DNA from: Arthrobacter sp. 35W | GTDB lineage: Bacteria > Actinomycetota > Actinomycetes > Actinomycetales > Micrococcaceae | Direction of reading: 5' to 3' | NCBI RefSeq assembly: GCF_000482545.1 | Contig: NZ_KI519454.1 | Span: 2,454,954 to 2,518,953, forward strand | Length of the DNA stretch: 64,000 bases | Shown: positions 1 to 64,000 of the stretch, piece after piece | Layout: every line of letters begins with the position of its first letter | Numbering within the stretch: the stretch's first letter is position 1 | The notes under the pieces: generated by a model | What the model saw: the letters and a program-made list of their open reading frames with translations, nothing else | Databases searched by the model: none | Told to the model about the DNA's origin: nothing | Program-made: the position numbers and the translations under genes

Positions 1-725
1 TAGTCCCGGGTGCCGGCCAGCAGCAGCGACGGGTCGTTCGCCAGCGCATGCACCAGCAGGGCCGTGCGTCCGGCGTTGGCGGCGGCGTCCGCGTGGGGAA
101 CGGTGGCCGGCAGCATGCCGCGGGCCATTTCCGTCTTGACCTCGACGGCGGGGATGGCCACCACAGGGGTGATGGCTTCGGCCGGTGCAACGCGGACGGA
201 GCGGAAGTCCTCGCCCTCCTGCCAGGAAATGGCCATGGCACCGAAGATCGCCGGGGCGACATTGTCCGGGTGGCCCTCCATCTCGGAGGCAAGCTGCAGC
301 ACCCAGGCGCGGTCCTGCGCATCGGCAGGGTCCACCAGGGCATTGGCCAGCGTGATTGCGGCAACGATCACCGATGCCGAGGAGCCCAGCCCTCGGCCGT
401 GGGGCAGTACGTTCTCCGCCGTGATCTTCAACCCGCCGCGGCGGTATCCCAGCCGGGCAAAGGCCAGGTCCATCGCCTTGACGGCCAGATGGCCCTCATC
501 GCGGGGCACCTCATCGGCGCCCTCGCCCCGGAGGTCGAACTCGAGGCGGCCGTCGTCGTCGAGCGTTTCAACGCTCAACGTGTCGTACAGGGCCACGGCC
601 AACCCCAGGCTGTCGAAGCCGGGGCCGAGATTGGCGCTGGTTCCGGGCACGCGTACGGTGGCGGCAAGCCCGGTGGCGGGCACCTTTGCGGTGCCCGCCA
701 CCAGCGGCGGAGTGCTCATCTGCAT
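1..725 (-). CDS. thrB: Homoserine kinase, C-terminus cut by the window edge
   Basis: Cytoplasmic GHMP-family kinase that phosphorylates L-homoserine to O-phosphohomoserine, the substrate of the threonine synthase encoded just upstream. The visible ~241 residues contain the early substrate-binding stretch VRVPGTSANLGPGFDSLG and the GHMP ATP-binding motif PHGRGLGSSAS. The ATG at 723-725 directly follows the thrC stop with no gap; a second in-frame ATG (717-719, reading MSTPPLVAG) is an equally possible start. It is the last visible gene of a leftward lysA-hom-thrC-thrB run and is presumably co-transcribed and translationally coupled. The end lies outside the window. Confidence 0.93.
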   Translation of the reverse strand, partial: MQMSTPPLVAGTAKVPATGLAATVRVPGTSANLGPGFDSLGLAVALYDTLSVETLDDDGRLEFDLRGEGADEVPRDEGHLAVKAMDLAFARLGYRRGGLKITAENVLPHGRGLGSSASVIVAAITLANALVDPADAQDRAWVLQLASEMEGHPDNVAPAIFGAMAISWQEGEDFRSVRVAPAEAITPVVAIPAVEVKTEMARGMLPATVPHADAAANAGRTALLVHALANDPSLLLAGTRD

Positions 726-1838
726 TTAGCCGTTCACAGCTTCCAGCCCAAGGGCGGAGGCGACGGTGACGACGTCGTAGGCCACGGACTGCGGCTCGAC
801 GGAGCTGCCATCGACGTTCTTCAGGGCCCAGTCCGGGTCCTTCAGGCCGTGGCCGGTGACGGTGATGACAATCGTCTTGCCGCTGGGAACCTCGCCCGCG
901 GCATGCTTCTTCAAGAGGCCCGCGACGCCGGCGGCGGAGGCGGGCTCCACGAACACGCCCTCCTTGGCCGAGAGCCAGCGGTGGGCGGCAAGGATTTCCT
1001 CGTCCGTCACGGCATCGATCAGGCCGCCGGACTCGTCGCGGGCGGCGATGGCCAGATCCCAGGACGCGGGGTTGCCGATGCGGATGGCGGTGGCGATGGT
1101 GTCAGGCTCCGTGATGGGGTGGCCGGCCACGAACGGCGCGGCACCGGCGGCCTGGAAGCCCCACATGATGGGCGTCTTGGTGGAGACGGCGTCCAGCGTG
1201 CCCGCCGTGGCGGACTCGTAGGGAGCAGCGTACTCCTTGTAGCCCTTCCAGTAGGCGCTGATGTTGCCAGCGTTGCCCACAGGAAGCACGTGGTAGTCCG
1301 GAGCGTCGCCCAGGGCATCCACCACTTCGAAGGCACCGGTCTTCTGGCCCTCGATGCGGGCGGGGTTCACCGAGTTCACCAGGAACACCGGGTAGGACTC
1401 GGCCAGCTTGCGGGCCACGTCCAGGCAGTCGTCGAAGTTGCCATCGACCTGCAGCAGCGTGGCACCGTGGGCCACGGCCTGGCTGAGCTTGCCCATGGAG
1501 ATCTTGCCCTCGGGCACCAGCACGGCGCAGGTGAGGCCTGCGGCGGTGGCGTAGGCCGCGGCGGAGGCGGAGGTGTTGCCGGTGGAGGCGCACACCACGG
1601 CCTTGGCGCCGGCGGCGACGGCGGCCGTCATGGCCATCGTCATGCCGCGGTCCTTGAAGGAGCCGGTGGGGTTCATACCCTCCACCTTCAGGTACACGGT
1701 GGAGCCGGTCAGCTCGGAGAGCTTCTGGGCGTGCACCAGCGGGGTGCCGCCCTCCCCCAGCGTGATGATCTTGGTGTCGGCCGTGACAGGCAGACGCTCG
1801 GCATATTCGCGGACAACGCCGCGCCACTGGTGAGCCAT
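726..1838 (-). CDS. thrC: Threonine synthase
   Basis: PLP enzyme converting O-phosphohomoserine to L-threonine and phosphate, the last step of threonine synthesis. The 370-residue protein has the expected length for the short actinobacterial form. The Schiff-base lysine is K62 in [11 protein letters not shown], and a phosphate-binding ASTGNTSAS loop follows about 25 residues later. Its ATG shares one base with the hom stop codon (TAATG), and its own stop abuts thrB, so hom, thrC and thrB are probably translated in a coupled manner. Confidence 0.97.
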
Positions 1839-3196
1839 TAGACTCCCTCTACTCTCAGAACGCTGGTGACGGAATTGATCACATCGAGGCCCTTGATGGC
1901 CTCAACGGTGGCGGCCAGTGCGGCCTCCGATGCTTCGTGCGTGACGAAGCGCAGCTCTGCAGAGCTGGCGCCGCCGTTTTGGTGCACGGTCTGGCGCATG
2001 GTCTCGATGGACACGCCATGGTCGGTGAAGACGGCGGCAATCTTGGACAGCACGCCAGGCTGGTCCGCTGCGTCCACGCCAATGTAGTAGCGCGTGGAGA
2101 CGGCCTCGATGCCCACCGCGGGCACATGCCCGGTGGTGGTTTCGGTGCGGCCGGGGCCGCCCAGCACCATGCGGCGGGCAGCGGAGACGACGTCGCCCAG
2201 CACGGCGGAGGCGGTGGGTGTGCCACCGGCGCCGCGGCCGTAGAACATCAGTTCACCGGCGTTTTCGGCCTCAATGAAGACGGCATTGAAGGCGCCGTGC
2301 ACGGCGGCCAGCGGGTGCTCGCGCGGCAGCAGGGTGGGATGCACGCGCACGGACACCGCTTCGCTTTCGACGCCATCGTCGGAAACCAACGTCAGCTTTT
2401 CGGCGATGGCCAGCAGCTTGATGACAAACCCGGCGTCCTTGGCGGCGGCGATGTCCGCAGCCGTTACGGAGCTGATGCCCTGGCAGTGCACATTTTCCAG
2501 GGCAAAGCGGGTGTGGAAGGACAGCGAGGCCAGGATGGCTGCCTTGGCGGCGGCGTCGTGGCCCTCGACGTCGGCCGTCGGATCGGCCTCGGCGTAGCCC
2601 AGACGCTGGGCGTCGGCCAGTGCATCCTCGAACTGGGCACCAGTGGTGTCCATCTGGTCCAGGATGTAGTTGGTGGTGCCGTTGACGATGCCCAGCACGC
2701 GGGTGATCTTGTCCCCGGCGAGCGAATCACGGATCGGGCGCAGGATCGGGATCGCACCGGCCACGGCGGCCTCGTAGGAGAGCTGGACGCCGGCGGCGTC
2801 GGCCTTCTCGTACAGCGAGGGGCCGTCGGCCGCCAGCAGCGCCTTGTTGCCGCTGACCACCGTGGCGCCGTGTTCAATGGCCTCCAGGATCAGCGTGCGG
2901 GCCGGCTCCAGGCCGCCCATCAGCTCAATGACGATGTCCGCTCCACGCACCAGTGCCGAGGCATCGGTGGTGAAGAGCTCCCGCGGGAGCTCCACCTCGC
3001 GCGGCGCGTCAATGTTGCGCACCGCAATACCGGACAGTTCCAGGCGGGCACCGGTGCGGGCCTGCAGGGCGTCGGCATCCTCAAGCAGAATGCGGGCCAC
3101 CTGCGATCCCACGTTGCCGGCGCCCAGCAGGGCCACCTTGAGGGTCTTGGTCGTATTGGGTGCTGCGGGATCCGCTGCGGTGGTGCGCTCGGTCAA
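1838..3196 (-). CDS. hom: Homoserine dehydrogenase
   Basis: NAD(P)-dependent reduction of L-aspartate semialdehyde to homoserine, the branch point from lysine to threonine/methionine. The Rossmann motif [10 protein letters not shown] is near residue 25. The catalytic domain carries the family motif [11 protein letters not shown], and a C-terminal ACT domain (around [18 protein letters not shown]) suggests feedback by threonine. No ATG lies before the Rossmann strand. The best start is TTG at 3196, with AGGGG about nine bases upstream inside the end of lysA; it begins four bases after the lysA stop. The 452-residue length is normal for the ACT-containing form. Confidence 0.95.
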
Positions 3197-3200
3197 GGTG

Positions 3201-4706
3201 TTAAGCCCCTAAATCGCGTGCTAACAAGTCGTCTTCGGTTTCTCCCCGCACAATGAGGCGGGCTGCCCCGTTTCGGACGGCGACCACAGGGGGCCTGGGC
3301 ACGTAGTTGTAGTTGCTGGCCAATGCCCAGCAGTACGCCCCCGTGCCCGGGACTGCAAGAAGGTCGCCGGCCGCCACGTCGTTGGGCAGATATACATCTC
3401 TAACAACAATGTCGCCGCTCTCGCAATGTTTGCCCACTACTCGGGACAGCGCGGGGGCGGCAGCGGAGGTCCGGCTGGCCAAAACGGCCGAATAATCCGC
3501 GTCATAGAGCACCGGACGGGCGTTGTCGCTCATTCCGCCGTCCACCGACACATAACGACGCGGAGCCGTAACCGGGGAGCCTCCATCGGAAGCATCCGCG
3601 GCGCCGTCCACCTCGACGTTGACAGTTTTCAGCGTGCCGGTCTCGTACAGGGTGAAGGTGGTGCTGCCGACAATGGCCCGTCCCGGCTCGATGGAGATCC
3701 GCGGGGCGGTGATGCCCAGTTCCGCGCAGGTGGAGCGCACGACGGCGGCCATGGCCGCGGCGATCTCGGCCGGCGGGCGCGGGGTGTCCACGGCGGTGTA
3801 GGCGATGCCGTAGCCGCCGCCCAGGTCCAGCTCGGGCAGCGTGATGGCGTAGCTGTGCTGCATCTGCGCGAGGAAGGTCAGCAGGCGCTCCGCGGCCAGC
3901 GCGAAGCCCTCCGGCTCGAAGATCTGCGAGCCGATGTGGCAGTGCAGGCCCAGCAGCTCGATGCCCTCGGACGCCGTCGCAGCGGCAACCGCCGCCTCCG
4001 CCGGGCTCACGCTGGCGCCGTCGGCCAACATGGAGAGGCCGAACTTCTGGTCCTCGTGGGCCGTGGCAATGAATTCATGGGTGTGCGCGTGCACGCCCGG
4101 GGTCAGGCGGAGCATCACCTTGGCACGCTCGCCGCGGGAAACCGCAATGGCCGCCACGCGTTCCAGCTCGTCCAGGCTGTCCACCACGATGCGGCCCAGC
4201 TTCATGTCCAAGGCGCGGTTGATCTCCGCGGCGGACTTGTTGTTGCCATGCAGGCCCAGGTTCTCCCCCGCCAGCCCGGCGCGGGCAGCCACGGCCAGTT
4301 CGCCGCCGGAGCAGGTGTCCAGGCGCAGGCCCTCGCTGTCCACCCAGCGGGCAATCTCCGTGCAGAGGAAGGACTTGCCGGCGTAGTAGACGTCCACGCC
4401 GCCGCAGATGTCCGCGAAGGCGGCGTCGAAGGCATCCTTGAACGCCCGGGCACGCGCCCGGAAGTCGGCCTCGGAGACGACGAAGAGCGGGGTGCCGAAC
4501 TGTGCCTTGAGCTCGGCGACGGAGACGCCGTCGACGCCCACCACGCCGTCGTCGTTGCGGGACACATCCTGGGCCCACATCAGCGGCGTGAGCTCGTTCA
4601 GATCACCGGGGGCGGGCAGCCACTCGGGCGCCAGCGCGGCCCCGGCAGCCGTATTGATGCCGGTCTGCGCTGTATCTTGGGCGGTCTCTTTCGCCAAGGC
4701 GATCAC
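3201..4706 (-). CDS. lysA: Diaminopimelate decarboxylase
   Basis: PLP fold-III decarboxylase making L-lysine from meso-diaminopimelate. The Schiff-base lysine is K111 in YYAGKSFLC. The C-terminal barrel has the HCESGD substrate/cofactor motif and [12 protein letters not shown], both typical of LysA. The frame stays open into argS, but GTG at 4704-4706 overlaps the argS stop (GTGA) and has GGAGAGG just upstream, so I take it as the start (501 residues). It lies between argS and hom in one leftward operon, an order common in Arthrobacter and Corynebacterium relatives. Confidence 0.95.
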
Positions 4707-6355
4707 ATCCTCTCCGGAGCGGAAACACCCAGCAGACCCAGGCCGTTGGCCAGCACCTGGCGGGTGGCATCGTTCAGCCACAGGCGGGTGCGGTTGACGT
4801 CGGTGATGGCCTCATCGCCCATCGGGGTGACGCGGCAGGCGTCGTACCAGCGGTGGTAGGCACCGGCGATGACCTCCAGGTGGCGGGCCACGCGGTGCGG
4901 TTCGCGGTAGGCGGCGGCCTGGGCCACGACGCCGGGGAACTGGCCCAGGACGGCCAGCAGTTCGGACTCGGTGGCGTGGCTGAGCGCACCGGCGTCGAAG
5001 GCGCTGCGGTCCACACCGGCGGCCTCGGCGTTGCGGCCCACGGCGCACGTGCGGGCGTGGGCGTACTGGACGTAGAACACCGGGTTCTCGTTGGAGCGCT
5101 TGGTCAGCACATCCAGATCGATGTCGATATTGGAGTCCGAGGAGAAGCGGGCCAGCGAGTAGCGGGCGGCGTCCGTGCCGACAACCTCCACCAGGTCCTC
5201 CATCGTGACAACTGTGCCGGCGCGCTTGGACATGCGCACGGGGGTGCCGTCCTTGACCAGGTTCACCATCTGGCCGATCAGCACCTCCACGCGGTCGGCG
5301 TCGTCGCCCATGGCAGCGGCAGCGGCCTTCAGGCGGGCCACATAGCCGTGGTGGTCGGCGCCGAGCATGTAGATGCACAGGTCGAAGCCGCGGTCGCGCT
5401 TGTTCTTGAAGTAGGCGATGTCGCCGGCGATGTAGGCGGCGTTGCCATCGCTCTTGATGACCACGCGGTCCTTGTCGTCGCCAAAGTCGGTGGAGTTCAG
5501 CCACCAGGCGCCGTCCTTGAGGTACATGTGGCCGGAGCCCTTGAGCTGCTCGAGCAGCTTCTCCACGGCACCGTCCTCGAAGAGCGAGTTCTCGTGGAAG
5601 TAGACGTCAAAGTCCACGCCGAACTCGTGCAGCGATTCGCGGATGGAGGCGAACATGAGTTCCACACCGTGGGCGCGGAACTCTTCCTGCGGGTCCTCGG
5701 CGGAGAGGATGTCCGGGTGCGCGTTCACCACGGCCTGGGCGATGTCCACAATGTACTCGCCGCCGTAGCCGTCCTCCGGGGCCGGCTCACCCTTGGCGCT
5801 GGCCAGCAGGGAGCGGGCAAACTTGTCGATCTGGTTGCCGTGGTCGTTGAAGTAGTACTCACGGGTTACATCCGCGCCCTGGGCCAGGAAGATGCGGGCC
5901 AGGGAATCGCCGACGGCGGCCCAGCGGGTGCCGCCGAGGTGGATCGGGCCGGTGGGGTTGGCCGAGACGAACTCCAGGTTGATCTTGGTGCCGGCCATCG
6001 CGGCGTTGGTGCCGAAGGCCTCGCCGGATTCCACGATGGACTTGGCGAGCTCGCCGGCGGCGGCGGCGTCGAGGATGATGTTCAGGAAGCCGGGGCCGGC
6101 AATCTCCACCTTGGCCACGCCATCGATCTGCTCCAGACGGGTGCTGAGCAGTTGGGCGATGGTGCGCGGCGGCACACCGGCGGGCTTGGCCAGCTGCAGG
6201 GCGATGCTGGTGGCCCAGTCTCCGTGCTCCCGGCTCTTCGGTCGCTCCACGCGCACCTCCTTGGGCAGCGCCTCGGCGGGAACGTTGAGTTCACCGGCGG
6301 CGGCAGCGTCGTGGAGGCAGGTGGTAATGGCGGCGGAAAGTTCTTCAGGAGTCAC
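4703..6355 (-). CDS. argS: Arginyl-tRNA synthetase
   Basis: Class Ia aminoacyl-tRNA synthetase charging tRNA-Arg. The HIGH-type motif is HLGG at about 139-142 ([15 protein letters not shown]) and the KMSKS equivalent is RMSKRAG. The C-terminal DALR anticodon-binding domain ends in [15 protein letters not shown] choose GTG at 6353-6355 (550 residues, [10 protein letters not shown]). It has no Shine-Dalgarno but lies six bases after TACACT, which fits a leaderless transcript; a longer reading from 6382 is less likely. First gene of the argS-lysA-hom-thrC-thrB run. A tRNA-Arg gene lies at 10013, but no link is implied. Confidence 0.95.
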
Positions 6356-6415
6356 CGTCCCAGTGTACGTTTGCCGCCCCACCGCTCCCCAATCGGGTGT
6401 GGGAAGCGACGTTGC

Positions 6416-7198
6416 TCAACCGTAGGACGTCTCCATGGTCTTCCACCATTGGCATGTTGCTGTAATGCCGAGGGCGGCGACCGGGACGCAGAGGAAGAGC
6501 TGCAGCGGGCTGACCGTTTCGGCGGCCGCCGCTCCGCCCATGCCCATCCACAGCCCCGGCGCCGCATAGGGAAACCATGCCCCGGCGCCGAAGGCCGTCA
6601 CCACTTGGGTGGCGACCACCAGCAGCACCAGGGCCCCGACACCGGGAAGATAGCCGCGCGCCACACTGGCGACGACGGCAAGGGGGCAGGCCAGCAGGGC
6701 CGCCAGGGCGCCGGCGCACCAGGCCTTGCCCGCCGCGGCCAGATCGTCGGGTCCGGGGATGCCCAGGCCAATGGCGGTGCCGGCCACGAAGGCCGCAGCC
6801 GTGGTGGCCAGGCAGAGTGCCAGCGACCACAGCAGGACCACGGCAAACTTTGCGCAGGCCAGCTGCCGACGGCTGACGGGCAGGGAAAACAAGCAGGACT
6901 GGGTCTTGTCGGTGAACTCGCGGCCGAAGCACCAGCACACCACAAAACCGATGCCTATCAGCGCCCCCACGGACAGCAGCATCCCCACCATCGCCAAGTA
7001 CCCGGCCCAGCCCGAACCCGTCAGCAGGGCCGCGGCCTTATGGCCGATCTGGCTGGACCCATCGGAGGTCGCAGCAACCATGAAGGCCGCTGCGAGCACC
7101 GGCAGCCCCGCCCCAACCAGGCCGGAAACCGTGCGCACCACGGGCGCCCGGCGGAACTTCAGGGCCTCGAATTCCAGCGCCTGTGCGAAGGTGCTCAT
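6416..7198 (-). CDS. ABC-2 type transporter permease
   Basis: Integral membrane protein of 260 residues with about six hydrophobic segments (for example around residues 22-45, 55-80, 100-130, 145-170, 180-200 and 225-245) and the soluble N-terminal start FEALKFRRAPVVRT typical of ABC-2 permeases. Its ATG overlaps the stop of the upstream ATPase gene (ATGA), so the two form one export unit. The TetR gene heads the same operon. The substrate cannot be read from the sequence; efflux of a drug or peptide is a common role of this arrangement. Confidence 0.85.
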   Translation of the reverse strand: MSTFAQALEFEALKFRRAPVVRTVSGLVGAGLPVLAAAFMVAATSDGSSQIGHKAAALLTGSGWAGYLAMVGMLLSVGALIGIGFVVCWCFGREFTDKTQSCLFSLPVSRRQLACAKFAVVLLWSLALCLATTAAAFVAGTAIGLGIPGPDDLAAAGKAWCAGALAALLACPLAVVASVARGYLPGVGALVLLVVATQVVTAFGAGAWFPYAAPGLWMGMGGAAAAETVSPLQLFLCVPVAALGITATCQWWKTMETSYG

Positions 7199-7929
7199 CC
7201 CAGCTCCTGCTCGTCGGACTGCAGCACCAGGTCAAAGAACCTGCGTTCCAGATCCACCGTTCCCGGTGCCAGCGAGCCGATGATCCTGCCGCGGTGGAGC
7301 ACGCTGATCCTGTCGGCCATCCGCGAGACCTCATCAAGGTGGTGGCTGGAGACCAGGACGGCGGCGCCCCGCTCCCTGGCCGCGTCCTGGAGCAGCCGGC
7401 GGAGGACTATGACACCGCGGGGGTCCAGGGCATTGGTCGGTTCGTCCAGGACCAGCACCGTGGGTGTATGGACCAGTGCGGCGGCCAGACCCACGCGCTG
7501 CCGATTTCCCAGCGACAGCGCCCCGGCGCGAAAGTCGGCATAGGCATCCAGTCCCAGATCGGACAACGCCTTGTCTGCGGCCAAAGCGGCGGCCGCCCTG
7601 CCCAGGCCGTGCAGCCGGGCCGAGGAGTAGATGTTTTCCTTTGCCGACAGCTCCGGATATGCGAAGGGAGTCTCGAGCATCTGCCCCACCGTCGACCAGA
7701 GCTGCGGTGCGGCCCCAGGCACCTGGACTCCGGAAAGGCGGGCCGAGCCCCCATCCGGGGTGAGCATGCCCAGCAGGATCCGCATCAGCGTCGTCTTGCC
7801 GGCACCGTTCAGCCCGACGATGGCGTGGATTTCCGCCGGTCCCACGTCCAGGGACACGTCATCGAGGACGCCAAGGCCGCCTAGAGCCTTAGTGATCCGC
7901 TCTGCTGTGATGGCTGCAGGCGCTGTCAC
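7195..7929 (-). CDS. ABC transporter ATP-binding protein
   Basis: Nucleotide-binding subunit of a two-gene ABC-2 exporter. Walker A is GLNGAGKTT, the signature is LSLGNRQRVGLA (a variant of LSGGQ) and Walker B plus D-loop is VLVLDEPTNALDP, followed by the switch-histidine region VSSHHLDEV. The frame is open far into the TetR gene, but GTG at 7927-7929 forms a GTGA overlap with the TetR stop and gives a normal 244-residue protein beginning MTAPAAITAERITKALGG. Translationally coupled on both sides; expressed with and probably controlled by the TetR protein. Confidence 0.9.
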   Translation of the reverse strand: MTAPAAITAERITKALGGLGVLDDVSLDVGPAEIHAIVGLNGAGKTTLMRILLGMLTPDGGSARLSGVQVPGAAPQLWSTVGQMLETPFAYPELSAKENIYSSARLHGLGRAAAALAADKALSDLGLDAYADFRAGALSLGNRQRVGLAAALVHTPTVLVLDEPTNALDPRGVIVLRRLLQDAARERGAAVLVSSHHLDEVSRMADRISVLHRGRIIGSLAPGTVDLERRFFDLVLQSDEQELG

Positions 7930-8516
7930 CGGGCTCGCCGGACCGTCCCGCCAGGTCCACAGGGGTCTCCCGGCGCGCCCATCAGTGCCAGGGCCGCGCC
8001 CATCCGTTCCCGAAGGTCCTGCCCGTCCGGCTCCGCCGCCCAGTCCAACAGGGCTGCCGTCACGCCACCCAGGCAGGAACCAGCGGCCACCCGGGCTTCC
8101 AGCCGGGCAACCCCCGTTCCGACTAGGGCTTTGACCAAGAGGTCCTCGGTTCTGCGGTTGTTTTCCCAAATGCCGGCCGCGAGCCGTGGGTGGCCGGCTA
8201 TGAGTCCGATCTTGTCCCGAACGGCGCTGTCGGCTGGCCCGGGCATTGCGCTCCACGCGGCCAGCAGGCCCCGACGGACCCGCTCCATCGCCGGCAGTGC
8301 GGAATCCTGGGCGGCCACGAGGCCCGCGATCACTGGATCATAGGGGTCGTCAAAGACCACAGAGTCCTTCGTGGGAAAGTGCCTGAAGAAGGTCATCTGC
8401 GACACCTGGGCAGCCTCGGCGATCTGTGCGACTGTCGTCTCGTCGAATCCCTGCGACAGGAACAGCTCCATGGCCCGTTCCTGTAGGAGCGCTTTGGTGG
8501 CTGCGGCTTTTCCCAT
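7926..8516 (-). CDS. TetR-family transcriptional regulator
   Basis: A 196-residue repressor-type protein. The N-terminal helix-turn-helix spans about residues 10-50 (FDETTVAQIAEAAQVSQMTFFRHF, in two pieces); the C-terminal part is a TetR-like ligand domain of unknown specificity. I start at ATG 8514-8516 because the next upstream ATG falls inside the palindromic operator. There is no Shine-Dalgarno, and TAACAT lies seven bases before the ATG, so the mRNA is probably leaderless with its -10 box inside the operator. First gene of a TetR-ATPase-permease operon, which it probably autoregulates. Confidence 0.9.
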   Translation of the reverse strand: MGKAAATKALLQERAMELFLSQGFDETTVAQIAEAAQVSQMTFFRHFPTKDSVVFDDPYDPVIAGLVAAQDSALPAMERVRRGLLAAWSAMPGPADSAVRDKIGLIAGHPRLAAGIWENNRRTEDLLVKALVGTGVARLEARVAAGSCLGGVTAALLDWAAEPDGQDLRERMGAALALMGAPGDPCGPGGTVRRAR

Positions 8517-8521
8517 GGCCA

Positions 8522-8542
8522 AAATGTTAGTCTCTAACATTT
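8522..8542. promoter_or_regulatory. Palindromic operator of the TetR-ABC operon
   Basis: Perfect 9-bp inverted repeat AAATGTTAG-TCT-CTAACATTT. It covers the -10-like TAACAT (minus strand) that precedes the leaderless TetR start at 8516 by seven bases. Position and symmetry indicate the autoregulatory site of the adjacent TetR protein. Binding is inferred, not shown. Confidence 0.72.
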
Positions 8543-8591
8543 AGGCGGTCAAGGGTCCGCTCGTTGCAAGTGCTGCGGGGAACTCCCCGGC

Positions 8592-9848
8592 CTAGGCGGC
8601 CGCCGCCGGCTTGAAGTCGTCCTCCAGCATTCGCGGGCGGCAGATGATGAAGGCTCCGGCACCCAGCAGCACCAGGGTGGCAAAGAGGAAGACGAACGGC
8701 AGCGTCCAGCCGCCGCTGGCCTGGTGCAGCAGGCCAAAGAGCAGCGGACCGGAGCAGGCGAGCGCGTAGCCCATCCCCTGGCTGAAGCCGGAGAGGGCAC
8801 CGGCGCCCACGTGCGTGCGGGTGCGGTGGTTGATCAGCAGCAGCGACAGCGGGAAGGTGCCGGGCCCAAGTCCGGCCAGCACCACCCAGAGCCAGGTCAG
8901 CGTCGCCGGGGCCAGCAGCAGCCCCAGGTACCCGGCCACAAAGCAGCCCAGCATCACCAGCACCACGGGGAAGGGATTGGCCATCTTAGCAGCCAGCAGC
9001 GGGATCAGCAGGCTCATCGGCAGGCCCAGGGCGGCGAAGAGTGCGAGCATGCTGCCGGCACTGCCACGGTCCAGCCCGGCCTCGGTAAGGATCTCCGGCA
9101 GCCAGGCAAACATGGAATAGGTGTTCAAGGAGGTGCAGCCGAACATGAAGGTCAGGCCCCAGGCCACCGGCGAGCGCCACAGGTTCATCTTCGGCGCGGG
9201 TGCCTTGCTGCCCCCGGCTCCGTGGACGACGACGGCGGGCCCGGTACCAGCGGCCGGCTTGGCCACCGCCGTCGCTGGTGTCCTTCCGCTGGCCAGCACG
9301 CCCAGCCAGGGCAGCAGCGCAACGGTGCTCACGCCAGCCCAGAGGACCAGGGACAGCTGCCAGCTCGTGGCGTCAGCCACCGGGACGGCCAGCTGGGCCG
9401 GCAGGGCTGTGCCCACGCTGAGCGCCGTCACGTAGATGGCCGTCATCAGGCCCACCTTGGTGGGGAAGTATTTCTTGACCAGCGGCGGCAGCAGGACATT
9501 GCCCGCGCCCAGTCCAGCCAGCGATACGACGGAGAGCACCAGGAACAGTGCCGTGGTGGGGGCGAAGACGCGCAGCACCTGGCCCACGGTGGAGACGACC
9601 ATGGCGCCGACGGCAAGCCATTCCAGCGACGCCCAGCGGATCACATAGGGGGTCAGGAAGCCAAACACCGCAAAGGCTGCGGTGGGCAGCATCCCCAGCA
9701 GGCCAATGGTGGCCGCATCCATGGGGAGCTGCGCATCAATGGTGGACACCAGCGGCGGAACCACTGTGACCGCCGACCGCAAAGTCAGGGCGACAAGAAT
9801 GATTCCTGCCGCGACGAGCCATTGGGGTCTGCGCGTTTGTGTCACCAT
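8592..9848 (-). CDS. MFS transporter, CynX/NimT-like
   Basis: Twelve-helix major facilitator of 418 residues. The start MVTQTRRPQWLVAAGIILVA runs straight into TM1, and the LTLRSAVTVVPPLV / TIGLLGMLPTAAFAVFG pattern resembles the cyanate/2-nitroimidazole transporter subgroup. A loop of about 40 residues with an Ala/Pro/Gly-rich stretch separates the two six-helix halves. ATG at 9846-9848 follows TAACGT by seven bases with no Shine-Dalgarno, so it is probably leaderless. Monocistronic: the TetR operon starts 50 bp beyond its end in the same direction. The substrate is not inferable. Confidence 0.88.
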   Translation of the reverse strand: MVTQTRRPQWLVAAGIILVALTLRSAVTVVPPLVSTIDAQLPMDAATIGLLGMLPTAAFAVFGFLTPYVIRWASLEWLAVGAMVVSTVGQVLRVFAPTTALFLVLSVVSLAGLGAGNVLLPPLVKKYFPTKVGLMTAIYVTALSVGTALPAQLAVPVADATSWQLSLVLWAGVSTVALLPWLGVLASGRTPATAVAKPAAGTGPAVVVHGAGGSKAPAPKMNLWRSPVAWGLTFMFGCTSLNTYSMFAWLPEILTEAGLDRGSAGSMLALFAALGLPMSLLIPLLAAKMANPFPVVLVMLGCFVAGYLGLLLAPATLTWLWVVLAGLGPGTFPLSLLLINHRTRTHVGAGALSGFSQGMGYALACSGPLLFGLLHQASGGWTLPFVFLFATLVLLGAGAFIICRPRMLEDDFKPAAAA

Positions 9849-10012
9849 TTGAGCAACGTTACCCCCGCAATCCCCGCCACAGCAGGCGGATTTGCGATGA
9901 TCTTGGACACGCTGTGCACCCCGCGGTCAACGCGCCAGGGTCCCGGTTTTACTTTGCACGCGCCACACCTGATAAGCTCGTTTCCGTTCCCATCGGCAAC
10001 CACGGTTGCCGC

Positions 10013-10085
10013 GCCCTCGTAGCTCAGGGGATAGAGCGTCTGCCTCCGGAGCAGAAGGCCGTAGGTTCGAATCCTATCGAGGGCA
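10013..10085 (+). tRNA. tRNA-Arg (anticodon CCG)
   Basis: Complete cloverleaf. The acceptor GCCCTCG pairs with CGAGGGC, the D arm is GCTC/GAGC, the anticodon stem TCTGC/GCAGA encloses CTCCGGA (anticodon CCG), the variable loop is AGGCC, and the T arm is GTAGG-TTCGAAT-CCTAT. Discriminator base A at 10085; CCA is not encoded. An extended -10 (TGATAAGCT) lies about 35 bp upstream. The gene is divergent from the MFS gene and followed at once by a strong terminator. Confidence 0.97.
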
Positions 10086-10092
10086 CGGAATG

Positions 10093-10127
10093 AGACCCCG
10101 CCAGTTCATTGAGCTGGCGGGGTCTTT
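10093..10127 (+). terminator. Intrinsic terminator of the tRNA-Arg gene
   Basis: Perfect 12-bp stem (AGACCCCGCCAG paired with CTGGCGGGGTCT) with a 9-base loop, ending in a short TTT run. It begins eight bases after the mature tRNA end. Confidence 0.88.
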
Positions 10128-10298
10128 CCATGCCCGGCCGTTCTCTCCGCCGTCGATGTGGCGCAAACTCCGCGGACCCGAACGGCGCGCCCGTTCGACG
10201 ACGGCATCCGGGACACGTTTCCCCGTCCAGGACGCGTCCACAATTGCGTCCCAAGCGGGGAATGGCATCCTCCCCGGGTCGTGGTGGTTGGACACAGG

Positions 10299-10925
10299 CT
10301 AGGGAATGACGGGGGAATCGTCCGATTGGAGTTCCCAGACCAGATCGAGGCCCACCCGCGCTCCCTGCAGCGCATTGATCTCGTCCTGGCTCATACCGGT
10401 GGTGTCAAACCGCCAGGTGCACCGGTAGCTTTTCGTTTCCCCGGGGGTTCCCGTGGTGTCCCACGAGGAGCCACCTGTGGCGAAGTCCCGGTTGGTGGCG
10501 GCCAGGGTGGCCAGTGGCAGTTCCGAAACTGCATTGGCCGTCGGGGTGAAGCCGGTGCAGTCATTGAAGGAACCGCCGGTGCCCTGCTCCAGATCAAAGT
10601 AGATCCGGCTATCCAGCCCGCGGGCGGCGATGAGGTTTTGCGTGTAGGCCCGCACTTCCCCGGAAACATTGGACTGCGACGTGACCACGATGCATTTCTG
10701 GCCCGTCTGCCCGGGCACGATGTTCTCCACGGTGAACGCTGCGGCACCCAGGCCATCGTCGGTCAATGCCACATTGCCCGCGCTCCACGAACTGCCTGAG
10801 TTGCGGGTGTTGGCCGAGAAAGCGGCCTGTGAACCCTGCCAAACCATGCCGCCGGCCATCAGTAGGGCGATGGGTGCGGCGCTGAATACTGCGACTTTGC
10901 GCAACTGCGCAGCTGGAGTTTTCAT
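10299..10925 (-). CDS. Secreted TasA/camelysin-like protein (SipW-type signal)
   Basis: A 208-residue exported protein. It has a signal region (RKVAVFSAAPIALLMAGGMVWQG) followed by AAFSANTRNSGSSWSAGNVAL, the arrangement seen in TasA/camelysin-type proteins whose signal peptides are cut by a dedicated peptidase (AFSxxTxNxxNxxxAGxV-like). The rest is predicted beta-rich with two cysteines (QKCIVV and FNDCTGF) and a third in RCTW. No SipW-type peptidase or second fibre protein is adjacent. It stands alone between the tRNA and the DinB gene. Function in the envelope or matrix is inferred only from the family. Confidence 0.75.
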   Translation of the reverse strand: MKTPAAQLRKVAVFSAAPIALLMAGGMVWQGSQAAFSANTRNSGSSWSAGNVALTDDGLGAAAFTVENIVPGQTGQKCIVVTSQSNVSGEVRAYTQNLIAARGLDSRIYFDLEQGTGGSFNDCTGFTPTANAVSELPLATLAATNRDFATGGSSWDTTGTPGETKSYRCTWRFDTTGMSQDEINALQGARVGLDLVWELQSDDSPVIP

Positions 10926-11005
10926 AGCTGAGGCCTTTGTCTTGGGACCCCTCTGCGCAGAAGGAGCGGAGAACGTTGCGCAGAACGGCCGCGGTCAATG
11001 CAGGG

Positions 11006-11563
11006 CTAGTGCTGGTTGGCGTAGAGGTCCCGCAGGAGCGCGGCTTCGGCGAGGTGGTGGATCATCTCGCGGTTGATGTGCAGCACCAAGGTGGCCATGG
11101 GCGAGCTGGCATAGGGGCCCTCCGCCGGGCCGCAGGGACGGGCCAGGCCTGCCTCCCCCAGGGAGCGCACCCCGGCAATCCACGCCGCATAGGCCCCGTC
11201 CAGCCGGTCGAGGGCGACGGCGGCCGTGCCGGGGTAGTCGTAGCCCTGGTAGTCCACCTGCGGGCCGCCGAAGTGGCTGGCCAGCCGCGCCCCCAGGACA
11301 CCGACCTGCAGATGGGACAGCCGCCAGGCGATGGTGGTCAACGGGGCAGGATCCGGCTCCGGCACGATGAAGTCGATGGTGAATGCGCCGCTGCCGGGCG
11401 CATCAGCGGGTGTGGCATGGGTCCGCCGGCGGACATTCCAGCCCGGGACGGGTTCCCAGAAATACTCGGCGTCGCTGAGACCCTCTAGCCGGGCGCGCGC
11501 CTGGTACGTCCAATGCCAGTCCAGCTGGTCCACCAGCTCCGTCGTCCAGTCAATTCCGGTCAC
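11006..11563 (-). CDS. DinB-family (DUF664-like) protein
   Basis: A 185-residue protein with the DinB/YfiT four-helix layout: an N-terminal helix with DWTTELVDQLDWHWTYQ, a central WRLSHLQVGVLGAR and a C-terminal LHINREMIHHLAEAALLRDL. Histidines in these helices (WHW, SHL, IHHL) are the usual metal-site positions of the superfamily. GTG at 11561-11563 has GGAGGG about ten bases upstream and starts inside the end of a 48-codon ORF. Divergent from a WYL regulator. Often such proteins are thiol-transferase- or stress-related; no substrate can be assigned. Confidence 0.82.
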   Translation of the reverse strand: MTGIDWTTELVDQLDWHWTYQARARLEGLSDAEYFWEPVPGWNVRRRTHATPADAPGSGAFTIDFIVPEPDPAPLTTIAWRLSHLQVGVLGARLASHFGGPQVDYQGYDYPGTAAVALDRLDGAYAAWIAGVRSLGEAGLARPCGPAEGPYASSPMATLVLHINREMIHHLAEAALLRDLYANQH

Positions 11564-11696
11564 GGCCCCATCCCTCCATCGCGGCTTCCCTGATCTGCAC
11601 CGGCACGGCAACGGCCGCAGGAAGCCGCTGCAACCCCGCAGCATCATTCTGCGGCTGCCGGTCCCGGTCTGGGTAGTAGCTGGTGATGTATCGCAT
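11550..11696 (-). CDS. Small ORF (48 aa) upstream of the DinB gene
   Basis: ATG at 11694-11696 opens a 48-codon frame reading MRYITSYYPDRDRQPQNDAA and ending GWGRDRN, whose TGA falls 14 bases inside the DinB gene, as in coupled genes. About three quarters of its third positions are G or C, moderately coding-like. TAGGCT lies six bases before the ATG, the same leaderless arrangement seen at other genes here. The WYL-type palindrome is 19 bp further upstream. I know no family for it; it may be a real small protein or a leader peptide. An unused frame is still possible. Confidence 0.45.
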   Translation of the reverse strand: MRYITSYYPDRDRQPQNDAAGLQRLPAAVAVPVQIREAAMEGWGRDRN

Positions 11697-11714
11697 GATT
11701 CAAGCCTAGAAACC

Positions 11715-11739
11715 ATTGCGGACAGCTTTGGTCCGCAAT
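11715..11739. promoter_or_regulatory. Palindromic operator between the DinB and WYL genes
   Basis: Perfect 9-bp inverted repeat ATTGCGGAC-N7-GTCCGCAAT. It covers the expected -35 region of the leftward small-ORF/DinB transcript and lies 29 bp upstream of the rightward WYL regulator start. It is probably the binding site of that regulator, controlling both directions. Confidence 0.65.
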
Positions 11740-11768
11740 ACAGAAAAATGGGGTGTAGATTTCCGTCC

Positions 11769-12719
11769 ATGGTGGAAACCTCAGCCAGGCTTTTGCAGTT
11801 GTTGTCGCTGCTGCAGATCCGCCGCGAGTGGACGGGGCAGGACCTCGCCGCGCGCCTGGAGGTCACCGAGCGCACCGTGCGCCGGGACATCGGCAAACTG
11901 CGCACGCTGGGCTATCCCATCAACGCCTCCCCCGGCGTGGCAGGCGGCTACCAACTCGGCGCCGGTGCCGCGCTGCCGCCGCTGCTGCTGGACGACAACG
12001 AGGCCGTCGCGGTGGCCCTGGGTCTGGCCACCATGGCAGTGGGACCCGTCGCGGGCATCGGCGAGGCCTCCGTCCGCGCCCTGGCCAAGCTGGAACAGGT
12101 GCTCCCGGCGCGCCTGCGGCCCAAGTTCGCCGCGCTCAAGACCTCCATCTCCACCATCGCGGGTCCAGCGTCGGAGGTCGACCCGGAAGCCCTGACAGCC
12201 CTGTCCACCGGCATCGCCGCGCGCCGGGTTCTGGAGTTCGACTACCAAGCCTCCGACGGCGCCGCCACACGCCGCTTCGTAGAGCCGTACCGCCTGGTGG
12301 ATGCCGGGCCGCGCTGGTACGTGGTCTGCTGGGATCTGGGCCGCACGGACTGGCGGACCTTCCGCGTGGATCGGCTGACGTCCATCCCCCGCCAGCGCCA
12401 GCGCTTCGTCCCCCGCCCGCTGCCGGCCGCCGATCTGGCCGGCTATGTGCAGCAGGCCATCACCCGCTCCCCCTACCGCTACGACCTGCAGGTGCGCATC
12501 CACGCACCGCTGCCGGTGGTGGCGGAGCGGCTCGGCAGCAGCACCGCACAGCTCTCCGGCGACGGCGGCGCCACGGTGGTGCGGATGGGTTGGGATTCCT
12601 TGGATGATCCTCTGGCGGAGCTGGCAGCCTTCGGCTGGGACTTCGAGATCGTCGCACCCGCCGCGCTGCGAGATGCCGCCCGGGCCATGGCCCAGCGGCT
12701 GGGCCACGCGGCCGGCTAG
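11769..12719 (+). CDS. YafY/WYL-domain transcriptional regulator
   Basis: A 316-residue regulator. An N-terminal HTH_11 domain (residues ~5-55, with LEVTERTVRRDIGKLRTLGYPI) is followed by a WYL domain (about 140-225, with VEPYRLVDAGPRWYVVCWD) and a WCX C-terminal part. The ATG at 11769-11771 follows TAGATT by seven bases with no Shine-Dalgarno, so it is probably leaderless. Divergent from the small ORF and DinB gene, with a perfect palindrome between them; a local regulator responding to an unknown ligand is the simplest reading. Confidence 0.9.
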   Translation: MVETSARLLQLLSLLQIRREWTGQDLAARLEVTERTVRRDIGKLRTLGYPINASPGVAGGYQLGAGAALPPLLLDDNEAVAVALGLATMAVGPVAGIGEASVRALAKLEQVLPARLRPKFAALKTSISTIAGPASEVDPEALTALSTGIAARRVLEFDYQASDGAATRRFVEPYRLVDAGPRWYVVCWDLGRTDWRTFRVDRLTSIPRQRQRFVPRPLPAADLAGYVQQAITRSPYRYDLQVRIHAPLPVVAERLGSSTAQLSGDGGATVVRMGWDSLDDPLAELAAFGWDFEIVAPAALRDAARAMAQRLGHAAG

Positions 12720-12800
12720 AACCGTCCGGGACTGGACGGCGCCCCGCCCCGCCTGGCCACTGGCGGTGGCAGGCATGCAGACGCATAAACTGGGGGCACA

Positions 12801-15800
12801 ATGACTTTGACAATTAGCTACCCCGCAGCCCTGCCGGTCTCCGAGCGCCGCGAGGACCTGATGGCCACCATTGCCGCCAACCAGGTCACCATCATCGCCG
12901 GTGAAACCGGGTCCGGAAAGACCACGCAGATCCCCAAGATGTGCCTGGAACTGGGGCTGGCGGAAAAGGGCCTGATCGGGCACACCCAGCCGCGCCGTCT
13001 GGCCGCGCGCACTGTGGCCGAGCGCATTGCCAGCGAGCTCGACGTCGAGATTGGCCAGGAGGTGGGCTTCCAGGTCCGCTTCACCGGCCACGTCGGACCG
13101 CAGACGAAGATCAAGCTCATGACGGACGGCATCCTGCTGGCGGAGATCCAGCGCGACAGGCTGCTGCGCAAATACTCCACGCTGATCATCGATGAGGCGC
13201 ACGAACGCAGCCTGAACATCGACTTCATCCTCGGCTACCTGCGCCAGATCCTGCCCAAGCGCCCGGATCTGAAGATCATCATCACCTCCGCCACCATCGA
13301 TCCGGAGCGCTTTGCGGAGCACTTCGCCTCGCCCGAGGGCCCGGCGCCCATCATCGAGGTCTCCGGACGCACCTTCCCCGTGGAGATCCGCTACCGCCCG
13401 CTCAGCGGGGGCGCCGACGGCGAGGACGACGGCATTGCGGACCGCAAGCTCGACGGCGGCAACGCCGAGGAGGACCGCGATCCGGTGGACGCCGTGTGCG
13501 ACGCCGTCGAGGAGCTCTCCAAGGAGGCACCGGGCGATGTCCTGATCTTCTTCTCCGGCGAGCGCGAGATCCGCGACGCCGCCGAGGCCCTGCGCGGCCG
13601 CTTCAAGCACCACCCCCGGCTGAGCGATGCGGAGATCCTGCCGCTCTTTGCCCGGCTGTCCCTGGCCGAGCAGCATGCTGTCTTCACCCCGGGCAAGCGC
13701 AAGCGCATTGTGCTGGCGACCAATGTGGCCGAGACGTCCCTGACGGTGCCGGGCATCAAGTACGTGATCGACACCGGCACAGCCCGCATCTCCCGCTACT
13801 CGCACCGCACCAAGGTCCAGCGCCTGCCCATCGAGCGGATCTCCCAGGCCAGCGCCAACCAGCGCTCGGGCCGCTGCGGGCGTGTCAGCGACGGCATTGC
13901 CATCCGTCTCTACGCGGAGGACGACTTCGAGGCCCGGCGCGAGTTCACGGACCCGGAGATCCTGCGCACCAACCTCGCCGCCGTCATCCTGCAGATGTCC
14001 GCCATGGGTGTGGCGAAGGGCCCCAAGGACGTGGAGAACTTCCCGTTCGTCGAGGCCCCGGATTCCCGGGCCATCACCGACGGCGTCACGCTGCTGCGCG
14101 AGCTCGGCGCCGTCACGGCCGAGGGTGCCATCACCGCCGTCGGACGCCAGCTGGCCCAGCTCCCGGTGGACCCGCGCCTGGGCCGGATGATCGTCGAGGC
14201 CGGCAAGCGGGGCTGCGCCAAGGAGGTCATGATCCTCGCCGCCGCGCTGACCATCCAGGACCCGCGCGAACGCCCCCAGGGGGACGGCAGCAGCAAGCAG
14301 CAGCTGGCCGCGGAGAAGCACAAGCGCTTTGCGGATGAGAACTCGGACTTCACCGGTTTCTTGAACATGTGGCGCTACGTCACCGACAAGCAGTCCGAAC
14401 TTGGCTCCTCGGCCTTCCGCCGCCTGTGCAAGGCGGAGTTCCTGAACTTCCTGCGCATCCGCGAATGGCAGGATCTGTTCTCCCAGCTCAAGCAGCTGGC
14501 CAAGCCGCTGGGCATCACCCTGGCCGGGGGCGACGTCGACCCCGTGGGCGGACACCAGGCCATCCACATGAGCCTGCTCTCGGGCCTGCTCAGCCACATC
14601 GGCCTCTACGACCAGCGCAAGCGCGAGTACGCCGGCGCGCGCGGCACCCGCTTTGCCGTGTTCCCCGGCTCGGCGCTGTTCAAGAAGTCCCCGGACTGGG
14701 TGATGGCCGCCGAGCTGGTGGAGACCTCCCGGCTCTGGGCCCGCGTGGCCGCTAAATTCGACCCGCTCTGGGCCGAGGAGGTGGCACCGGATCTGGTGAA
14801 GCGCAGCTACAGCGAGCCACACTGGTCCAAGAAGATGGGCTCGGTCATGGCCCACGAGAAGGTCACCCTCTATGGGGTGCCGATCGTCCCGGACCGCCGC
14901 ATCAACTACGGCCGGATCGATCCCGAGCTCAGCCGCGAGCTGTTCATCCGCCATGCCCTGGTGGAGGGCGACTGGCGCACCCACCACAAGTTCTTCCACC
15001 GCAACCAGGCCCTGCTGGCCGAGGTGGAGGAGCTGGAGACGCGCATGCGCCGCCGCGACCTGCGTGTGGACGACGAGACGCTTTTCGATTTCTACGACGC
15101 GCGGGTGGGCGCCGGCGTGGTCTCCGAACGCCACTTCGACAAGTGGTGGAAGGATGCCCGCCAGGAGAACCCAACGCTGCTGGACTTCGACCCGGAACAG
15201 GTCATGGCCGAGGACGCCTCCCAATTGGACGAGGCCGCCTTCCCCAAGCTCTGGCACCAGGACGGCTTTGAGCTGCCCCTCTCCTACGAGTTCCACCCCA
15301 CCGCGCCCGGGGCCACCCCCAACCCGTCCGACGGCGTGACGGTGCAGGTGCCGCTGCTGTTCCTCAACCAGCTGCACGAGGCACCGTTCCGCTGGCAGAT
15401 CCCCGGACTGCGTGCGGAGCTGGTCACAGCGCTGATCAAGTCCCTGCCCAAGGCGGTGCGGAAGAACTTTGTGCCCGCCCCGGATGTGGCACGCTCGGCG
15501 ACGGCGGCGCTCGCGGCGGACTTCGACCCGGCAGTTGACGCCCTGGAACCGTCCCTTGAGCTGGCCCTGCGCCGGATCAAGGGCCATGTCATTCCGCCGG
15601 GATCGTGGAATTGGGACGCCGTGCCCGCGCACCTGCGGATGACCTTCCAGGTGGTGGACCGCCACGGAAAGATTCTGGACGAGGGCCAGGACCTGGCCCA
15701 GCTGCAGGAGCGCTTGGCCGGTGCCACCCGCCGGGCCATCGCCGAATCCCTTGGGGCGACACCGAAGACCACGCAGGCCGTGAAGGGCAAAACGGGGCCC

Positions 15801-16730
15801 GGCCAACGTGAGGACCGCCGGTCGAGCCCGTCGAGACCAACGGCCGACACCGGCGGCATTCAGGAGCAGAGCGGGCTGACGGAGTGGACCGTGGGGACGC
15901 TGCCGCGTGAGGTGAAGCGTTTGGTGGCCGGACACACCGTCACGGGCTACCCCGCCCTGGTGGACGAGGGGTCAACGGCCGGTGTGCGCGTCTACCAGAC
16001 GGAGGACGCGGCACTGGCGTCCATGCGGGCCGGCGTCATCCGCCTGCTGGCCCTGCGCGTGCCCTCGCCGGACCGCTATGTGCTGGAGCATCTGAACAAC
16101 AACGAGAAGCTCACCTTCAGCCAGAACCCGCACGGCAGTGTTACATCCCTGATTGCCGACTGCGCGCTCGCGGCCATCGACAAGCTGGTCCCGGCCGAGC
16201 TGCCGTGGACGCGGGCGGAGTTCGATGCGCTCTTCGACAAGGTGCGTGCCGAGCTGATCGACACGGTCTTCGCCGTCACTGCCGTCGTCGAGCGCATCCT
16301 TTCCAGCGCCCGGCGCATCCAGAAGGAGCTCAAGGCGGCCACCAGCCTGTCACTGATCTCCGCGCTGAACGACATCAAGGGCCAGCTGGAGCTGCTGGTG
16401 TACCCGGGCTTCGTCGCCAAGACGGGGTTTGCCCAGCTCAGCCAGCTGCCGCGCTACCTCACTGCCATTGAGCGGCGGCTGGAAAAGCTGCCCAGCAATG
16501 TGGCCCGGGACGGTGCCAACATGGCCATCGTGCAGCGGCTGGAGGACGAGTATGACGACGCCGTGGCAGCCCTGGCACCGGGGAAGAGCCATTCCAGCGC
16601 GCTGGAGGCCGTGCGATGGATGATCGAGGAACTGCGCGTCAGCCTCTTCGCCGTCGAGCTCGGCACCGCCTACTCCGTCTCCGAAAAGCGCATCCGCACC
16701 GCCCTCAACCAGGCCCTCGCGCCCAAGTAG
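12801..16730 (+). CDS. hrpA: ATP-dependent RNA helicase HrpA
   Basis: DEAH-box RNA helicase of 1309 residues, the usual length for HrpA. Walker A GETGSGKTT is at 34-42, DEAH at 131-134 (IIDEAHERSLN), motif III is SATIDPERF and motif VI is QRSGRCGR. The helicase core is followed by the winged-helix/HA2 and OB-fold regions (SYSEPHWSKKMGSVMAHEKVTLYG, in pieces) and a long HrpA-specific C-terminal domain (DUF3418-like) ending in ALNQALAPK. ATG at 12801 has GGGGG six bases upstream. Known roles are in mRNA processing and ribosome rescue. Its antisense strand has a very long open frame, which I treat as a GC-rich shadow. Confidence 0.96.
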   Translation: MTLTISYPAALPVSERREDLMATIAANQVTIIAGETGSGKTTQIPKMCLELGLAEKGLIGHTQPRRLAARTVAERIASELDVEIGQEVGFQVRFTGHVGPQTKIKLMTDGILLAEIQRDRLLRKYSTLIIDEAHERSLNIDFILGYLRQILPKRPDLKIIITSATIDPERFAEHFASPEGPAPIIEVSGRTFPVEIRYRPLSGGADGEDDGIADRKLDGGNAEEDRDPVDAVCDAVEELSKEAPGDVLIFFSGEREIRDAAEALRGRFKHHPRLSDAEILPLFARLSLAEQHAVFTPGKRKRIVLATNVAETSLTVPGIKYVIDTGTARISRYSHRTKVQRLPIERISQASANQRSGRCGRVSDGIAIRLYAEDDFEARREFTDPEILRTNLAAVILQMSAMGVAKGPKDVENFPFVEAPDSRAITDGVTLLRELGAVTAEGAITAVGRQLAQLPVDPRLGRMIVEAGKRGCAKEVMILAAALTIQDPRERPQGDGSSKQQLAAEKHKRFADENSDFTGFLNMWRYVTDKQSELGSSAFRRLCKAEFLNFLRIREWQDLFSQLKQLAKPLGITLAGGDVDPVGGHQAIHMSLLSGLLSHIGLYDQRKREYAGARGTRFAVFPGSALFKKSPDWVMAAELVETSRLWARVAAKFDPLWAEEVAPDLVKRSYSEPHWSKKMGSVMAHEKVTLYGVPIVPDRRINYGRIDPELSRELFIRHALVEGDWRTHHKFFHRNQALLAEVEELETRMRRRDLRVDDETLFDFYDARVGAGVVSERHFDKWWKDARQENPTLLDFDPEQVMAEDASQLDEAAFPKLWHQDGFELPLSYEFHPTAPGATPNPSDGVTVQVPLLFLNQLHEAPFRWQIPGLRAELVTALIKSLPKAVRKNFVPAPDVARSATAALAADFDPAVDALEPSLELALRRIKGHVIPPGSWNWDAVPAHLRMTFQVVDRHGKILDEGQDLAQLQERLAGATRRAIAESLGATPKTTQAVKGKTGPGQREDRRSSPSRPTADTGGIQEQSGLTEWTVGTLPREVKRLVAGHTVTGYPALVDEGSTAGVRVYQTEDAALASMRAGVIRLLALRVPSPDRYVLEHLNNNEKLTFSQNPHGSVTSLIADCALAAIDKLVPAELPWTRAEFDALFDKVRAELIDTVFAVTAVVERILSSARRIQKELKAATSLSLISALNDIKGQLELLVYPGFVAKTGFAQLSQLPRYLTAIERRLEKLPSNVARDGANMAIVQRLEDEYDDAVAALAPGKSHSSALEAVRWMIEELRVSLFAVELGTAYSVSEKRIRTALNQALAPK

Positions 16731-16772
16731 GCGGGGCCCGGCTGCCGGGTGTGGGGACCCGGCAGCCCCCGC
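16731..16772. terminator. Bidirectional terminator between hrpA and the HIT gene
   Basis: An 11-bp GC stem (GGCTGCCGGGT paired with ACCCGGCAGCC, loop GTGGGG), extended by GCGGG/CCCGC across a small bulge. It lies exactly between two convergent genes. No U-run, as is common in high-GC actinobacteria. Confidence 0.75.
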
Positions 16773-16776
16773 CAAA

Positions 16777-17205
16777 CTACGCGCTGGGGACGTGCTCTCC
16801 CTGGCCGGCCGCGCGCAGGGCACCACGGATCTTTTCCGCATTGGCGTCCAGCACCGCCGGGTCCGGATGGTGGTCAACGGTGCCGAAATCGTAGTCGGCC
16901 ATGGAGTTCACCGGCCAGACGTGTACGTGCAGGTGCTCCACCTCGAAGCCCACCACGGTCAACCCAGCCCGTGCCGAGCCGAAGGCCTCAACCTGGGCGG
17001 CGCCGATCGTCTGTGCCACCAGCATCAGCTTGGTCAGCAGCTCCGGGTCCGCGTCGGTCCAGCGGTCCACCTCCAAGCGCGGCACCACCAGGGTGTGGCC
17101 GTCCGTTAGCGGACCGATGGTCAAGAAGGCGACCACGTCCGGGTCCGACCAGACAAAGCGGCCGGGGATGTCGCCGTTGATGATTTTGGTGAAAAGCGAG
17201 CTCAT
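16777..17205 (-). CDS. HIT-family protein (HINT-like nucleotide hydrolase)
   Basis: A 142-residue histidine-triad protein. The catalytic triad loop HLHVHVWPV follows the family pattern HxHxHxx, and the N-terminal SLFTKIINGDIPGRFVW is the classic HIT start. Such proteins hydrolyse purine nucleoside phosphoramidates or related AMP conjugates in the cytoplasm. ATG 17205 has AAGGA about eleven bases upstream. It lies just downstream of the alcohol dehydrogenase gene (36 bp) and may be co-transcribed with it. Confidence 0.93.
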   Translation of the reverse strand: MSSLFTKIINGDIPGRFVWSDPDVVAFLTIGPLTDGHTLVVPRLEVDRWTDADPELLTKLMLVAQTIGAAQVEAFGSARAGLTVVGFEVEHLHVHVWPVNSMADYDFGTVDHHPDPAVLDANAEKIRGALRAAGQGEHVPSA

Positions 17206-17241
17206 ACTTCTGCCGTTCCTTAATGCCGATGGGTGCGTTTA

Positions 17242-18291
17242 TTAGAGGGTGGAGTTGTCCAGGACAAAGCGGTACTTAACATCGCCTGCCACCATGCGGT
17301 CGTAGGCCTCGTTGAGCTCGTCCGCCCGCACAATTTCAATGTCCGAGGTGATGTTGTGCTCGGCGCAGAAGTCCAGCATTTCCTGGGTTTCGGCGATGCC
17401 GCCGATCAGCGATCCGCCATAGGCCAGCCGCTTGCGGATCAGCAGTCCGGGGTTCACCGGCGGCATGTCATCGCTGGGCAGGCCCAGCTGGATCAGCGCA
17501 CCATCGCGGGCCAGGGTCCGCATGTAGGGGTTGATGTCGTGCGAGGCCGCAACGGTGTCGAGGATGGCGTTGAGCGAATCCTTGGCCGCGGCCATGGCCG
17601 CCGGGTCGGTGGAGAGCACGACGGCGTCGGCCCCCAGCTCGTGCGCGGCGGCGGTCTTGCCGGCAGAGGTGGTGAAGACGGTGACGGTGGCGCCCAAGGC
17701 CTTGGCCAGTTTGACGGCCATGTGTCCCAGCCCGCCCAGACCGATGACGCCGACGGCGTCGCCCTCCTGGACGTCGAGGTAGCGCAGCGGCGAGTAGGTG
17801 GTGATGCCGGCGCAGAGCAGCGGCGCGGCGGCCGCACGGTCCATGCCCTCGGGGATGCTGAGCACATAGTTCTCATCCACCACGATGGAGCTGGAGTACC
17901 CGCCCTGGGTCATCTCGCCGTCGTGGCGGGGATCGGTGGCGCCGTAGGTGCCGGTGTTGCCCCGGCTGCAGTACTGCTCCTCACCCTCAAGGCAGGAATC
18001 GCATTCGCGGCAGGAATCCACCATGCAGCCCACGCCCACGGCATCGCCGACGGCGAACTGGGTGACCTCGGCCCCCACGTGGGACACCGTGCCCACAATT
18101 TCGTGTCCGGGCACCAGCGGGAACGTGATGCCGCCCCATTCCTCGCGGACGGTGTGGATGTCCGAGTGGCAGAGTCCGCAGAACTCAATGGCAATCTCGA
18201 CATCGTGGGCGCCGGGATCGCGGCGCTCAATGGTGATGGGCTCCAATCCGGCGTCGGGGGAAGTAGCGGCATAGGCGTTGGCTTGCGTCAT
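17242..18291 (-). CDS. Zinc-dependent NAD(P) alcohol dehydrogenase, CAD/YahK type
   Basis: Medium-chain zinc alcohol/aldehyde oxidoreductase of 349 residues. Catalytic zinc ligands are C41 (CGLCHSD) and H63-E64 (PGHE), plus a later Cys near LLCAGITTYSPL. Structural zinc cysteines are C94, C97, C100 and C108 (CRECDSCLEGEEQYC). Cofactor binding is by GLGGLGHMAVKLA. The layout matches cinnamyl-alcohol-dehydrogenase-like, NADPH-preferring aldehyde reductases. Its ATG overlaps the stop of the upstream sulfurtransferase gene (ATGA), so the two are coupled. Aldehyde detoxification is the likely role. Confidence 0.93.
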   Translation of the reverse strand: MTQANAYAATSPDAGLEPITIERRDPGAHDVEIAIEFCGLCHSDIHTVREEWGGITFPLVPGHEIVGTVSHVGAEVTQFAVGDAVGVGCMVDSCRECDSCLEGEEQYCSRGNTGTYGATDPRHDGEMTQGGYSSSIVVDENYVLSIPEGMDRAAAAPLLCAGITTYSPLRYLDVQEGDAVGVIGLGGLGHMAVKLAKALGATVTVFTTSAGKTAAAHELGADAVVLSTDPAAMAAAKDSLNAILDTVAASHDINPYMRTLARDGALIQLGLPSDDMPPVNPGLLIRKRLAYGGSLIGGIAETQEMLDFCAEHNITSDIEIVRADELNEAYDRMVAGDVKYRFVLDNSTL

Positions 18292-19175
18292 GAATCCACC
18301 CTATCCCCGCGTTCTGGGACTGCGCTGGCAGTGCCGGCCGGATCCGCCGCTCCGGTGGCCACAGGCCGTCCCGGCGTATTGGACCAGGCGGACCAGGATC
18401 CGGGGAACAGCGCGGCGCGGAAGCCGGCGATCTCCAGCGCGGCGATCTGGTGTGCGGCCGTCACTCCAGAGCCGCAGTAGACGGCCACGTCGGTTCCGTC
18501 CTCGATGCCCAGAGCCGCAAAACGGGAACGCAGCTCCGCAGCCGGGAGGAACCGCTTGTCCCCGGCGAGGTTTTCGGTGGTGGGGGCGCTGAGCGCGCCG
18601 GGGACATGGCCGGCCTGCGGGTCGATCGGCTCCACCTCGCCCCGGTAGCGCTCCCCCGCACGCGCATCCAGAAGCACGCCGTGGCTGCTCCAGTCCGCCG
18701 TCTGGTCGATGTCTGCCACCGGCTTGCTGCCGTAGCGTGGCACAGCTGTGCCAGGATCGACGACGACGTCGCCGGACTCCAGCGGCAGGCCCGCGGCACG
18801 CCAGGCGCCAAGACCGCCGTCGAGCAGGTGCACCGGCCCCCAGCCGGCATGGCCCAGCAGCCACCAGGCCCGGGCCGCGGCCGTGCTGCCGCCGTCGTCG
18901 TACACCACCACGGTGTCACCCTCGTTCAGGCCCCAGCGCCTCATGGACGCGCCAAAGTCCGCCTCGGCCGGGAGCGGGTGGCGCCCATCGGCAGCCCCGC
19001 CGTGCCCGGCGAGCTCGGTCGCGAGATCCACGTAGACGGCTCCCGGGAGGTGCCCCGCGAGGTAGTGGTCGCGGCCGTGCGGATCCCCGAGCGCCCACCG
19101 GACGTCCAGCAGAACCGTCCGCACACCGGCCTGCAGCCGGGTGGAAAGGGTTTCAACGTCCATCAAAATGTCCAC
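18288..19175 (-). CDS. Sulfurtransferase, two rhodanese domains
   Basis: Thiosulfate or 3-mercaptopyruvate sulfurtransferase. It has two tandem rhodanese domains: the N-terminal inactive one with [20 protein letters not shown] and the C-terminal active one with the cysteine loop [18 protein letters not shown] is nearer the mercaptopyruvate-type than the CRKGVT thiosulfate type. Of several possible starts I choose GTG 19173-19175: GAGGAG lies six bases upstream, whereas the ATG at 19163 is 18 bases from it. Length 295. Overlaps the dehydrogenase start downstream. Confidence 0.88.
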
Positions 19176-19269
19176 CAGGTGCTCCTCTGTCACTACACGG
19201 CGGGCTCCGGCCCGCGCCGGTCCACCACCCACTCTAGAGCCCGGCCCCTCGGCCACTACTCTTGGACGT

Positions 19270-20364
19270 ATGGATACGCTCCCCAACACCTCGGCACGGC
19301 AGTGGACGCACACTGCGCTGCGCACCATCGAGGCCGAGAACAACAGGTCCGCCGACACCCACCTGTACTCGATCCCGCTGCCCGAAGAATGGGGTGTCCA
19401 GCTCTACCTGAAGGACGAGTCCCGCCACCGCACCGGCAGCCTCAAGCACCGCCTGGCCCGTTCATTGTTCCTCTTTGGGCTGGTCAACGGCTGGATCAGC
19501 GAGGGCACCACCATCGTGGAGGCCTCCTCCGGCAGCACGGCGGTGTCCGAGGCCTACTTTGCCCAACTCCTCGGACTGCCGTTCGTGGCCGTCATGACCC
19601 GCAGCACCAGCCACGAAAAGGTCTCGCTCATTGAGCAGTACGGTGGCAGCTGCCACTTTGTGGACCGGGCCGAAGAGGTCTACGCGGCCGCCGCGGCCGT
19701 GGCCCAGCGCACCGGCGGCCACTACATGGACCAGTTCACCTATGCCGAGCGGGCCACCGACTGGCGCGGCAACAACAACATTGCCGAGTCCATCTTTGAC
19801 CAGTTGTCCCTGGAGGAGCACCCCGTGCCGCGCTGGATTGTGGTGGGTGCCGGCACCGGCGGCACCAGCGCCACCATCGGGCGCTACCTGCGCTACCACC
19901 GCCACGCCACCCAACTGGCCGTGGTGGACCCGGAGAACTCCGCCTTCCACGGCGCCTGGCTCAGCGGCGACACCACCCATTCCACCGGCATGTCCTCGCG
20001 CATCGAGGGCATCGGGCGGCCCCGCATGGAACCGAGCTTCGTCCCGGCCGTCATCGACGCCATGATCCAGGTCCCGGACGCCGCCTCGGTGGCGGCCATG
20101 GAACATCTGGGCCGGCTCACCGGGCTGAACGCCGGGCCCTCCACCGGCACCAATCTGTGGGGTGTCTGGCAGCTGGTGGCGGACATGGTGGCCCGCGGCG
20201 AGCGCGGCAGCATCGTCACGCTGATGTGCGACGGCGGCGAGCGCTATGCCCGCAGCTACGGCAACGAGGCCTGGCTGGCCGAAAAGGGCCTGGCTCCCGG
20301 GGTCCATGCGCAGACCCTTGAATCATTCTTCAGCACGGGCGTCTGGCCGGGAGCTTCCGCCTAG
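19270..20364 (+). CDS. PLP-dependent cysteine synthase-family enzyme
   Basis: Fold-II PLP enzyme of 364 residues related to cysteine synthase and cystathionine beta-synthase. The Schiff-base lysine is K59 in RTGSLKHR (family consensus P/T-G-S-x-K). The substrate loop is [11 protein letters not shown] and the phosphate loop [12 protein letters not shown]. It is longer than CysK and has extra segments ([20 protein letters not shown]), as in the SbnA/Cds1-like L-cysteine desulfhydrase group, which is a plausible alternative. The ATG follows TACTCT by seven bases with no Shine-Dalgarno, so probably leaderless. Its end overlaps the convergent MBL gene by four bases. Confidence 0.85.
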
Positions 20365-21017
20365 ACCTCCACGGACTCCCCCGCCGCCAGGTGGCGGAAA
20401 TCGGTGCCGTAGTGGCTTCCGAGGCGCTGCACATGGCCCTCGGTGAACGAGAGCCCGTTCTCGTTGAGCAGTGCGTCGTGGATCTGGAAGGCACGCGGGG
20501 CTCGGACCGAGGTGACGAAGTCCACCACCTCCCCCACCTTGGACCACGGGGCGTGGATGGGCACCAGCAGCGTCTTGACGGCGACGCCGTTCGGCACAAT
20601 CAGCGAGTCGCCCGGGTGGTACACATTTGCGTCCACCAGGTACCCCACATTGGCCACCACCGGGATGTGCGGGTGGATCAGCGCATGCTGGCCGCCAAAG
20701 GCGCGGATGGCAAACCCCGCCACCTCGAAGGAGGTCTCCGGCACGGCGTCGTGGATGCGTTCGGCCGCCGCCGGGGCCGCGGCCCGCAGCGCCGCTGCCA
20801 CACCGGCCGGGGCATGGACCACCAATGCGGCATCCGCGGCCAACGCCGCCACCACGGCGTCCTTGTCCAGGTGGTCCCCGTGCTCGTGCGTGATGAGCAC
20901 CGCGTGGGCGCCGGCCAGTGCCGGACCGGTCTCCGAGAAAATGCCCGGGTCCAGGGTGAGGACCCTGCCGTCCTTCTCGAGGCGGACACATGCATGCGTG
21001 AATTTGGTCAGCTTCAT
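20361..21017 (-). CDS. MBL-fold metallo-hydrolase (UlaG/YtkL-like)
   Basis: A 218-residue metallo-beta-lactamase-fold protein beginning [14 protein letters not shown], with the metal motif THEHGDHLD near residue 45 and further ligands in [15 protein letters not shown] and the C-terminal IHDALLNE. This simplified form belongs to the UlaG-like branch, often annotated as a UPF0173-type hydrolase; its substrate is unknown. ATG 21017 follows TAGGCT by six bases, so probably leaderless. Convergent with the PLP gene, with overlapping stops. Confidence 0.85.
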
Positions 21018-21122
21018 GGCGCCAGCCTAGTACCCCAGACCGACCCCGTGCTGCGCTGCGGTTGGGGCCTGTGGGTTAAGCTGGAATACGGGAAAGTCCC
21101 AGTACTGAAAGGCTCCAACACC

Positions 21123-21551
21123 ATGTCCCAGGCACCAGCGGCGCAGCGCGTCACCAAGCAGCGCCTGGCCGTCGGCGCGGCCTTGGACACCTTGGACGAC
21201 TTTGTCAGCACCCAGGAGCTGTACCGGCTGCTGCACCAGAACGGCGTCAGCGTCTCGCTGGCCACCACCTACCGCATCCTCGCCTCAATGGCTGAGGAAG
21301 GCCTGGTGGACACCCTGCGCAATGGCGAGGGCGAGGCCGTCTACCGTCGCTGCTCCGTCGCCTCGCACCACCACCACCTGCTCTGCCGCAACTGTGGCAA
21401 GGCCGTGGAAATCGAAGCCCCCGCCGTGGAGAGCTGGGCGGCCCGCACGGCGAAGGAACACGGCTTCACCGAGGTGCAGCACACTGTGGAAATCTACGGC
21501 CTGTGCGCAGAGTGCACGGCGCTCAAGAAGGCCTCCCCGCCCGCCCTATAG
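21123..21551 (+). CDS. Fur-family regulator, Zur-like
   Basis: A 142-residue metalloregulator. The N-terminal winged helix (residues ~10-80) contains the recognition region SLATTYRILASMAEEG. A metal segment HHHHLLCRNCGK (H82-H85, C88, C91) and C128/C131 (YGLCAEC) form the structural zinc site. The His-rich stretch and lack of an iron-specific insert favour Zur over Fur. ATG 21123 has AAAGG about ten bases upstream. A good Zur-type palindrome lies upstream of the zinc ABC transporter genes at 30.7 kb, the most likely target. Followed by a small monooxygenase gene after nine bases. Confidence 0.85.
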   Translation: MSQAPAAQRVTKQRLAVGAALDTLDDFVSTQELYRLLHQNGVSVSLATTYRILASMAEEGLVDTLRNGEGEAVYRRCSVASHHHHLLCRNCGKAVEIEAPAVESWAARTAKEHGFTEVQHTVEIYGLCAECTALKKASPPAL

Positions 21552-21560
21552 GCTTGGTGC

Positions 21561-21890
21561 ATGTACTTCATCGTTGTGAGATTTCCCGTCAAGCCCGACT
21601 ACGCCGAGCAGTTCATCGAGCTCGTGACCCCCTTCACCGCGGGCACCCGCGCCGAGCCCGGCAACCTGTGGTTCGACTGGACCCGCAGCGTCGAGGACCC
21701 CAATGAGTTCGTGCTGTTGGAGGCCTTCGCCGACGACGACGCCGCTGCCGCCCATGTGGGCAGCGCGCACTTCAAGGCCGGGCTAGAGTCCATCCGTCCG
21801 GCACTGACCTCGACGCCGCGCATCGTCTCGCGCAAGGTGGACGGCTCCGGCTGGGATGCCATGGGCGAGCTGCAGATCGACGCCGTCTAG
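21561..21890 (+). CDS. Antibiotic-biosynthesis-monooxygenase-type protein (quinol monooxygenase-like)
   Basis: A 109-residue ABM-domain protein (ferredoxin-like dimeric alpha-beta barrel): MYFIVVRFPVKPDYAEQFIE, then TRAEPGNLWFDW and VLLEAFADDDAAAAHVGSAHF, the standard core of YgiN-like quinol monooxygenases. The ATG follows TAGGCT by six bases, so it has its own probable leaderless promoter in addition to read-through from the zur-like gene. A strong terminator follows. Confidence 0.85.
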   Translation: MYFIVVRFPVKPDYAEQFIELVTPFTAGTRAEPGNLWFDWTRSVEDPNEFVLLEAFADDDAAAAHVGSAHFKAGLESIRPALTSTPRIVSRKVDGSGWDAMGELQIDAV

Positions 21891-21910
21891 GCCCACGATG
21901 CCATTGCACC

Positions 21911-21945
21911 GGAAGGCCCGCAGGATTCCTGCGGGCCTTCCCTTG
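21911..21945. terminator. Strong intrinsic terminator
   Basis: Perfect 14-bp stem (GGAAGGCCCGCAGG paired with CCTGCGGGCCTTCC) with loop ATT, then a short CTT tail. It separates the monooxygenase gene from the convergent gene at 21966. Confidence 0.88.
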
Positions 21946-21965
21946 TATGGACCTGACGTGGCAGG

Positions 21966-22322
21966 TCAGCGCATTCTGACAGGACAGTTCAGGATGTCAC
22001 CGGCGCTGGCAGGCAATCGCAACAGCGGCGAGTAGTCGACTTTCCAGCTGTCCAATTCAAAGATGTTGTCATCCCGGTCCAAGTTGATGCTCACGATGAC
22101 TGGCGTACCGTCTGCATCCTTGAACCACCCTTCCGACAGCATCGCTCCGAAGCGCGGATCCGGGGTTGCTGGTTGGAAGCTGAGGCTCCCCATTCCGCCG
22201 TCGTCCATGTCCTTCACCCTCAATAGTTCAAGGCCCAGGCCGTGCCAGCGTTGGTCGTCCGCCCGCTCCAGCAGTACTCGCACGACAAGTGCTTCTTTGG
22301 CGCTGAGCAAACGATAGGTCAT
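21966..22322 (-). CDS. Hypothetical protein, DUF6984-like
   Basis: A 118-residue soluble protein starting MTYRLLSAKEALVVRVLLER with an acidic, beta-rich second half (GTPVIVSINLDRDDNIFELDSWKVDYSP). This resembles a small widespread family of unknown function (DUF6984) often found near toxin-immunity-type genes; the family call is from memory and tentative. ATG 22322 is preceded by TATCAT exactly six bases upstream, a clear leaderless promoter. It is divergent from the unknown gene at 22462. First gene of the AT-richer island. Confidence 0.6.
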   Translation of the reverse strand: MTYRLLSAKEALVVRVLLERADDQRWHGLGLELLRVKDMDDGGMGSLSFQPATPDPRFGAMLSEGWFKDADGTPVIVSINLDRDDNIFELDSWKVDYSPLLRLPASAGDILNCPVRMR

Positions 22323-22461
22323 GCGCCCATGATAAGGGCCCCAGGAGCCAGCGCATCGGCCAAGCCCCCAGTTCTCGGCCCAGTCCGGTTTTCGACACAT
22401 TGCCAGGTCCTGCGAATGTCGGGGTAGGCTCTGGTCGACAAATCTGGAATTAGCCGGGGGA

Positions 22462-22959
22462 ATGATCCAAGTGCAGCAAGCGAACGAAGAGGGTCTCCCC
22501 TGCACTCCGGACCTCGACGAGGTCGACGCCGAATTCAAAAAGAAGCTGCTCGCCGTTCCACCGGGTTTGCTGCTCGTAACGCACCCCGACGTATTTGTAG
22601 GCGTTGGCGCGATGTGCGGTGCCGCTCGAATCGCGGGAGACATGGGCGCTCTGATCCTCGGTCTGGATGGATATCGGACAGACGGCGAGCATCTGATCCC
22701 CTTGATCGAGTACATTCTTGACTCGTCGAGCTACTGCACGCCGGAGTTGACCTGGGACGACGCTGTTCAGAAAAGCGTTGAAGCGGTTGATTGGGTGGCC
22801 GATGTGTGGAAGGACGGGCCCGAATTTGTTGAGTTCGTGCTCCTCGGGCGGGACGATGACCCCTACTGGCACCAAAGACTTATGGCCAATTTCCCAATTG
22901 CACGTGAGTGGGACCACGGAATACTTGCCATGAGCGACATAGTCACCGATCGCCGGTGA
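22462..22959 (+). CDS. Hypothetical protein (165 aa)
   Basis: Start MIQVQQANEEGLPCTPDLDE; GGGGGA lies immediately upstream of the ATG. Soluble, acidic, with GLLLVTHPDVFVGVGAMCGA and a tryptophan/aspartate-rich end (VDWVADVWKDGPEFVEFVLLG). I recognise no domain. Base composition is visibly lower in GC than the core genes. Divergent from the DUF6984-like gene and followed by an LRR gene in the same direction; the neighbourhood looks like accessory or immunity-type genes, but no toxin is present. Confidence 0.6.
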   Translation: MIQVQQANEEGLPCTPDLDEVDAEFKKKLLAVPPGLLLVTHPDVFVGVGAMCGAARIAGDMGALILGLDGYRTDGEHLIPLIEYILDSSSYCTPELTWDDAVQKSVEAVDWVADVWKDGPEFVEFVLLGRDDDPYWHQRLMANFPIAREWDHGILAMSDIVTDRR

Positions 22960-23041
22960 GCCTAATGGAGAAACCCCTCGGGATGTCACTCCGGAAGCCT
23001 AGTAGGCCCTCACAGTATCTTGTTATGGATCGGCGGAATCC

Positions 23042-24205
23042 ATGATCTCCCCCGACACTGAAATCGTGTACTTCGATGGATTCGAACTGGAGAGGCAGCC
23101 CGGTTGGACCGTCATGAGGGTCACCGATGGATGGACAGCCAATGCCGACGCTATTGCGGCCAGCGGACACGTCGATGAGCTCCGCCTCAACTATGCCTGG
23201 GGCTTCAGAGAATCCTCCGTGGACTTCATCGGTGAGTGGCCGCTGAAGAAGATCTCTGTGCTGGCGCATGGCCTCGTAGATCTGACGCCTCTCCACCGGT
23301 TGGGGGCCACTCTTGAGGAGCTGAGTATTCAGGCGGTTACGAAGGCAAGAATCGACCTGGCACAGTTCCCGCATTTGTGGTCGCTGGTTGCAGATTGGCC
23401 GATCGTCGAACCGACATTCAATACGCTGACCGGCCTGACCAGCCTCTACCTTGGCAGCTACAAGGAAGCGGATCTCGCTCCCATAGCCGCCAACCGCGGC
23501 CTGGCGAGCCTGCGGATGAAGCAGCATCCGCAGGTCCGCAGCATCGACGGTATCGAGGAGCTCGCCCACCTGGAAAAACTGCAGATCGTCGCGGCCACAA
23601 AACTTGGCGACATCACCGCATTCCGCCACGCGCCTTTGAGGCATGTCCTGCGGGAGCTGGACTTCAGCAACTGCAGACGCATCGATGCCGTGGACGACAT
23701 CGCCTTCCTCACCAACCTGCAGGAACTCACTTTGTCGAACTGCGGAACCCTCGAATCCTTGAAACCATTGGCGGCTCTCACCAAGCTCCATCTTCTGGAC
23801 ATGCACGGGTCCACGGTGATTGCAGACGGCGGTCTCACACCACTGCTGGAGATGCCCGCGCTCAAAGGCCTCTCCCTGACCAACCGGCGCCACTACCGGC
23901 CCAAGGTGAAACAAATCGAAGCCGCCCTCGGCGCGCGACATGAATTCGAAGGACAGTATCCGGAACGCCATGCATGGCTGACAGCGAGCAATCCCTCCGG
24001 AACGCGGGACATCGACGAGAACGAAATCACGGAACTGCCTCTTGCTCTATTTGAACTCACCATTCTCAGTAACTGCATCAGCGAAACCGCCGCTCAGGTC
24101 GACGAATGGGAATTCCATCCGCGGATCGGCGGGACCTTGGAGGAAGCCCAAGCGCTGAGGCGGCGGATTCAGGAACATCTGAATCGCGTGAGAATAATAG
24201 GTTGA
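23042..24205 (+). CDS. Leucine-rich-repeat protein
   Basis: A 387-residue soluble protein. From about residue 95 to 285 it carries irregular leucine-rich repeats of ~21-23 residues (for example LTSLYLGSYKEADLAPI, LEKLQIVAATKLGDI, LRELDFSNCRRIDAV, LQELTLSNCGTLESL, LHLLDMHG). The N-terminus has no signal peptide. The charged C-terminal ~90 residues show no repeat. Such cytoplasmic LRR proteins usually mediate protein contacts; partner unknown. Same AT-richer composition as its neighbours, suggesting acquisition with them. Confidence 0.72.
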   Translation: MISPDTEIVYFDGFELERQPGWTVMRVTDGWTANADAIAASGHVDELRLNYAWGFRESSVDFIGEWPLKKISVLAHGLVDLTPLHRLGATLEELSIQAVTKARIDLAQFPHLWSLVADWPIVEPTFNTLTGLTSLYLGSYKEADLAPIAANRGLASLRMKQHPQVRSIDGIEELAHLEKLQIVAATKLGDITAFRHAPLRHVLRELDFSNCRRIDAVDDIAFLTNLQELTLSNCGTLESLKPLAALTKLHLLDMHGSTVIADGGLTPLLEMPALKGLSLTNRRHYRPKVKQIEAALGARHEFEGQYPERHAWLTASNPSGTRDIDENEITELPLALFELTILSNCISETAAQVDEWEFHPRIGGTLEEAQALRRRIQEHLNRVRIIG

Positions 24206-24319
24206 ACAGAGTCGCCAGCGATCTTGCGACTACGTTTCCGAGCAATCACATGCTGTGGACGCGCCACTCGTCAACGTCCAACTAGTTCTTGGATCGCCAA
24301 CATTCATCCTGCCGTTCGG

Positions 24320-24340
24320 CGATTGAAACGCTTTCAATCG
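24320..24340. promoter_or_regulatory. Perfect LacI/CcpA-type palindrome
   Basis: CGATTGAAA-CGC-TTTCAATCG, a perfect 9-bp inverted repeat built around the central CG typical of LacI-family operators (TTGAAACGCTTTCAA). It ends 16 bp before the ATG at 24357. It differs from the operator shared by the sugar locus at 42-57 kb, so another regulator would bind it. Confidence 0.5.
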
Positions 24341-24356
24341 ACGCGAAGGTAACCCG

Positions 24357-24608
24357 ATGACAGTGGATTTTGGCAACTACGAACTATTCAATCCAGGCAC
24401 TTTTGCACCGCCAGGGGAACTGCCACGTCAGGAGGCGAGATCGCTCTATAACAAAAGAATGAATGAGAAATCATTCCGCATCGAGCAACTCAAGAATCTT
24501 GTCGCTCTCGACGCCACAGATGTTGACAGCTCTGACGCCGGAGTCCAGCGACTGAACGAATGGTTCTTCAAGAACATTGAGGAAAACTCAGACTTTCCAG
24601 TCGCTTGA
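24357..24608 (+). CDS. Hypothetical protein, probable N-terminal part of a frameshifted gene
   Basis: An 83-codon frame reading MTVDFGNYELFNPGTFAPPG and ending EENSDFPVA. No recognised domain. The next frame (24605) begins at an overlapping TTGA and continues as a well-formed globular sequence (LTPEWYSVVNDIALFPGDVA), so both probably come from one ancestral gene split by a one-base insertion or two-base deletion near 24600. Translational coupling of two separate proteins is the alternative. A perfect LacI-type palindrome sits 16 bp upstream. Confidence 0.55.
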   Translation: MTVDFGNYELFNPGTFAPPGELPRQEARSLYNKRMNEKSFRIEQLKNLVALDATDVDSSDAGVQRLNEWFFKNIEENSDFPVA

Positions 24609-25138
24609 CACCAGAATGGTACAGCGTCGTCAATGACATTGCACTGTTTCCAGGCGATGTGGCAATTGAAAGGAATCCTCAACTTCGATGGGATTTCCAC
24701 ATCTGGGGAAAGAGCAGCGTCCACTATCAGCACCACGTAATCATGGGTTTCTCAAAAGAGGAAGAGAGTCCTCATATTTCAATCAGCACTGATGGCAGTG
24801 TCGTCACATATGGACACCGGATCGTTGCCGGCAGCGGCCTGCCTCACTGGCCGAAGACAGGTCGCCATGGGCGAACTGCAAATCGACGCGTCCTGACTGT
24901 ACGGCAGAACTACCGCAGCGCACTCCAAGCCATACTGGCCCCGATGCCACAATCCGTGGCACAGTGGCGGGCAGAGTCCATCCACTGTTGCTGCAGTGGA
25001 TCGTTGAATGCTTTCCAAGGGGGCCGGAAATGTGGGAGTGGATCAGGTACCGCTCGCTCATTCTGGCGGGGGTGCCCTTCGGCATCGGCGGAACGCTGTG
25101 GTTCCTGTCCCAAACCGCCGGCGGATGGGATGAGCTGA
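24605..25138 (+). pseudogene. Continuation of the frameshifted hypothetical gene
   Basis: Opens with TTG in the -1 frame at the stop of the preceding ORF. Residues 1 to ~115 look like real protein (RWDFHIWGKSSVHYQHHVIMG; later VRQNYRSALQAILAPM). From about 24965 the translation turns Cys/Ser/Gly-rich and overlaps the membrane-protein gene at 25030 in another frame, so the true C-terminus is probably lost or ends earlier. No family recognised. Treated as a broken gene; no ATG and no clear Shine-Dalgarno support independent expression. Confidence 0.45.
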
Positions 25139-25338
25139 AGTATTTCCTCCTGCTGATCTTCTCGATGCCGGTCCTGGCCGGGGTCGCGGCGTTGTCCGTC
25201 ATGTACGCGTTTCGGAAGGGCGACGCCGTGCGCCGGCTGGGGAGGACCTCCAAGATCGCCAGCGTGTTTTCGCTGTCCGTCTTCGGCAGCCTGGTGCTGA
25301 TTGGCGCAGCAGGGATCGTCCAGTCCCTCTGGTTCTAG
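25030..25338 (+). CDS. Small membrane protein, three predicted helices
   Basis: A 102-residue protein starting MWEWIRYRSLILAGVPFGIG. Hydrophobic helices are at about residues 8-26, 37-61 and 76-98. AAGGGGG lies about seven bases before the ATG. No family recognised; function unknown. It overlaps the tail of the broken gene upstream in another frame, and its higher GC marks the return towards normal composition. Confidence 0.6.
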   Translation: MWEWIRYRSLILAGVPFGIGGTLWFLSQTAGGWDELKYFLLLIFSMPVLAGVAALSVMYAFRKGDAVRRLGRTSKIASVFSLSVFGSLVLIGAAGIVQSLWF

Positions 25339-25450
25339 GGAATCGGCGGCGGCCCACCATGACAGAGTCGTGCTGGGTGCCCATGCCCCACAACCACTGT
25401 GGCTAGACATGAATGCCCACCGCGGCCGAATAGAGCGGCAATGAGAGTTG

Positions 25451-25945
25451 CTAGGACTTGATGAAAGAGAACCTCTCATCGTTGTCCGGATCACCTAGGT
25501 ACGCATAGAGTTCAATCGCGTCTTTCGCGTTGTCGACGCTTAGCCTGAATCTCATGACGACACCAGGGATGTCCATGACCACATAGGGGCGGTTGTTGCT
25601 GCTGTTCCAATCTGGTGCCCATGTGCCTGTCAGGTCCTGTGTAGTTGTCCAGTCAAGCTGCCAAACGAACATCACGTCGGAGAGGGCTTCGAAGACTTCA
25701 TTGGGAACGCCAGTGACCGTGAAGGTGCCATCGTCCTTGAGATTCATGACAGTCCGTTGGCCGTCCGGCCCCTCACTCATCCAATGGCCAGCGGTACCGG
25801 CAACGGTCAATGGCTCAGGCGAGGCGCACGACGTCACTAGGAGCGAAAAACCCACAATTGCACTGGCCAGAATCACCCAGCGCCGGACTGCCTTTGCTTT
25901 AACGATGAGACATCCTCTTCCACATGGATTTCTGCGTGTAGTCAT
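25451..25945 (-). CDS. Putative lipoprotein, unknown function
   Basis: A 164-residue exported protein. A basic N-terminus (KAKAVRRW) and hydrophobic stretch (VILASAIVGFSLLVTSC) end in the lipobox LVTSCAS, so it is probably anchored outside by a lipidated cysteine at about residue 40. The mature part is Trp- and Asp-rich with beta-strand patterns (GHWMSEGPDGQRTVMNLKDD). ATG 25945 is used for lack of a closer one, which leaves a rather long n-region; no good Shine-Dalgarno is visible. Confidence 0.65.
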   Translation of the reverse strand: MTTRRNPCGRGCLIVKAKAVRRWVILASAIVGFSLLVTSCASPEPLTVAGTAGHWMSEGPDGQRTVMNLKDDGTFTVTGVPNEVFEALSDVMFVWQLDWTTTQDLTGTWAPDWNSSNNRPYVVMDIPGVVMRFRLSVDNAKDAIELYAYLGDPDNDERFSFIKS

Positions 25946-26016
25946 CGAAGCAGGTTGGTTCCTCTACGACGAAATCGAGCATAGCCGTGTATGGAAGGGT
26001 GACTGCACATTACGAA

Positions 26017-26050
26017 GGAGGGCCCGCAGGTATCCCGCGGGCCCTCCCTT
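26017..26050. terminator. Intrinsic terminator
   Basis: An 11-bp GC stem (GGAGGGCCCGC paired with GCGGGCCCTCC) with a 9-base loop and a short CTT end. It lies just beyond the stop of the leftward gene at 26079 and could act in both directions. Confidence 0.75.
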
Positions 26051-26078
26051 GCCTAGGCCTGGATCGCCGGGATCCCCG

Positions 26079-26372
26079 CTACAGTGCGGGCCCCTGGGTT
26101 TGGTAGTTGTAGACCTCGTAGAACGCCACCTCGGGGGCCGGGATGCCGATCTCGGTGCTGACAGGGGTCAGCTTGTCGGCGGTGAATGCCTCCCACGTTT
26201 CCTTGTCCTGCCAGACGTCGGTGATGCGCAGGCCGCCCTCCGTTGATGCGGCCCAGTGGAAGAGGCCGCCGGGTGCGCCGGGACCCTTCGGCTCGAAGCC
26301 CAGCCGGCGGCAGGCCTCGTCGTACTGCTCAACCGTTCCCCCGGTGAAATCCATGACCACTGCAATGGCCAT
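26079..26372 (-). CDS. Small ABM-like (dimeric alpha-beta barrel) protein
   Basis: A 97-residue protein: MAIAVVMDFTGGTVEQYDEACRRLG, then GLFHWAASTEGGLRITDVWQDKETWEAF. The order strand-helix-strand-VWQDKETWEAF is characteristic of ferredoxin-like ABM/stress-response barrel proteins of unknown substrate. Two adjacent ATGs exist; I choose the second because GGAGG is five bases from it and only two from the first. TAGCGT upstream could be its -10. Monocistronic, ahead of a terminator. Confidence 0.75.
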   Translation of the reverse strand: MAIAVVMDFTGGTVEQYDEACRRLGFEPKGPGAPGGLFHWAASTEGGLRITDVWQDKETWEAFTADKLTPVSTEIGIPAPEVAFYEVYNYQTQGPAL

Positions 26373-26464
26373 CATGCCCTCCCATGAACATGGCAGGCGA
26401 AGTTTTCGTCGCCGGATTCAACGCTAGACCGGCGTTCAGGGGCGGTCAATGGAGCACGACGGCG

Positions 26465-27895
26465 CTAGTCCCGGGCGCTGAAAGCCGGCACAAACAGGCC
26501 CAGCGGCTCACGCACCCACCAGTCTCCGGTGCGGCGCCACTCGCCCCAGCTGGTGTACCTGTAGCGGTAGACGCGGGCCCGGATCCACCGCGGCGGCCGG
26601 CCGTCAAAGGGGTCGTGGCGCAGCAGTTTCAGGGTGGGTGCGTCCGCCGCCAGCAGCTTGTTCAGCAGCGGCACAAACCAATCCAGCCCCGGAGACCCCA
26701 GCGCCAGAAACCACATCAGCCAATCAAGCCGCAGATGGTACGGCGCGTACTGCCGCGGCAGCCGCCCCGGCTCCCCCGGTTTGCCGTGGAATCCATACTC
26801 CAGCCACACGGCCGAGTCCGGGTCGGCGTCGTCCGTCCCCTCCACGGCCACCTCGTACCGGCGGCGGGTGATGGAGCCGAAGGCACCGTAGGCGTTGCCC
26901 AGCCGCCATCTGTTGAAGCTGGCGTTCATGAGCTGGTAGTGCGAGAAGAGGTTGCGCAGCGGTTTCCAGCTGAGGACCAGCAGCAGCACGGCCGCCGCCA
27001 GGGCGACGGCGGTGAACCACAGCGGCGTCGGCTCCCGCAGCCCTGTGCCCGGCACCAGCGCCGGAAGCACGGCGGCCACCGGCCCGTCGGCAAGCGCCGA
27101 GCTGGCCAGGATGATGGTGAGCACGTTGAGCCAGGCGAAGTTGCCGGAGAGCACCAGCCACAGTTGGGTGGTGATGACGATGGTGGCGGCGACGCTGGCC
27201 ACCGGCTGCGGAGCGAAGAGGAAGAAGGGCACCACCAGCTGTGCAAAGTGGTTGCCCAGCACCTCCACCTTGTGCAGCGGCCGGGGCAGATGGTGGAACC
27301 ACCAGCTCAGCGGGTTGGGCATGGGCTGGGTTTCATGGTGGTAGTACAGCGCCGTCAGATCCCGCCAGCAGGAATCGCCGCGCATCTTGATCATGCCGGC
27401 GCCAAACTCGAGCCGGAACACCAGCCAGCGGAACAGCCAGATGATGGCCACCGGGGCTGGGACGGCGTCGGACCCCAGGAAAGCGGCCATGAACCCGGCC
27501 TCCAGCAGCAGAATCTCCCAGCCAAAGCCGTAGAAGACCTGGCCGACATTGACGATCGACATGTACAGCAGCCAGAGTGCCACAAACGCGAGCATTGGCA
27601 GCCACGGCGGGCCCAGCTGCGGCAACCCCAGCACCAGGATGGCGGCAATGGCGGCGCCGGTGAACGACACCAGACGCAGCAGGGCATCGGAATAGCGCCA
27701 GCTGAACAGCGTGGGGCCGGGCGGACGGCGGATGCGGGCCAGGTACCGCGGCACCGGCAGCAGCCCGCGCTCCCCCAGCAGGGCGGGGAACTGCGCGGCG
27801 CTGGAAATGAACGCAACGAGGTACACGCCTGCAACGCCGCGCTGCAGGATCAGCCGCGCCAGCTCGTAGCCGCTGGAATCCAAGGCATCCAGCAC
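26465..27895 (-). CDS. Lipase maturation factor-family membrane protein
   Basis: A polytopic membrane protein of 476 residues with about eight to ten hydrophobic helices. The diagnostic LMF1-type stretch is FGAGMIKMRGDSCWRDLTAL, followed by YYHHETQPMPNPLSWWFHHL, and the N-terminal FPALLGERGLLPVPRYL also matches the family. In animals LMF1 helps fold lipases in the ER; the bacterial role is unknown. GTG 27893-27895 follows TAGCGT by six bases without Shine-Dalgarno, so probably leaderless. Confidence 0.85.
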   Translation of the reverse strand: MLDALDSSGYELARLILQRGVAGVYLVAFISSAAQFPALLGERGLLPVPRYLARIRRPPGPTLFSWRYSDALLRLVSFTGAAIAAILVLGLPQLGPPWLPMLAFVALWLLYMSIVNVGQVFYGFGWEILLLEAGFMAAFLGSDAVPAPVAIIWLFRWLVFRLEFGAGMIKMRGDSCWRDLTALYYHHETQPMPNPLSWWFHHLPRPLHKVEVLGNHFAQLVVPFFLFAPQPVASVAATIVITTQLWLVLSGNFAWLNVLTIILASSALADGPVAAVLPALVPGTGLREPTPLWFTAVALAAAVLLLVLSWKPLRNLFSHYQLMNASFNRWRLGNAYGAFGSITRRRYEVAVEGTDDADPDSAVWLEYGFHGKPGEPGRLPRQYAPYHLRLDWLMWFLALGSPGLDWFVPLLNKLLAADAPTLKLLRHDPFDGRPPRWIRARVYRYRYTSWGEWRRTGDWWVREPLGLFVPAFSARD

Positions 27896-27942
27896 AGTTC
27901 AACGCTAGGCCCGGGACCGGTCCCCGGCAAGGAGGTCAGGTG

Positions 27943-28842
27943 TCAGGCCTTGGCGAGGGCCGCCTGGTTGGCACCGGGCAGTTTGCGGGAGGTCCAGCCA
28001 TGCCGGCGGCGGTAGGCGCCGATGCCCCGGCAGACGACATAGATGAGGAACGAGAGGGTGGTGACATAGGGGCTGATCGGGATGCTGCCGCCCAGGGCCA
28101 GCATGATGCCGCCCACGGTGGACACCATCGCGAACGAGACGCTGAGCGCCACCACGGCCTTGGGCGCAGCGGTGACCTGCAGCGCCGCGGCGGCGGGGGT
28201 GATGAGCAGGGCCAGCACCAGCAGGGCGCCCACCACCTGGATGGACAGGGCCACGGAAATGCCCAGCAGGAACATGAATACCAGCGAGAGCGTGCGCACG
28301 GGCACGCCGCGGGCCGCGGCGATCTCGGGGTCCGCGCTGGCAAAGGTCAGCGGCCGCCAGATGGCCACCAGCCCCGCCACGACAATGAGCGCCGTCGCCG
28401 CCAGCACCGACAATTGGGCGGTGTCCACGGCCACGATCTGCCCCGTGAGCAGGCCAAACTTGTTGGCCGCGCGGCCCTGGTACAGGGAGAGGAACAGGAT
28501 GCCCAGGCCCAGCCCAAAGGGCATGATGACGCCGATCACCGAGTTCCTATCGCGCGCCCGGACCCCCATCACGCCCAGCAGCAGGGCTGCCAGCACGGAG
28601 CCGGCCAGCGACCCGAAGATCACATCCGCGCCGATCAACAGTGCGAATGCCGCGCCGGCAAAGGAGAGTTCAGCGATGCCGTGCACGGCGAAGGCCAGAT
28701 CGCGCATCATGACGAAGGTGCCGATCAACCCGCCCACCAGGCCCAGGACGGCGCCGGCCAGCAGGGAATCGCGGAAGAGCGGCAGCAGTTCCCCGTAGTT
28801 GCTGAAATTGAAGACGGCCTCCATGAAGTCGTTGAAGGTCAT
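27943..28842 (-). CDS. znuB: Zinc/manganese ABC transporter permease
   Basis: ABC-3 family permease of 299 residues with about eight transmembrane helices (early LLPLFRDSLLAGAVLGLVGG; AVHGIAELSFAGAAFALLIG is the family signature). Third gene of a znuA-znuC-znuB-type operon; its ATG overlaps the ATPase stop (TGATG). The upstream Zur-type box supports zinc as substrate, though manganese cannot be excluded from the protein alone. Symbol assigned by position and family. Confidence 0.88.
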   Translation of the reverse strand: MTFNDFMEAVFNFSNYGELLPLFRDSLLAGAVLGLVGGLIGTFVMMRDLAFAVHGIAELSFAGAAFALLIGADVIFGSLAGSVLAALLLGVMGVRARDRNSVIGVIMPFGLGLGILFLSLYQGRAANKFGLLTGQIVAVDTAQLSVLAATALIVVAGLVAIWRPLTFASADPEIAAARGVPVRTLSLVFMFLLGISVALSIQVVGALLVLALLITPAAAALQVTAAPKAVVALSVSFAMVSTVGGIMLALGGSIPISPYVTTLSFLIYVVCRGIGAYRRRHGWTSRKLPGANQAALAKA

Positions 28843-29651
28843 CAGTGCTCCTCGAAGGTGTCGTGGTCATGGCTGTGCGTGGTGGCATCGGGCAGCCCCA
28901 CCACCACAATCCGGCCGTTGGTGTGGAGCACCTCGACATGCGTGCCGTACAGATCCGAAAGGACCTCCGTGGTCATGACCTCGGCCGGGCTGCCCACACG
29001 GAACCGCCCGCCGGCCAGATACAGCACCCTGTCCACGTGGTCCAGGATGGGGTTGATCTCGTGCGTGACGAAGACGACGGCGGTGTTGTGCTCCGTGGCC
29101 TGCCTCCCGACGAGCGCACTGACGGCCTTCTGGTGCTGCAGGTCCAGCGAGAGCAGGGGCTCATCGCACAACAGCACCTCAGGGGAGGTCGCCAGCGCCT
29201 GTGCCACGCGCAGGCGCTGCTGCTCGCCGCCGGAGAGCATGCCCACGGGAACCTTGGCGTAGCCCTCGGCGCCGACCTGGGCCAGCAGTTCATCCACCCT
29301 GCGCTTGTGGTGGTGCCCGCCAAGCCGGATGCCCCAACGGTGCCCGTCCAGGCCCATCCCCACCAGATCGCGGGCGCGCAGCGGGGTGTCAGCGGCAAAG
29401 CCCTTTTGCTGGGGCACATACCCGATGTGGTTGCTGCCGCGCTTGGCGGCCTCGCCGCCCACCATCACGGTGCCGCCGCTGAGCGGGGCCAGCCCGAGGA
29501 GGACCTTCAGGAAGCTGGTCTTGCCGCTGCCGTTGGGCCCCAGGACGGCGAAAAACTCGCCGGCCTGGATGTCCAGGTCCAGCCCGTCCCAGAGGGTGCG
29601 TTCGCCATAACTAAGCCTGGCGTTGCGCAGACTGACCACTGGTGCGGGCAT
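28842..29651 (-). CDS. znuC: Zinc/manganese ABC transporter ATP-binding protein
   Basis: A 269-residue ABC ATPase of the metal-uptake branch. Walker A is GPNGSGKTS, Q-loop is YVPQQKGF, signature LSGGEQQRLRVAQAL, Walker B LLCDEPLLSLDL and switch FVTHEIN. The C-terminal tail is His-rich (ATTHSHDHDTFEEH), which may bind metal. Start ATG 29651. The 84-bp gap to the binding-protein gene has no clear promoter. Second gene of the operon. Confidence 0.9.
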   Translation of the reverse strand: MPAPVVSLRNARLSYGERTLWDGLDLDIQAGEFFAVLGPNGSGKTSFLKVLLGLAPLSGGTVMVGGEAAKRGSNHIGYVPQQKGFAADTPLRARDLVGMGLDGHRWGIRLGGHHHKRRVDELLAQVGAEGYAKVPVGMLSGGEQQRLRVAQALATSPEVLLCDEPLLSLDLQHQKAVSALVGRQATEHNTAVVFVTHEINPILDHVDRVLYLAGGRFRVGSPAEVMTTEVLSDLYGTHVEVLHTNGRIVVVGLPDATTHSHDHDTFEEH

Positions 29652-29735
29652 GGAATTCCTAGCGTTCTTTGTTGGCGCGGCGTTGGCAAGCAGCTGGCAC
29701 GGAGAAGCCTCCGCCCCTATAGCTTATGGGGTTGG

Positions 29736-30665
29736 TCAGCCGTTCAGGGCCGACTCAATGGCCGCCACATTGGCGTCCATCCACCCCGTGTACTGCTGGC
29801 CCGCGGGCAGGGTCTCGCTGAAGTCCACCACCGGCACCTTGGCGGCCTCGGCGGCCTTCTTCACCAGGATGGTGGCAGGCCCCTCGGTCTGCGTGTTGTA
29901 GGCGAGGAACTTCACCGATCCCGCGCCCATCAGGTCCGTGGCGGCCTTCAGCACGGCGGCCGGAACGTCGGTTCCCTCTTCGATGGCTTGGGAGAAATCG
30001 GCGGGCATGGCGTTGGACAGGCCGGCCGCTTCGAGCAGGTAGAGCGGAACGGGTTCCGTCACGGCCACGGAGGCGCCGCCGTCGGCCGTCTTCAACGCGG
30101 CAAGGCGGGTTTCCAGCCCGGCCAACGTGGACTTGAACTCGGTGGCATTGGCGGTGAATGCCGCGGCGTTGGCACCGTCGAGGGCGCCGAAGCGGGTTGC
30201 GAGGTCATCGGCCAGCGCCCCCATGGTGGGCAGGTTGTACCATAGGTGCTCATTGAAGCCCTCCCCCACCTCAAGGCCGGACAGCTCCACGACGTTCACG
30301 GTCTTCGCGGCGTCCAGCTGGCCGGCGGCGAGCTTGTCGAAGAAGTCATCGTAGCCGCCGCCGTTTTCGATGCCGAGATCGGCCTTGGACACCGCCAGCT
30401 TGTCCTGCGCCGTGGCCTCGTAGGAGTGCGGGTCCTGGCCGGGCTTGGAGATGATCGAGTGCACGTTCACCTTGTCCCCGCCGATGGCCGCGGCAATGCT
30501 GCCGTAGACGTCGGTGGAGGCTACGACCTCGATGGTCCCCTCCGCCGCCGGCGACGACGACGCTCCCCCCGCTGCCCCGCCCGAGCAGGCGGCCAGCGAT
30601 CCTGCCACCACCAGGGCAAGGGATGCCAGCAGGGTGGAACGGGTGCGGTTCATTCGGTGCAGCAT
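29736..30665 (-). CDS. znuA: Zinc/manganese ABC transporter substrate-binding lipoprotein
   Basis: Cluster A-I metal-binding lipoprotein, 309 residues. The signal peptide ends in the lipobox SLAACSGG. The metal site is probably formed by H in GQDPHSYEAT, H in FNEHLWYNL, E in TEPVPLYLL and D in VVDFSETLP. No His-rich loop is present, unlike many zinc-specific ZnuA proteins, so manganese remains possible. GAGGT four bases before ATG 30665 favours this start over the ATG four codons inside. A Zur-like box lies about 60 bp upstream, pointing to induction under zinc shortage. Confidence 0.87.
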   Translation of the reverse strand: MLHRMNRTRSTLLASLALVVAGSLAACSGGAAGGASSSPAAEGTIEVVASTDVYGSIAAAIGGDKVNVHSIISKPGQDPHSYEATAQDKLAVSKADLGIENGGGYDDFFDKLAAGQLDAAKTVNVVELSGLEVGEGFNEHLWYNLPTMGALADDLATRFGALDGANAAAFTANATEFKSTLAGLETRLAALKTADGGASVAVTEPVPLYLLEAAGLSNAMPADFSQAIEEGTDVPAAVLKAATDLMGAGSVKFLAYNTQTEGPATILVKKAAEAAKVPVVDFSETLPAGQQYTGWMDANVAAIESALNG

Positions 30666-30725
30666 GGGACCTCGGTTCAGCTAATGAGAACGTTTACCAA
30701 TAAGACTGGTTCCAGCATAACCCAA

Positions 30726-30742
30726 ATGGGAATCATTCGCAT
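30726..30742. promoter_or_regulatory. Zur-type operator upstream of the zinc transporter
   Basis: ATGGGAAT-C-ATTCGCAT, an 8-1-8 palindrome with one mismatch, fitting the actinobacterial Zur pattern TGxxAATCATTxxCA. A weaker related site (TGAGAACGTTTACCA) lies at 30685-30699, nearer the gene. Binding by the Zur-like protein encoded at 21123 is inferred. Confidence 0.65.
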
Positions 30743-30762
30743 AAGCGCGCGGCCGCCACCGC

Positions 30763-30816
30763 CACAAAAACAGCCGGTCCTGCGGATCCACGGCACTCGT
30801 GGTTCCGCAGGACCGG
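30763..30816 (-). terminator. Intrinsic terminator of ilvD
   Basis: A long hairpin: 13-bp outer stem CCGGTCCTGCGGA/TCCGCAGGACCGG (30774-30786/30804-30816), a T-T mismatch and a 5-bp inner stem CCACG/CGTGG. On the minus strand it is followed by CTGTTTTTGTG, a true U-run. It lies 26 bp after the ilvD stop. Confidence 0.9.
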
Positions 30817-30841
30817 CCCGCAGGTGGTGGACGGCAGCGTA

Positions 30842-32710
30842 CTAGACCAGGCTGGCGATCGTCAGCGGCTGCAGCGGCACGTGCCGCACGGCGCCCTTGT
30901 CCGCCGACAGCGCGAAGGCCGCGTAGGCCCGCAGCGCCGGGGACACGGCCCGCTCGCGGTTCCGCGGCTGGTATCCGATGGTCGACTCCAGCACCGCGCG
31001 GCGGCGGTCAAGTTCGTCCTCGGACACCTCCACCGTGATGGACCGGGCGGGGATGTCTATGGAAATGATGTCGCCATCCTCCACGAGGGCGATGTTGCCG
31101 CCCGCTGCCGCCTCCGGGGACACATGGCCAATGGAGAGGCCCGACGTGCCGCCGGAGAACCGGCCATCGGTGATCAGGGCGCATTTCGCGCCCAGCCCCA
31201 GGCCCTTCAGGAATGACGTTGGGTAGAGCATCTCCTGCATGCCCGGGCCGCCGCGCGGACCCTCGTAGCGGATGACGACGACGTCGCCGGCGACGATCCG
31301 CTTGCTGAGGATGGCCTCGACGGCGTCGTCCTGCGATTCAAAGACCACGGCCGGGCCGGAGAACTTGAAGATTGATTCGTCCACGCCCGCGGTCTTCACC
31401 ACGCAGCCATCGACGGAGATGTTGCCGCGCAGCACGGCCAGACCGCCCTCGACGGTGTGGGCGTTCTCAACGGAGCGGATGCAGCCATCCTCACCGTCGG
31501 TGTCCAGGGTGTCCCAGCGCTCGGACTGGGAGAAGGCTGTGGCGGAGCGGACGCAGCCGGGGGCCGCATGGAACAACTCAACCGCGGTGTCCGTGGCCTT
31601 GCCGCCGCGGATGTCCCAGTCGTCCAGCCAGGTGCGCAGGTCGTTGCTGTGCACTGAGCGCACGTCGTGGTTGAGCATTCCGCCGCGGTCCAGCTCGCCC
31701 AGGATCGCCGGGATGCCGCCGGCGCGGTGGACGTCCTCGATCAGGTAGACGCCGTTGGGCGCCACCTTCGACAGGCACGGGGTGCGGCGCGAAATGGCGT
31801 CGATGTCCTCGAGGGTGAAGTCGAGCTCGGCCTCCTGGGCTGCGGCCAGCAGGTGCAGGATGGTGTTCGAGGAGCCGCCCATGGCAATGTCCATGGTCAT
31901 GGCGTTCTCGAAGGCGGCGCGGTCGGCGATCGCCCGCGGCAGCACGGAGGCGTCGTCGTCGTCGTAGTAGGCCTTGGTGATGTCGACAATGGCCTTGCCA
32001 GCATCCTCGTAGAGGTCCTTGCGGGCCGTGTGCGTGGCCAGCGTGGTGCCGTTGCCCGGCAGGGACAGGCCCAGGGCCTCGGTGAGGCAGTTCATGGAGT
32101 TGGCAGTGAACATGCCCGAGCAGGAGCCACAGGTGGGGCAGGCATTCTCCTCCAGGCGGAGCAGATCCGCATCGGAGACAGATTCGTCCACGGCGTCGGC
32201 GATCGCGGAGATCAGGTTCAGGCGCTTGCGCACGGTTCCGTCGACCAGGATGGCGGTGCCGCCCTCCATCGGGCCGCCGCTGACGAAGACGGTGGGGATG
32301 TTCAAGCGCAGGGCAGCCATCAACATGCCGGGCGTGATCTTGTCGCAGTTGGAGATGCAGATCAGGGCATCGGCACAGTGGGCGTTGACCATGTACTCGA
32401 CCGAGTCGGCAATGAGGTCGCGGGAGGGCAGCGAGTAGAGCATGCCGCCGTGGCCCATCGCGATGCCATCGTCGACCGCGATGGTGTTGAATTCCCGGGG
32501 GATGCCACCGGCTTCGATGATGGCGTCGGAGACAATGCGGCCGACGGGCTGGAGGTGGGTGTGGCCGGGGACGAATTCGGTGAAGCTGTTCGCGACGGCG
32601 ATGATCGGCTTGCCGAAATCGGAGCCCTTGACTCCGGCGGCGCGGAGCAGGGCGCGGGCGCCGACCATGTTGCGGCCGTGGGTGACTGTTCGTGAGCGTA
32701 GTTCAGGCAT
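30842..32710 (-). CDS. ilvD: Dihydroxy-acid dehydratase
   Basis: Iron-sulfur dehydratase of branched-chain amino acid synthesis, converting 2,3-dihydroxy-isovalerate and -methylvalerate to the 2-keto acids. The 622-residue protein has the long-form IlvD features: [20 protein letters not shown] and [20 protein letters not shown], which provide the three cluster cysteines. The C-terminal domain contains [21 protein letters not shown]. The frame extends to a TTG at 32722, but ATG 32708-32710 ([15 protein letters not shown]) is the normal start. Divergent from the MmyB-type gene and ended by a clear terminator. Confidence 0.97.
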
Positions 32711-32759
32711 GGCACTAGTCAATCATCAGAACCGATGGATCAAGAAGACGCTCCTGATA

Positions 32760-32778
32760 CTAGTAGTGGCAGTGCTAG
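32760..32778. promoter_or_regulatory. Imperfect palindrome, candidate operator
   Basis: CTAGTAGT-GGC-AGTGCTAG, six of eight positions paired. It sits about 10 bp before the ATG at 32789, adjoining its -10-like TAGATT. A local site for the encoded HTH regulator is plausible but weakly supported. Confidence 0.35.
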
Positions 32779-32788
32779 ATTTAGTGGA

Positions 32789-33616
32789 ATGAGTGATGAG
32801 CGCAGGCGGGAGCTGGGCCAGTTCCTGCGCGACAGGCGCGGGAGCCTGGTCAGGGCGGAATTGGGCCTGGGGCCGATCGGCCGAAGCCGGACCGTGGGGC
32901 TGCGCCGCGAGGAGGTTGCCTCCTTCGCCGCCGTCAGCGTCACCTGGTACACCTGGCTGGAACAGGGCCGCGAGATCAACGCCTCGCGCCAGGTGCTGGA
33001 CGCCATCGCCCGGGTCTTCTCACTGACCGCAGCCGAGAAATCGTATCTGCTGGCCATGGGCGGCTACGCCCCGATGCCGGCAACGGAGGCCGCCACGATC
33101 GAGCAGGCCCCCGCCCACCTGCAGCGGCTGCTTGATGCCCTCGACTTCCCGGCCTTTGCCGTGGCTCCGGATTGGGGAATTGCCGGCTGGAACCGCGCCT
33201 ACGCCGGGCTCTATTCACGGATTTCCGCCGTCGACCCGGCCGATCGGAATCTGCTGTGGCTGATCTTCACGGACCCGCACCTGCGCGAGATGCTGCCCGA
33301 TTGGAAGGAAACCTCGCGCCACTTTGTGGCCGAGTTCCGCGCGGAGGCCGGAGCCCGGATCGGCTCGGCGGCGCACTCGGCGCTGATCGAAAGGCTCAGC
33401 TCAGCCAGCCCCGAATTTGCCCAGCTGTGGGCCGACCGCGGCGTGGAGCGCTTTGCCTCCAGACAGCGGGTGTTCCTGCACCCCGTCGTCGGCGAACTGG
33501 TCTTCGAGCAGCACCGGCTGGTGCCCTCGGATGCACCGGAGCTTCATCTGGTGATGTACGCTCCGGTGTCCGGGACTCCAACCGGCGGACGGATGCCCGC
33601 TCTGCGGGCGAGCTGA
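32789..33616 (+). CDS. MmyB-like helix-turn-helix transcriptional regulator
   Basis: A 275-residue regulator. The N-terminal XRE-type helix-turn-helix (residues ~8-80) contains GLRREEVASFAAVSVTWYTW and LEQGREINAS, typical of the MmyB group. The C-terminal MmyB ligand-binding (PAS-like) domain contains WNRAYAGLYSRIS and the family ending VFLHPVVGELVFEQHRL. ATG 32789 follows TAGATT by seven bases, so leaderless. Divergent from ilvD; its usual target would be an adjacent oxidoreductase, which is absent here, so its regulon is unknown. Ends four bases from the convergent CNNM gene. Confidence 0.9.
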   Translation: MSDERRRELGQFLRDRRGSLVRAELGLGPIGRSRTVGLRREEVASFAAVSVTWYTWLEQGREINASRQVLDAIARVFSLTAAEKSYLLAMGGYAPMPATEAATIEQAPAHLQRLLDALDFPAFAVAPDWGIAGWNRAYAGLYSRISAVDPADRNLLWLIFTDPHLREMLPDWKETSRHFVAEFRAEAGARIGSAAHSALIERLSSASPEFAQLWADRGVERFASRQRVFLHPVVGELVFEQHRLVPSDAPELHLVMYAPVSGTPTGGRMPALRAS

Positions 33617-33620
33617 GCCG

Positions 33621-34691
33621 CTAGGCGGACTCGGCACCGTTGCTGCGGCGCCACACCTCGGCCTGGGTGGCGTCGTCGATCTCGCCCACCAACTGCTCGA
33701 TCACGTCCTCCAGGAACAGCACGCCGGTGGTGGCACCCTCGGCGGACACCACCCGGGCCAGATGCGATCCGGTGCGCTGCATGGTGGAGAGCGCATCCTC
33801 GATCTCCGTGGATTCGCCCAGGGTCACGAGCTTGCGCACGCGCCCCTTGGAAATGGGCCGCTCGTAGCCCTCGGGGCTGATGGTCAGCACATCCTTCAGA
33901 TGCAGATAGCCGGCCGGTGCCCCGTCCGAGTCCAGCACCACGAAGCGCGAGAAGCCCGTGCGGCGCACCAGCGTTTCCACGTCCGACGGCGTTGCCGCCG
34001 GTTCGACAGCGACGAGGTCGGCCACCGGAACCATCACGGAGCCGGCGGTCTGGGCGGAGAATTCCAAGGCGCCGGAAATCAGCCCGGTTTGGTCATCGAC
34101 CAGCCCCCTGCGGGTGGATTCCTGGACGATGCTCTGCACCTCCTCCAGGGTGAAGCTGGAGGAGACCTCGTCCTTGGGTTCGATGCCGAACAGCCGCACA
34201 ATGTGGTTGGCGGACCAGTTCAGCGCCGCGATGACGGGCTTGACGCCGCGGCCGATCAGCACCAGCGGCGGAGCCAGCAGCAGCGCCGCCTTGTCCGCCA
34301 CGGAGACGGAGATGTTCTTGGGAACCATCTCACCAAAGGTCACGTGCAGGAACGTCACCAGCAGCAGGGTGATGACGAAGGACAGCGGTCCCGCCACCTC
34401 GTCGGGGATGCCCAGCAGATGCATCGGATCCGCCAACAGGTGGTGGATGGCCGGCTCCGCCACGTTCAGGATCAGCAGCGAACAGACAGTGATGCCCAAT
34501 TGGGCGCAGGCCAGCATCAGGGAGACATTCTCCATGGCGTACAGCGTGGTCTTGGCACGGGCGGACCCGGCCTCGGCCAACGGCTCGATCTGGCTGCGCC
34601 GGGCCGACATGATGGCGAACTCGGCCGCCACGAAGAAGGCGTTGCCCAGCAGGAGGATCACCAGCCACAGGATTCCAACCCAGTCGCTCAT
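33621..34691 (-). CDS. CNNM/CBS-domain membrane protein (hemolysin family)
   Basis: A 356-residue protein with an N-terminal CNNM (DUF21) domain with about four membrane segments (start MSDWVGILWLVILLLGNAFF; FGEMVPKNISVSVADKAAL is the DUF21 signature), then two CBS domains (about 205-330). It lacks the C-terminal CorC/HlyC domain of its neighbour. Family members export magnesium or cobalt or regulate ion balance. Its ATG overlaps the stop of the upstream paralogue (ATGA), so the two probably act as a heteromeric pair. Confidence 0.88.
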   Translation of the reverse strand: MSDWVGILWLVILLLGNAFFVAAEFAIMSARRSQIEPLAEAGSARAKTTLYAMENVSLMLACAQLGITVCSLLILNVAEPAIHHLLADPMHLLGIPDEVAGPLSFVITLLLVTFLHVTFGEMVPKNISVSVADKAALLLAPPLVLIGRGVKPVIAALNWSANHIVRLFGIEPKDEVSSSFTLEEVQSIVQESTRRGLVDDQTGLISGALEFSAQTAGSVMVPVADLVAVEPAATPSDVETLVRRTGFSRFVVLDSDGAPAGYLHLKDVLTISPEGYERPISKGRVRKLVTLGESTEIEDALSTMQRTGSHLARVVSAEGATTGVLFLEDVIEQLVGEIDDATQAEVWRRSNGAESA

Positions 34692-36040
34692 CGGGCACCG
34701 CCGTTTCCGGCACGGGTGCCATCCTCATCGGAGTCCGGCCCGGCCTCGGGGCTGGGGACGAACCTGATGCGGTCGATGCGCCGCTGCTCCAGGCGTTCCA
34801 CCTGCAGCACTCCACCGTCCACCGGGACGGTGTCGCCCAGCAACGGAATGCGGCCGAGCGCTGCCATCATGAAGCCGCCCACGGTTTCGTAGCTGGCCTC
34901 ATCGGGCACGCTCAGGCCCGGGATCTGCTCGGAGGCTTCGTCCGGGCGCAGCAGGCCGGGGAAATGCCAGCTGTCGTCGTCACTGTGCTTGACGCCGGGC
35001 CGGGAGCGGTCGTGCTCGTCGGAGACTTCGCCCACGATTTCCTCCACCAGATCCTCCAGCGTGGTGACGCCGGCGGTTCCACCGTATTCGTCCATCACCA
35101 CAGCCAGCTGCAGATTTCCTTCGCGCAGCTGCAGCAGCAGGGCGTCGAGGTGGATCGTTTCGGGCACGCGCAGCACCTCGGTCATGATCGCGCCGGCTTC
35201 CACATCGGAGCGCTTGTGCGCCGGGATGGCCACTGCCTTCTTCACATGCACCACTCCCCTGATGTCATCGGAGGATTCGCCGATCACGGGAAAGCGCGAG
35301 TAGCCGGTGCGCCGTGCGGCGTCGATGATCTCCTGCACGGGGGCGTCGGCGTCGATGGTTTCCACGCGGATGCGCGGGGTCATGACGTCGGCGGCGCTGC
35401 GTTCGGAGAAGCTCAGCGTCCGTGCCAAAAAGCGCGCCGTGCCGGGGTCCAGGGTTCCCATGGCCGCCGAGCGGCGGACCAGGGACGCGAGCTCCGCCGG
35501 CGACCGCGCACCGGAGATCTCCTCCTTGGCCTCGAGGCCGAAGAGGTGGAGCACCTTGTTGGAAAAGCCGTTGAGCACCACGATGGCGGGCTTGAAGATG
35601 GCGGTGAACACCAGCTGCGGACGGGCCACGGCCTTGCCGATTTCAAAGGACTTCGAGATGGCCATGTTCTTGGGCACCAGCTCGCCGATCAGCATCGAGA
35701 GCAGCGTGGCCAGGATCATGGCGGTGGTCAGCGCGACAGGCTGCACGGCGGAGGCGGGAAGCCCGGCGCCGGCCAGCGGCCCCGCGAGCAGCGCGCCCAG
35801 GGAGGGCTCCATGACGAAACCGGTCATGAGCGTGGTCAAGGTGATGCCCAATTGGCAGCTGGACAGCTGCGTGGAGAGGGACTTGAGGCAGTGCAGCAGC
35901 GGCTTGGCGGCGTGATCGCCGGCATCCACGGCGCGCTGCACAGTGGTCTGGTCCAAAGCGACCAGGGAGAATTCAACGGCGACAAAGAAGCCGGTTCCCA
36001 GAATCAGCAGGATGCCTGCCAGCAGGAGGAGCCATTCCAT
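34688..36040 (-). CDS. CNNM/CBS/CorC-domain membrane protein (hemolysin family)
   Basis: A 450-residue protein: DUF21 membrane domain (residues 1-190, with IGELVPKNMAISKSFEIGKA), two CBS domains (about 210-335, SAADVMTPRIRVETIDADAP) and a C-terminal CorC_HlyC transporter-associated domain with the conserved VMDEYGGTAGVTTLEDLVEE. Likely role: divalent cation (Mg/Co) efflux or its control. GGGGAGG precedes ATG 36040 by eleven bases. Preceded by a 290-bp stretch with several GC hairpins; coupled to the shorter paralogue downstream. Confidence 0.9.
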   Translation of the reverse strand: MEWLLLLAGILLILGTGFFVAVEFSLVALDQTTVQRAVDAGDHAAKPLLHCLKSLSTQLSSCQLGITLTTLMTGFVMEPSLGALLAGPLAGAGLPASAVQPVALTTAMILATLLSMLIGELVPKNMAISKSFEIGKAVARPQLVFTAIFKPAIVVLNGFSNKVLHLFGLEAKEEISGARSPAELASLVRRSAAMGTLDPGTARFLARTLSFSERSAADVMTPRIRVETIDADAPVQEIIDAARRTGYSRFPVIGESSDDIRGVVHVKKAVAIPAHKRSDVEAGAIMTEVLRVPETIHLDALLLQLREGNLQLAVVMDEYGGTAGVTTLEDLVEEIVGEVSDEHDRSRPGVKHSDDDSWHFPGLLRPDEASEQIPGLSVPDEASYETVGGFMMAALGRIPLLGDTVPVDGGVLQVERLEQRRIDRIRFVPSPEAGPDSDEDGTRAGNGGAR

Positions 36041-36330
36041 TACAGCGCCATCCTCCCCTGAAAGGAGAACACGGCGGGGTGCCGGGCAGTGGCCCGCGCC
36101 GGCGGGGGGTGGTCGGCGCTGGGGCCGGCCGGGGAAAGCGTAGTTGTACGGTGGGCACGTGTGCGGGGTCTGCCGGCAGAGGCGGGGTTCGAATCGCTGC
36201 GGTTTGCACCGCAGGTCGACCCCGGGCGCCGGCCCCTAGAGTTGCTGTCCATAGGATTTTCAGTCTACATGAGCACGTTTGCAGCTTCCTGGGAATCGCC
36301 GACGGCGTCCGGGTCCGGCAGCGCCGGCGC
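36041..36330. other. Intergenic leader with nested GC hairpins, no gene seen
   Basis: No convincing ORF. On either strand it can form CGGGGTC...GACCCCG enclosing CTGCGG-TTTGCA-CCGCAG, plus GCCGGC repeats. It would be the 5' leader of the CNNM operon. I cannot match it to a known riboswitch. Confidence 0.35.
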
Positions 36331-36861
36331 TCAGGGCAGCGCCGTGGCCTCGCCCAGGGTGTGGAAACGGCGGCGGTGGTAGACCAACGGGCCCGCCCCG
36401 ACGTCCTCGGCGCCGCCCCGGGGCAGCACCTCCACCACGCGGGCGGCGATCAGCACCGAGCCTCCCGCGGGGGTCCGGCTGAGGATTTCGCAGCGCAGGG
36501 TGTGGCCGCCGTGTGCCAGCAGCGGCTCTCCCGTGGGCAGCGTGCGCCACTGAAGGCCGGACGTGAACCGTTCGCTGCCAGCGGTGGCAAAGAGCCGGGC
36601 CAGGGCGACGTCGGAGCTGCCCAGCAGGTGCACCACAAAAGTATCGGCCTCCGCGATGGCGGCGGCCGATCCGGCGCGCGAGGCCAACGAGAACGCCAGC
36701 AGGGGCGGCTCGGCGGAGACGGAGGCCACCGAGGAGGCCGTCAGCCCGACCGGGCCGGAGGCGCTGGCGGCCGTAATCACTGCCACGCCGGCGGGGTGGC
36801 TGCCAAAGGCCTCCTTGAAATCCTCGGTCAAGGTGGGGGCCAAAAGTGGCTGCGCCGTCAT
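36331..36861 (-). CDS. Flavin reductase-family protein
   Basis: A 176-residue FMN-binding split-barrel protein: FKEAFGSHPAGVAVITA, GPVGLTASSVASVSAEPPLLAFSLA and a C-terminal LVYHRRRFHTLG, all typical of the HpaC/flavin-reductase-like family that supplies reduced flavin. AGGA lies about eight bases before the ATG. Its promoter (36914-36944) has the long 19-bp spacer and palindrome of a MerR-type activator, and soxR is the next gene upstream, so redox-induced expression is likely. Confidence 0.88.
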   Translation of the reverse strand: MTAQPLLAPTLTEDFKEAFGSHPAGVAVITAASASGPVGLTASSVASVSAEPPLLAFSLASRAGSAAAIAEADTFVVHLLGSSDVALARLFATAGSERFTSGLQWRTLPTGEPLLAHGGHTLRCEILSRTPAGGSVLIAARVVEVLPRGGAEDVGAGPLVYHRRRFHTLGEATALP

Positions 36862-36913
36862 GGGTGTTTCCTGCCTGTATCCGCCCGCGGAGGACTTCCA
36901 CCGGCCAGCTACG

Positions 36914-36944
36914 ACTGTAGAACCTGAACTTTGGTTGAGGTCAA
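36914..36944 (-). promoter_or_regulatory. SoxR-type promoter of the flavin reductase gene
   Basis: -35 TTGACC (36939-36944), exactly 19 bp spacer, -10 TACAGT (36914-36919). The spacer holds CCTGAA-CTTTGG-TTGAGG (36923-36940), an 18-bp near-palindrome matching the SoxR-box layout CCTCAA-N6-TTGAGG with one mismatch. An over-long spacer with a centred box is the hallmark of MerR/SoxR activation. Confidence 0.75.
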
Positions 36945-36954
36945 ATCGAACCAG

Positions 36955-37413
36955 TCACATCGCATCGAACGCCCGGGCGCCGGGGCCGGCAGACCCCTGG
37001 GCATCGTTGGGATTGACGAAGCCGCAATCGGCCAGCGACAGGCAGCCGCAGCCGATGCAGCCGCCCAGATCGCCGCGCAGCTTCTGCAGGGCCTCGATCC
37101 GGGCGTCGAGCTCGCTGCGCCAGCGCGCCGAGAGGCGCTGCCAATCCGCCTTCTCGGGCACGCCGTCGGCCGGCAGCTCCGCGAAGGCCTCCGCCACGGT
37201 GGCCAGCGAGACGCCGGCCCGCTGGGCGGCACGGACGATGGCCACGCGGCGCAGCTCGGAACGGTCGTAGCGCCGCTGGTTTCCTCCCGTGCGGTGGCTG
37301 CGGATCAGGCCCTTGCGTTCATAGAAGTGCAGCGCCGAGACGGCCACGCCGCTGCGCGCCGAGAGCTGCCCCACCGTCAGTTCCGCGGTGCTGTCCTGGG
37401 CCGGGGATTCCAT
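36955..37413 (-). CDS. soxR: Redox-sensitive transcriptional activator SoxR
   Basis: A 152-residue MerR-family regulator. The helix-turn-helix and wing span residues ~12-80 (TVGQLSARSGVAVSALHFYE). The [2Fe-2S] cysteines are C119, C122, C124 and C130 in GCIGCGCLSLADC, the SoxR signature. ATG 37413 has AGGAGGT directly adjoining it, too close for a normal Shine-Dalgarno; TATACA six bases upstream fits a leaderless start. The flavin reductase gene downstream has a SoxR-type promoter, so that is its likely target, sensing redox-cycling compounds. Confidence 0.94.
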   Translation of the reverse strand: MESPAQDSTAELTVGQLSARSGVAVSALHFYERKGLIRSHRTGGNQRRYDRSELRRVAIVRAAQRAGVSLATVAEAFAELPADGVPEKADWQRLSARWRSELDARIEALQKLRGDLGGCIGCGCLSLADCGFVNPNDAQGSAGPGARAFDAM

Positions 37414-37424
37414 ACCTCCTGTAT

Positions 37425-37473
37425 ATCAACAATGGCGGTCGTTCCCTGTCCGGGAACGGCCGCCATTGTTGAT
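37425..37473. terminator. Long perfect-type hairpin, probable terminator
   Basis: 22-bp arms (37425-37446 and 37452-37473) with one mismatch and the loop TGTCC. It lies seven bases after the stop of the leftward fusion gene and directly upstream of soxR. No U-run on either strand. A terminator for the uronate gene block is the simplest role; its length is unusual. Confidence 0.6.
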
Positions 37474-37479
37474 GTGCGC

Positions 37480-39765
37480 CTAGAGGCGCGTGTCGAAGGA
37501 GTCGCAGAAGACGTTCTCGTTGAACGTTCCCTGGAACTCCGACTGGCCCTGGATCTTCTCGATCGTGGCCCGGATGGCCTCCACCGTGCCGGCATGGGCG
37601 TGGATGGCCGTCTTGACCATGGGCACGTCGATCAGGTGGTTGGGCTGGTTGAGCGAGACAAACACCGTGGGCACCTCGGTGGCGTACCAAGGGATCTCCG
37701 CGCCCATGGGCGTGGACCACTTGATCCGGATGGCTGCCTCCTGGGCAAAGCCCTTGACGTTGGCAAAGACGAAGGCGGCGTCGTACTTGTCCGCGTAGTC
37801 CCCGGTGGCCTCCTCGGAGATGACGGACATGAAGTTCACGCCCTCCTCCCCCGCGGCCGTACGCTGGGCGGCCGTCTTGAAGGTGTGGACCTCAAAACCT
37901 GCCCTTTGCAGCTCCGCCTCCACCACATCCAGGTATCCGAGGGGATCGCCCATAGTGAAGTCCGAGCCGCCCGAAATGCCGTACAGACGGATCCGCTTGT
38001 GCGTCGCAGGTGTGATCGGCAGATTGGCGGCCGTGTCCTTGACCAGAGTGACGGTCTTGTCAGCGATCTCCGCCGCGATGGCGCGGTGCGCTTCGCTGCC
38101 GATGGCCGCCAGGGCCCCGGGGCCGGGCACCAGGGAACTGGCGTCCTTGCGGTGCAGGCCCAGGGAGGCCTTCAGCGCCAGGATCCGGCGCAGGGCATCC
38201 TGCAGGCGCTCCTCGGAGATGATGCCGGACTTGCAGCCGTCCAGCATGTAGCCGAAGTCCTCCTCCGGGTTGCGGAAGAAGAGGAACATGTCGCAGCCCG
38301 CGGCGATGGTGGCGGGGACCAGGTCCTTGCGCTTCATCGCCTGGGTCAGGCCCACCATCTGGGAGGCATCCGTCAGCACCAGGCCGTTGAAGCCCAGCTC
38401 GCCGCGGAGCAGGTCCTTCAGCAGTTCCGGAGCCAGCGTTGCCGGCAGCACGTCCTTGTCGGCAAGCCCCGGGCGGAAGTGCCGGGAGACCTCGGGTGCC
38501 CCGATGTGGCCCACCATGATGGACTGCACGCCGTGGCCGATCATCTCCCTGTACACGTGGCCGTACGTCCGGTTCCACTCCTCGTAGCCGAAGGTGTTGT
38601 AGGACGTAACCACGTGCTGGTCGCGCTCATCGATGCCGTCGCCCGGGAAGTGCTTCATGGCACAGACGGTCGGCGACTCGCTGATGCCGTCGAAGTACTC
38701 CTTGGCCCGCTCCACCACCACCTCGGGGGTGTTGCCGAAGGACCGGGTGGAGACAACGGTGTTGCGCCAGTTGTAGTGGATGTCCACGATCGGCGCGAAG
38801 GCCCAGTTGCAGCCCAGCGCCGCGGTCTCGACGCCGGCTACCTGGCCCATCTTCCGGGCAATCGACGTGTCCGGGTGGGAGCCCGCCTGCAGGTGGGTGG
38901 AGACAAACGTGCCGTCGTCGCAGCTGCCCGCTCCACCCATTTCGGGGTTGGAGGCAATGAGCAGTGGGATCTTGGTCTTGGACTGGGCGTGGCGGATGTG
39001 CTCCTGCACGGCGGCCGAGGGCCCCGGGCGGTAGCGCATGCCACCCACATGGAAGTTCTCCAGCACCCCGTCAAGGTACTCCGGGGCATAGGAGTTGTTG
39101 TGGTTGATGAACAGCTGGCCGATCTTCTCTTCCAGCGTCATCGAGGCGATGGTCGAGTCCACCCAGGCAATGGCGTCGTCGTCGAGGTTGAACGGCGCGG
39201 CCGCCATGTCCACCAGGAAGGGACCCGCCGCGGCGGAGGCGGCCGGCACGGCTGCCCCGGCCAGTGAGGCCAGGGCCGCGGCGACAACCTCATCCACGGG
39301 CAGGGCGATGTCGACGACGGTGCCGGCTTCATCGGCGGCCAGGGCCTCAAGCGTTGCCAGCTGGGAATCCAGCAGGGCGGCGGGCATGAAGTGGCCGCTG
39401 CGGCCCTCCAGCCGCGCACCGAGCACCTCGCGGCTGCCATCCAGGTGCACAAACACCGTGTCAGGCGCCTGGGCGCGGATCGCGTCGCGGTAGGAACGCT
39501 TCAGCGCCGAACACGCCAACACCAGGCCGGGACCTTCGGCACCGGCCAGGGCCGCGCCGACGATGGCCAGCCAGGGCCAGCGGTCCGCGTCATCCAGCGG
39601 AGTGCCGGCGGCCATCTTGGCCACGTTCTCCACCGGGTGCAGGGAGTCCGCATCGGTGAATGCCAGGCCCAGTTCGTGGGCGATCAGGGCGCCAATGGTG
39701 GTCTTGCCGCAGCCGGAGACGCCCATGACGACGATCCGGGCCGGGGAAGTGGTTGCGGTGCTCAC
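37480..39765 (-). CDS. Gluconokinase-glycoside hydrolase family 3 fusion
   Basis: A 761-residue two-domain protein. Residues 1 to ~168 are a complete GntK-type gluconokinase: Walker [10 protein letters not shown] (15-23), [35 protein letters not shown] and [16 protein letters not shown]. After an Ala-rich linker (~170-182), residues ~195-761 form a GH3 hydrolase: KHFPGDG (371-377), D382-Q-H384 resembling the NagZ-type Asp-x-His acid/base pair, and LTDASQM with D466 as likely nucleophile. No signal peptide, so it acts in the cytoplasm. GTG 39765 overlaps the manD stop (GTGA). No frameshift is needed. Last gene of the manD block. Confidence 0.85.
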
Positions 39766-40991
39766 CAGTCGTGCACCGTGCCGTCAACAAGGCGGTTGTA
39801 CGGCAGGTAGGCCTGCTGGTACGGGAAGGCCAGTGCGGCCTCGACGTTGAACTCAACGCCGATGCCGGGCTCATCGCCCGGGTGCAGGTAGCCGTCCTTG
39901 AAGGTCATGGACTGCTGGAACACCTCGTTGGTCTTGTCCGAGTGCTGCATGTACTCCTGGATGCCGTAGTTGTGGATGGCCAGGCCCACGTGCAGCTGCG
40001 CGGCGAAACCAACCGGGGAGATGTCGGTGGGGCCATGGAAGCCGGACTTGATCTGGTACTGGGCGGCAAAGTCCATGACCTTCTTCAGCGGCGAGATGCC
40101 GCCAAAGTGGGTCGACGCTGCCCGCACGTAGTCGATCAGCTGTTCCTTGATGATGGTCTGGTAGTCGTAGACGGTGTTGAAGATTTCACCGATGGCCAGC
40201 GGCGTGGTGGTGTGGTGGCGGACCCAGCGCAGCGCCTCCTGGTTTTCGGCCGGGGTGCAGTCCTCCAGCCAGAACAGATCGTACGGTTCCAGCGACTTGC
40301 CCAGCTTGGCGGCCTGGATCGGCGTCATGCGGTGGTGGCCGTCGTGCAGCAGCGGGATCTCCGGACCGAACTCGTTGCGCACGGCCTCGAACACGGTGGG
40401 CAGGTGGCGCAGGTAGGCGCGGGTGTCCCAGTCCTCTTCCTGCGGGAACGCGCCGCGGCCGGCGGGCTCGTAGTCGTAGCGCTCACCGGAGGCCTGGGCC
40501 TGGGCGGCGACGCCGTAGACGGCCTTGATGCCCGGGATGGCTGTCTGGATGCGGATGGACTTGTAGCCCAGCTCCAGGTGCTCGCGGACGGAGTCGAAGA
40601 GCTGCGGGATGTCCGCACCGGAGGCGTGGCCGTAGGCGCGCAGGCCGTTGCGGGAGGCGCCGCCCAGGAGCTGGTAGACGGGCATGCCGGCGATCTTGCC
40701 CTTGATGTCCCACAGGGCCATGTCGACGGCGGCGATCGCGGCCATCGTGACCGGGCCGCGGCGCCAGTACGAGCTGCGGTACAGGAACTGCCAGGTGTCC
40801 TCGATCCGGTGCGGATCCTTGCCGATCAGCAGCTGGGCGATGTGCTCCTTCAGGTACGCGGCAACGGCCAGCTCGCGCCCGTTCAGGGTCGCGTCGCCGA
40901 TGCCGACAACGCCCTCGTCGGTGGTGACCCGCAGGGTCACAAAGTTGCGGCTGGGACTGGTGACGAAGACTTCGGCGGCAATGATTTTCAC
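39762..40991 (-). CDS. manD: D-mannonate dehydratase, enolase superfamily (ManD/RspA)
   Basis: Dehydrates D-mannonate to 2-keto-3-deoxygluconate. The 409-residue protein shows the ManD pattern: [38 protein letters not shown], Mg ligands probably D217 ([11 protein letters not shown]), E243 (FWLED) and E269 (AIGEI). The frame runs upstream, but GTG 40989-40991 has GGAAGGA about nine bases before it and begins the conserved [19 protein letters not shown]. Some members are promiscuous (gluconate, other acid sugars), which is relevant given the fused gluconokinase next door. Sits between the transporter and the fusion gene. Confidence 0.9.
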
Positions 40992-41049
40992 GGCGGTGGT
41001 CCTTCCGGGATTCGGGTGTAGATGGTGCTGAGTGCTAGTTGGACGAGTG

Positions 41050-42540
41050 TTAAGGCTTGGTGCTTGTGGTGCCCGCGGCGGGGCTGCCGTCGGCCGTACC
41101 GTTGTCGGTTCCTTCCGCGGCGGCAATGCGGGCCGCGGCCAGGCGCTCGGCGCGGCGGGCGGTGATCGCAGTGACGATTTCCTTGTGCTTGGCATCCGTC
41201 AGGGGGTAGGCGATCATGACCAGCAGGGCGAGGATGGCGAAGGCCATCGGCAGCAGTCCCGAGCCGGCGCGGATGCCCAGCAGGGCGTGCTCCGTCTGCT
41301 CTCCGCCGCCGGAGGCGTAGCCGCCCCAGGCGAGGGCATAGGCGGCCAGTGCGCCGCCGACTGCCTGGCCGGTCTTGCGGGTGAAGGAGAACAGTGCGTA
41401 GGTGATGCCCTCTGTGCGGATGCCCGTCTTCCATTCACCGTATTCAACGGTGTCGGCCTCCAAGGCCCAGACGAGCATGTTGGCCATTGCCAGACCCAGC
41501 TGGCAGATCATCACGCCGGTGAAGGCGACCGGCACCAGGTTTGCGGGTGCGAAGAAGACCACCAGGCCACCGGCTGCCATCAGCGAGCTGCCGACAATGT
41601 ACAGCTTCTTCTTGCCGAAGGATGCCACCAGACGGGGAAGGATGGCCGCTATGCCAAAAGTCAGGAAGATGTTGATGATGGACATCACAGCGTACAACGG
41701 AAGGGAGTGCAGGACGTCGCGGAAGTAGTAGATCTGGATGGTGCTCAGAGCCAGCTGGCCGGTCAGGAACAGGAAGGAGCTGATGCACAGCAGCAGCAGG
41801 GGTTTGTTGCCCTTGAGCGTGGCCAGGCTCTGCTTGACACTGACATTGGCGACCTCGCGCACCACCCGTTCCCGGGTGGTGAACACGGTGAACATGTACA
41901 GTCCGGTGCCGACGACGGCGAACACGATGGTCAGCGTCGTGAACAGCATCTGGAGATCGGCGCCGCCCTTCATCAATGGGGCGATGAAGATGCCCAGGAA
42001 GGATCCGACGGCCACGGCACCGATGGTGCGGGCGCTGGCGAGCTTGGCACGCTCGCTGGAGACCTGGGTCATGGCCCCTGCCAGCGATCCGTAGGGGATG
42101 TTCACGAAGCTGTAGGCCAGGCCCAGAAGTGCATAGCTGACATAGGCCCACAGCAGCATGCCGCTCTGGCCGATCTGCGGGATGGAGAAGGTGGCCACGC
42201 TGAGCAGCAGCAGGGGGACGGAGCCAAACATGATGAACGGGCGGAACTTCCCGAGCTTCTTGTGGTAGGTCTTGTCGACGACACGGCCGGCCAGCACATC
42301 GGAGAAGGCATCGAAGATGCGCACCACCAGCAGCAAGGTGCCGGCGGCCGCGGCGCTGATGCCTGCGACATCCGTGTAGTAGACCAGCAGGAACATGGTG
42401 GCCGTGGTGAAGGCCAGGTTGTTTGCCGCATCTCCGGCGCCATAGCCGAAAATGGACAGTTTGGGCAGTTTGGCCGGGGCCTCGTGGGCTCCTCCGGCAG
42501 TGGCCGCCGTGGCGGCGAGTGGTTCTTTGGTCATGGTCAT
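41050..42540 (-). CDS. GPH-family sugar/uronide:cation symporter
   Basis: A 496-residue, twelve-helix glycoside-pentoside-hexuronide symporter (MelB/GusB type): early [45 protein letters not shown] (family signature, shown in part) and later [15 protein letters not shown]. Likely imports a uronide, uronate or glycoside with Na+ or H+. Two adjacent ATGs; the second (42540) is six bases from AAGGAG. Its promoter carries the shared LacI-type operator (42657-42695), with a ~105-base leader. Followed by manD and the gluconokinase-GH3 fusion, probably one transcript. Confidence 0.9.
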
Positions 42541-42656
42541 CATGGGCTCCTTTACCCGGCACCTCCCCCAGTGCGGCAGTGGCTGATTGTTGAGGTTGGG
42601 CCAGCGTGTGCAGCGTGTTCGCTGCTGCCCCGGTCCATGTGAGCTGCGTTACGAAA

Positions 42657-42695
42657 AGTAAATCACTTTCGGCAACGTTTGGCAACCGCTTGCCA
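42657..42695 (-). promoter_or_regulatory. Promoter with LacI-type operator, symporter operon
   Basis: -35 TTGCCA (42680-42685), spacer 17 bp, -10 TTTACT (42657-42662). The operator TGGCAACCGCTTGCCA (42680-42695) covers the -35 box. An extra half-site CGGCAAC lies nine bases away on the downstream side. Confidence 0.8.
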
Positions 42696-42808
42696 CAAAT
42701 TTCTCCCGACTTCCTTCCACCCCGCCCCGCCAGTCCCCGGATGCGCCAAAGGCACCCATCGCGGCCGCCGGGCGGAACAGCCGCAATGGGTGCCTCGTGG
42801 CGGATCGG

Positions 42809-44218
42809 TTAGGCGCGGCTGGGGACCGCGGCAGCGAGGAGGTCCAACTGTGCCGCCACCTGTGCGGCAACATCCCCGTCCTGGGCCCATGCGGGTTCCA
42901 GCAGGGTGAGCAAGGCCGCCAGGTCCTCGCCAAGGCCCAGCTCCAGCGCCGTGGACAACTGCGCAGCTGCCGGGTCCTTGATCTCGGCATGCTCGGTGTG
43001 CGCCGTGCGCAGGAACGCCACCCAGGCGGCAATCATCCTGGCAGCGGCGTCGCCGCTGCGGCCCTGGGCGCGCTCCGCCTTGAGGACTGGTACGGCGCGC
43101 ATTCGCAGCTTGGCGGAGCCGTCCATGGCGATCTGGGCCAGGTGGTGGGAAATGCGGGCATTGGCAAAGCGCTCCAGCAGCGCCGCCCGGTAGGCGGGGA
43201 TGTTCAATCCCTTGGCCGGCAGGTTGGCTTCCGCCTCATCCCAGAACTCTTCCACCCAGCCGGCGCACACCGGATCGGCCAGCGCCTGGGCCACGGTGGT
43301 GTGGCCGCGCAGCTGGCCGGCGTAGGCCATCAGCGAGTGAGCACCGTTGAGCAGCCAGAGCTTGCGGTTTTCGAAGGGTTCAATCTCCTCCACCAGAACA
43401 GCGCCGGCGGCCTCCCAAGCCGGCCGGCCCGCGGGGAAGGCACCGCTGAGGATCCAGTCGCGGAACGGTTCCGTCACCACGGGGGACGCGTCGGCAAATC
43501 CTGTGGCGCCGGCCACCAGATCCACCTCGGCCTCGGTGGTCCGCGGCGTGATGCGGTCAATCGAACTGGAGACGAAGCTGACGTTGGCGTCGATCCAGGC
43601 CCCCAGCGCCGCATCAACAATGGAGGCCAACCCGAGCACTGCCGCCCGGGCGGCCTCTCCGTTGCTGGCCAGATTGTCGCAGGATACGACGGCGATCGGG
43701 CCGGCACCGGAGCGGCTCCGCGCCTCCAGGCCCTGGACCAGACGACCAATGGGTGTGGTGGCCGGGGCATTGCCGCCAGCCACCACACCACGGAGCAGCT
43801 CGATGTCCGAGGCCACATCGGGGTGTGCCGCATCAAGGGTTCCGTCAGCGGCGAGGCGGTAGGCCGCCTCCGTGATGGTCAGGGTGACGATGGCGGTTGA
43901 CCCGGCGACCAGCAGTTCACACAGCCGGGCGACATCCGCGCCGTCGTTGGCCTCCACGATGCTCTGGATGACCTCGAACGAATCGCCGTCCCCGGAGCGT
44001 TCGATCAGGGTGTACAGCCCGTCCTGGGCTGCCAGCGCGATCGCCGCGTCGGGGCGGCGGCCGGTGAAGGAGGCAATGCCCCACTCCCCCGCCGGATCCG
44101 CCTGCTGGGTGAACCAGGCCTGGTGGGCCCGGTGGAAGGCACCCAACCCCAGGTGGACGATCCGCACGGGTGCGGCCGGACGGGCGGGGAAGGTGCTGCG
44201 GTTCAGCGGAGCGGTCAT
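42809..44218 (-). CDS. uxuB: Mannitol dehydrogenase-family oxidoreductase, probable fructuronate reductase
   Basis: A 469-residue NAD-dependent polyol dehydrogenase. The Rossmann start RIVHLGLGAFHRAHQAWFT is the family signature, with SCDNLASNGEAARAAV (catalytic-domain entry) and FENRKLWLLNGAHSLMAYAG containing the conserved lysine and KxxxxN-x-x-H. Next to uxaC and manD the expected reaction is D-fructuronate to D-mannonate. Its ATG overlaps the uxaC stop (ATGA). Mannitol or other sugar-acid activity cannot be excluded from sequence alone. Confidence 0.88.
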   Translation of the reverse strand: MTAPLNRSTFPARPAAPVRIVHLGLGAFHRAHQAWFTQQADPAGEWGIASFTGRRPDAAIALAAQDGLYTLIERSGDGDSFEVIQSIVEANDGADVARLCELLVAGSTAIVTLTITEAAYRLAADGTLDAAHPDVASDIELLRGVVAGGNAPATTPIGRLVQGLEARSRSGAGPIAVVSCDNLASNGEAARAAVLGLASIVDAALGAWIDANVSFVSSSIDRITPRTTEAEVDLVAGATGFADASPVVTEPFRDWILSGAFPAGRPAWEAAGAVLVEEIEPFENRKLWLLNGAHSLMAYAGQLRGHTTVAQALADPVCAGWVEEFWDEAEANLPAKGLNIPAYRAALLERFANARISHHLAQIAMDGSAKLRMRAVPVLKAERAQGRSGDAAARMIAAWVAFLRTAHTEHAEIKDPAAAQLSTALELGLGEDLAALLTLLEPAWAQDGDVAAQVAAQLDLLAAAVPSRA

Positions 44219-45687
44219 AGCTTGAAGGCCCTTCGGGGTGCGGCGTCGACGATGTCGACGATGATGGAGCGGGCACGGTCTTCGGAGATCCGGTGCTCGG
44301 CCACCAGGCGGGCCAGGAAACTGGCCTCCACCCGGCGGGAGGTGTTGTGCCGGGCGGGGATGGAGCAGAAGGCCCGCGTGTCGTCGATGAAACCCGAGGA
44401 ACGGGAGAAGCCGGCGGTTTCGGTGACAGCTCCACGGAAACGCATCATGGCATCGGGTGCGTCCAGGAACCACCACGGGGCACCGATGTAGACAGCCGGG
44501 TAGAAGCCGGCCAACGGCGCGATTTCACGGGAGAACACAGTCTCGTCGATGGTGAACGGGATGAAGTGGAAGCCCGGTTCCGTGCCAAAGTCCGCCAAGA
44601 GCGGCCGCAGGGCCTCGGTGTAGGTCACGGCAAAGGGAATGTCGTGGCCGGTGTCTGCGCCAAAGCGGTCGAACGTGCTGCTGTGGTGGTTGCGGAAGAC
44701 GCCCGGGTGCAGCGTCATGACCAGGCCGTCGGCCACGGACATCCGCGCCATTTCGTACATCATGTGGGCTTCGAAGACGTCGGCATCGGCGGCCGTCGCC
44801 TCGCTGCGGCGGGCCTTCTCAAAGAGCGCCTCCGCCGCACCGGCGTCGATCTTCAGGGTCAGGGCGGTGCGGGAGCCGTGGTCTGCCGAGACGGCGCCGT
44901 GCTGCACAAAGTACTGGCGGCGGTTCTCCAGGGCACGGATGTAGCCGGCGTAGCCAACCACGCCCTCCCCCGCTTCGCCAATGAGACGCTCCACGCGCTC
45001 GGCCCAGCCGGCAGCGTGGAACTTGATGTAGGCGTCGGGGCGGAAGGTAGGCAGCACCCGGCCGGCAAAGGTCGGATCGGCAGCCAGGGCCGCGTGGGCG
45101 CTGAGATCATCCAGCGGATCATCCGTGGTGGCCATGACCTCCAAATTGAAGTCCTTGAACAGCTGCCGCGGCCGGAAGCTGGGCTCCTGCAGGCGAGCAT
45201 TGAGCTTGTCGTAGAGGGCATCGGCCGTTTCCTGGCTCTGGTCGCGGTCCAGCGGCCCCAGATCAAGCTTGAAGACGTTGGCAAACTCATCACGGATCCA
45301 GTAGCCGGAAGCGGTGCCATCGAACAAGGGCCAGGCCTTGGCGAATTCACGCCAGGTTTCGCGCGGCTCCACCCCAGTCGTGCCGCCAACGCGCAGGCGC
45401 TCCAGCGGGGCGCCATTGGCGTGGATGAGGCGGGTGACGTAGTGGTCCGGACTCACCAGCAGCGTTGCCGGGTCCGGGAAGGGGGTGTCGTTGAAGATCA
45501 TGGCCGCATCGACGTGGCCATGCGGGGAAATGATCGGCAGGTCCTCCACCTGGGCGAGCAGGTCCCGGGCAATCGCCCTGGTGCCGGGGTCGGCAGGCAA
45601 CAGGCGGTCCGGGTCCGAACCCAGGGAAGACGTCATGCCAACAGCAGCTGATTCGAGGGGCGCGGCATCCGCGAGTGATTGTGACAT
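44215..45687 (-). CDS. uxaC: Glucuronate isomerase
   Basis: Converts D-glucuronate to D-fructuronate (and galacturonate to tagaturonate). The 490-residue protein has the amidohydrolase-like motif ISPHGHVDA (H56, H58), LFDGTASGYWIRDEF, the late TLHPGVFRNHHSSTF and the C-terminal NTSRRVEASFLARLVAEH, all UxaC hallmarks. ATG 45687 lies at the expected transcription start of a promoter with a LacI-type operator, hence leaderless. First gene of a uxaC-uxuB operon ending at 42809. Confidence 0.96.
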   Translation of the reverse strand: MSQSLADAAPLESAAVGMTSSLGSDPDRLLPADPGTRAIARDLLAQVEDLPIISPHGHVDAAMIFNDTPFPDPATLLVSPDHYVTRLIHANGAPLERLRVGGTTGVEPRETWREFAKAWPLFDGTASGYWIRDEFANVFKLDLGPLDRDQSQETADALYDKLNARLQEPSFRPRQLFKDFNLEVMATTDDPLDDLSAHAALAADPTFAGRVLPTFRPDAYIKFHAAGWAERVERLIGEAGEGVVGYAGYIRALENRRQYFVQHGAVSADHGSRTALTLKIDAGAAEALFEKARRSEATAADADVFEAHMMYEMARMSVADGLVMTLHPGVFRNHHSSTFDRFGADTGHDIPFAVTYTEALRPLLADFGTEPGFHFIPFTIDETVFSREIAPLAGFYPAVYIGAPWWFLDAPDAMMRFRGAVTETAGFSRSSGFIDDTRAFCSIPARHNTSRRVEASFLARLVAEHRISEDRARSIIVDIVDAAPRRAFKL

Positions 45688-45693
45688 AGATCA

Positions 45694-45733
45694 ATCGTCA
45701 AGCAGTGCAAGCCGTTTGTCAACCGGTTGCCAA
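45694..45733 (-). promoter_or_regulatory. Promoter with LacI-type operator, uxaC operon
   Basis: -35 TTGACA (45717-45722), spacer 17 bp, -10 GACGAT (45694-45699), start codon six bases on. The operator TTGTCAACCGGTTGCCAA (45716-45733; one mismatch between arms) covers the -35. A further half-site CGGCAAC lies upstream of it. Confidence 0.82.
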
Positions 45734-45769
45734 AAGTTGCCGAGTGAGTTTTTGGCCAGCTGGGAAGGG

Positions 45770-46822
45770 TTAGGAAACGCGCCCCGTGGAGCCCCTCAGG
45801 ACCAGTTCGGTGGGCAGCGGCTCCGCGGCGCCGTCAGAGCCTGCACCCTTCAGATCCGCCAGGATGCGGGCCAGCGCCTCCGCACCGGCCTCGCGCAGCG
45901 GCGAACGGATGGTGGACAGTGGCGGCGTGGTGAAATCGGAGCCAAAGATGTTGTCGAAGCCCAGGATGCTGATCTTGTCCGGCACCACGACGCCGGCCAG
46001 CTGAAGCTCCTGCATCAGCCCGATGGCCATCAGATCGTTGTAGCAGAAGACGGCTGTGGCTCCGCTGGCCCGCACTGCCGCGGCGGTTCGGCGGCCGCCT
46101 TCAACCGTGGGGGCACCGGCGGCGACCTGCACGGCGTCGAGCCCGGACCAGGCGCAGCGCGCCTTCAGGCTCTCCCAACGGCGTGCCGACATCCACGACT
46201 TCTCGGGGCCGGCCACATAGGCCAGCGAGGTGTGGCCCATCAGCGCGAGGTGGCGCACGGCCTCCCCCACGCCGGCGTCGATGTCGGCCACGATCGAGTG
46301 GACGCCGTCGACCTGGCGGTTGATGACGGCCACTGGCTTCTCCTTGGCCAGGGCGAGGATTTCGGGGTCGGCGAGCCGCGGGCTGGCCAGGATGATGCCA
46401 TCAACTGTGGCAAGCATCCGCTGCGCGGTAGTGAGCTCCTGGGCGGCGGATTCGGCGGACTCGGCCAGCATCAAGGTGTAGTCCTCGCCGGCGGCGGCGG
46501 CCTCGGCCCCGCGGATCACGTCGAAGTATGCCGGGTTGGTGATGTCGGAGACGATCAGGCCCACCGTGTGGGTGCGCCCGGTGGGCAGGGCGCGGGCAAA
46601 GACGTTCACCCGGTAGTTCAGTGTTGCCGCGGCGTCTTCAATCAGCTTCTGCGTCTTGGCGCTCACGCGGCCGGGCTTGCTCAGCGCCCGCGACACGGTG
46701 GAGGGGTTCACGCCCGCCATCTCGGCAATGTCGTAGATGGTCGGCGCCGACTTGCCGGCCCGGGGTGCTGCTGCCACGGTGTCCGGACTGTTGCTGTCCT
46801 CAAGATTGGTCACAGCTGCCAT
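45770..46822 (-). CDS. LacI-family transcriptional regulator (1)
   Basis: Repressor of about 350 residues. After a disordered N-terminal tail comes the LacI helix-turn-helix PTIYDIAEMAGVNPSTVSRA and hinge NYRVNVFARALPTGR, then a periplasmic-binding-protein-like effector domain (HTVGLIVSDITNPAYFDVIRG; FCYNDLMAIGLMQEL; ILGFDNIFGSDFTTPPLSTI). The start is uncertain: GTG 46840, ATG 46822 and GTG 46813 are all in frame and none has a Shine-Dalgarno; a terminator-like hairpin covers the first two. Likely controls the uxaC, symporter and/or ABC promoters. A half-operator TGGCAACC lies at about 46857. Confidence 0.9.
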   Translation of the reverse strand: MAAVTNLEDSNSPDTVAAAPRAGKSAPTIYDIAEMAGVNPSTVSRALSKPGRVSAKTQKLIEDAAATLNYRVNVFARALPTGRTHTVGLIVSDITNPAYFDVIRGAEAAAAGEDYTLMLAESAESAAQELTTAQRMLATVDGIILASPRLADPEILALAKEKPVAVINRQVDGVHSIVADIDAGVGEAVRHLALMGHTSLAYVAGPEKSWMSARRWESLKARCAWSGLDAVQVAAGAPTVEGGRRTAAAVRASGATAVFCYNDLMAIGLMQELQLAGVVVPDKISILGFDNIFGSDFTTPPLSTIRSPLREAGAEALARILADLKGAGSDGAAEPLPTELVLRGSTGRVS

Positions 46823-46851
46823 CGTACCCGTGAAGGGCACGATGGCAGCTG
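46813..46851. terminator. Hairpin overlapping the lacI(1) start region
   Basis: 13-bp perfect arms CAGCTGCCATCGT/ACGATGGCAGCTG (46813-46825/46839-46851) with an inner CCC/GGG. It lies 15 bp past the end of the leftward oxidoreductase gene and includes possible lacI start codons, so it may both end the long ABC operon and affect lacI translation. Confidence 0.6.
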
Positions 46852-46865
46852 ATTTCTGGCAACCG

Positions 46866-48032
46866 CTAGCCGCGCTCGGGGAACTTGCCCTCTTCGCGGA
46901 TCCGCTTGTTCAGCAGTTCCAGGAACTCGTTCTCGTCGAAGTCCAGGCCCACTTCCTCGCCCTTCCAGCTGGAGAGGTGGATCGCGTTGGCCAGACGGAC
47001 GCCGTTGATGCCGTCGGAGCCGGGGGCCAGCAGCGGCGTGCCATCCAGAACGTTGGCCGCGAAGTTCTCCAGCACGCCGGCATGCTGGGCACCCCACGGC
47101 GAGTCAAACTCGATGACCTCGGTGGTCCGGTAGTCGTCCATGTTCAGCTGGCCGGTGAACAGTTTCATGACGTCGCCCATGTCCATGGAGCTGCTGATCT
47201 CTCGCTCCGTCTTCTTCAGGCGGGTCACCGTGGCGGTCTTGGAACCCTCGACGACGATCTTGCCGGCGTCGCCGAGAATCTCGAAGCGGTCCGTGCCGAC
47301 CATGTCGTGCGTCGCGGTGACAAACGTTCCGGTGGCGCCGTTGCCGTAGTCGACGACGGCCGTGACCTCGTCTTCGACGACGATGTCGCGGCGGAAACCG
47401 TAGGAGACCTTCGAGAAGACGGACTTCGGCACGCCGCAGATCCACTGCCACAGGTCCAGCTGGTGCGGCGCCTGGTTGACCAGGACACCGCCACCCTCGC
47501 CACCCCAGGTGGCGCGCCAGGCGCTGGAATCGTAGTAGCCCTGCGGACGCCACCAGGTGGTGATGACCCAGTTGGTGCGCAGGATGTTGCCGATCTCGCC
47601 GTTGTCGACAATCTCCTTCAGGCGCTTGTACAGCGGGTTGTTGCGCTGGTTGAACATGATCCCGAAGGAGAGCTCGGGCTTGGAGGCGGCGAAATCGTTG
47701 AGCTCCTTGACCTGCTTGGTGTAGACGCCGGCCGGCTTCTCCACCAGAGCGTGGATGTCGCGCTGCAGGGCCGCAATGCCCATTTCCGGGTGCAGGTAGT
47801 GCGGCACGCAGGTGACGATGGCGTCAACGTCGCCGCTTTCCAGCAGGGCCACGTAGTCCTCATAGACCGGGACGCCGGGATAAGCCGCAGCGGCCACGTC
47901 GCGCTTGGCCGGGTCGGTGTCGGCGATGGCGCCGATGACCATGTTGGGGACCTGTCCGTCCGTGATGAACTTGGCGTACATGCCGCCCTGCTGGCCCAGG
48001 CCGATAATGCCGAGGCGTACTTTGTTGCTCAT
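46866..48032 (-). CDS. Gfo/Idh/MocA-family oxidoreductase (1)
   Basis: A 388-residue NAD(P)-dependent sugar dehydrogenase. N-terminal Rossmann GIIGLGQQGGMYA, the family EKP motif (ALVEKPAGV) with the catalytic lysine, and the C-terminal active-site stretch GGEGGGVLVNQAPHQLDLWQW with the conserved histidine. ATG 48032 (MSNKVRLG) has GGAG nine bases upstream. Last gene of the ABC operon, right after a TIM-barrel isomerase gene. This pairing is seen in pathways that oxidise glycosides at C3 (3-keto sugars) or oxidise inositols; which one applies is open. Confidence 0.88.
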   Translation of the reverse strand: MSNKVRLGIIGLGQQGGMYAKFITDGQVPNMVIGAIADTDPAKRDVAAAAYPGVPVYEDYVALLESGDVDAIVTCVPHYLHPEMGIAALQRDIHALVEKPAGVYTKQVKELNDFAASKPELSFGIMFNQRNNPLYKRLKEIVDNGEIGNILRTNWVITTWWRPQGYYDSSAWRATWGGEGGGVLVNQAPHQLDLWQWICGVPKSVFSKVSYGFRRDIVVEDEVTAVVDYGNGATGTFVTATHDMVGTDRFEILGDAGKIVVEGSKTATVTRLKKTEREISSSMDMGDVMKLFTGQLNMDDYRTTEVIEFDSPWGAQHAGVLENFAANVLDGTPLLAPGSDGINGVRLANAIHLSSWKGEEVGLDFDENEFLELLNKRIREEGKFPERG

Positions 48033-48097
48033 GGGGAGATGCTCCATTCATAGTGCAATGCCGCCAGCCGTTGATGCGGCCGGCGGCGGTGAAAAAT

Positions 48098-48958
48098 CTA
48101 GAAGAGGTCCTTGAAGCCAAGGCCCACGAGGTTGTCGTAAGAGGTCTGCAGCGCATCCCAGACGGTCCGCCCGTACAGCTCGTCCTGCTCCACCAGCATG
48201 TACTGCGCTCCAGCTGCCTGTGCGGCAGGGACGATCGAGGCGAAGTCGAGGTTGCCCTCGCCCACCTCGGCAAACTGCACCACGTTCTTGAAGTCCCCCA
48301 TGAAGCCGGCGATGTCGCCCGCTTCCAACTTTCCGAACGCCTCCGGAGCGAGGGCGCCGATGCGGTAGTCCTTCAGGTGGACCATGGCAGTGCGGTCGGC
48401 ATACTTTTCGATGGTCCGCACCGGGTCAAGCCCGCCACGCTGCACCCAGTGCACGTCCAGTTCAAGGCCCATGGCCGGGGAGTTCTCGACGATGATGTCC
48501 AGCATGTACTTGCCATCGAACTTCGCGAACTCGATGTGGTGGTTGTGGTAGTACAAACCGATGCCGTGCTCGGCGAGCTTTTCGGCGTAGCCGTTGGCTT
48601 CCTTGGCGAAATCGACGACGGCGCCGATCGAGGACATCGCACCGAATGGCAGCATGCCGATGCGCACCAGCTTGGCGTCCAGACGCTTGGCATCGTCAAC
48701 GATCTTGTCGAAGTCATCGCGCAGGGATTCCCCGGGCCGGCCCACCGGCTTCTCCACCATGACGGAGAGCGAAGCAATGTCCATGCCGAGCTCCGCACGG
48801 GCCTGCTCCAGTTCGGCGACGTTGGCACCGTTCATCTCGATCTGCGAGATTTCGACGGCGTTGTAGCCGATTGCATTGACCTTGCGGAGGGTTTCAAAGG
48901 CGCCAACCTCCGCGAAGCTCTCCCGCAGCATCATTGCCTGCACACCGATTTTTGCCAT
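48098..48958 (-). CDS. Sugar phosphate isomerase/epimerase-type TIM barrel (1)
   Basis: A 286-residue xylose-isomerase-like TIM barrel (AP endonuclease 2 fold): YNAVEISQIEMNGA, LYYHNHHIEFAKF, LELDVHWVQRGG (conserved D and H), MVHLKDYRIGAL and EVGEGNLDF with the metal-binding Glu/His/Asp set. Start ATG 48958: AGGAGG is eight bases upstream and too close to the ATG two codons earlier. Related proteins act as 3-keto-glycoside isomerases or lyases, or inosose dehydratases. Same operon as the oxidoreductase downstream and the ABC genes upstream. Confidence 0.86.
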   Translation of the reverse strand: MAKIGVQAMMLRESFAEVGAFETLRKVNAIGYNAVEISQIEMNGANVAELEQARAELGMDIASLSVMVEKPVGRPGESLRDDFDKIVDDAKRLDAKLVRIGMLPFGAMSSIGAVVDFAKEANGYAEKLAEHGIGLYYHNHHIEFAKFDGKYMLDIIVENSPAMGLELDVHWVQRGGLDPVRTIEKYADRTAMVHLKDYRIGALAPEAFGKLEAGDIAGFMGDFKNVVQFAEVGEGNLDFASIVPAAQAAGAQYMLVEQDELYGRTVWDALQTSYDNLVGLGFKDLF

Positions 48959-49032
48959 GTTCATTTCCTCCTGTTGTTGCTGTCCGGACCTTGCGTTCCG
49001 GTAGTTTCGTGCGTGCCTGTCGATCGACTCGG

Positions 49033-49932
49033 TCAGACGGCCACACCGGCCTGTTCAGTGGTTTGGCGCTGCAGTTCCAGCAGCCGGTGCCTGTCGGCGC
49101 GGCGCTGCTCCTGCCGGTCCGGGTCCGGCACTGGCGAGGCCAGCAGCAGACGCTGGGTGTAGGGGTGTTCCGGGGCGACTGTCACCTGGTCGGCCGGCCC
49201 CTGCTCCACGATCTCGCCGTGGTACATGACGGCGACGCGGTGGCTGATGTGGCGCACCACGTCCAGGTCGTGGGAGACGAAGAGGTAGGAGACCCCTGTG
49301 TCACGCTGGATCTGCAGGAACAGGTCCAACACCACCGCCTGGGTGGTGAGATCCAGCGCACTGACGGGCTCATCACAGACAATCAGCTTCGGCGACAGCG
49401 CCAGAGCCCGGGCAATGGCCACGCGCTGGCGCTGGCCGCCGCTGAATTCGCGGGGCAGGCGGTTGATGGCGTCGGAGGGCAGGCCCACCTGGTCCAGCAG
49501 TTCCTTCACCCGGGCGCGGGCCTGCGCCGGCGACTGCCCCTGGACGCCCAGCGGCTCAGCGAGGATGGAGCCGATTTCCATCGAGGGGTTCAGCGAGGTG
49601 TACGGGTCCTGGAAGACCACCTGCAGATCACGACTGAGCTCCCGGCGCTGCTTGCGCGTGGCATGGCTGATGTCGTTGCCCTCGAAGGTGACGGTGCCAG
49701 CCGTGACGGGGGCGAGCCCCAGCACTGCCCGGCCGAGGGTGGTCTTGCCCGATCCGGACTCCCCCACTAGACCCAGGGTTTCGCCCGGCTTGATGGAGAT
49801 GTTGATGTCCGTCAGGGCCCGGAACGGCTTGGCCCGGAAATGCTTCGTGGGGTATTCAACCACCAGCGAATCAACCGTCAGCAGGTTCTCCCCTGCCGAC
49901 TGCGCGTGGCGCGGTGCTGTTGCCTGTGCCAT
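49033..49932 (-). CDS. Peptide-type ABC transporter ATP-binding protein (DppF/OppF-like)
   Basis: A 299-residue ATPase: Walker A GESGSGKTT, Q-loop VVFQDPYTSLNP, signature FSGGQRQRVAIARAL, Walker B LIVCDEPVSALDL and the OppF-type C-terminal HPYTQRLLLASPVPDP. Start ATG 49932, seven bases after GGAGG; an ATG two codons earlier overlaps the preceding stop but is too near the Shine-Dalgarno. Works with the ATPase domain of the preceding fusion gene. In this genomic context the cargo is more likely a glycoside or oligosaccharide than a peptide. Confidence 0.92.
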   Translation of the reverse strand: MAQATAPRHAQSAGENLLTVDSLVVEYPTKHFRAKPFRALTDINISIKPGETLGLVGESGSGKTTLGRAVLGLAPVTAGTVTFEGNDISHATRKQRRELSRDLQVVFQDPYTSLNPSMEIGSILAEPLGVQGQSPAQARARVKELLDQVGLPSDAINRLPREFSGGQRQRVAIARALALSPKLIVCDEPVSALDLTTQAVVLDLFLQIQRDTGVSYLFVSHDLDVVRHISHRVAVMYHGEIVEQGPADQVTVAPEHPYTQRLLLASPVPDPDRQEQRRADRHRLLELQRQTTEQAGVAV

Positions 49933-49934
49933 TC

Positions 49935-51746
49935 TCATGCCTCCATTCCAGCCGGGACCAGCATGGTCATGGGTTCCTTGCCCTCAAGCATGGAGCCCAG
50001 GAGTTTCTGTGTATACGGATCGGACGGGTTGCGCAGGATCTCGCGCACCGGCCCCTCTTCGACCAGTCGGCCGTTCTGCATGACCACCACGCGGTCGCAC
50101 AGGTCCGAGACCACGCCGAAGTTGTGGGTCACCAGGAGCACTCCCACGCCGAGGCGCTTCTGCAGGTCGCGGATCAGGTCCAGAACATCGGCCTGGACGG
50201 TGACGTCCAAGGCGGTGGTGGGCTCATCGGCAATGATCAGGTCCGGCTCGCAGCTGATGGCGCCGGCGATCAGGACGCGCTGGGCCATGCCGCCGGAGAC
50301 CTCGTGCGGGTAGGCCTTGAAGGTCCGCTCCGGGCTGACGATGCCGACGTCGGCCAGCAGCTTCATGGCCCGTGAGGTGGCCTCGGCCTTGGAGATGCCC
50401 AGGACGCGCATCATCGGCGTCACCAGCTGGTAGCCGATGGTGAAGGCCGGGTCCAGGTTGGACATCGGTTCCTGCGGAATGTAGGAGATCCGCTTACCGC
50501 GCAGGGAGGACACCCGGCCCTGGCTGACGACATCGTCGCCCGGGGCCACGGTGTAGTTGCCGTCGAACTGGATGCAGCCGGCCACGATGCGGGCGTTGTC
50601 AGGGAGCAGGCCGAGGATGGAGAAGGCGGTCTGCGACTTGCCAGAGCCGGACTCGCCCACGATGCCCAGGACTTCGCCCCGGTCAAGGTGGAAGGAGACA
50701 TCGTCGACGACTTTCTTGACGGAACCGTCGGCCTGCGGGTAGCCCACGCCGAGGTGGGAGACCTTCACCAGGTGGTGCTCGGTGCCGGCGTCCACGGTGG
50801 CAACCTTGCGGCGGTCGGCACGGCTGGCGGGCGCGGCACCCCCAGCGGCAGGCGCCGGAGCGGCCTTGCGGGCCTTGATCTTGACGCCGTCTTCCAGGGC
50901 GTCGCGGACGGCGTTGCCCAGCAGCACCAGGCCGCCGATGCTCAGGCCAATGGCCAAGGCCGGCCAGAGCAGCAGGGTCGGATTGAGGTAGACGTTTTTG
51001 AAGCCCTCGCTGAGCATCACGCCCCAGGTGGCCACTGTGGGATCGCCCAGGCCCAGGAATTCCAGGCCGGACTGGATGGCGATGGCAATGCCGCACACCA
51101 TGGCCGTCTGGATGATGATGGGTGCACGGACCACGGAAAAGATGTGCCGGGCGATGATGCTTCCATCGCTGAGGCCGGCCACCCGGGCCGCGTCCACGTA
51201 GAGCTCGTTGCGGACCGCCTGGACGGAGGTGCGGGTCAGCCGGAAGTACCCGGGGCTGAGCAGGACGCCGAAGGCAACCATGGAGATCCACACCGACGGA
51301 CCGAAGGCGGCCCGGACGGTGAGCAGCACGATGATGCCGGGCAGGCTCATGAGGATGTTGACCACCCAGTTGGCCACCGCGTCGAACTTTCCGCCGTAGT
51401 AGCCGGCGATCAGGCCTGTCGGCAGGCCGATGACAATGGCAACGGTGGCACAGAGCAGGGCCGAGAGCAGCGTGGTGCGGGCTCCGAAGACCAGCCGGCT
51501 CCAGACGTCGCGGCCCACACTGTCGGTGCCCAGGAGGTTGGAGGCATCGGGGGATGCCAGCGTCTTGCCAATGTTGGCAAAATTCGGGTCGAAGGGGGCC
51601 AGCACGTTGGCCAGCACCGCCATCAAGATCATCAACGACAGGATGGCGATGGCCGTAATGCCCAGGGGATTCTTCAGGATCCGGGTGATGACGCGGGAAC
51701 GGACCACCGTTCCGGTCTGGCCACTTGCGGCTGCAGGCTGGCTCAT
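49935..51746 (-). CDS. ABC transporter permease-ATPase fusion (DppC-DppD type)
   Basis: One continuous 603-residue frame. Residues 1 to ~290 are a DppC-type permease (early TRILKNPLGITAIAILSLMI, GTDSVGRDVWSRLVFGARTT, and the EAA loop DAARVAGLSDGSIIARHI). An Ala/Pro-rich linker (~293-320) leads to a DppD-type ATPase with Walker A GESGSGKS (364-371), VSGGMAQRVLIAGA and IADEPTTALDV, ending HTQK-like DPYTQKLLGSM. ATG 51746 overlaps the stop of the DppB-type gene (ATGA). No internal stop or frameshift. The fusion fixes one permease to one ATPase. Confidence 0.9.
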   Translation of the reverse strand: MSQPAAASGQTGTVVRSRVITRILKNPLGITAIAILSLMILMAVLANVLAPFDPNFANIGKTLASPDASNLLGTDSVGRDVWSRLVFGARTTLLSALLCATVAIVIGLPTGLIAGYYGGKFDAVANWVVNILMSLPGIIVLLTVRAAFGPSVWISMVAFGVLLSPGYFRLTRTSVQAVRNELYVDAARVAGLSDGSIIARHIFSVVRAPIIIQTAMVCGIAIAIQSGLEFLGLGDPTVATWGVMLSEGFKNVYLNPTLLLWPALAIGLSIGGLVLLGNAVRDALEDGVKIKARKAAPAPAAGGAAPASRADRRKVATVDAGTEHHLVKVSHLGVGYPQADGSVKKVVDDVSFHLDRGEVLGIVGESGSGKSQTAFSILGLLPDNARIVAGCIQFDGNYTVAPGDDVVSQGRVSSLRGKRISYIPQEPMSNLDPAFTIGYQLVTPMMRVLGISKAEATSRAMKLLADVGIVSPERTFKAYPHEVSGGMAQRVLIAGAISCEPDLIIADEPTTALDVTVQADVLDLIRDLQKRLGVGVLLVTHNFGVVSDLCDRVVVMQNGRLVEEGPVREILRNPSDPYTQKLLGSMLEGKEPMTMLVPAGMEA

Positions 51747-52684
51747 GAAACACGCACCTTCGGGTTGAGCCAACCGTTGATGAGATCCACCAGCAGGTTG
51801 ACAATAATGACGATGACAACGGTGTACAACACCACACCCATGACCAGGGGGATGTCTCCCATGGTGGTGGACTGGACGGCCAAGGCGCCCATGCCCGGCA
51901 GGGCAAAGATTTGTTCGAGGATGACCACACCACCGAGCATGCCGATGAACTGCAGGCTCAGGACGGTCAGCCCGGCCGGCGCGGCGCTGCGCAGGACGTG
52001 CTTGAAGAGGATTTCGCGTTCGCTGATGCCGCGGCTGCGCAGCGTGCGGACGTAGTCCTTCTCCAGCTGCTTGATCACGGCGCTGCGGATCTGCTGCGCA
52101 CCGCCCGTCACTCCGTTGATCAGCAGGGCGATCACGGGCAGGGCCAGCGAGGCGATCCATACGTCGGCACCGGCACCGGGGACGATGGAGCTGGTGGCGG
52201 GGAATAGCTTCAACTGGATGGCGAAGAGCGTCACCAGGACGATGGCAATGACGAATCCGGGGATGGCGTCGCCCACGACGGCGGCGGTCTGGACCACGCG
52301 GTCGATCCAGCCGCGCTTGACCGCGGCGGCCATTCCCAGCAGGGTGGCGCAGATGGCGATCAGCACAATGGCGACCACGACCAGCGTCAGCGTCACCGGC
52401 AGCCGGTTCTCCAGTGCGTGGACCACGGGCTCGGCGGTGAACCACGAGGTGCCGAAGTCGCCGGTGATGGCGTGTCCTGCCCAGGCGAAGAACCGGGTCA
52501 TGAGGGGCTGGTCCAGCCCGAGGGCAACCTCCTTGGCCGCCACCTGGTCCTGGCTGGCGAATTCACCGAGGATGTTGCGCGCGATGTTGGCGCTGGAGAA
52601 GTAGAGGAGGACATAGGTGATGAAGGAGATGGCGCAGAGGACCACGATGCCCGCGGCAACTCGGCGAAGAATAAAGGTAAGCAT
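51743..52684 (-). CDS. Peptide-type ABC transporter permease (DppB-like)
   Basis: A 313-residue inner-membrane permease with six helices. Start MLTFILRRVAAGIVVLCAIS and the DppB motif SWFTAEPVVHALENRLPVTL; EAA loop TLRSRGISEREILFKHVLR; end NLLVDLINGWLNPKVRVS. GGAG is seven bases before ATG 52684. Stop overlaps the start of the permease-ATPase fusion. Second gene of the operon that starts with the binding protein at 54288. Confidence 0.94.
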   Translation of the reverse strand: MLTFILRRVAAGIVVLCAISFITYVLLYFSSANIARNILGEFASQDQVAAKEVALGLDQPLMTRFFAWAGHAITGDFGTSWFTAEPVVHALENRLPVTLTLVVVAIVLIAICATLLGMAAAVKRGWIDRVVQTAAVVGDAIPGFVIAIVLVTLFAIQLKLFPATSSIVPGAGADVWIASLALPVIALLINGVTGGAQQIRSAVIKQLEKDYVRTLRSRGISEREILFKHVLRSAAPAGLTVLSLQFIGMLGGVVILEQIFALPGMGALAVQSTTMGDIPLVMGVVLYTVVIVIIVNLLVDLINGWLNPKVRVS

Positions 52685-52758
52685 TGTGCGCTCCGTTTGG
52701 GATGGCTGCGGGTGTGGTGCCGGCGGCGAGGGGCTGGCCCTCCCCGCCGGCGGCCATG

Positions 52759-54288
52759 CTATTTGGCGGGTGCGTAGTTGTAGATGGACGGGACCGCCTG
52801 CTGGAGCTGCGGGGTGACAGTGATCGCCTTGGACGTGTAGTACATCTGGTTGAGGCGGTACAGCGGGGCGAACCAGGCGTTGTCCGTCACGTAGGTGTTG
52901 ACGTCCTTGGCCAGCTCAGCGCTGTTGGTGCCACCATTGTGGACGGCATCAATCATTGCCTGCAGTTCCGGCGTGGTGGCCTTGAACGGGTTGTACAGGG
53001 CGGTGGTGGAGATCATCTGGTTGATGGCAACCCACGGCTCGCCCTGGTAGAGCTGGAACGGAGCTACGGCAAACTTGCCCGCAGCAAAGTCGGAGACCAC
53101 GTTGGCATTCGGCACGGGTACGGATTCAACCTTGATGCCGACGTCGCCCAGCTGCTGGGTGATGACCGCAACAATCGCCTCGTAGCCGGTGAAGGAGGGC
53201 AGCTTGAGCGTGAATCCGTTGGCGTAGCCTGCCTCGGCCAGCAGCGACTTGGCCTTCGCCGGATCGTAGTTGTACTTGTTTTCGAGCCCCTCGACGTAGG
53301 CGCCCGATTCAGGGCCGAAGACCTGGTCGGTCACGGTGCCCTGGCCCAGATACTGCTGTTCCAGGATGGTCTTGCGGTCGAAAGCGAAGTTGATGGCCTG
53401 GCGGACCTTGACGTTGGCCAGCTCCGGGTTGATCTTGCCGTCCCGGTCAAAAAGCAGCAGCCCCTGCCAGTCCACCTGGCTGGAATTGAGCTTCATACCC
53501 GCCGCTTCGGCCTGCTTGCCGGTCTTGGGGTCCAGGAGGGCGCCGTCGATCTGGCCGGACACCAGGGCGTTGGTGCGGGCAGTGAGGTCCGGAAGGATCT
53601 TGATGGTGACCTTGGCAAACTTCTGGAGGTCAGCGTTCCAGTAGCCCTCGCGCTTGGTGAAGACGTACTGCGAGCCAACCACCGAGCTGGCCTTGTCCAT
53701 CACGTAGGGACCGGTGCCGTCCGGCGCCGCTGCCATTTCCGGGGTTCCCAGGGCCTTGGGGCTGCCCATCAGGCCGGCGGCCTGGGTCAGGTAGTACTCG
53801 AAGGCGGGATCCGGTGTGGCCAGGGTGATCTTGATGGTGCTGTCGTCCACCACGTCAACCGAGCCCAAGGACGCAACCTGGTAGGCGTCGGATCCCTTGG
53901 CCTTCTTGAAGTAGTCCAGGTTGGCCTTGGCCGCGGCGGCGTCGAACTTGGCTCCATCACTGAAGGTGACACCCGTGCGCAGGCTCACCGTCAGGACGGT
54001 GTTGTCCGCGTTGTATTCCCACTTGGTGGCCAGCATCGGGGCGAGCTTGCCGTCCGGGAGGCGCTGGATCAGGGAGTCGTAGGCCGTCTGGAAAATCGGC
54101 ATCGTGTGGCCGATGTGTGCCACCGAGGTGTCGAAGGATTTGAGATCCTGCAGACTTGCCAAGGTGAGGCTGGTGGTGCCGGCAGCGGCCGGGCCGGCCG
54201 GCGTGCCGCCGCCTCCGCCACAGGCGGAGAGGGCAATTGTCATTGCCGCAATCGCCGCGACGGACGCGGCCTTTGGACCAAACTTCAT
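52759..54288 (-). CDS. ABC transporter substrate-binding lipoprotein (family 5)
   Basis: A 509-residue SBP_bac_5 protein. Signal peptide with lipobox ALSACGGGGG, then the family motif TGVTFSDGAKFDAAAAKANL and DGTGPYVMDKASS, later NVKVRQAINFAFDRKTIL. AAGGAG is seven bases before ATG 54288. Cluster C binding proteins bind peptides, nickel, or oligosaccharides and glycosides; the LacI-type operator on its promoter and the sugar genes downstream favour a sugar ligand. First gene of an operon running through three ABC genes, a TIM barrel and an oxidoreductase to 46866. Confidence 0.92.
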   Translation of the reverse strand: MKFGPKAASVAAIAAMTIALSACGGGGGTPAGPAAAGTTSLTLASLQDLKSFDTSVAHIGHTMPIFQTAYDSLIQRLPDGKLAPMLATKWEYNADNTVLTVSLRTGVTFSDGAKFDAAAAKANLDYFKKAKGSDAYQVASLGSVDVVDDSTIKITLATPDPAFEYYLTQAAGLMGSPKALGTPEMAAAPDGTGPYVMDKASSVVGSQYVFTKREGYWNADLQKFAKVTIKILPDLTARTNALVSGQIDGALLDPKTGKQAEAAGMKLNSSQVDWQGLLLFDRDGKINPELANVKVRQAINFAFDRKTILEQQYLGQGTVTDQVFGPESGAYVEGLENKYNYDPAKAKSLLAEAGYANGFTLKLPSFTGYEAIVAVITQQLGDVGIKVESVPVPNANVVSDFAAGKFAVAPFQLYQGEPWVAINQMISTTALYNPFKATTPELQAMIDAVHNGGTNSAELAKDVNTYVTDNAWFAPLYRLNQMYYTSKAITVTPQLQQAVPSIYNYAPAK

Positions 54289-54390
54289 TGTTGGCTCCTT
54301 GCAAGTGATGCCCTTGAATCCAAGGACTGAGGGAAGGGGACCTTCTGGTAGCCCGTGTGGCCTACGCCACATTCCGGGTCTGTGTGCTCA

Positions 54391-54430
54391 AGATTACTGG
54401 CGTTGCCACCATTTGGCAACCGATTGTCAA
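54391..54430 (-). promoter_or_regulatory. Promoter with LacI-type operator, ABC operon
   Basis: -35 TTGCCA (54414-54419), spacer 17 bp, -10 TAATCT (54391-54396). The operator TTGGCAACCGATTGTCAA (54413-54430) covers the -35, and a further half-site TTGCCA lies five bases downstream of the core. The gap 54289-54597 otherwise holds only the ~100-base leader and a terminator. Confidence 0.8.
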
Positions 54431-54536
54431 ACTTATTTCGAAATGCCCCCAAGGGCGGCCCTCCAGCGGCCCCGAACACCCAAAATTTCGACACTCTTGC
54501 CATCCCTGGCAACACTGCAATGGCTCCCGAAAACGA

Positions 54537-54572
54537 GCGAAGGGCTCCGGCGCATGCGCCGGAGCCCTTCGC
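54537..54572 (-). terminator. Terminator of the second oxidoreductase operon
   Basis: A 36-base perfect palindrome with arms GCGAAGGGCTCCGGCGC, centre GCATGC, 26 bp past the end of the gene at 54598. No U-run on the minus strand apart from a short TTTTCGG. Confidence 0.8.
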
Positions 54573-54597
54573 CAGAAGCCGTGCTGCTGTGCGCCCG

Positions 54598-55605
54598 CTA
54601 GGACACGTCAAACCCCGCGCCAGGGTAGCTCTGCCGGTACAGCTCCTTGATGATCCGCAGCGACTTTGCCGCCTCCGCGGGGTCGATCCAGAAGGGCCCT
54701 GGCTGGCCCAGCTGGCCGTAGAAGTCCTCGATCAGCAGGGCGTGTGACGCCCCCCAATACCCGCGGCCACCGGTTGCAGCGGACCGCTCGGGCGTCACCT
54801 CCACCCGGCCGTCGTCGTACGTCACAGTCAGCGCGCCGCGCAGGCTCAGCTGAGCCTTCTCCGTGTCAATGTCCAGGGTGATCGGTGCATTGACGGTGTT
54901 GGACAGCGTCGCGTAGAAGATGCTTCTGGCGCCATTGCTGTGGTGGAGCACCAGATCGGTGGTGTCCTCCACCTCGATGGCATCCCCCAGGGTCCGGGTG
55001 GAAGCCTCGCCCGACACCTCGTCGACACCGCCCACGAGCCACTGGAGCAGATCGAGGGTGTGGATGGCCTGGTTCATCATCATCCCGCCGCCGCCACCGG
55101 CCCAGGTTCCACGCCAGGGGCGGTCGCGGTAGTACTCTGCGGTCCTGCTCCACAGAACGGTGGCTGCCCCGCCGCGCACCTGCCCCAAATCGCCGGAGGA
55201 GAGCAGCCGGTGCATCTCCTGCACGGGGGCGTTGTAGCGGTTCTGGAAACAGATGCCAATGCGGGCAGTGCTGGCCGCAGCCGCCGCGACCAGGCGCTCC
55301 CCCGCGGCCAGGGTGTGCGCCAACGGCTTTTCCAGGATCACATTCACCCCGGCAGCCAGCGCATCGACGGCCAGGTCGACATGGGTATTGTGCGGCGTGC
55401 AGATGTGGACCACCTCCGCGCCCGCCTCCGCAAGCAAAGCGCGGTGGTCCGCATATCCCGGCACGCCATGGGCGGCCGCAGCTTTCGCCAACCGCTCCGG
55501 GTCCGGGTCGCAGACGGCCACCAGCTCCGCATCGGGATGTGCCGAGATGGCGTCGAAGTGCACGCTCGATACATCACCACAACCAATTACTGCCACCTTT
55601 GGCAT
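54598..55605 (-). CDS. Gfo/Idh/MocA-family oxidoreductase (2)
   Basis: A 335-residue NAD(P)-dependent dehydrogenase: MPKVAVIGCGDVSSVHFDAI, VILEKPLAHT (EKP catalytic lysine), GGGGGMMMNQAIHTLDLLQW with the conserved histidine. About 50 residues shorter than the paralogue at 46866 and clearly diverged, so the two probably act on different substrates or steps. AAGGAG lies five to six bases before ATG 55605. Probably co-transcribed after the TIM-barrel gene from the operator-controlled promoter at 56.6 kb. Confidence 0.88.
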   Translation of the reverse strand: MPKVAVIGCGDVSSVHFDAISAHPDAELVAVCDPDPERLAKAAAAHGVPGYADHRALLAEAGAEVVHICTPHNTHVDLAVDALAAGVNVILEKPLAHTLAAGERLVAAAAASTARIGICFQNRYNAPVQEMHRLLSSGDLGQVRGGAATVLWSRTAEYYRDRPWRGTWAGGGGGMMMNQAIHTLDLLQWLVGGVDEVSGEASTRTLGDAIEVEDTTDLVLHHSNGARSIFYATLSNTVNAPITLDIDTEKAQLSLRGALTVTYDDGRVEVTPERSAATGGRGYWGASHALLIEDFYGQLGQPGPFWIDPAEAAKSLRIIKELYRQSYPGAGFDVS

Positions 55606-55683
55606 AACTGCTCCTTATTGGCTACACACTGCAAAATGGGACTGTCCACGCTGGCAGCCGGGGAACCGGCCGGACCGCGCTGG

Positions 55684-56532
55684 CTAGCGCAGCGAAACGC
55701 CGATGCGGCCGGTGAGCTCGGCAAAGGCGCGCGCGGCCTCACCGAAGGCCTGGGGTCCGGAGAACCCGCCAAGCTCGTGCTGGGCGGCCAGGTGCGGCTC
55801 CAGCGAGGCGAAGCCGGTGTAGCCATCGTTGCGCAGGGCCGTCAGCGTCTCTTCCAGCTCGCCGTCGCCGCGGCCGGCAGGCACCACTTCGCCGCTGCCG
55901 GCAATGGCGTCCTTCACCTGGAGGTATTCCAGGTAGGGGCGCAGCTGTGCGTAGGCATCGGTGAACGGCTTCACGCCCACCTGCACGAAGTTGGCGTTGT
56001 CCCACGCGGCGCGCAGGGCCGGGGAGTTGACGGTTTCCATCAGGTCCAGGACACGCTCGGGGGTGTCGCCGTAGATGTCCTTTTCGTTTTCGTGCAGAAG
56101 CACGACGCCGGCACGCTCGGCCTCGGCCGCAAGCAGCGTCATGCGCTCCATCACCGCGTCACGGATCTCCTCGGGCGTCTGCCCGGCTGAGCGGAAGAAG
56201 GAGAAGATGCGGATGTACGTGGTGTCCAGCGCCTTGGCGACTTCAATGATGCGGCGGAGCCGGGCCACCTCGTCCGCCGCGGGCAGGGAAATGTCCACCT
56301 TGCCGATGGGGCTGGCCACCGCCGAAACCTTCAGGCCGGCGCCATCGAGGATGTCCTTCAGCTTGGCGGTCTGGACCTCGTCCAGATCCACCACATTGGT
56401 GCCCCAGGCGCTGCGGACCTCAATGTGGCTCGCGCCGAGGGCCAGCAGAACGGCCGCCTGGACCGCGGGATCGGGGTCAATCTCATCGCCGAATCCGGAC
56501 AGGGTCCAGGTGGCTGCTGCGGTCTGCGTCAT
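55684..56532 (-). CDS. Sugar phosphate isomerase/epimerase-type TIM barrel (2)
   Basis: A 282-residue xylose-isomerase-like TIM barrel: TLSGFGDEIDPDPAVQAAVL, GASHIEVRSAWGTNV, VVLLHENEKDIYGDTPERVL (metal Glu/His region), AWDNANFVQVG and YLQVKDA. ATG 56532 has GGAGG about six bases upstream; an ATG 22 codons earlier lacks one. First gene after the minus-strand promoter at 56588-56616. Paired with oxidoreductase (2), as TIM barrel (1) is with oxidoreductase (1). Confidence 0.86.
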   Translation of the reverse strand: MTQTAAATWTLSGFGDEIDPDPAVQAAVLLALGASHIEVRSAWGTNVVDLDEVQTAKLKDILDGAGLKVSAVASPIGKVDISLPAADEVARLRRIIEVAKALDTTYIRIFSFFRSAGQTPEEIRDAVMERMTLLAAEAERAGVVLLHENEKDIYGDTPERVLDLMETVNSPALRAAWDNANFVQVGVKPFTDAYAQLRPYLEYLQVKDAIAGSGEVVPAGRGDGELEETLTALRNDGYTGFASLEPHLAAQHELGGFSGPQAFGEAARAFAELTGRIGVSLR

Positions 56533-56587
56533 TGCGCTCCTCCAAATGTCGACAATCGTGACTCGCTTCACAATTGCATTGACCTCG

Positions 56588-56649
56588 ATCCTAGCCATTC
56601 AGCAACTCGTTGACAACCGATTGCCAAATCATGGCAAAGGCTCTATGGT
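56588..56649. promoter_or_regulatory. Divergent promoters sharing one LacI-type operator
   Basis: Operator TTGACAACCGATTGCCAA (56610-56627). Rightward (lacI 2): -35 TTGCCA 56621-56626, 17 bp, -10 TATGGT 56644-56649. Leftward (TIM barrel 2): -35 TTGTCA 56611-56616, 17 bp, -10 TAGGAT 56588-56593. Both -35 boxes lie inside the palindrome. An extra TGGCAA half-site follows on the right. Confidence 0.82.
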
Positions 56650-56728
56650 TGCCTTCTACACACTGTGTCCCCGCTCACATAATGCGGCCGGGGTCTCCTC
56701 TCATCCAGCGAAGAATGAGGCATCAGCC

Positions 56729-57766
56729 ATGAGCCTTCCCCTCGGCGCCTCAACGGACCGCCCCGCCACCATCCACGATGTGGCAGCCCTCAGCGGCGTC
56801 GCCGCCTCCACGGTCTCCCGCGCCCTTTCCACCCCCGAGCGGGTGAACATCCGCACCCGCGTGAAGATTGAAGCGGCAGCGGCGCAATTGCACTACATCC
56901 CCAATTCGCAGGCGAAGGCGCTCAGCTCCGGCCGGACGGGTGCTGTCGCCGTGCTGGTTGCGGACATCACCAACCCGTTCTATTTCGACATCATCCGCGG
57001 CACCCAGCTGCAGCTCAAGGCCGCCGGCTACACGCAGCTGCTGGTCGATACGGAGGAATCCGAGGACGTCGAGGCGGGAGCCCTGGAGCAGCTGCGGCGC
57101 ACCGCCGACGGCGTCATCCTCACCGCCTCGCGCCTGAGCGATGAGGATCTGCTGGCGGCCTCGGCCAAACTCCCCATCGTGACCATCAACCGCGAGGTGG
57201 ATGGCATCCCCTCCGTCATCCTTGACACCCCCACCGCCACCAACCAGGCACTGGACCACCTCATTTCCCTGGGGCACACCAAGATCGCCTACATCGCCGG
57301 GCCCGACGCCTCCATGTCCAGCCACCGCCGCTGGCAGGCCCTGGAACCGGCAGCACTGGAACGCAATGTGGAGGTCAGGAAGCTGGGCCCCTTTGCCCCG
57401 CGGACCCATTCCGGCGCCGCGGCGGCCGATGCCGCTGTGCACAGCGGCGCCACGGCAGCCATCGTCTTCAACGACCTGATCGCCATCGGCATGCTCCAGC
57501 GGCTGCGCGAACGCGGTGTGGCCGTCCCGGCGGACATGAGCATCGTGGGCTGCGACGACATCTTTGGCGCCGACTTCTGCAGCCCGCCCCTGACCACCGT
57601 GACGGCGCCCGTGGAGCAGGCCGGGCGCACCGCCGTGACCATGCTGCTGGGGCAGATCAGCCCGCAGTTCTCGGCCACCGCCCGCCGCCAGGCGGTGCTC
57701 CCGACCTTCCTCACCATCCGCGCCTCCACCGGTCCGGCGCCGCTGCCGCCCGCACAGCGGGTCTGA
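56729..57766 (+). CDS. LacI-family transcriptional regulator (2)
   Basis: A 345-residue LacI-type repressor. Helix-turn-helix PATIHDVAALSGVAASTVSRA near residues 12-32 (shown to 20: ATIHDVAALSGVAASTVSRA), hinge YIPNSQAKALSSGRTG, and a sugar-binding-type effector domain (VLVADITNPFYFDIIRG; VFNDLIAIGMLQRL; CDDIFGADFCSPPLTTV). Similar to the LacI protein at 45770 over its length. ATG 56729 has TGAGG nine bases upstream. Its own promoter carries the shared operator, so it is probably autoregulated, and it is the prime candidate for binding all sites in the locus. Confidence 0.92.
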   Translation: MSLPLGASTDRPATIHDVAALSGVAASTVSRALSTPERVNIRTRVKIEAAAAQLHYIPNSQAKALSSGRTGAVAVLVADITNPFYFDIIRGTQLQLKAAGYTQLLVDTEESEDVEAGALEQLRRTADGVILTASRLSDEDLLAASAKLPIVTINREVDGIPSVILDTPTATNQALDHLISLGHTKIAYIAGPDASMSSHRRWQALEPAALERNVEVRKLGPFAPRTHSGAAAADAAVHSGATAAIVFNDLIAIGMLQRLRERGVAVPADMSIVGCDDIFGADFCSPPLTTVTAPVEQAGRTAVTMLLGQISPQFSATARRQAVLPTFLTIRASTGPAPLPPAQRV

Positions 57767-58025
57767 GCCCGGCGGAAGGGGCCGAAATCCGGGCCCAGCC
57801 GGCACTTTGTGGGCTGTGATCCCAGATTCTGCGTGACATATCCCTCAGATTGGCAACCAGCTTCAAATGGTTACTAGACTGGAATGAGGGCTGGGTCTAA
57901 AACCCGGACCAGAATCGGCTGAAGCTGACGGACCACACTGCCTCAGGTATCCACCACGGAATATCTTTGCGTCCCGAAGCGCCGGCCAGCGGGCAACTAG
58001 AACTCATGGAAGAGGCGTATTTCAC

Positions 58026-61000
58026 GTGCCAGAGCAATCCATCCACCGTCTACCCGAGGAATTTGGCGGAAACGAGTGGCTCGTCGACGAGCTGTACGAG
58101 CGGTACCAGGCGGACAAGAATTCGGTGGACACAAAGTGGTGGCCCCTCTTCGAGTCTTTCGACGCTGACGGCAACGCTGCCGTCAACGGCCGCCACACCG
58201 CCGCCGACCCCAATCCCGCGACGCGCCAAATCCCCATTGTTCCGGCACCTGCCGCTGCCGCCCCCGCGGCTGCTCCGGCAGCACCTGCTGCGGCACCCGC
58301 CGCCGCGGCTCCGGCTCCGGCCGCTGCACCTGCAGCACCGGCCCCGGCCGCACCTGCCCCCGTCCGTCCGCCGGCCCCGGCCAAGGACGCTGCACGCACC
58401 GGCGCCACGCCCATCCCGGCACAGCTGCCCAAGTCCGCCAAGGACACCTCCACCCCCGAGGCCGATGTCACCACCGTGCTGCGCGGCCCGGCCAAGGCCA
58501 TCGCCGTCAACATGGTCACCAGTCTCGAGGTCCCCACGGCCACGAGCGTGCGCGCCATCCCGGCGAAGCTGCTCATCGACAACCGTGTGGTCATCAACTC
58601 CAATCTGGCCCGTGCCCGCGGCGGCAAGGTCTCCTTCACGCACCTGATCGGCTTCGCCGTCATCAAGGCGCTGGGCCAGTTCCCCTCCATGAACGTCTTC
58701 TACGACGAGATCGACGGCAAGCCCGTAGCCGTCCAGCCGGCGCACGTGAACTTCGGCATTGCCATCGACATGCCCAAGCCGGACGGCACCCGTCTGCTCA
58801 TGGTGCCGAACATCAAGAAGGCCGAGACGCTGAACTTCTCGGAGTTCTGGCACACCTACGAAGACCTGATCAAGCGCGCCCGCGCCGGCAAGCTGACGGC
58901 GGACGACCACTCGGGCACCACCGTGTCGCTGACCAACCCCGGCGGCATCGGCACCGTGCACTCGGTGCCGCGTCTGTCCAAGGGCCAGGCGGCCATCATC
59001 GGCGTCGGCGCACTGGACTACCCGGCCGAGTTCCAGGGCTCGTCCGAGAAGATCATTGCCCAGAATGCCATCTCCAAGATCCTCACCCTGACCTCCACCT
59101 ATGACCACCGGGTCATCCAGGGTGCCGGTTCCGGCGAGTTCCTCAAGGTTGTCCACCAGCTCCTGCTGGGCGCCCAGGGCTTCTACGACGAGATCTTCGA
59201 ATCCCTGCGCATCCCCTACGAGCCCGTGCGGTGGAGCCCGGACCTGCAGGTGGACCCGGCGGATGAGATCAACAAGGTTGCCCGCATCCAGCAGCTGATC
59301 CACTCCTACCGCGTCCGCGGCCACCTGATGGCCGACACCGACCCGCTGGAATACGTCCAGCGCAAGCACCCCGACCTGGACGTGCTGACCTACGGTCTGA
59401 CCCTGTGGGATCTGGACCGCGAGTGGCCCACGGGCGGCTTCGGCGGCAAGCCGATGCTGAAGTTCCGCGACATCCTCGGCGTCCTGCGCGATGCCTACTG
59501 CCGCACCACCGGCATCGAGTACATGCACATCCAGGACCCCGAGCAGCGCCAGTGGTTCCAGGATGAGCTGGAGCACCCGTACTCCAAGCCCAGCCGCGAA
59601 GAGCAGCTGCGCGTCGTCTCCAAGCTCAACGCTGCCGAGGCCTTCGAGACCTTCCTGCAGACCAAGTTTGTCGGCCAGAAGCGCTTCTCCCTGGAGGGTG
59701 GCGAATCCCTGATTCCGCTGCTGGACTCCATCATTTCCGACGCCGCCGACGACGGTCTGGACGAGGTTGCGATCGGCATGGCCCACCGCGGCCGCCTGAA
59801 CGTGCTCACCAACATCGCCGGCAAGACCTACGCACAGGTCTTCCGCGAATTCGAGGGCACGCAGGATCCCCGCAGCGTCCAAGGCTCCGGCGACGTGAAG
59901 TACCACCTGGGCACCGAGGGCACCTTCACCTCGGACAACGGCAACGAGACCAAGGTCTACCTCGCCGCCAACCCGTCCCACCTTGAGGCCGTCGACGCCG
60001 TGCTTGAAGGCATCGTCCGCGCCAAGCAGGACCGCCTGAACCAGGGCGAGAAGTTCCCTGTGCTGCCCATCATGATCCACGGTGACGCAGCGTTTGCCGG
60101 CCAGGGTGTTGTTGCCGAGACGCTCAACCTCTCGCAGCTGCGCGGCTACCGCACCGGTGGAACCATCCACATCGTCGTCAACAACCAGGTTGGCTTCACC
60201 ACGGCGCCGTCGTCCTCGCGTTCCTCCGTGTACTCCACGGACGTCGCGAAGATGATCCAGGCACCGGTGTTTCACGTGAACGGTGACGACCCCGAGGCAG
60301 TGGTCCGCGTGGCCCAGCTGGCCTACCAGTTCCAGCAGCGCTTCCGCAAGGACGTTGTCATCGACATGGTCTGCTACCGCCGCCGTGGCCACAACGAGGG
60401 TGACGATCCCTCGATGACCCAGCCGCTGATGTACAACCTGATCGAGGCCAAGCGTTCCGTGCGCCGCCTCTACACCGAGGCCCTCATCGGCCGCGGTGAC
60501 ATCACCGAGGACGAGGCCACGCAGCTGCTGCGCGACTACCAGGAGCGCCTGGAGCGCGTGTTCGCGGAGACCCACGCGGCACAGACCTCGCCGATCCCGA
60601 TCATCACCTCCGATGCCCAGGCGGTGTCCGATCTGGAGCGCCCGATCGCACAGCAGGCCGATGCCGGCACCAATACGCCCAAGACGACGGCCATCACGCC
60701 TGCCACCTTGGCGAAGATCGGTGCGGCCCACCTGGCCGTTCCCGAGGGCTTCACGATCCACCAGAAGCTCAAGCCGCTGCTGGAAAAGCGCGAGGCCATG
60801 TCCCGCGAGGGCGGCATCGACTGGGGCTTCGGCGAGATTGCTGCCTTTGGTTCGCTGCTGATGGAAGGTGTGCCGGTGCGTCTGGCCGGACAGGATTCCC
60901 GCCGCGGAACCTTCGTCCAGCGCCACGCCACGTTCCACGACCGCCTCAACGGCAACGAGTGGACGCCACTGACCGAGCTCAGCGGCGACCAGGCCAAGCT

Positions 61001-61838
61001 GTGGATCTACGATTCCCTGCTGAGCGAATACGCAGCCATGGGCTTCGAATACGGCTACTCCGTGGAGCGTCCGGATGCCCTGGTGCTTTGGGAGGCCCAG
61101 TTCGGCGACTTCGTCAACGGCGCCCAGACGGTCATGGATGAGTTCATCTCCTCCGCCGAGCAGAAGTGGGGCCAGCGTTCCTCGCTCGTGCTCATGCTGC
61201 CGCACGGCTACGAGGGCCAGGGCCCGGACCACTCCTCTGCACGCATCGAGCGCTTCATGCAGATGTGCGCCGAGGAGAACATGGTGGTCGCCAACCCGAC
61301 CACGCCGGCGTCGCACTTCCACCTGCTGCGCCGCCAGGCCTACTCCAAGCCGCGCAAGCCGCTGATCATCTTCACGCCTAAGCAGCTGCTGCGCCTGAAG
61401 GCCGCCGCCTCCGACGTTGCGGACTTCACCACCGGCAGCTTCCGCCCGGTCATCGGTGAGCACGCCGCCCAGGATGCCAACGCCGTCACCCGCGTGGTGC
61501 TGGTCTCCGGCCGGTTGTACTACGACCTGCTGGCCGCCCGCGACAAGGCCGGCGACACCGCCACCGCCATTGTCCGCGTGGAGCAGCTCTACCCGCTGCC
61601 GCTTGAGGAGATCAAGGCCGAACTGGCCAAGTACCCGAACGCGGATGTTGTCTGGGCCCAGGACGAGCCCGCCAACCAGGGTCCGTGGCCGTACATGGGC
61701 CTGAACCTGGCTCCGGAGCTGGACAGGAAGCTGAACCGGGTCTCCCGCCCGGCGTCGGCCTCCACCGCCACGGGCTCGGCCAAGCGCCACGCCGTCGAGC
61801 AGACCCTGCTGATCAAGCAGACGTTCGAGCGCAACTAG
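58026..61838 (+). CDS. kgd: Multifunctional 2-oxoglutarate decarboxylase/dehydrogenase (E1o with fused E2 catalytic domain)
   Basis: TCA-cycle enzyme of 1270 residues typical of actinobacteria. Residues 1-45 are the E1 N-terminal segment ([20 protein letters not shown]). An Ala/Pro linker spans about 70-120. Then comes an E2 acyltransferase domain with [15 protein letters not shown] (its DHR catalytic region), lacking a lipoyl domain. The E1 part has [26 protein letters not shown] (TPP/Mg site) and the C-terminal transketolase-like half with [21 protein letters not shown] 58026 gives the conserved MPEQ start. The 259-bp upstream gap has a possible TTGGCA/TACTAG promoter near 57.85 kb and no other gene. 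Confidence 0.97.
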
Positions 61839-61851
61839 CACCCCCATCAAG

Positions 61852-61884
61852 GATGCCCAGTCTGGAAACAGGCTGGGCATCTTT
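61852..61884 (+). terminator. Intrinsic terminator of kgd
   Basis: GATGCCCAG...CTGGGCATC stem continued by CTG/CAG around GAAA, followed by TTTGT. Thirteen bases after the kgd stop. Confidence 0.88.
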
Positions 61885-61973
61885 GTCTTCGGGCTACGTT
61901 TTGCAGCGTTGTGCCCCGCCGCTGTGAAAGACTCAGGGGGCAATACTTTGGCTACGACGTTGAAAGGGTGATT

Positions 61974-62573
61974 GTGGAGCAGCGCAAAGTCCGCATTGCT
62001 GCGGTGGGGGACGAGCTGGTGGCCGGTGTGGGGGATCCCCGCGCACTAGGCTGGCTGGGGCGCGCCCTGGCCCGGACGCCGCAGGAGAACATCTCCGTGG
62101 AGGCGTACACACTGGCCAACCCGCAGGAAGGCACCGAGGCGCTGGCCGCACGGTGGCTGCAGGAGGCTGGGCGCCGCTTTGACGATTTCCATGAGAACCG
62201 CCTCGTCATCGGACTGTCCGGACGGGACATCGCCTTCGGCCTGTCCACGGCCCGCAGCCGGTTGAATCTGGCCAACATCCTCGACGGCGCCACGCAGCTG
62301 AACATTCCGGTGTTTGTTGTCGGCCCGCCGCCCAGCCTTGATCCAGCGTTGAACCGGAAGCTGGCCGAGCTGAACACGGCCTTCGCCGACGTCACCACCC
62401 GGCGCAAGCACCACTATGTTGACACCTTCTCGCCGCTGCAGAACCACGAGCAGTGGCGCACGGACCTGGCCACCAACTCCGGCTCCCCTGGACAGGCCGG
62501 CTACGGCCTCATGGCCTGGCTTGTCCTGCACCGCGGCTGGTACCAGTGGCTCAACATCCCCGAGGCCGTCTAA
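61974..62573 (+). CDS. SGNH/GDSL-like protein with altered catalytic residues
   Basis: A 199-residue protein with an SGNH-hydrolase layout. Block I reads VGDELVAGVGDPRALGW, with Glu where GDS has the nucleophile Ser. The later block has LSGRDIAFG instead of GxND, and the C-terminal DxxH is not evident (DLATNSGSPGQAGYGLMAWL). Hence it is either a degenerate esterase or a non-hydrolytic relative. GTG 61974 is preferred because AAAGG lies six bases upstream; GTG 61968 is too close to it. No signal peptide. Alone, ending just before a large palindrome. Confidence 0.75.
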   Translation: MEQRKVRIAAVGDELVAGVGDPRALGWLGRALARTPQENISVEAYTLANPQEGTEALAARWLQEAGRRFDDFHENRLVIGLSGRDIAFGLSTARSRLNLANILDGATQLNIPVFVVGPPPSLDPALNRKLAELNTAFADVTTRRKHHYVDTFSPLQNHEQWRTDLATNSGSPGQAGYGLMAWLVLHRGWYQWLNIPEAV

Positions 62574-62593
62574 CCACTCCTCCTCCCCTCCGC

Positions 62594-62650
62594 CGAACAA
62601 GCACGTGGGGATAGTGTTTCGCGCAAACACTATCCCCACGTGCTTGTTCG
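62594..62650. repeat. Large perfect palindrome A
   Basis: 26-bp perfect arms (62594-62619 and 62625-62650) with loop CGCGC; core AACAAGCACGTGGGGA. The stop codon of the leftward gene at 62630 lies in its right arm. It is closely related to palindrome B at 63661-63721 on the other side of that gene. Confidence 0.9.
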
Positions 62651-63595
62651 CGTTGGGCCAGGGGACCAGCCGCGGCTGAGCAGTGCCGTACGGACCTTGC
62701 GAACGACGGCGGTGCGCCCGCCGGTGAGGTCCTCCCACCCAACCCGGACCTCCAGCCAGCCGGCCGCCTCCGTGCTGTCGGCCCTCCGCATGTCGCTGCG
62801 GTGCTGGTCGCTGCCGCCGTGGTGCTCCCCGTCGTACTGCAGGCTGATGCGCCATTGCGGATAGGCCGCGTCCGGCCACACCACTGGCTTTCCCAGAGGC
62901 GAACGCAGGATGACGTTCAGTTCCGGCTCCGGCAGGCCGGCATCCACCAGTGCGAGCCGCAGAAAGGTCTCCGGAGCGGAATCCGCGCCCACCCGGACCC
63001 GTTCCACTGCCTCCCGGGCCATCCGCACGCCACGCATTCCGGCGTGCGCCGCGACCATCCGGCGCAGATCGTCAATGCTGCACAGCGCCTCGCGCGGCTG
63101 GGGGAAGTCCGGCCCATGGGCGCACACCACGCTGTCGCCGGCCGCCACCAGTTCCTCCAGCCGCCCGAAGCCGGCCAGCCGGGCCAGGTCCAGCCAGGTG
63201 CGCGCGGGCGAGGTGGTGCGGACGCCGTCGACCTCCACCACTTCCCCGGGCAGCAGCGTCAGCTGGTGGCCCACCACATTGGCCCGCCGCGGCTTCGCCC
63301 GCCCGCGGGGCCGGGCTATGTGAACACGCCAGTCGCCGGCGTGGACCGCCGGCAGCGGCATCCCCCACACGTGGGCCGCGGCAATGTGCGTCAGCACACT
63401 GGACTCGTCAATCTCCGTGTAGGCCCGCAGCGCGGCCGGTCCAGCGGCGTCGGCGTCGCGCGGAATCCGAATCCCCCGCGACACGGTGATCAAATCGCTG
63501 GCCTTCGTCCGGCTCCGGGCCACACCGGCGTCGTCGGCGGAGGAGAGGGCGAAGGATCTGCCGGCCAATTCCGGCGGAAGGTCTTTGCGTCGCAT
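62630..63595 (-). CDS. DUF559/endonuclease-like domain protein with N-terminal winged-helix region
   Basis: A 321-residue protein. The N-terminal ~45 residues (ending KASDLITVSRGIRIPRD) look like the winged-helix start of AbiEi-type proteins. The C-terminal ~100 residues (WPDAAYPQWRISLQYDGEHH; later EAAGWLEVRVGWEDL) match the DUF559/VSR-like PD-(D/E)xK fold, with Gln where the central Glu usually stands, so nuclease activity is uncertain. Common as a hypothetical in Arthrobacter relatives. Bracketed by two related palindromes, one supplying its stop codon (TAG at 62630-62632). Confidence 0.75.
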   Translation of the reverse strand: MRRKDLPPELAGRSFALSSADDAGVARSRTKASDLITVSRGIRIPRDADAAGPAALRAYTEIDESSVLTHIAAAHVWGMPLPAVHAGDWRVHIARPRGRAKPRRANVVGHQLTLLPGEVVEVDGVRTTSPARTWLDLARLAGFGRLEELVAAGDSVVCAHGPDFPQPREALCSIDDLRRMVAAHAGMRGVRMAREAVERVRVGADSAPETFLRLALVDAGLPEPELNVILRSPLGKPVVWPDAAYPQWRISLQYDGEHHGGSDQHRSDMRRADSTEAAGWLEVRVGWEDLTGGRTAVVRKVRTALLSRGWSPGPTRTSTWG

Positions 63596-63660
63596 AGTCG
63601 ATTTTCACGCTGCCACGGACCCTCCAACGGGTTATCCACAACCCCACCTTCACTCCACCC

Positions 63661-63721
63661 CGCGAACAAGCACTTGGGGACAGTGTTGGGCCGTGGAACT
63701 GTCCCCAAGTGTTTGTTCGCG
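63661..63721. repeat. Large palindrome B, related to A
   Basis: About 24-bp arms with one G-T mismatch around an ~10-base loop; core AACAAGCACTTGGGGACAGT. It shares the AACAAGCAC-TGGGGA-AGTGTT pattern with palindrome A (62594-62650). It lies 66 bp upstream of the nuclease-like gene. Confidence 0.9.
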
Positions 63722-63744
63722 GAGGGGATTGCGGTGGACACAAA

Positions 63745-63780
63745 CGCGATATATCGTGTAATCGTCAACGCGATATATCG
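63745..63780. promoter_or_regulatory. Two direct copies of the palindrome CGATATATCG
   Basis: CGCGATATATCG occurs at 63745-63756 and 63769-63780, 24 bp apart, just upstream of the DUF4097-like gene. Palindromes of this ATAT type often serve PadR-family repressors, and a padR gene frequently adjoins DUF4097 genes; none is visible before the window ends. Confidence 0.65.
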
Positions 63781-63802
63781 CAACTTTGGAGGAATCACAG
63801 CC

Positions 63803-64000
63803 ATGGACAACTGGACCATCACCGAACCGCAGACCCTGCAGATCGATGGCGTGAGGGAATTGCGCACCGTCATTGTGCGCGGCCGGGTGGACGTCATCAC
63901 CCATGACGGGCCCGGCACCACCGTGGAGGTCAGCGAGGTCTCCGCCGCGCCGCTGAACGTCAGCCTGGTCGACGGCACCCTCAAAATTGAACATCTCGAC
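63803..64000 (+). CDS. DUF4097-like protein, N-terminal part only
   Basis: The first 66 codons read MDNWTITEPQTLQIDGVREL, then VIVRGRVDVITHDGPGTTVEV and LNVSLVDGTLKIEHLD. The alternating beta pattern is that of the DUF4097 right-handed beta-helix/adhesin-like family. GGAGGA lies about nine bases before the ATG. Cut by the window end. Two palindromic operators directly upstream imply regulated expression. Confidence 0.7.
   Translation, partial: MDNWTITEPQTLQIDGVRELRTVIVRGRVDVITHDGPGTTVEVSEVSAAPLNVSLVDGTLKIEHLD

Follow-up and report, generated by a model that had tools for sequence, protein, structure and literature searches.

In Arthrobacter sp. 35W, four palindromes are, with high probability, the operators of a single glucuronate/glucuronide regulon, in which two LacI-family proteins, LacI1 and LacI2, would both bind TTGNCAANCGNTTGNCAA and repress five promoters. 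The sites, their conservation and their co-occurrence with the two regulators were computed and are described below, together with two features that we recognised in the course of this work, a third TTGNCAA-like unit and a CRP/GlxR-like site at each promoter.

The gene cluster

We analysed a stretch of 64,000 nucleotides, hereafter the window. Its minus strand carries the gene of a symporter, a GPH-family glucuronide transporter (41050–42543, over the cut-off of NF007353), a gene of the mannitol dehydrogenase family whose product is fructuronate reductase-like (42809–44476, below the cut-off of NF011611) and uxaC, encoding glucuronate isomerase (44215–45687, over the cut-off of NF002794). As listed, the second of these ORFs overlaps uxaC, so its true start is probably downstream. 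On the same strand lie lacI1 (45770–46840, assigned by Pfam LacI and by its distribution across genomes), gfo1 for a Gfo/Idh/MocA oxidoreductase (46866–48047), tim1 for a xylose-isomerase-like TIM barrel protein (48098–48964), an oligopeptide-type ABC transporter (49033–52684, comprising an ATPase at 49033–49938, an ORF with permease and ATPase at 49935–51749 and a permease at 51743–52684), sbp for an ABC solute-binding protein of family 5 (52759–54288, scanned as 52759–54372), gfo2 for another Gfo/Idh/MocA oxidoreductase (54598–55605) and tim2 for another xylose-isomerase-like TIM barrel protein (55684–56598), the gfo and tim genes being assigned by domain matches. For tim2, the true start probably lies downstream of the listed one; an ATG preceded by GGAGG is found near 56533. 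lacI2 (56729–57766) is on the plus strand. Evidence for the pathway comes from the curated cut-offs passed by the glucuronide transporter, UxaC and ManD.

Four putative operators over the -35 boxes of five promoters

The preliminary description had proposed that four palindromes cover the -35 boxes of five promoters, and this was borne out. By pattern search and conservation we located operator 1, TTGGCAACCGCTTGCCAC, at 42679–42696 over the -35 box of the symporter; operator 2, TTGTCAACCGGTTGCCAA, at 45716–45733 over that of uxaC; operator 3, TTGGCAACCGATTGTCAA, at 54413–54430 over that of sbp and the ABC operon; and operator 4, TTGACAACCGATTGCCAA, at 56610–56627, common to the divergent promoters of tim2 and lacI2. 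With up to two mismatches, the pattern TTGNCAACCGNTTGNCAA occurs in the window at these four places only, on both strands, giving 8 matches where shuffled sequences average 0.08, an expectation that, like the Fisher p given below, overstates independence because the genomes are related. Exact plus-strand matches to TTGNCAACCGNTTGNCAA start at 45716, 54413 and 56610, as previously described, but the first palindrome, placed earlier at 42680, starts at 42679 and has one mismatch, its end being CCAC.

Across the 4.66-Mb genome, TTGNCAANCGNTTGNCAA has three exact sites and two with one mismatch, and four of these five, the best sites of the genome, are in the window; TTGNCAANCGNTTGNCAA written backwards, used as a control, gave one site at up to one mismatch. 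The fifth site (G000:C1:1304021, one mismatch) is upstream of a gene resembling those for phosphonate-type binding proteins, as judged by eye. Genome G012 holds the same 18 bases in a stretch that shares no similarity around them, and for this reason we left the site out of the regulon. A weak operator-like site, CTGGCAACCGCTAGCCGC (46856–46873, score 12.6), precedes lacI1 and has weak counterparts in some relatives; unrelated places of the window (11937, 29683 and 57850) score 12.4–13.1, so that it is not special by score. A LacI-family operator is a palindrome centred on a CpG and close to the promoters of sugar genes in its vicinity, and by sequence and conservation the four palindromes fit this description.

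On the minus strand, the predicted -35 and -10 boxes are TTGCCA (42680–42685) and TTTACT (42657–42662) for the symporter, TTGACA (45717–45722) and GACGAT (45694–45699) for uxaC, TTGCCA (54414–54419) and TAATCT (54391–54396) for sbp, and TTGTCA (56611–56616) and TAGGAT (56588–56593) for tim2; on the plus strand, those of lacI2 are TTGCCA (56621–56626) and TATGGT (56644–56649). Because the operator sequence itself dictates a TTGNCA -35 box, conservation of the -10 box is independent evidence for the promoters, and we scored A2 and T6 of the -10 box in 14 genomes of the genus plus G031. Both bases were found 17 bp from the -35 box at sbp in 10/10, at tim2 in 12/15 and at lacI2 in 11 of 13 cases. 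At uxaC the distance was 17 bp in 8/15 and 18 bp in 7/15, and the symporter, with TTWACT or a similar sequence, had both bases at 17 bp in 0/11. The uniform 17-bp spacer claimed earlier thus holds for all five promoters of the window, but becomes 17 or 18 bp in relatives, and of the -10 boxes, said to be recognisable everywhere, those of sbp, tim2 and lacI2 are fair and those of the symporter and uxaC weak. Transcription is predicted to begin near 42650 (symporter), 45687 (uxaC), 54384 (sbp), 56581 (tim2) and 56656 (lacI2). The predicted transcription start of uxaC coincides with the A of its ATG, suggesting that this transcript is probably leaderless, which is newly recognised here.

Conservation of the palindrome

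A motif search in relatives, proposed earlier as a check, found the palindrome at orthologous promoters in 14/14 same-genus genomes with LacI1, a number that includes the genome of the window, and in other genera. G019 was excluded from every count; G031 was counted with the genus for the -10 boxes and with the other genera for the CRP/GlxR-like sites and for the third-unit and co-occurrence analysis. Excluded from the other-genera sets were L208, which lacks a cluster site, those sites of L210 that are of the symporter type or on the gfo2 side, and additional sites in L204, L209, L219 and L221. In G014, about 2 kb separates the operator from the symporter gene. A recurring site, TTGGCAAGCGATTGCCAA, found in G408 near genes resembling those for a magnesium transporter and an aminopeptidase P (by eye), was set aside; for similar sites in G397 and G211, the contexts inspected held no cluster gene.

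Co-occurrence of the operator with LacI1 and LacI2

LacI1 and LacI2 are paralogues, 42–43% identical, and both exceed the Pfam cut-offs for LacI and Peripla_BP and have a LacI-type helix-turn-helix with STVSRAL and an AxAL hinge; none of the NCBIfam regulator models reached its cut-off for either protein. Among 395 genomes of the family, the exact operator is present in 54 and LacI1 (E <= 1e-100) in 52, and both occur together in 49 (Fisher p = 5e-53, uncorrected for relatedness). The three genomes with LacI1 and no exact operator are G227 and G412, which hold degenerate ones, and G119, with none in the stretch inspected. Conversely, LacI1 is missing from five genomes that carry the exact operator: G146 and G221 have it in a uronate cluster that includes LacI2, as expected from a shared reading of the operator, in G211 and G408 it is distant from cluster genes, and the fifth is G225. 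The LacI protein that adjoins uxaC in G019 is 44% identical to LacI1, and a different palindrome precedes both uxaC and this lacI gene, so that the operator and the neighbouring LacI change together.

The operator or sites resembling it also persist where one of the two proteins is absent. The operator is exact in 8/9 LacI1 genomes without a LacI2-like protein (none at E <= 1e-120; the set of 39 genomes with a close LacI2 was cut at E <= 1e-150). Conversely, we examined 19 loci, from the 51 genomes with a LacI2-like protein and without LacI1, and 17 have an operator-like site scoring at least 13.99 between lacI2 and the divergent tim2 (one exact match, three sites with a single mismatch, 11 with two and two with three), a score reached at only 2 of 149614 positions elsewhere in 18 of these loci. 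Since the operator, or a looser form of it, persists with either LacI alone, both proteins probably read it, and the preliminary suggestion of two LacI proteins able to bind the sites is in keeping with these sequences. Our confidence, although high, is tempered because the sites found with LacI2 alone are mostly inexact and because at least four of the eight genomes with LacI1 and no LacI2 (G002, G003, G071 and G154) encode, next to tim2, a further LacI protein, 55–59% identical to LacI2, which could serve in its place.

A possible, though rather unlikely, alternative is that the operators are split, with LacI1 acting at uxaC and the symporter, LacI2 at sbp, tim2 and lacI2, and little cross-binding. 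It would account for the stable sub-classes of the operator seen by eye in the genus and G031, AACCGG at uxaC (15/15), AATCGG at sbp (10/10) and tim2 (14/15) and AAGCGG at the symporter (7/11), and for the differing recognition helices, NPS in LacI1 and AAS or TAS in LacI2. However, AATCGG is retained at tim2 in G002 and G003, which lack LacI2 (their third LacI could serve there), and also in G386 and G416, which have only distant LacI2-like proteins.

We consider it quite improbable that LacI1 alone binds all four sites, LacI2 regulating another target and the operator having been kept by common descent. The 49 of 54 genomes in which the exact operator accompanies LacI1 and the eight LacI1 genomes that retain it without LacI2 agree with this, but the operator-like palindromes between lacI2 and tim2 in 17 of the 19 loci without LacI1 argue against it; one locus of that set, that of G240, has a 51% LacI1-like neighbour and is not clean.

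A third TTGNCAA-like unit

Each operator is accompanied by one TTGNCAA-like unit, matching five of the six fixed bases, 3 bp outside one of its edges: TCGGCAA at 42669–42675 for operator 1, within the -35/-10 spacer of the symporter; TTGCCGA at 45737–45743 for operator 2, upstream of the uxaC -35 box; TTGCCAC at 54403–54409 for operator 3, within the sbp spacer; and ATGGCAA at 56631–56637 for operator 4. In the genomes of the genus, a gap of 3 gave the highest mean match among gaps of 0–39, the side having been picked after inspection. Extra half-sites had been described before as two separate kinds, one at the first two operators and one at the others. Their existence stands, but the two kinds are one, because TTGNCAA is self-palindromic; a single type of third unit at an identical 3-bp gap in all four operators is, as read from the sequence, new here.

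In the window sites, two units lie 11 bp apart around the CpG and the third follows 10 bp on, without an intervening CpG. This geometry raises the speculative idea, to which we give a low probability, that the operator is a three-unit TTGNCAA array in which one unit doubles as the -35 box and the two isorepressors use two registers differently. If so, the same bases would serve as promoter element and as repressor half-site and be unable to change independently, and the third unit could allow a dimer to move between registers and determine how strong the promoter is.

CRP/GlxR-like sites at the promoters

A site resembling TGTGA-N6-TCACA, missed earlier and thus new here, is present at each promoter, at or just past the predicted start. 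On the minus strand these are CGTAACGCAGCTCACA for the symporter (42638–42653, two mismatches, centred at about +4.5), ATTGATCTATGTCACA over the start codon of uxaC (45680–45695, two mismatches), TGTGGCGTAGGCCACA for sbp (54356–54371, two mismatches, about +20.5) and TGTGAAGCGAGTCACG for tim2 (56557–56572, one mismatch, about +16.5); TGTGTCCCCGCTCACA for lacI2 is on the plus strand (56664–56679, one mismatch, about +15.5). At up to two mismatches, the consensus is found at 5/5 promoters of the window against 119 of 9133 window segments. The genome encodes a CRP/GlxR protein, the best of two PF13545 matches over the cut-off, and this protein is closely related to CRP/GlxR proteins of solved structure.

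Most genomes examined keep the site, with one or two mismatches, at sbp, tim2 and lacI2. At up to two mismatches it is found at sbp in 21/21 cases over both sets, the best match falling at either of two distances, and at tim2 in 16/17 loci without LacI1, a set that omits L196 (best gap site 10.3) and L203 (13.4); at the lacI2 promoters of these loci it was found in 0/17. The symporter site is conserved within the genus and was detected at up to two mismatches in 0/14 symporter promoters of other genera, and that of uxaC is confounded with the -10 box and the first codons. A block conserved ahead of lacI2, which in some relatives reads GGACAGTGCTGTCC, was weighed as a palindromic operator of its own, which it may be, but it matches AGTGN-N6-TCACA as a part of the CRP/GlxR-like site. 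Judging by position, the CRP/GlxR-like sites would be better placed for repressing their promoters, or for acting on the divergent one, than for activating their own promoters in the classical way. That they are the main control, activating unseen downstream promoters and leaving the -35 operators as an upstream repressor or road-block, is very improbable in spite of their conservation at sbp and tim2, since the uxaC site covers the start codon, a tim2 start 41 bp further would be inside the gene and, by eye, the aligned promoters have no conserved -10 box downstream of the site.

Proposed regulation

Returning to joint binding, we propose a local regulon, run by the four operators, through which glucuronate and glucuronides are taken up and degraded. 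The paralogues LacI1 and LacI2, encoded in the cluster, would both bind TTGNCAANCGNTTGNCAA, of which one unit would be the -35 hexamer; at 56610 each divergent promoter would have one unit. A bound dimer would bar RNA polymerase from the promoters of the symporter, uxaC, the ABC operon, tim2 and lacI2, LacI2 repressing its own gene through the shared site at 56610. As lacI1 follows the ABC operon on the same strand, it is probably under the operator at 54413. A sugar acid or a catabolite would free the repressors, the third unit would strengthen or modulate binding, and a CRP/GlxR-type protein, with sites at the transcription starts or slightly past them, would probably contribute a further input of a global kind. 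We infer the binding, the repression, the effector, the role of the third unit and both the binding and the direction of effect of the CRP/GlxR protein from sequence.

This reading offers a concrete, testable regulon for soil bacteria of the Micrococcaceae, with named regulators, operators and promoters, and would place unnamed genes of the Gfo/Idh, TIM-barrel and ABC transporter types in the pathway. Isorepressor divergence could be studied in genomes that encode only LacI1, only LacI2 or both.

Comparison with known systems

In our searches of the literature on LacI control of hexuronate genes, GlxR and Arthrobacter regulons, with RegPrecise outside this scope, we found no description of this regulon. 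The LacI-family hexuronate groups UxuR, UxaR, KdgR and ExuR are comparative-genomic predictions, according to the main text of PMC4052901; as far as that text goes, they resemble our case in the LacI-family control of glucuronate or galacturonate genes and in the approach, and the UxaR, UxuR and KdgR branch is of Bacteroides origin. The word Arthrobacter is absent from this main text. For GlxR and actinobacterial CRP, the consensus TGTGA-N6-TCACA is given in PMC7999487; our candidate sites agree with it in 8 or 9 of the 10 fixed bases and are located at the predicted start or beyond it, and a close relative of these proteins is encoded in the genome.

GalR and GalS belong to the LacI family, and CRP co-regulates the gal genes. 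Isorepressors, including GalR and GalS, regulate identical or similar sequence motifs, as stated in PMC9189660. As in this Escherichia coli pair, two LacI-family paralogues here would have the operators of one regulon in common, and LacI1 and LacI2 probably both read the same operator. In contrast to GalR and GalS, both genes are inside the regulated cluster, all operators are on -35 boxes, the pathway is that of glucuronate and the binding is predicted. No general principle is overturned: the regulon would be a new and well-supported case of sugar control of a familiar kind.

Gene content and operators of the glucuronate cluster

Judged from its sequence, the gene set between 37480 and 57766 is a nearly complete glucuronate pathway. 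On the minus strand it comprises a fusion ORF (37480-39765), in which a GH3 glycoside hydrolase domain is joined to a gluconokinase-type kinase (kinase part over the TIGR01313 cut-off); the genes for the ManD mannonate dehydratase (39762-41195) and the glucuronide transporter (symporter, 41050-42543) and uxaC (44215-45687), all three over curated cut-offs; a gene for a fructuronate-reductase-like protein (42809-44476), for which the reductase name falls below the curated cut-off; lacI1 (45770-46840); two genes for Gfo/Idh/MocA oxidoreductases; two for xylose-isomerase-like TIM barrels; and those of an oligopeptide-type ABC transporter, its solute-binding component included. The lacI2 gene (56729-57766) is on the plus strand. 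Residues 11-761 of the fusion protein align in a single stretch, at 82%, with its relative in genome G010 (locus L091). The Gfo/Idh and TIM-barrel genes might conceivably serve in 3-keto-glycoside chemistry.

The preliminary description placed four LacI-type palindromes on the -35 boxes of the symporter, uxaC, sbp (ABC operon), tim2 and lacI2 promoters. We found all four, at 42679, 45716, 54413 and 56610; the proposed pattern is exact at three of them but has one mismatch at 42679. Shuffled windows gave a mean of 0.08 matches, and the four palindromes are among the five best sites of the whole 4.66 Mb genome. The fifth near-exact operator (G000:C1:1304021; L105 10022) lies 5' of a phosphonate-type binding protein-like gene, and no link with the glucuronate cluster was seen in its context.

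Using a matrix built from the four window sites, we scanned the clusters of 13 other same-genus genomes with LacI1 and of G031, from another genus (the cluster of G010 is split over three contigs). The palindrome recurs at the orthologous promoters. It is present 5' of uxaC in 14/14 genus genomes with LacI1, our own counted, and in G031, 5' of tim2 in the same 15 genomes, 5' of sbp in all 10 genomes showing the ABC operon at that place, and 5' of the symporter in all 10 genus genomes with this gene in view. The distance to the symporter is about 2 kb in G014; G003 has no symporter at the locus, yet the operator is kept, adjoining manD. A weak operator-like site was also observed 5' of lacI1 (46856-46873), with weak counterparts in some relatives, several being TTGGCAACCAATTGC or close to it.

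Association of the operator with LacI1 and LacI2

Within the genus (n = 23), LacI1 is found at 69% identity or more in 14 genomes and LacI2 at 75% or more in 12. Among 395 genomes of the family, Micrococcaceae, 54 have the exact operator and 52 have LacI1 (E <= 1e-100): 49 have both, 5 the operator only, 3 LacI1 only and 338 neither. Close LacI2 orthologues (E <= 1e-150) occur in 39 family genomes, every one with LacI1. The exact operator is kept in 10 of the 13 LacI1 genomes devoid of such an orthologue, and in 8 of the 9 devoid of any LacI2-like protein (E <= 1e-120); in four genomes devoid of the latter (G002, G003, G071, G154) another LacI protein adjoins tim2.

Conversely, a LacI2-like protein is present without LacI1 in 51 family genomes, only 3 of which have the exact operator anywhere. 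We examined the lacI2-tim2 gap in 19 such loci and observed a site scoring at least 13.99 in 17 and 13.4 in one more; the gap of G201 has no operator-like site above 10.3. Compared with the operator, the 17 sites comprise 1 exact, 3 with one mismatch, 11 with two and 2 with three; 13 of them are TTGGCAAYCGCTTGCC. Outside the gap, only 2 of 149614 positions in these loci reach that score. One of these loci, that of G240, has a 51% LacI1-like neighbour. When one LacI protein is missing, the other is thus still accompanied by the operator or by a less exact version, the pattern expected of isorepressors. Their recognition helices have STVSRAL in common, preceded by NPS in LacI1 versus AAS/TAS in LacI2, and both have the AxAL hinge.

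Five genus genomes encode a third LacI protein (54-57% to LacI2, without the AxAL hinge), with TTGNCAA-like units at 11-bp steps 5' of its gene and the central CpG missing (four overlapping matches at L096 19320-19370 in G004; two each in L099, L100, L101 and L102). In G019, a LacI protein adjoining uxaC (44% identity to LacI1, hinge without AxAL) is accompanied by a distinct palindrome without central CpG, ATGGCAACAAGTTGCCAC, 5' of uxaC, and its mirror form 5' of lacI (L104 8384, 9477).

A third unit in the operator

Extra half-sites had been described at the palindromes and divided by direction. They are real and present in 4/4 operators, but the division has little meaning since the TTGNCAA pattern is its own reverse complement. 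In the window, each third unit has 5/6 fixed bases and a 3-bp gap: TCGGCAA (42669) by operator 42679, TTGCCGA (45737) by 45716, TTGCCAC (54403) by 54413 and ATGGCAA (56631) by 56610. We surveyed gaps of 0-39 on the side carrying the unit in the window, taking the mean match out of 6. In the genus, the mean peaks at gap 3 for uxaC (4.36; background 1.40), symporter (3.91; 1.64), sbp (4.00; 1.43) and tim2 (3.57; 1.49). In other genera it reaches 4.89 for uxaC and 4.06 for tim2 at gap 3, 5.21 for the symporter at gap 4 and 3.83 for sbp at gap 2; the spacing is therefore not everywhere fixed. At tim2 in loci without LacI1, the mean is 5.35 at gap 3 and 16/17 score at least 4. This three-unit operator is the least ordinary feature of the regulon.

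Promoters and the uxaC start

With the end unit of the operator as -35, a -10 box lies at 17 bp in all five window promoters, which bears out the spacer originally proposed. In the genus set and G031, A2 and T6 of the -10 are present at 17 bp in 10/10 sbp, 12/15 tim2 and 11/13 lacI2 promoters, and for uxaC at 17 bp in 8/15 and at 18 bp in the other 7. Symporter promoters have TTWACT-like boxes in the genus (0/11 by this criterion) and, by eye, mostly TAGGAT-like boxes at the corresponding place in other genera. If transcription starts 7 bases past the -10, the predicted uxaC start is the A of its ATG. By eye, no ribosome site precedes this ATG, and in G011 and G031 no further in-frame ATG/GTG/TTG lies ahead of the conserved UxaC protein; uxaC is therefore probably leaderless.

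A CRP/GlxR-like site near the predicted starts

Alignment of the promoters revealed a further conserved block 3' of the -10. The GlxR consensus is given as TGTGA-N6-TCACA in a published account (PMC7999487). We scored the best match within 70 bp downstream, allowing 2 mismatches; the motif was first spotted in these very promoters, so that the counts are not blind. In the genus, the site is present at symporter 10/11, uxaC 14/14, sbp 9/9, tim2 13/14 and lacI2 10/12; in other genera, at uxaC 15/18, sbp 12/12, tim2 11/16 and lacI2 11/12, and at 0/14 symporter promoters. Loci without LacI1 have it at tim2 (16/17) and not at lacI2 (0/17). A 70-bp segment taken on the other side, upstream of the operator, gave 0/11 (symporter), 0/14 (uxaC) and 1/9 (sbp) in the genus; for tim2 and lacI2 this segment holds the partner's site and hence is no control. 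Within the window, 119 of 9133 segments of 70 bp reach this threshold, site-bearing ones counted, and the exact motif occurs twice elsewhere in our genome.

Relative to the predicted starts, the sites are centred between about -0.5 and +20.5. At sbp in the genus, the best match is about 40 bases from the operator in 6/9 and at 19 in 3/9; at uxaC, conservation of the block is confounded with that of the -10 and the first codons. The genome encodes a protein close to the solved CRP/FNR-family chains 3d0s (M. tuberculosis CRP) and 4byy (C. glutamicum GlxR). In L090, L097 and L098, a palindrome, GGACAGTGCTGTCC, was observed between lacI2 and the operator, adjoining the CRP/GlxR-like block, with variants in other relatives.

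Proposed regulation

Most likely, LacI1 and LacI2 dimers would sit over the -35 boxes and be released by a glucuronate-pathway inducer. The lacI2 gene would be autoregulated, and lacI1 would probably be controlled via the upstream operon and perhaps via the weak site at 46856. The CRP/GlxR-like site may add a global signal; its placement suggests repression at uxaC and tim2. As a whole, the predicted LacI1/LacI2 regulon appears alike in kind to that of GalR/GalS, and as such is a further case of a familiar type of control.
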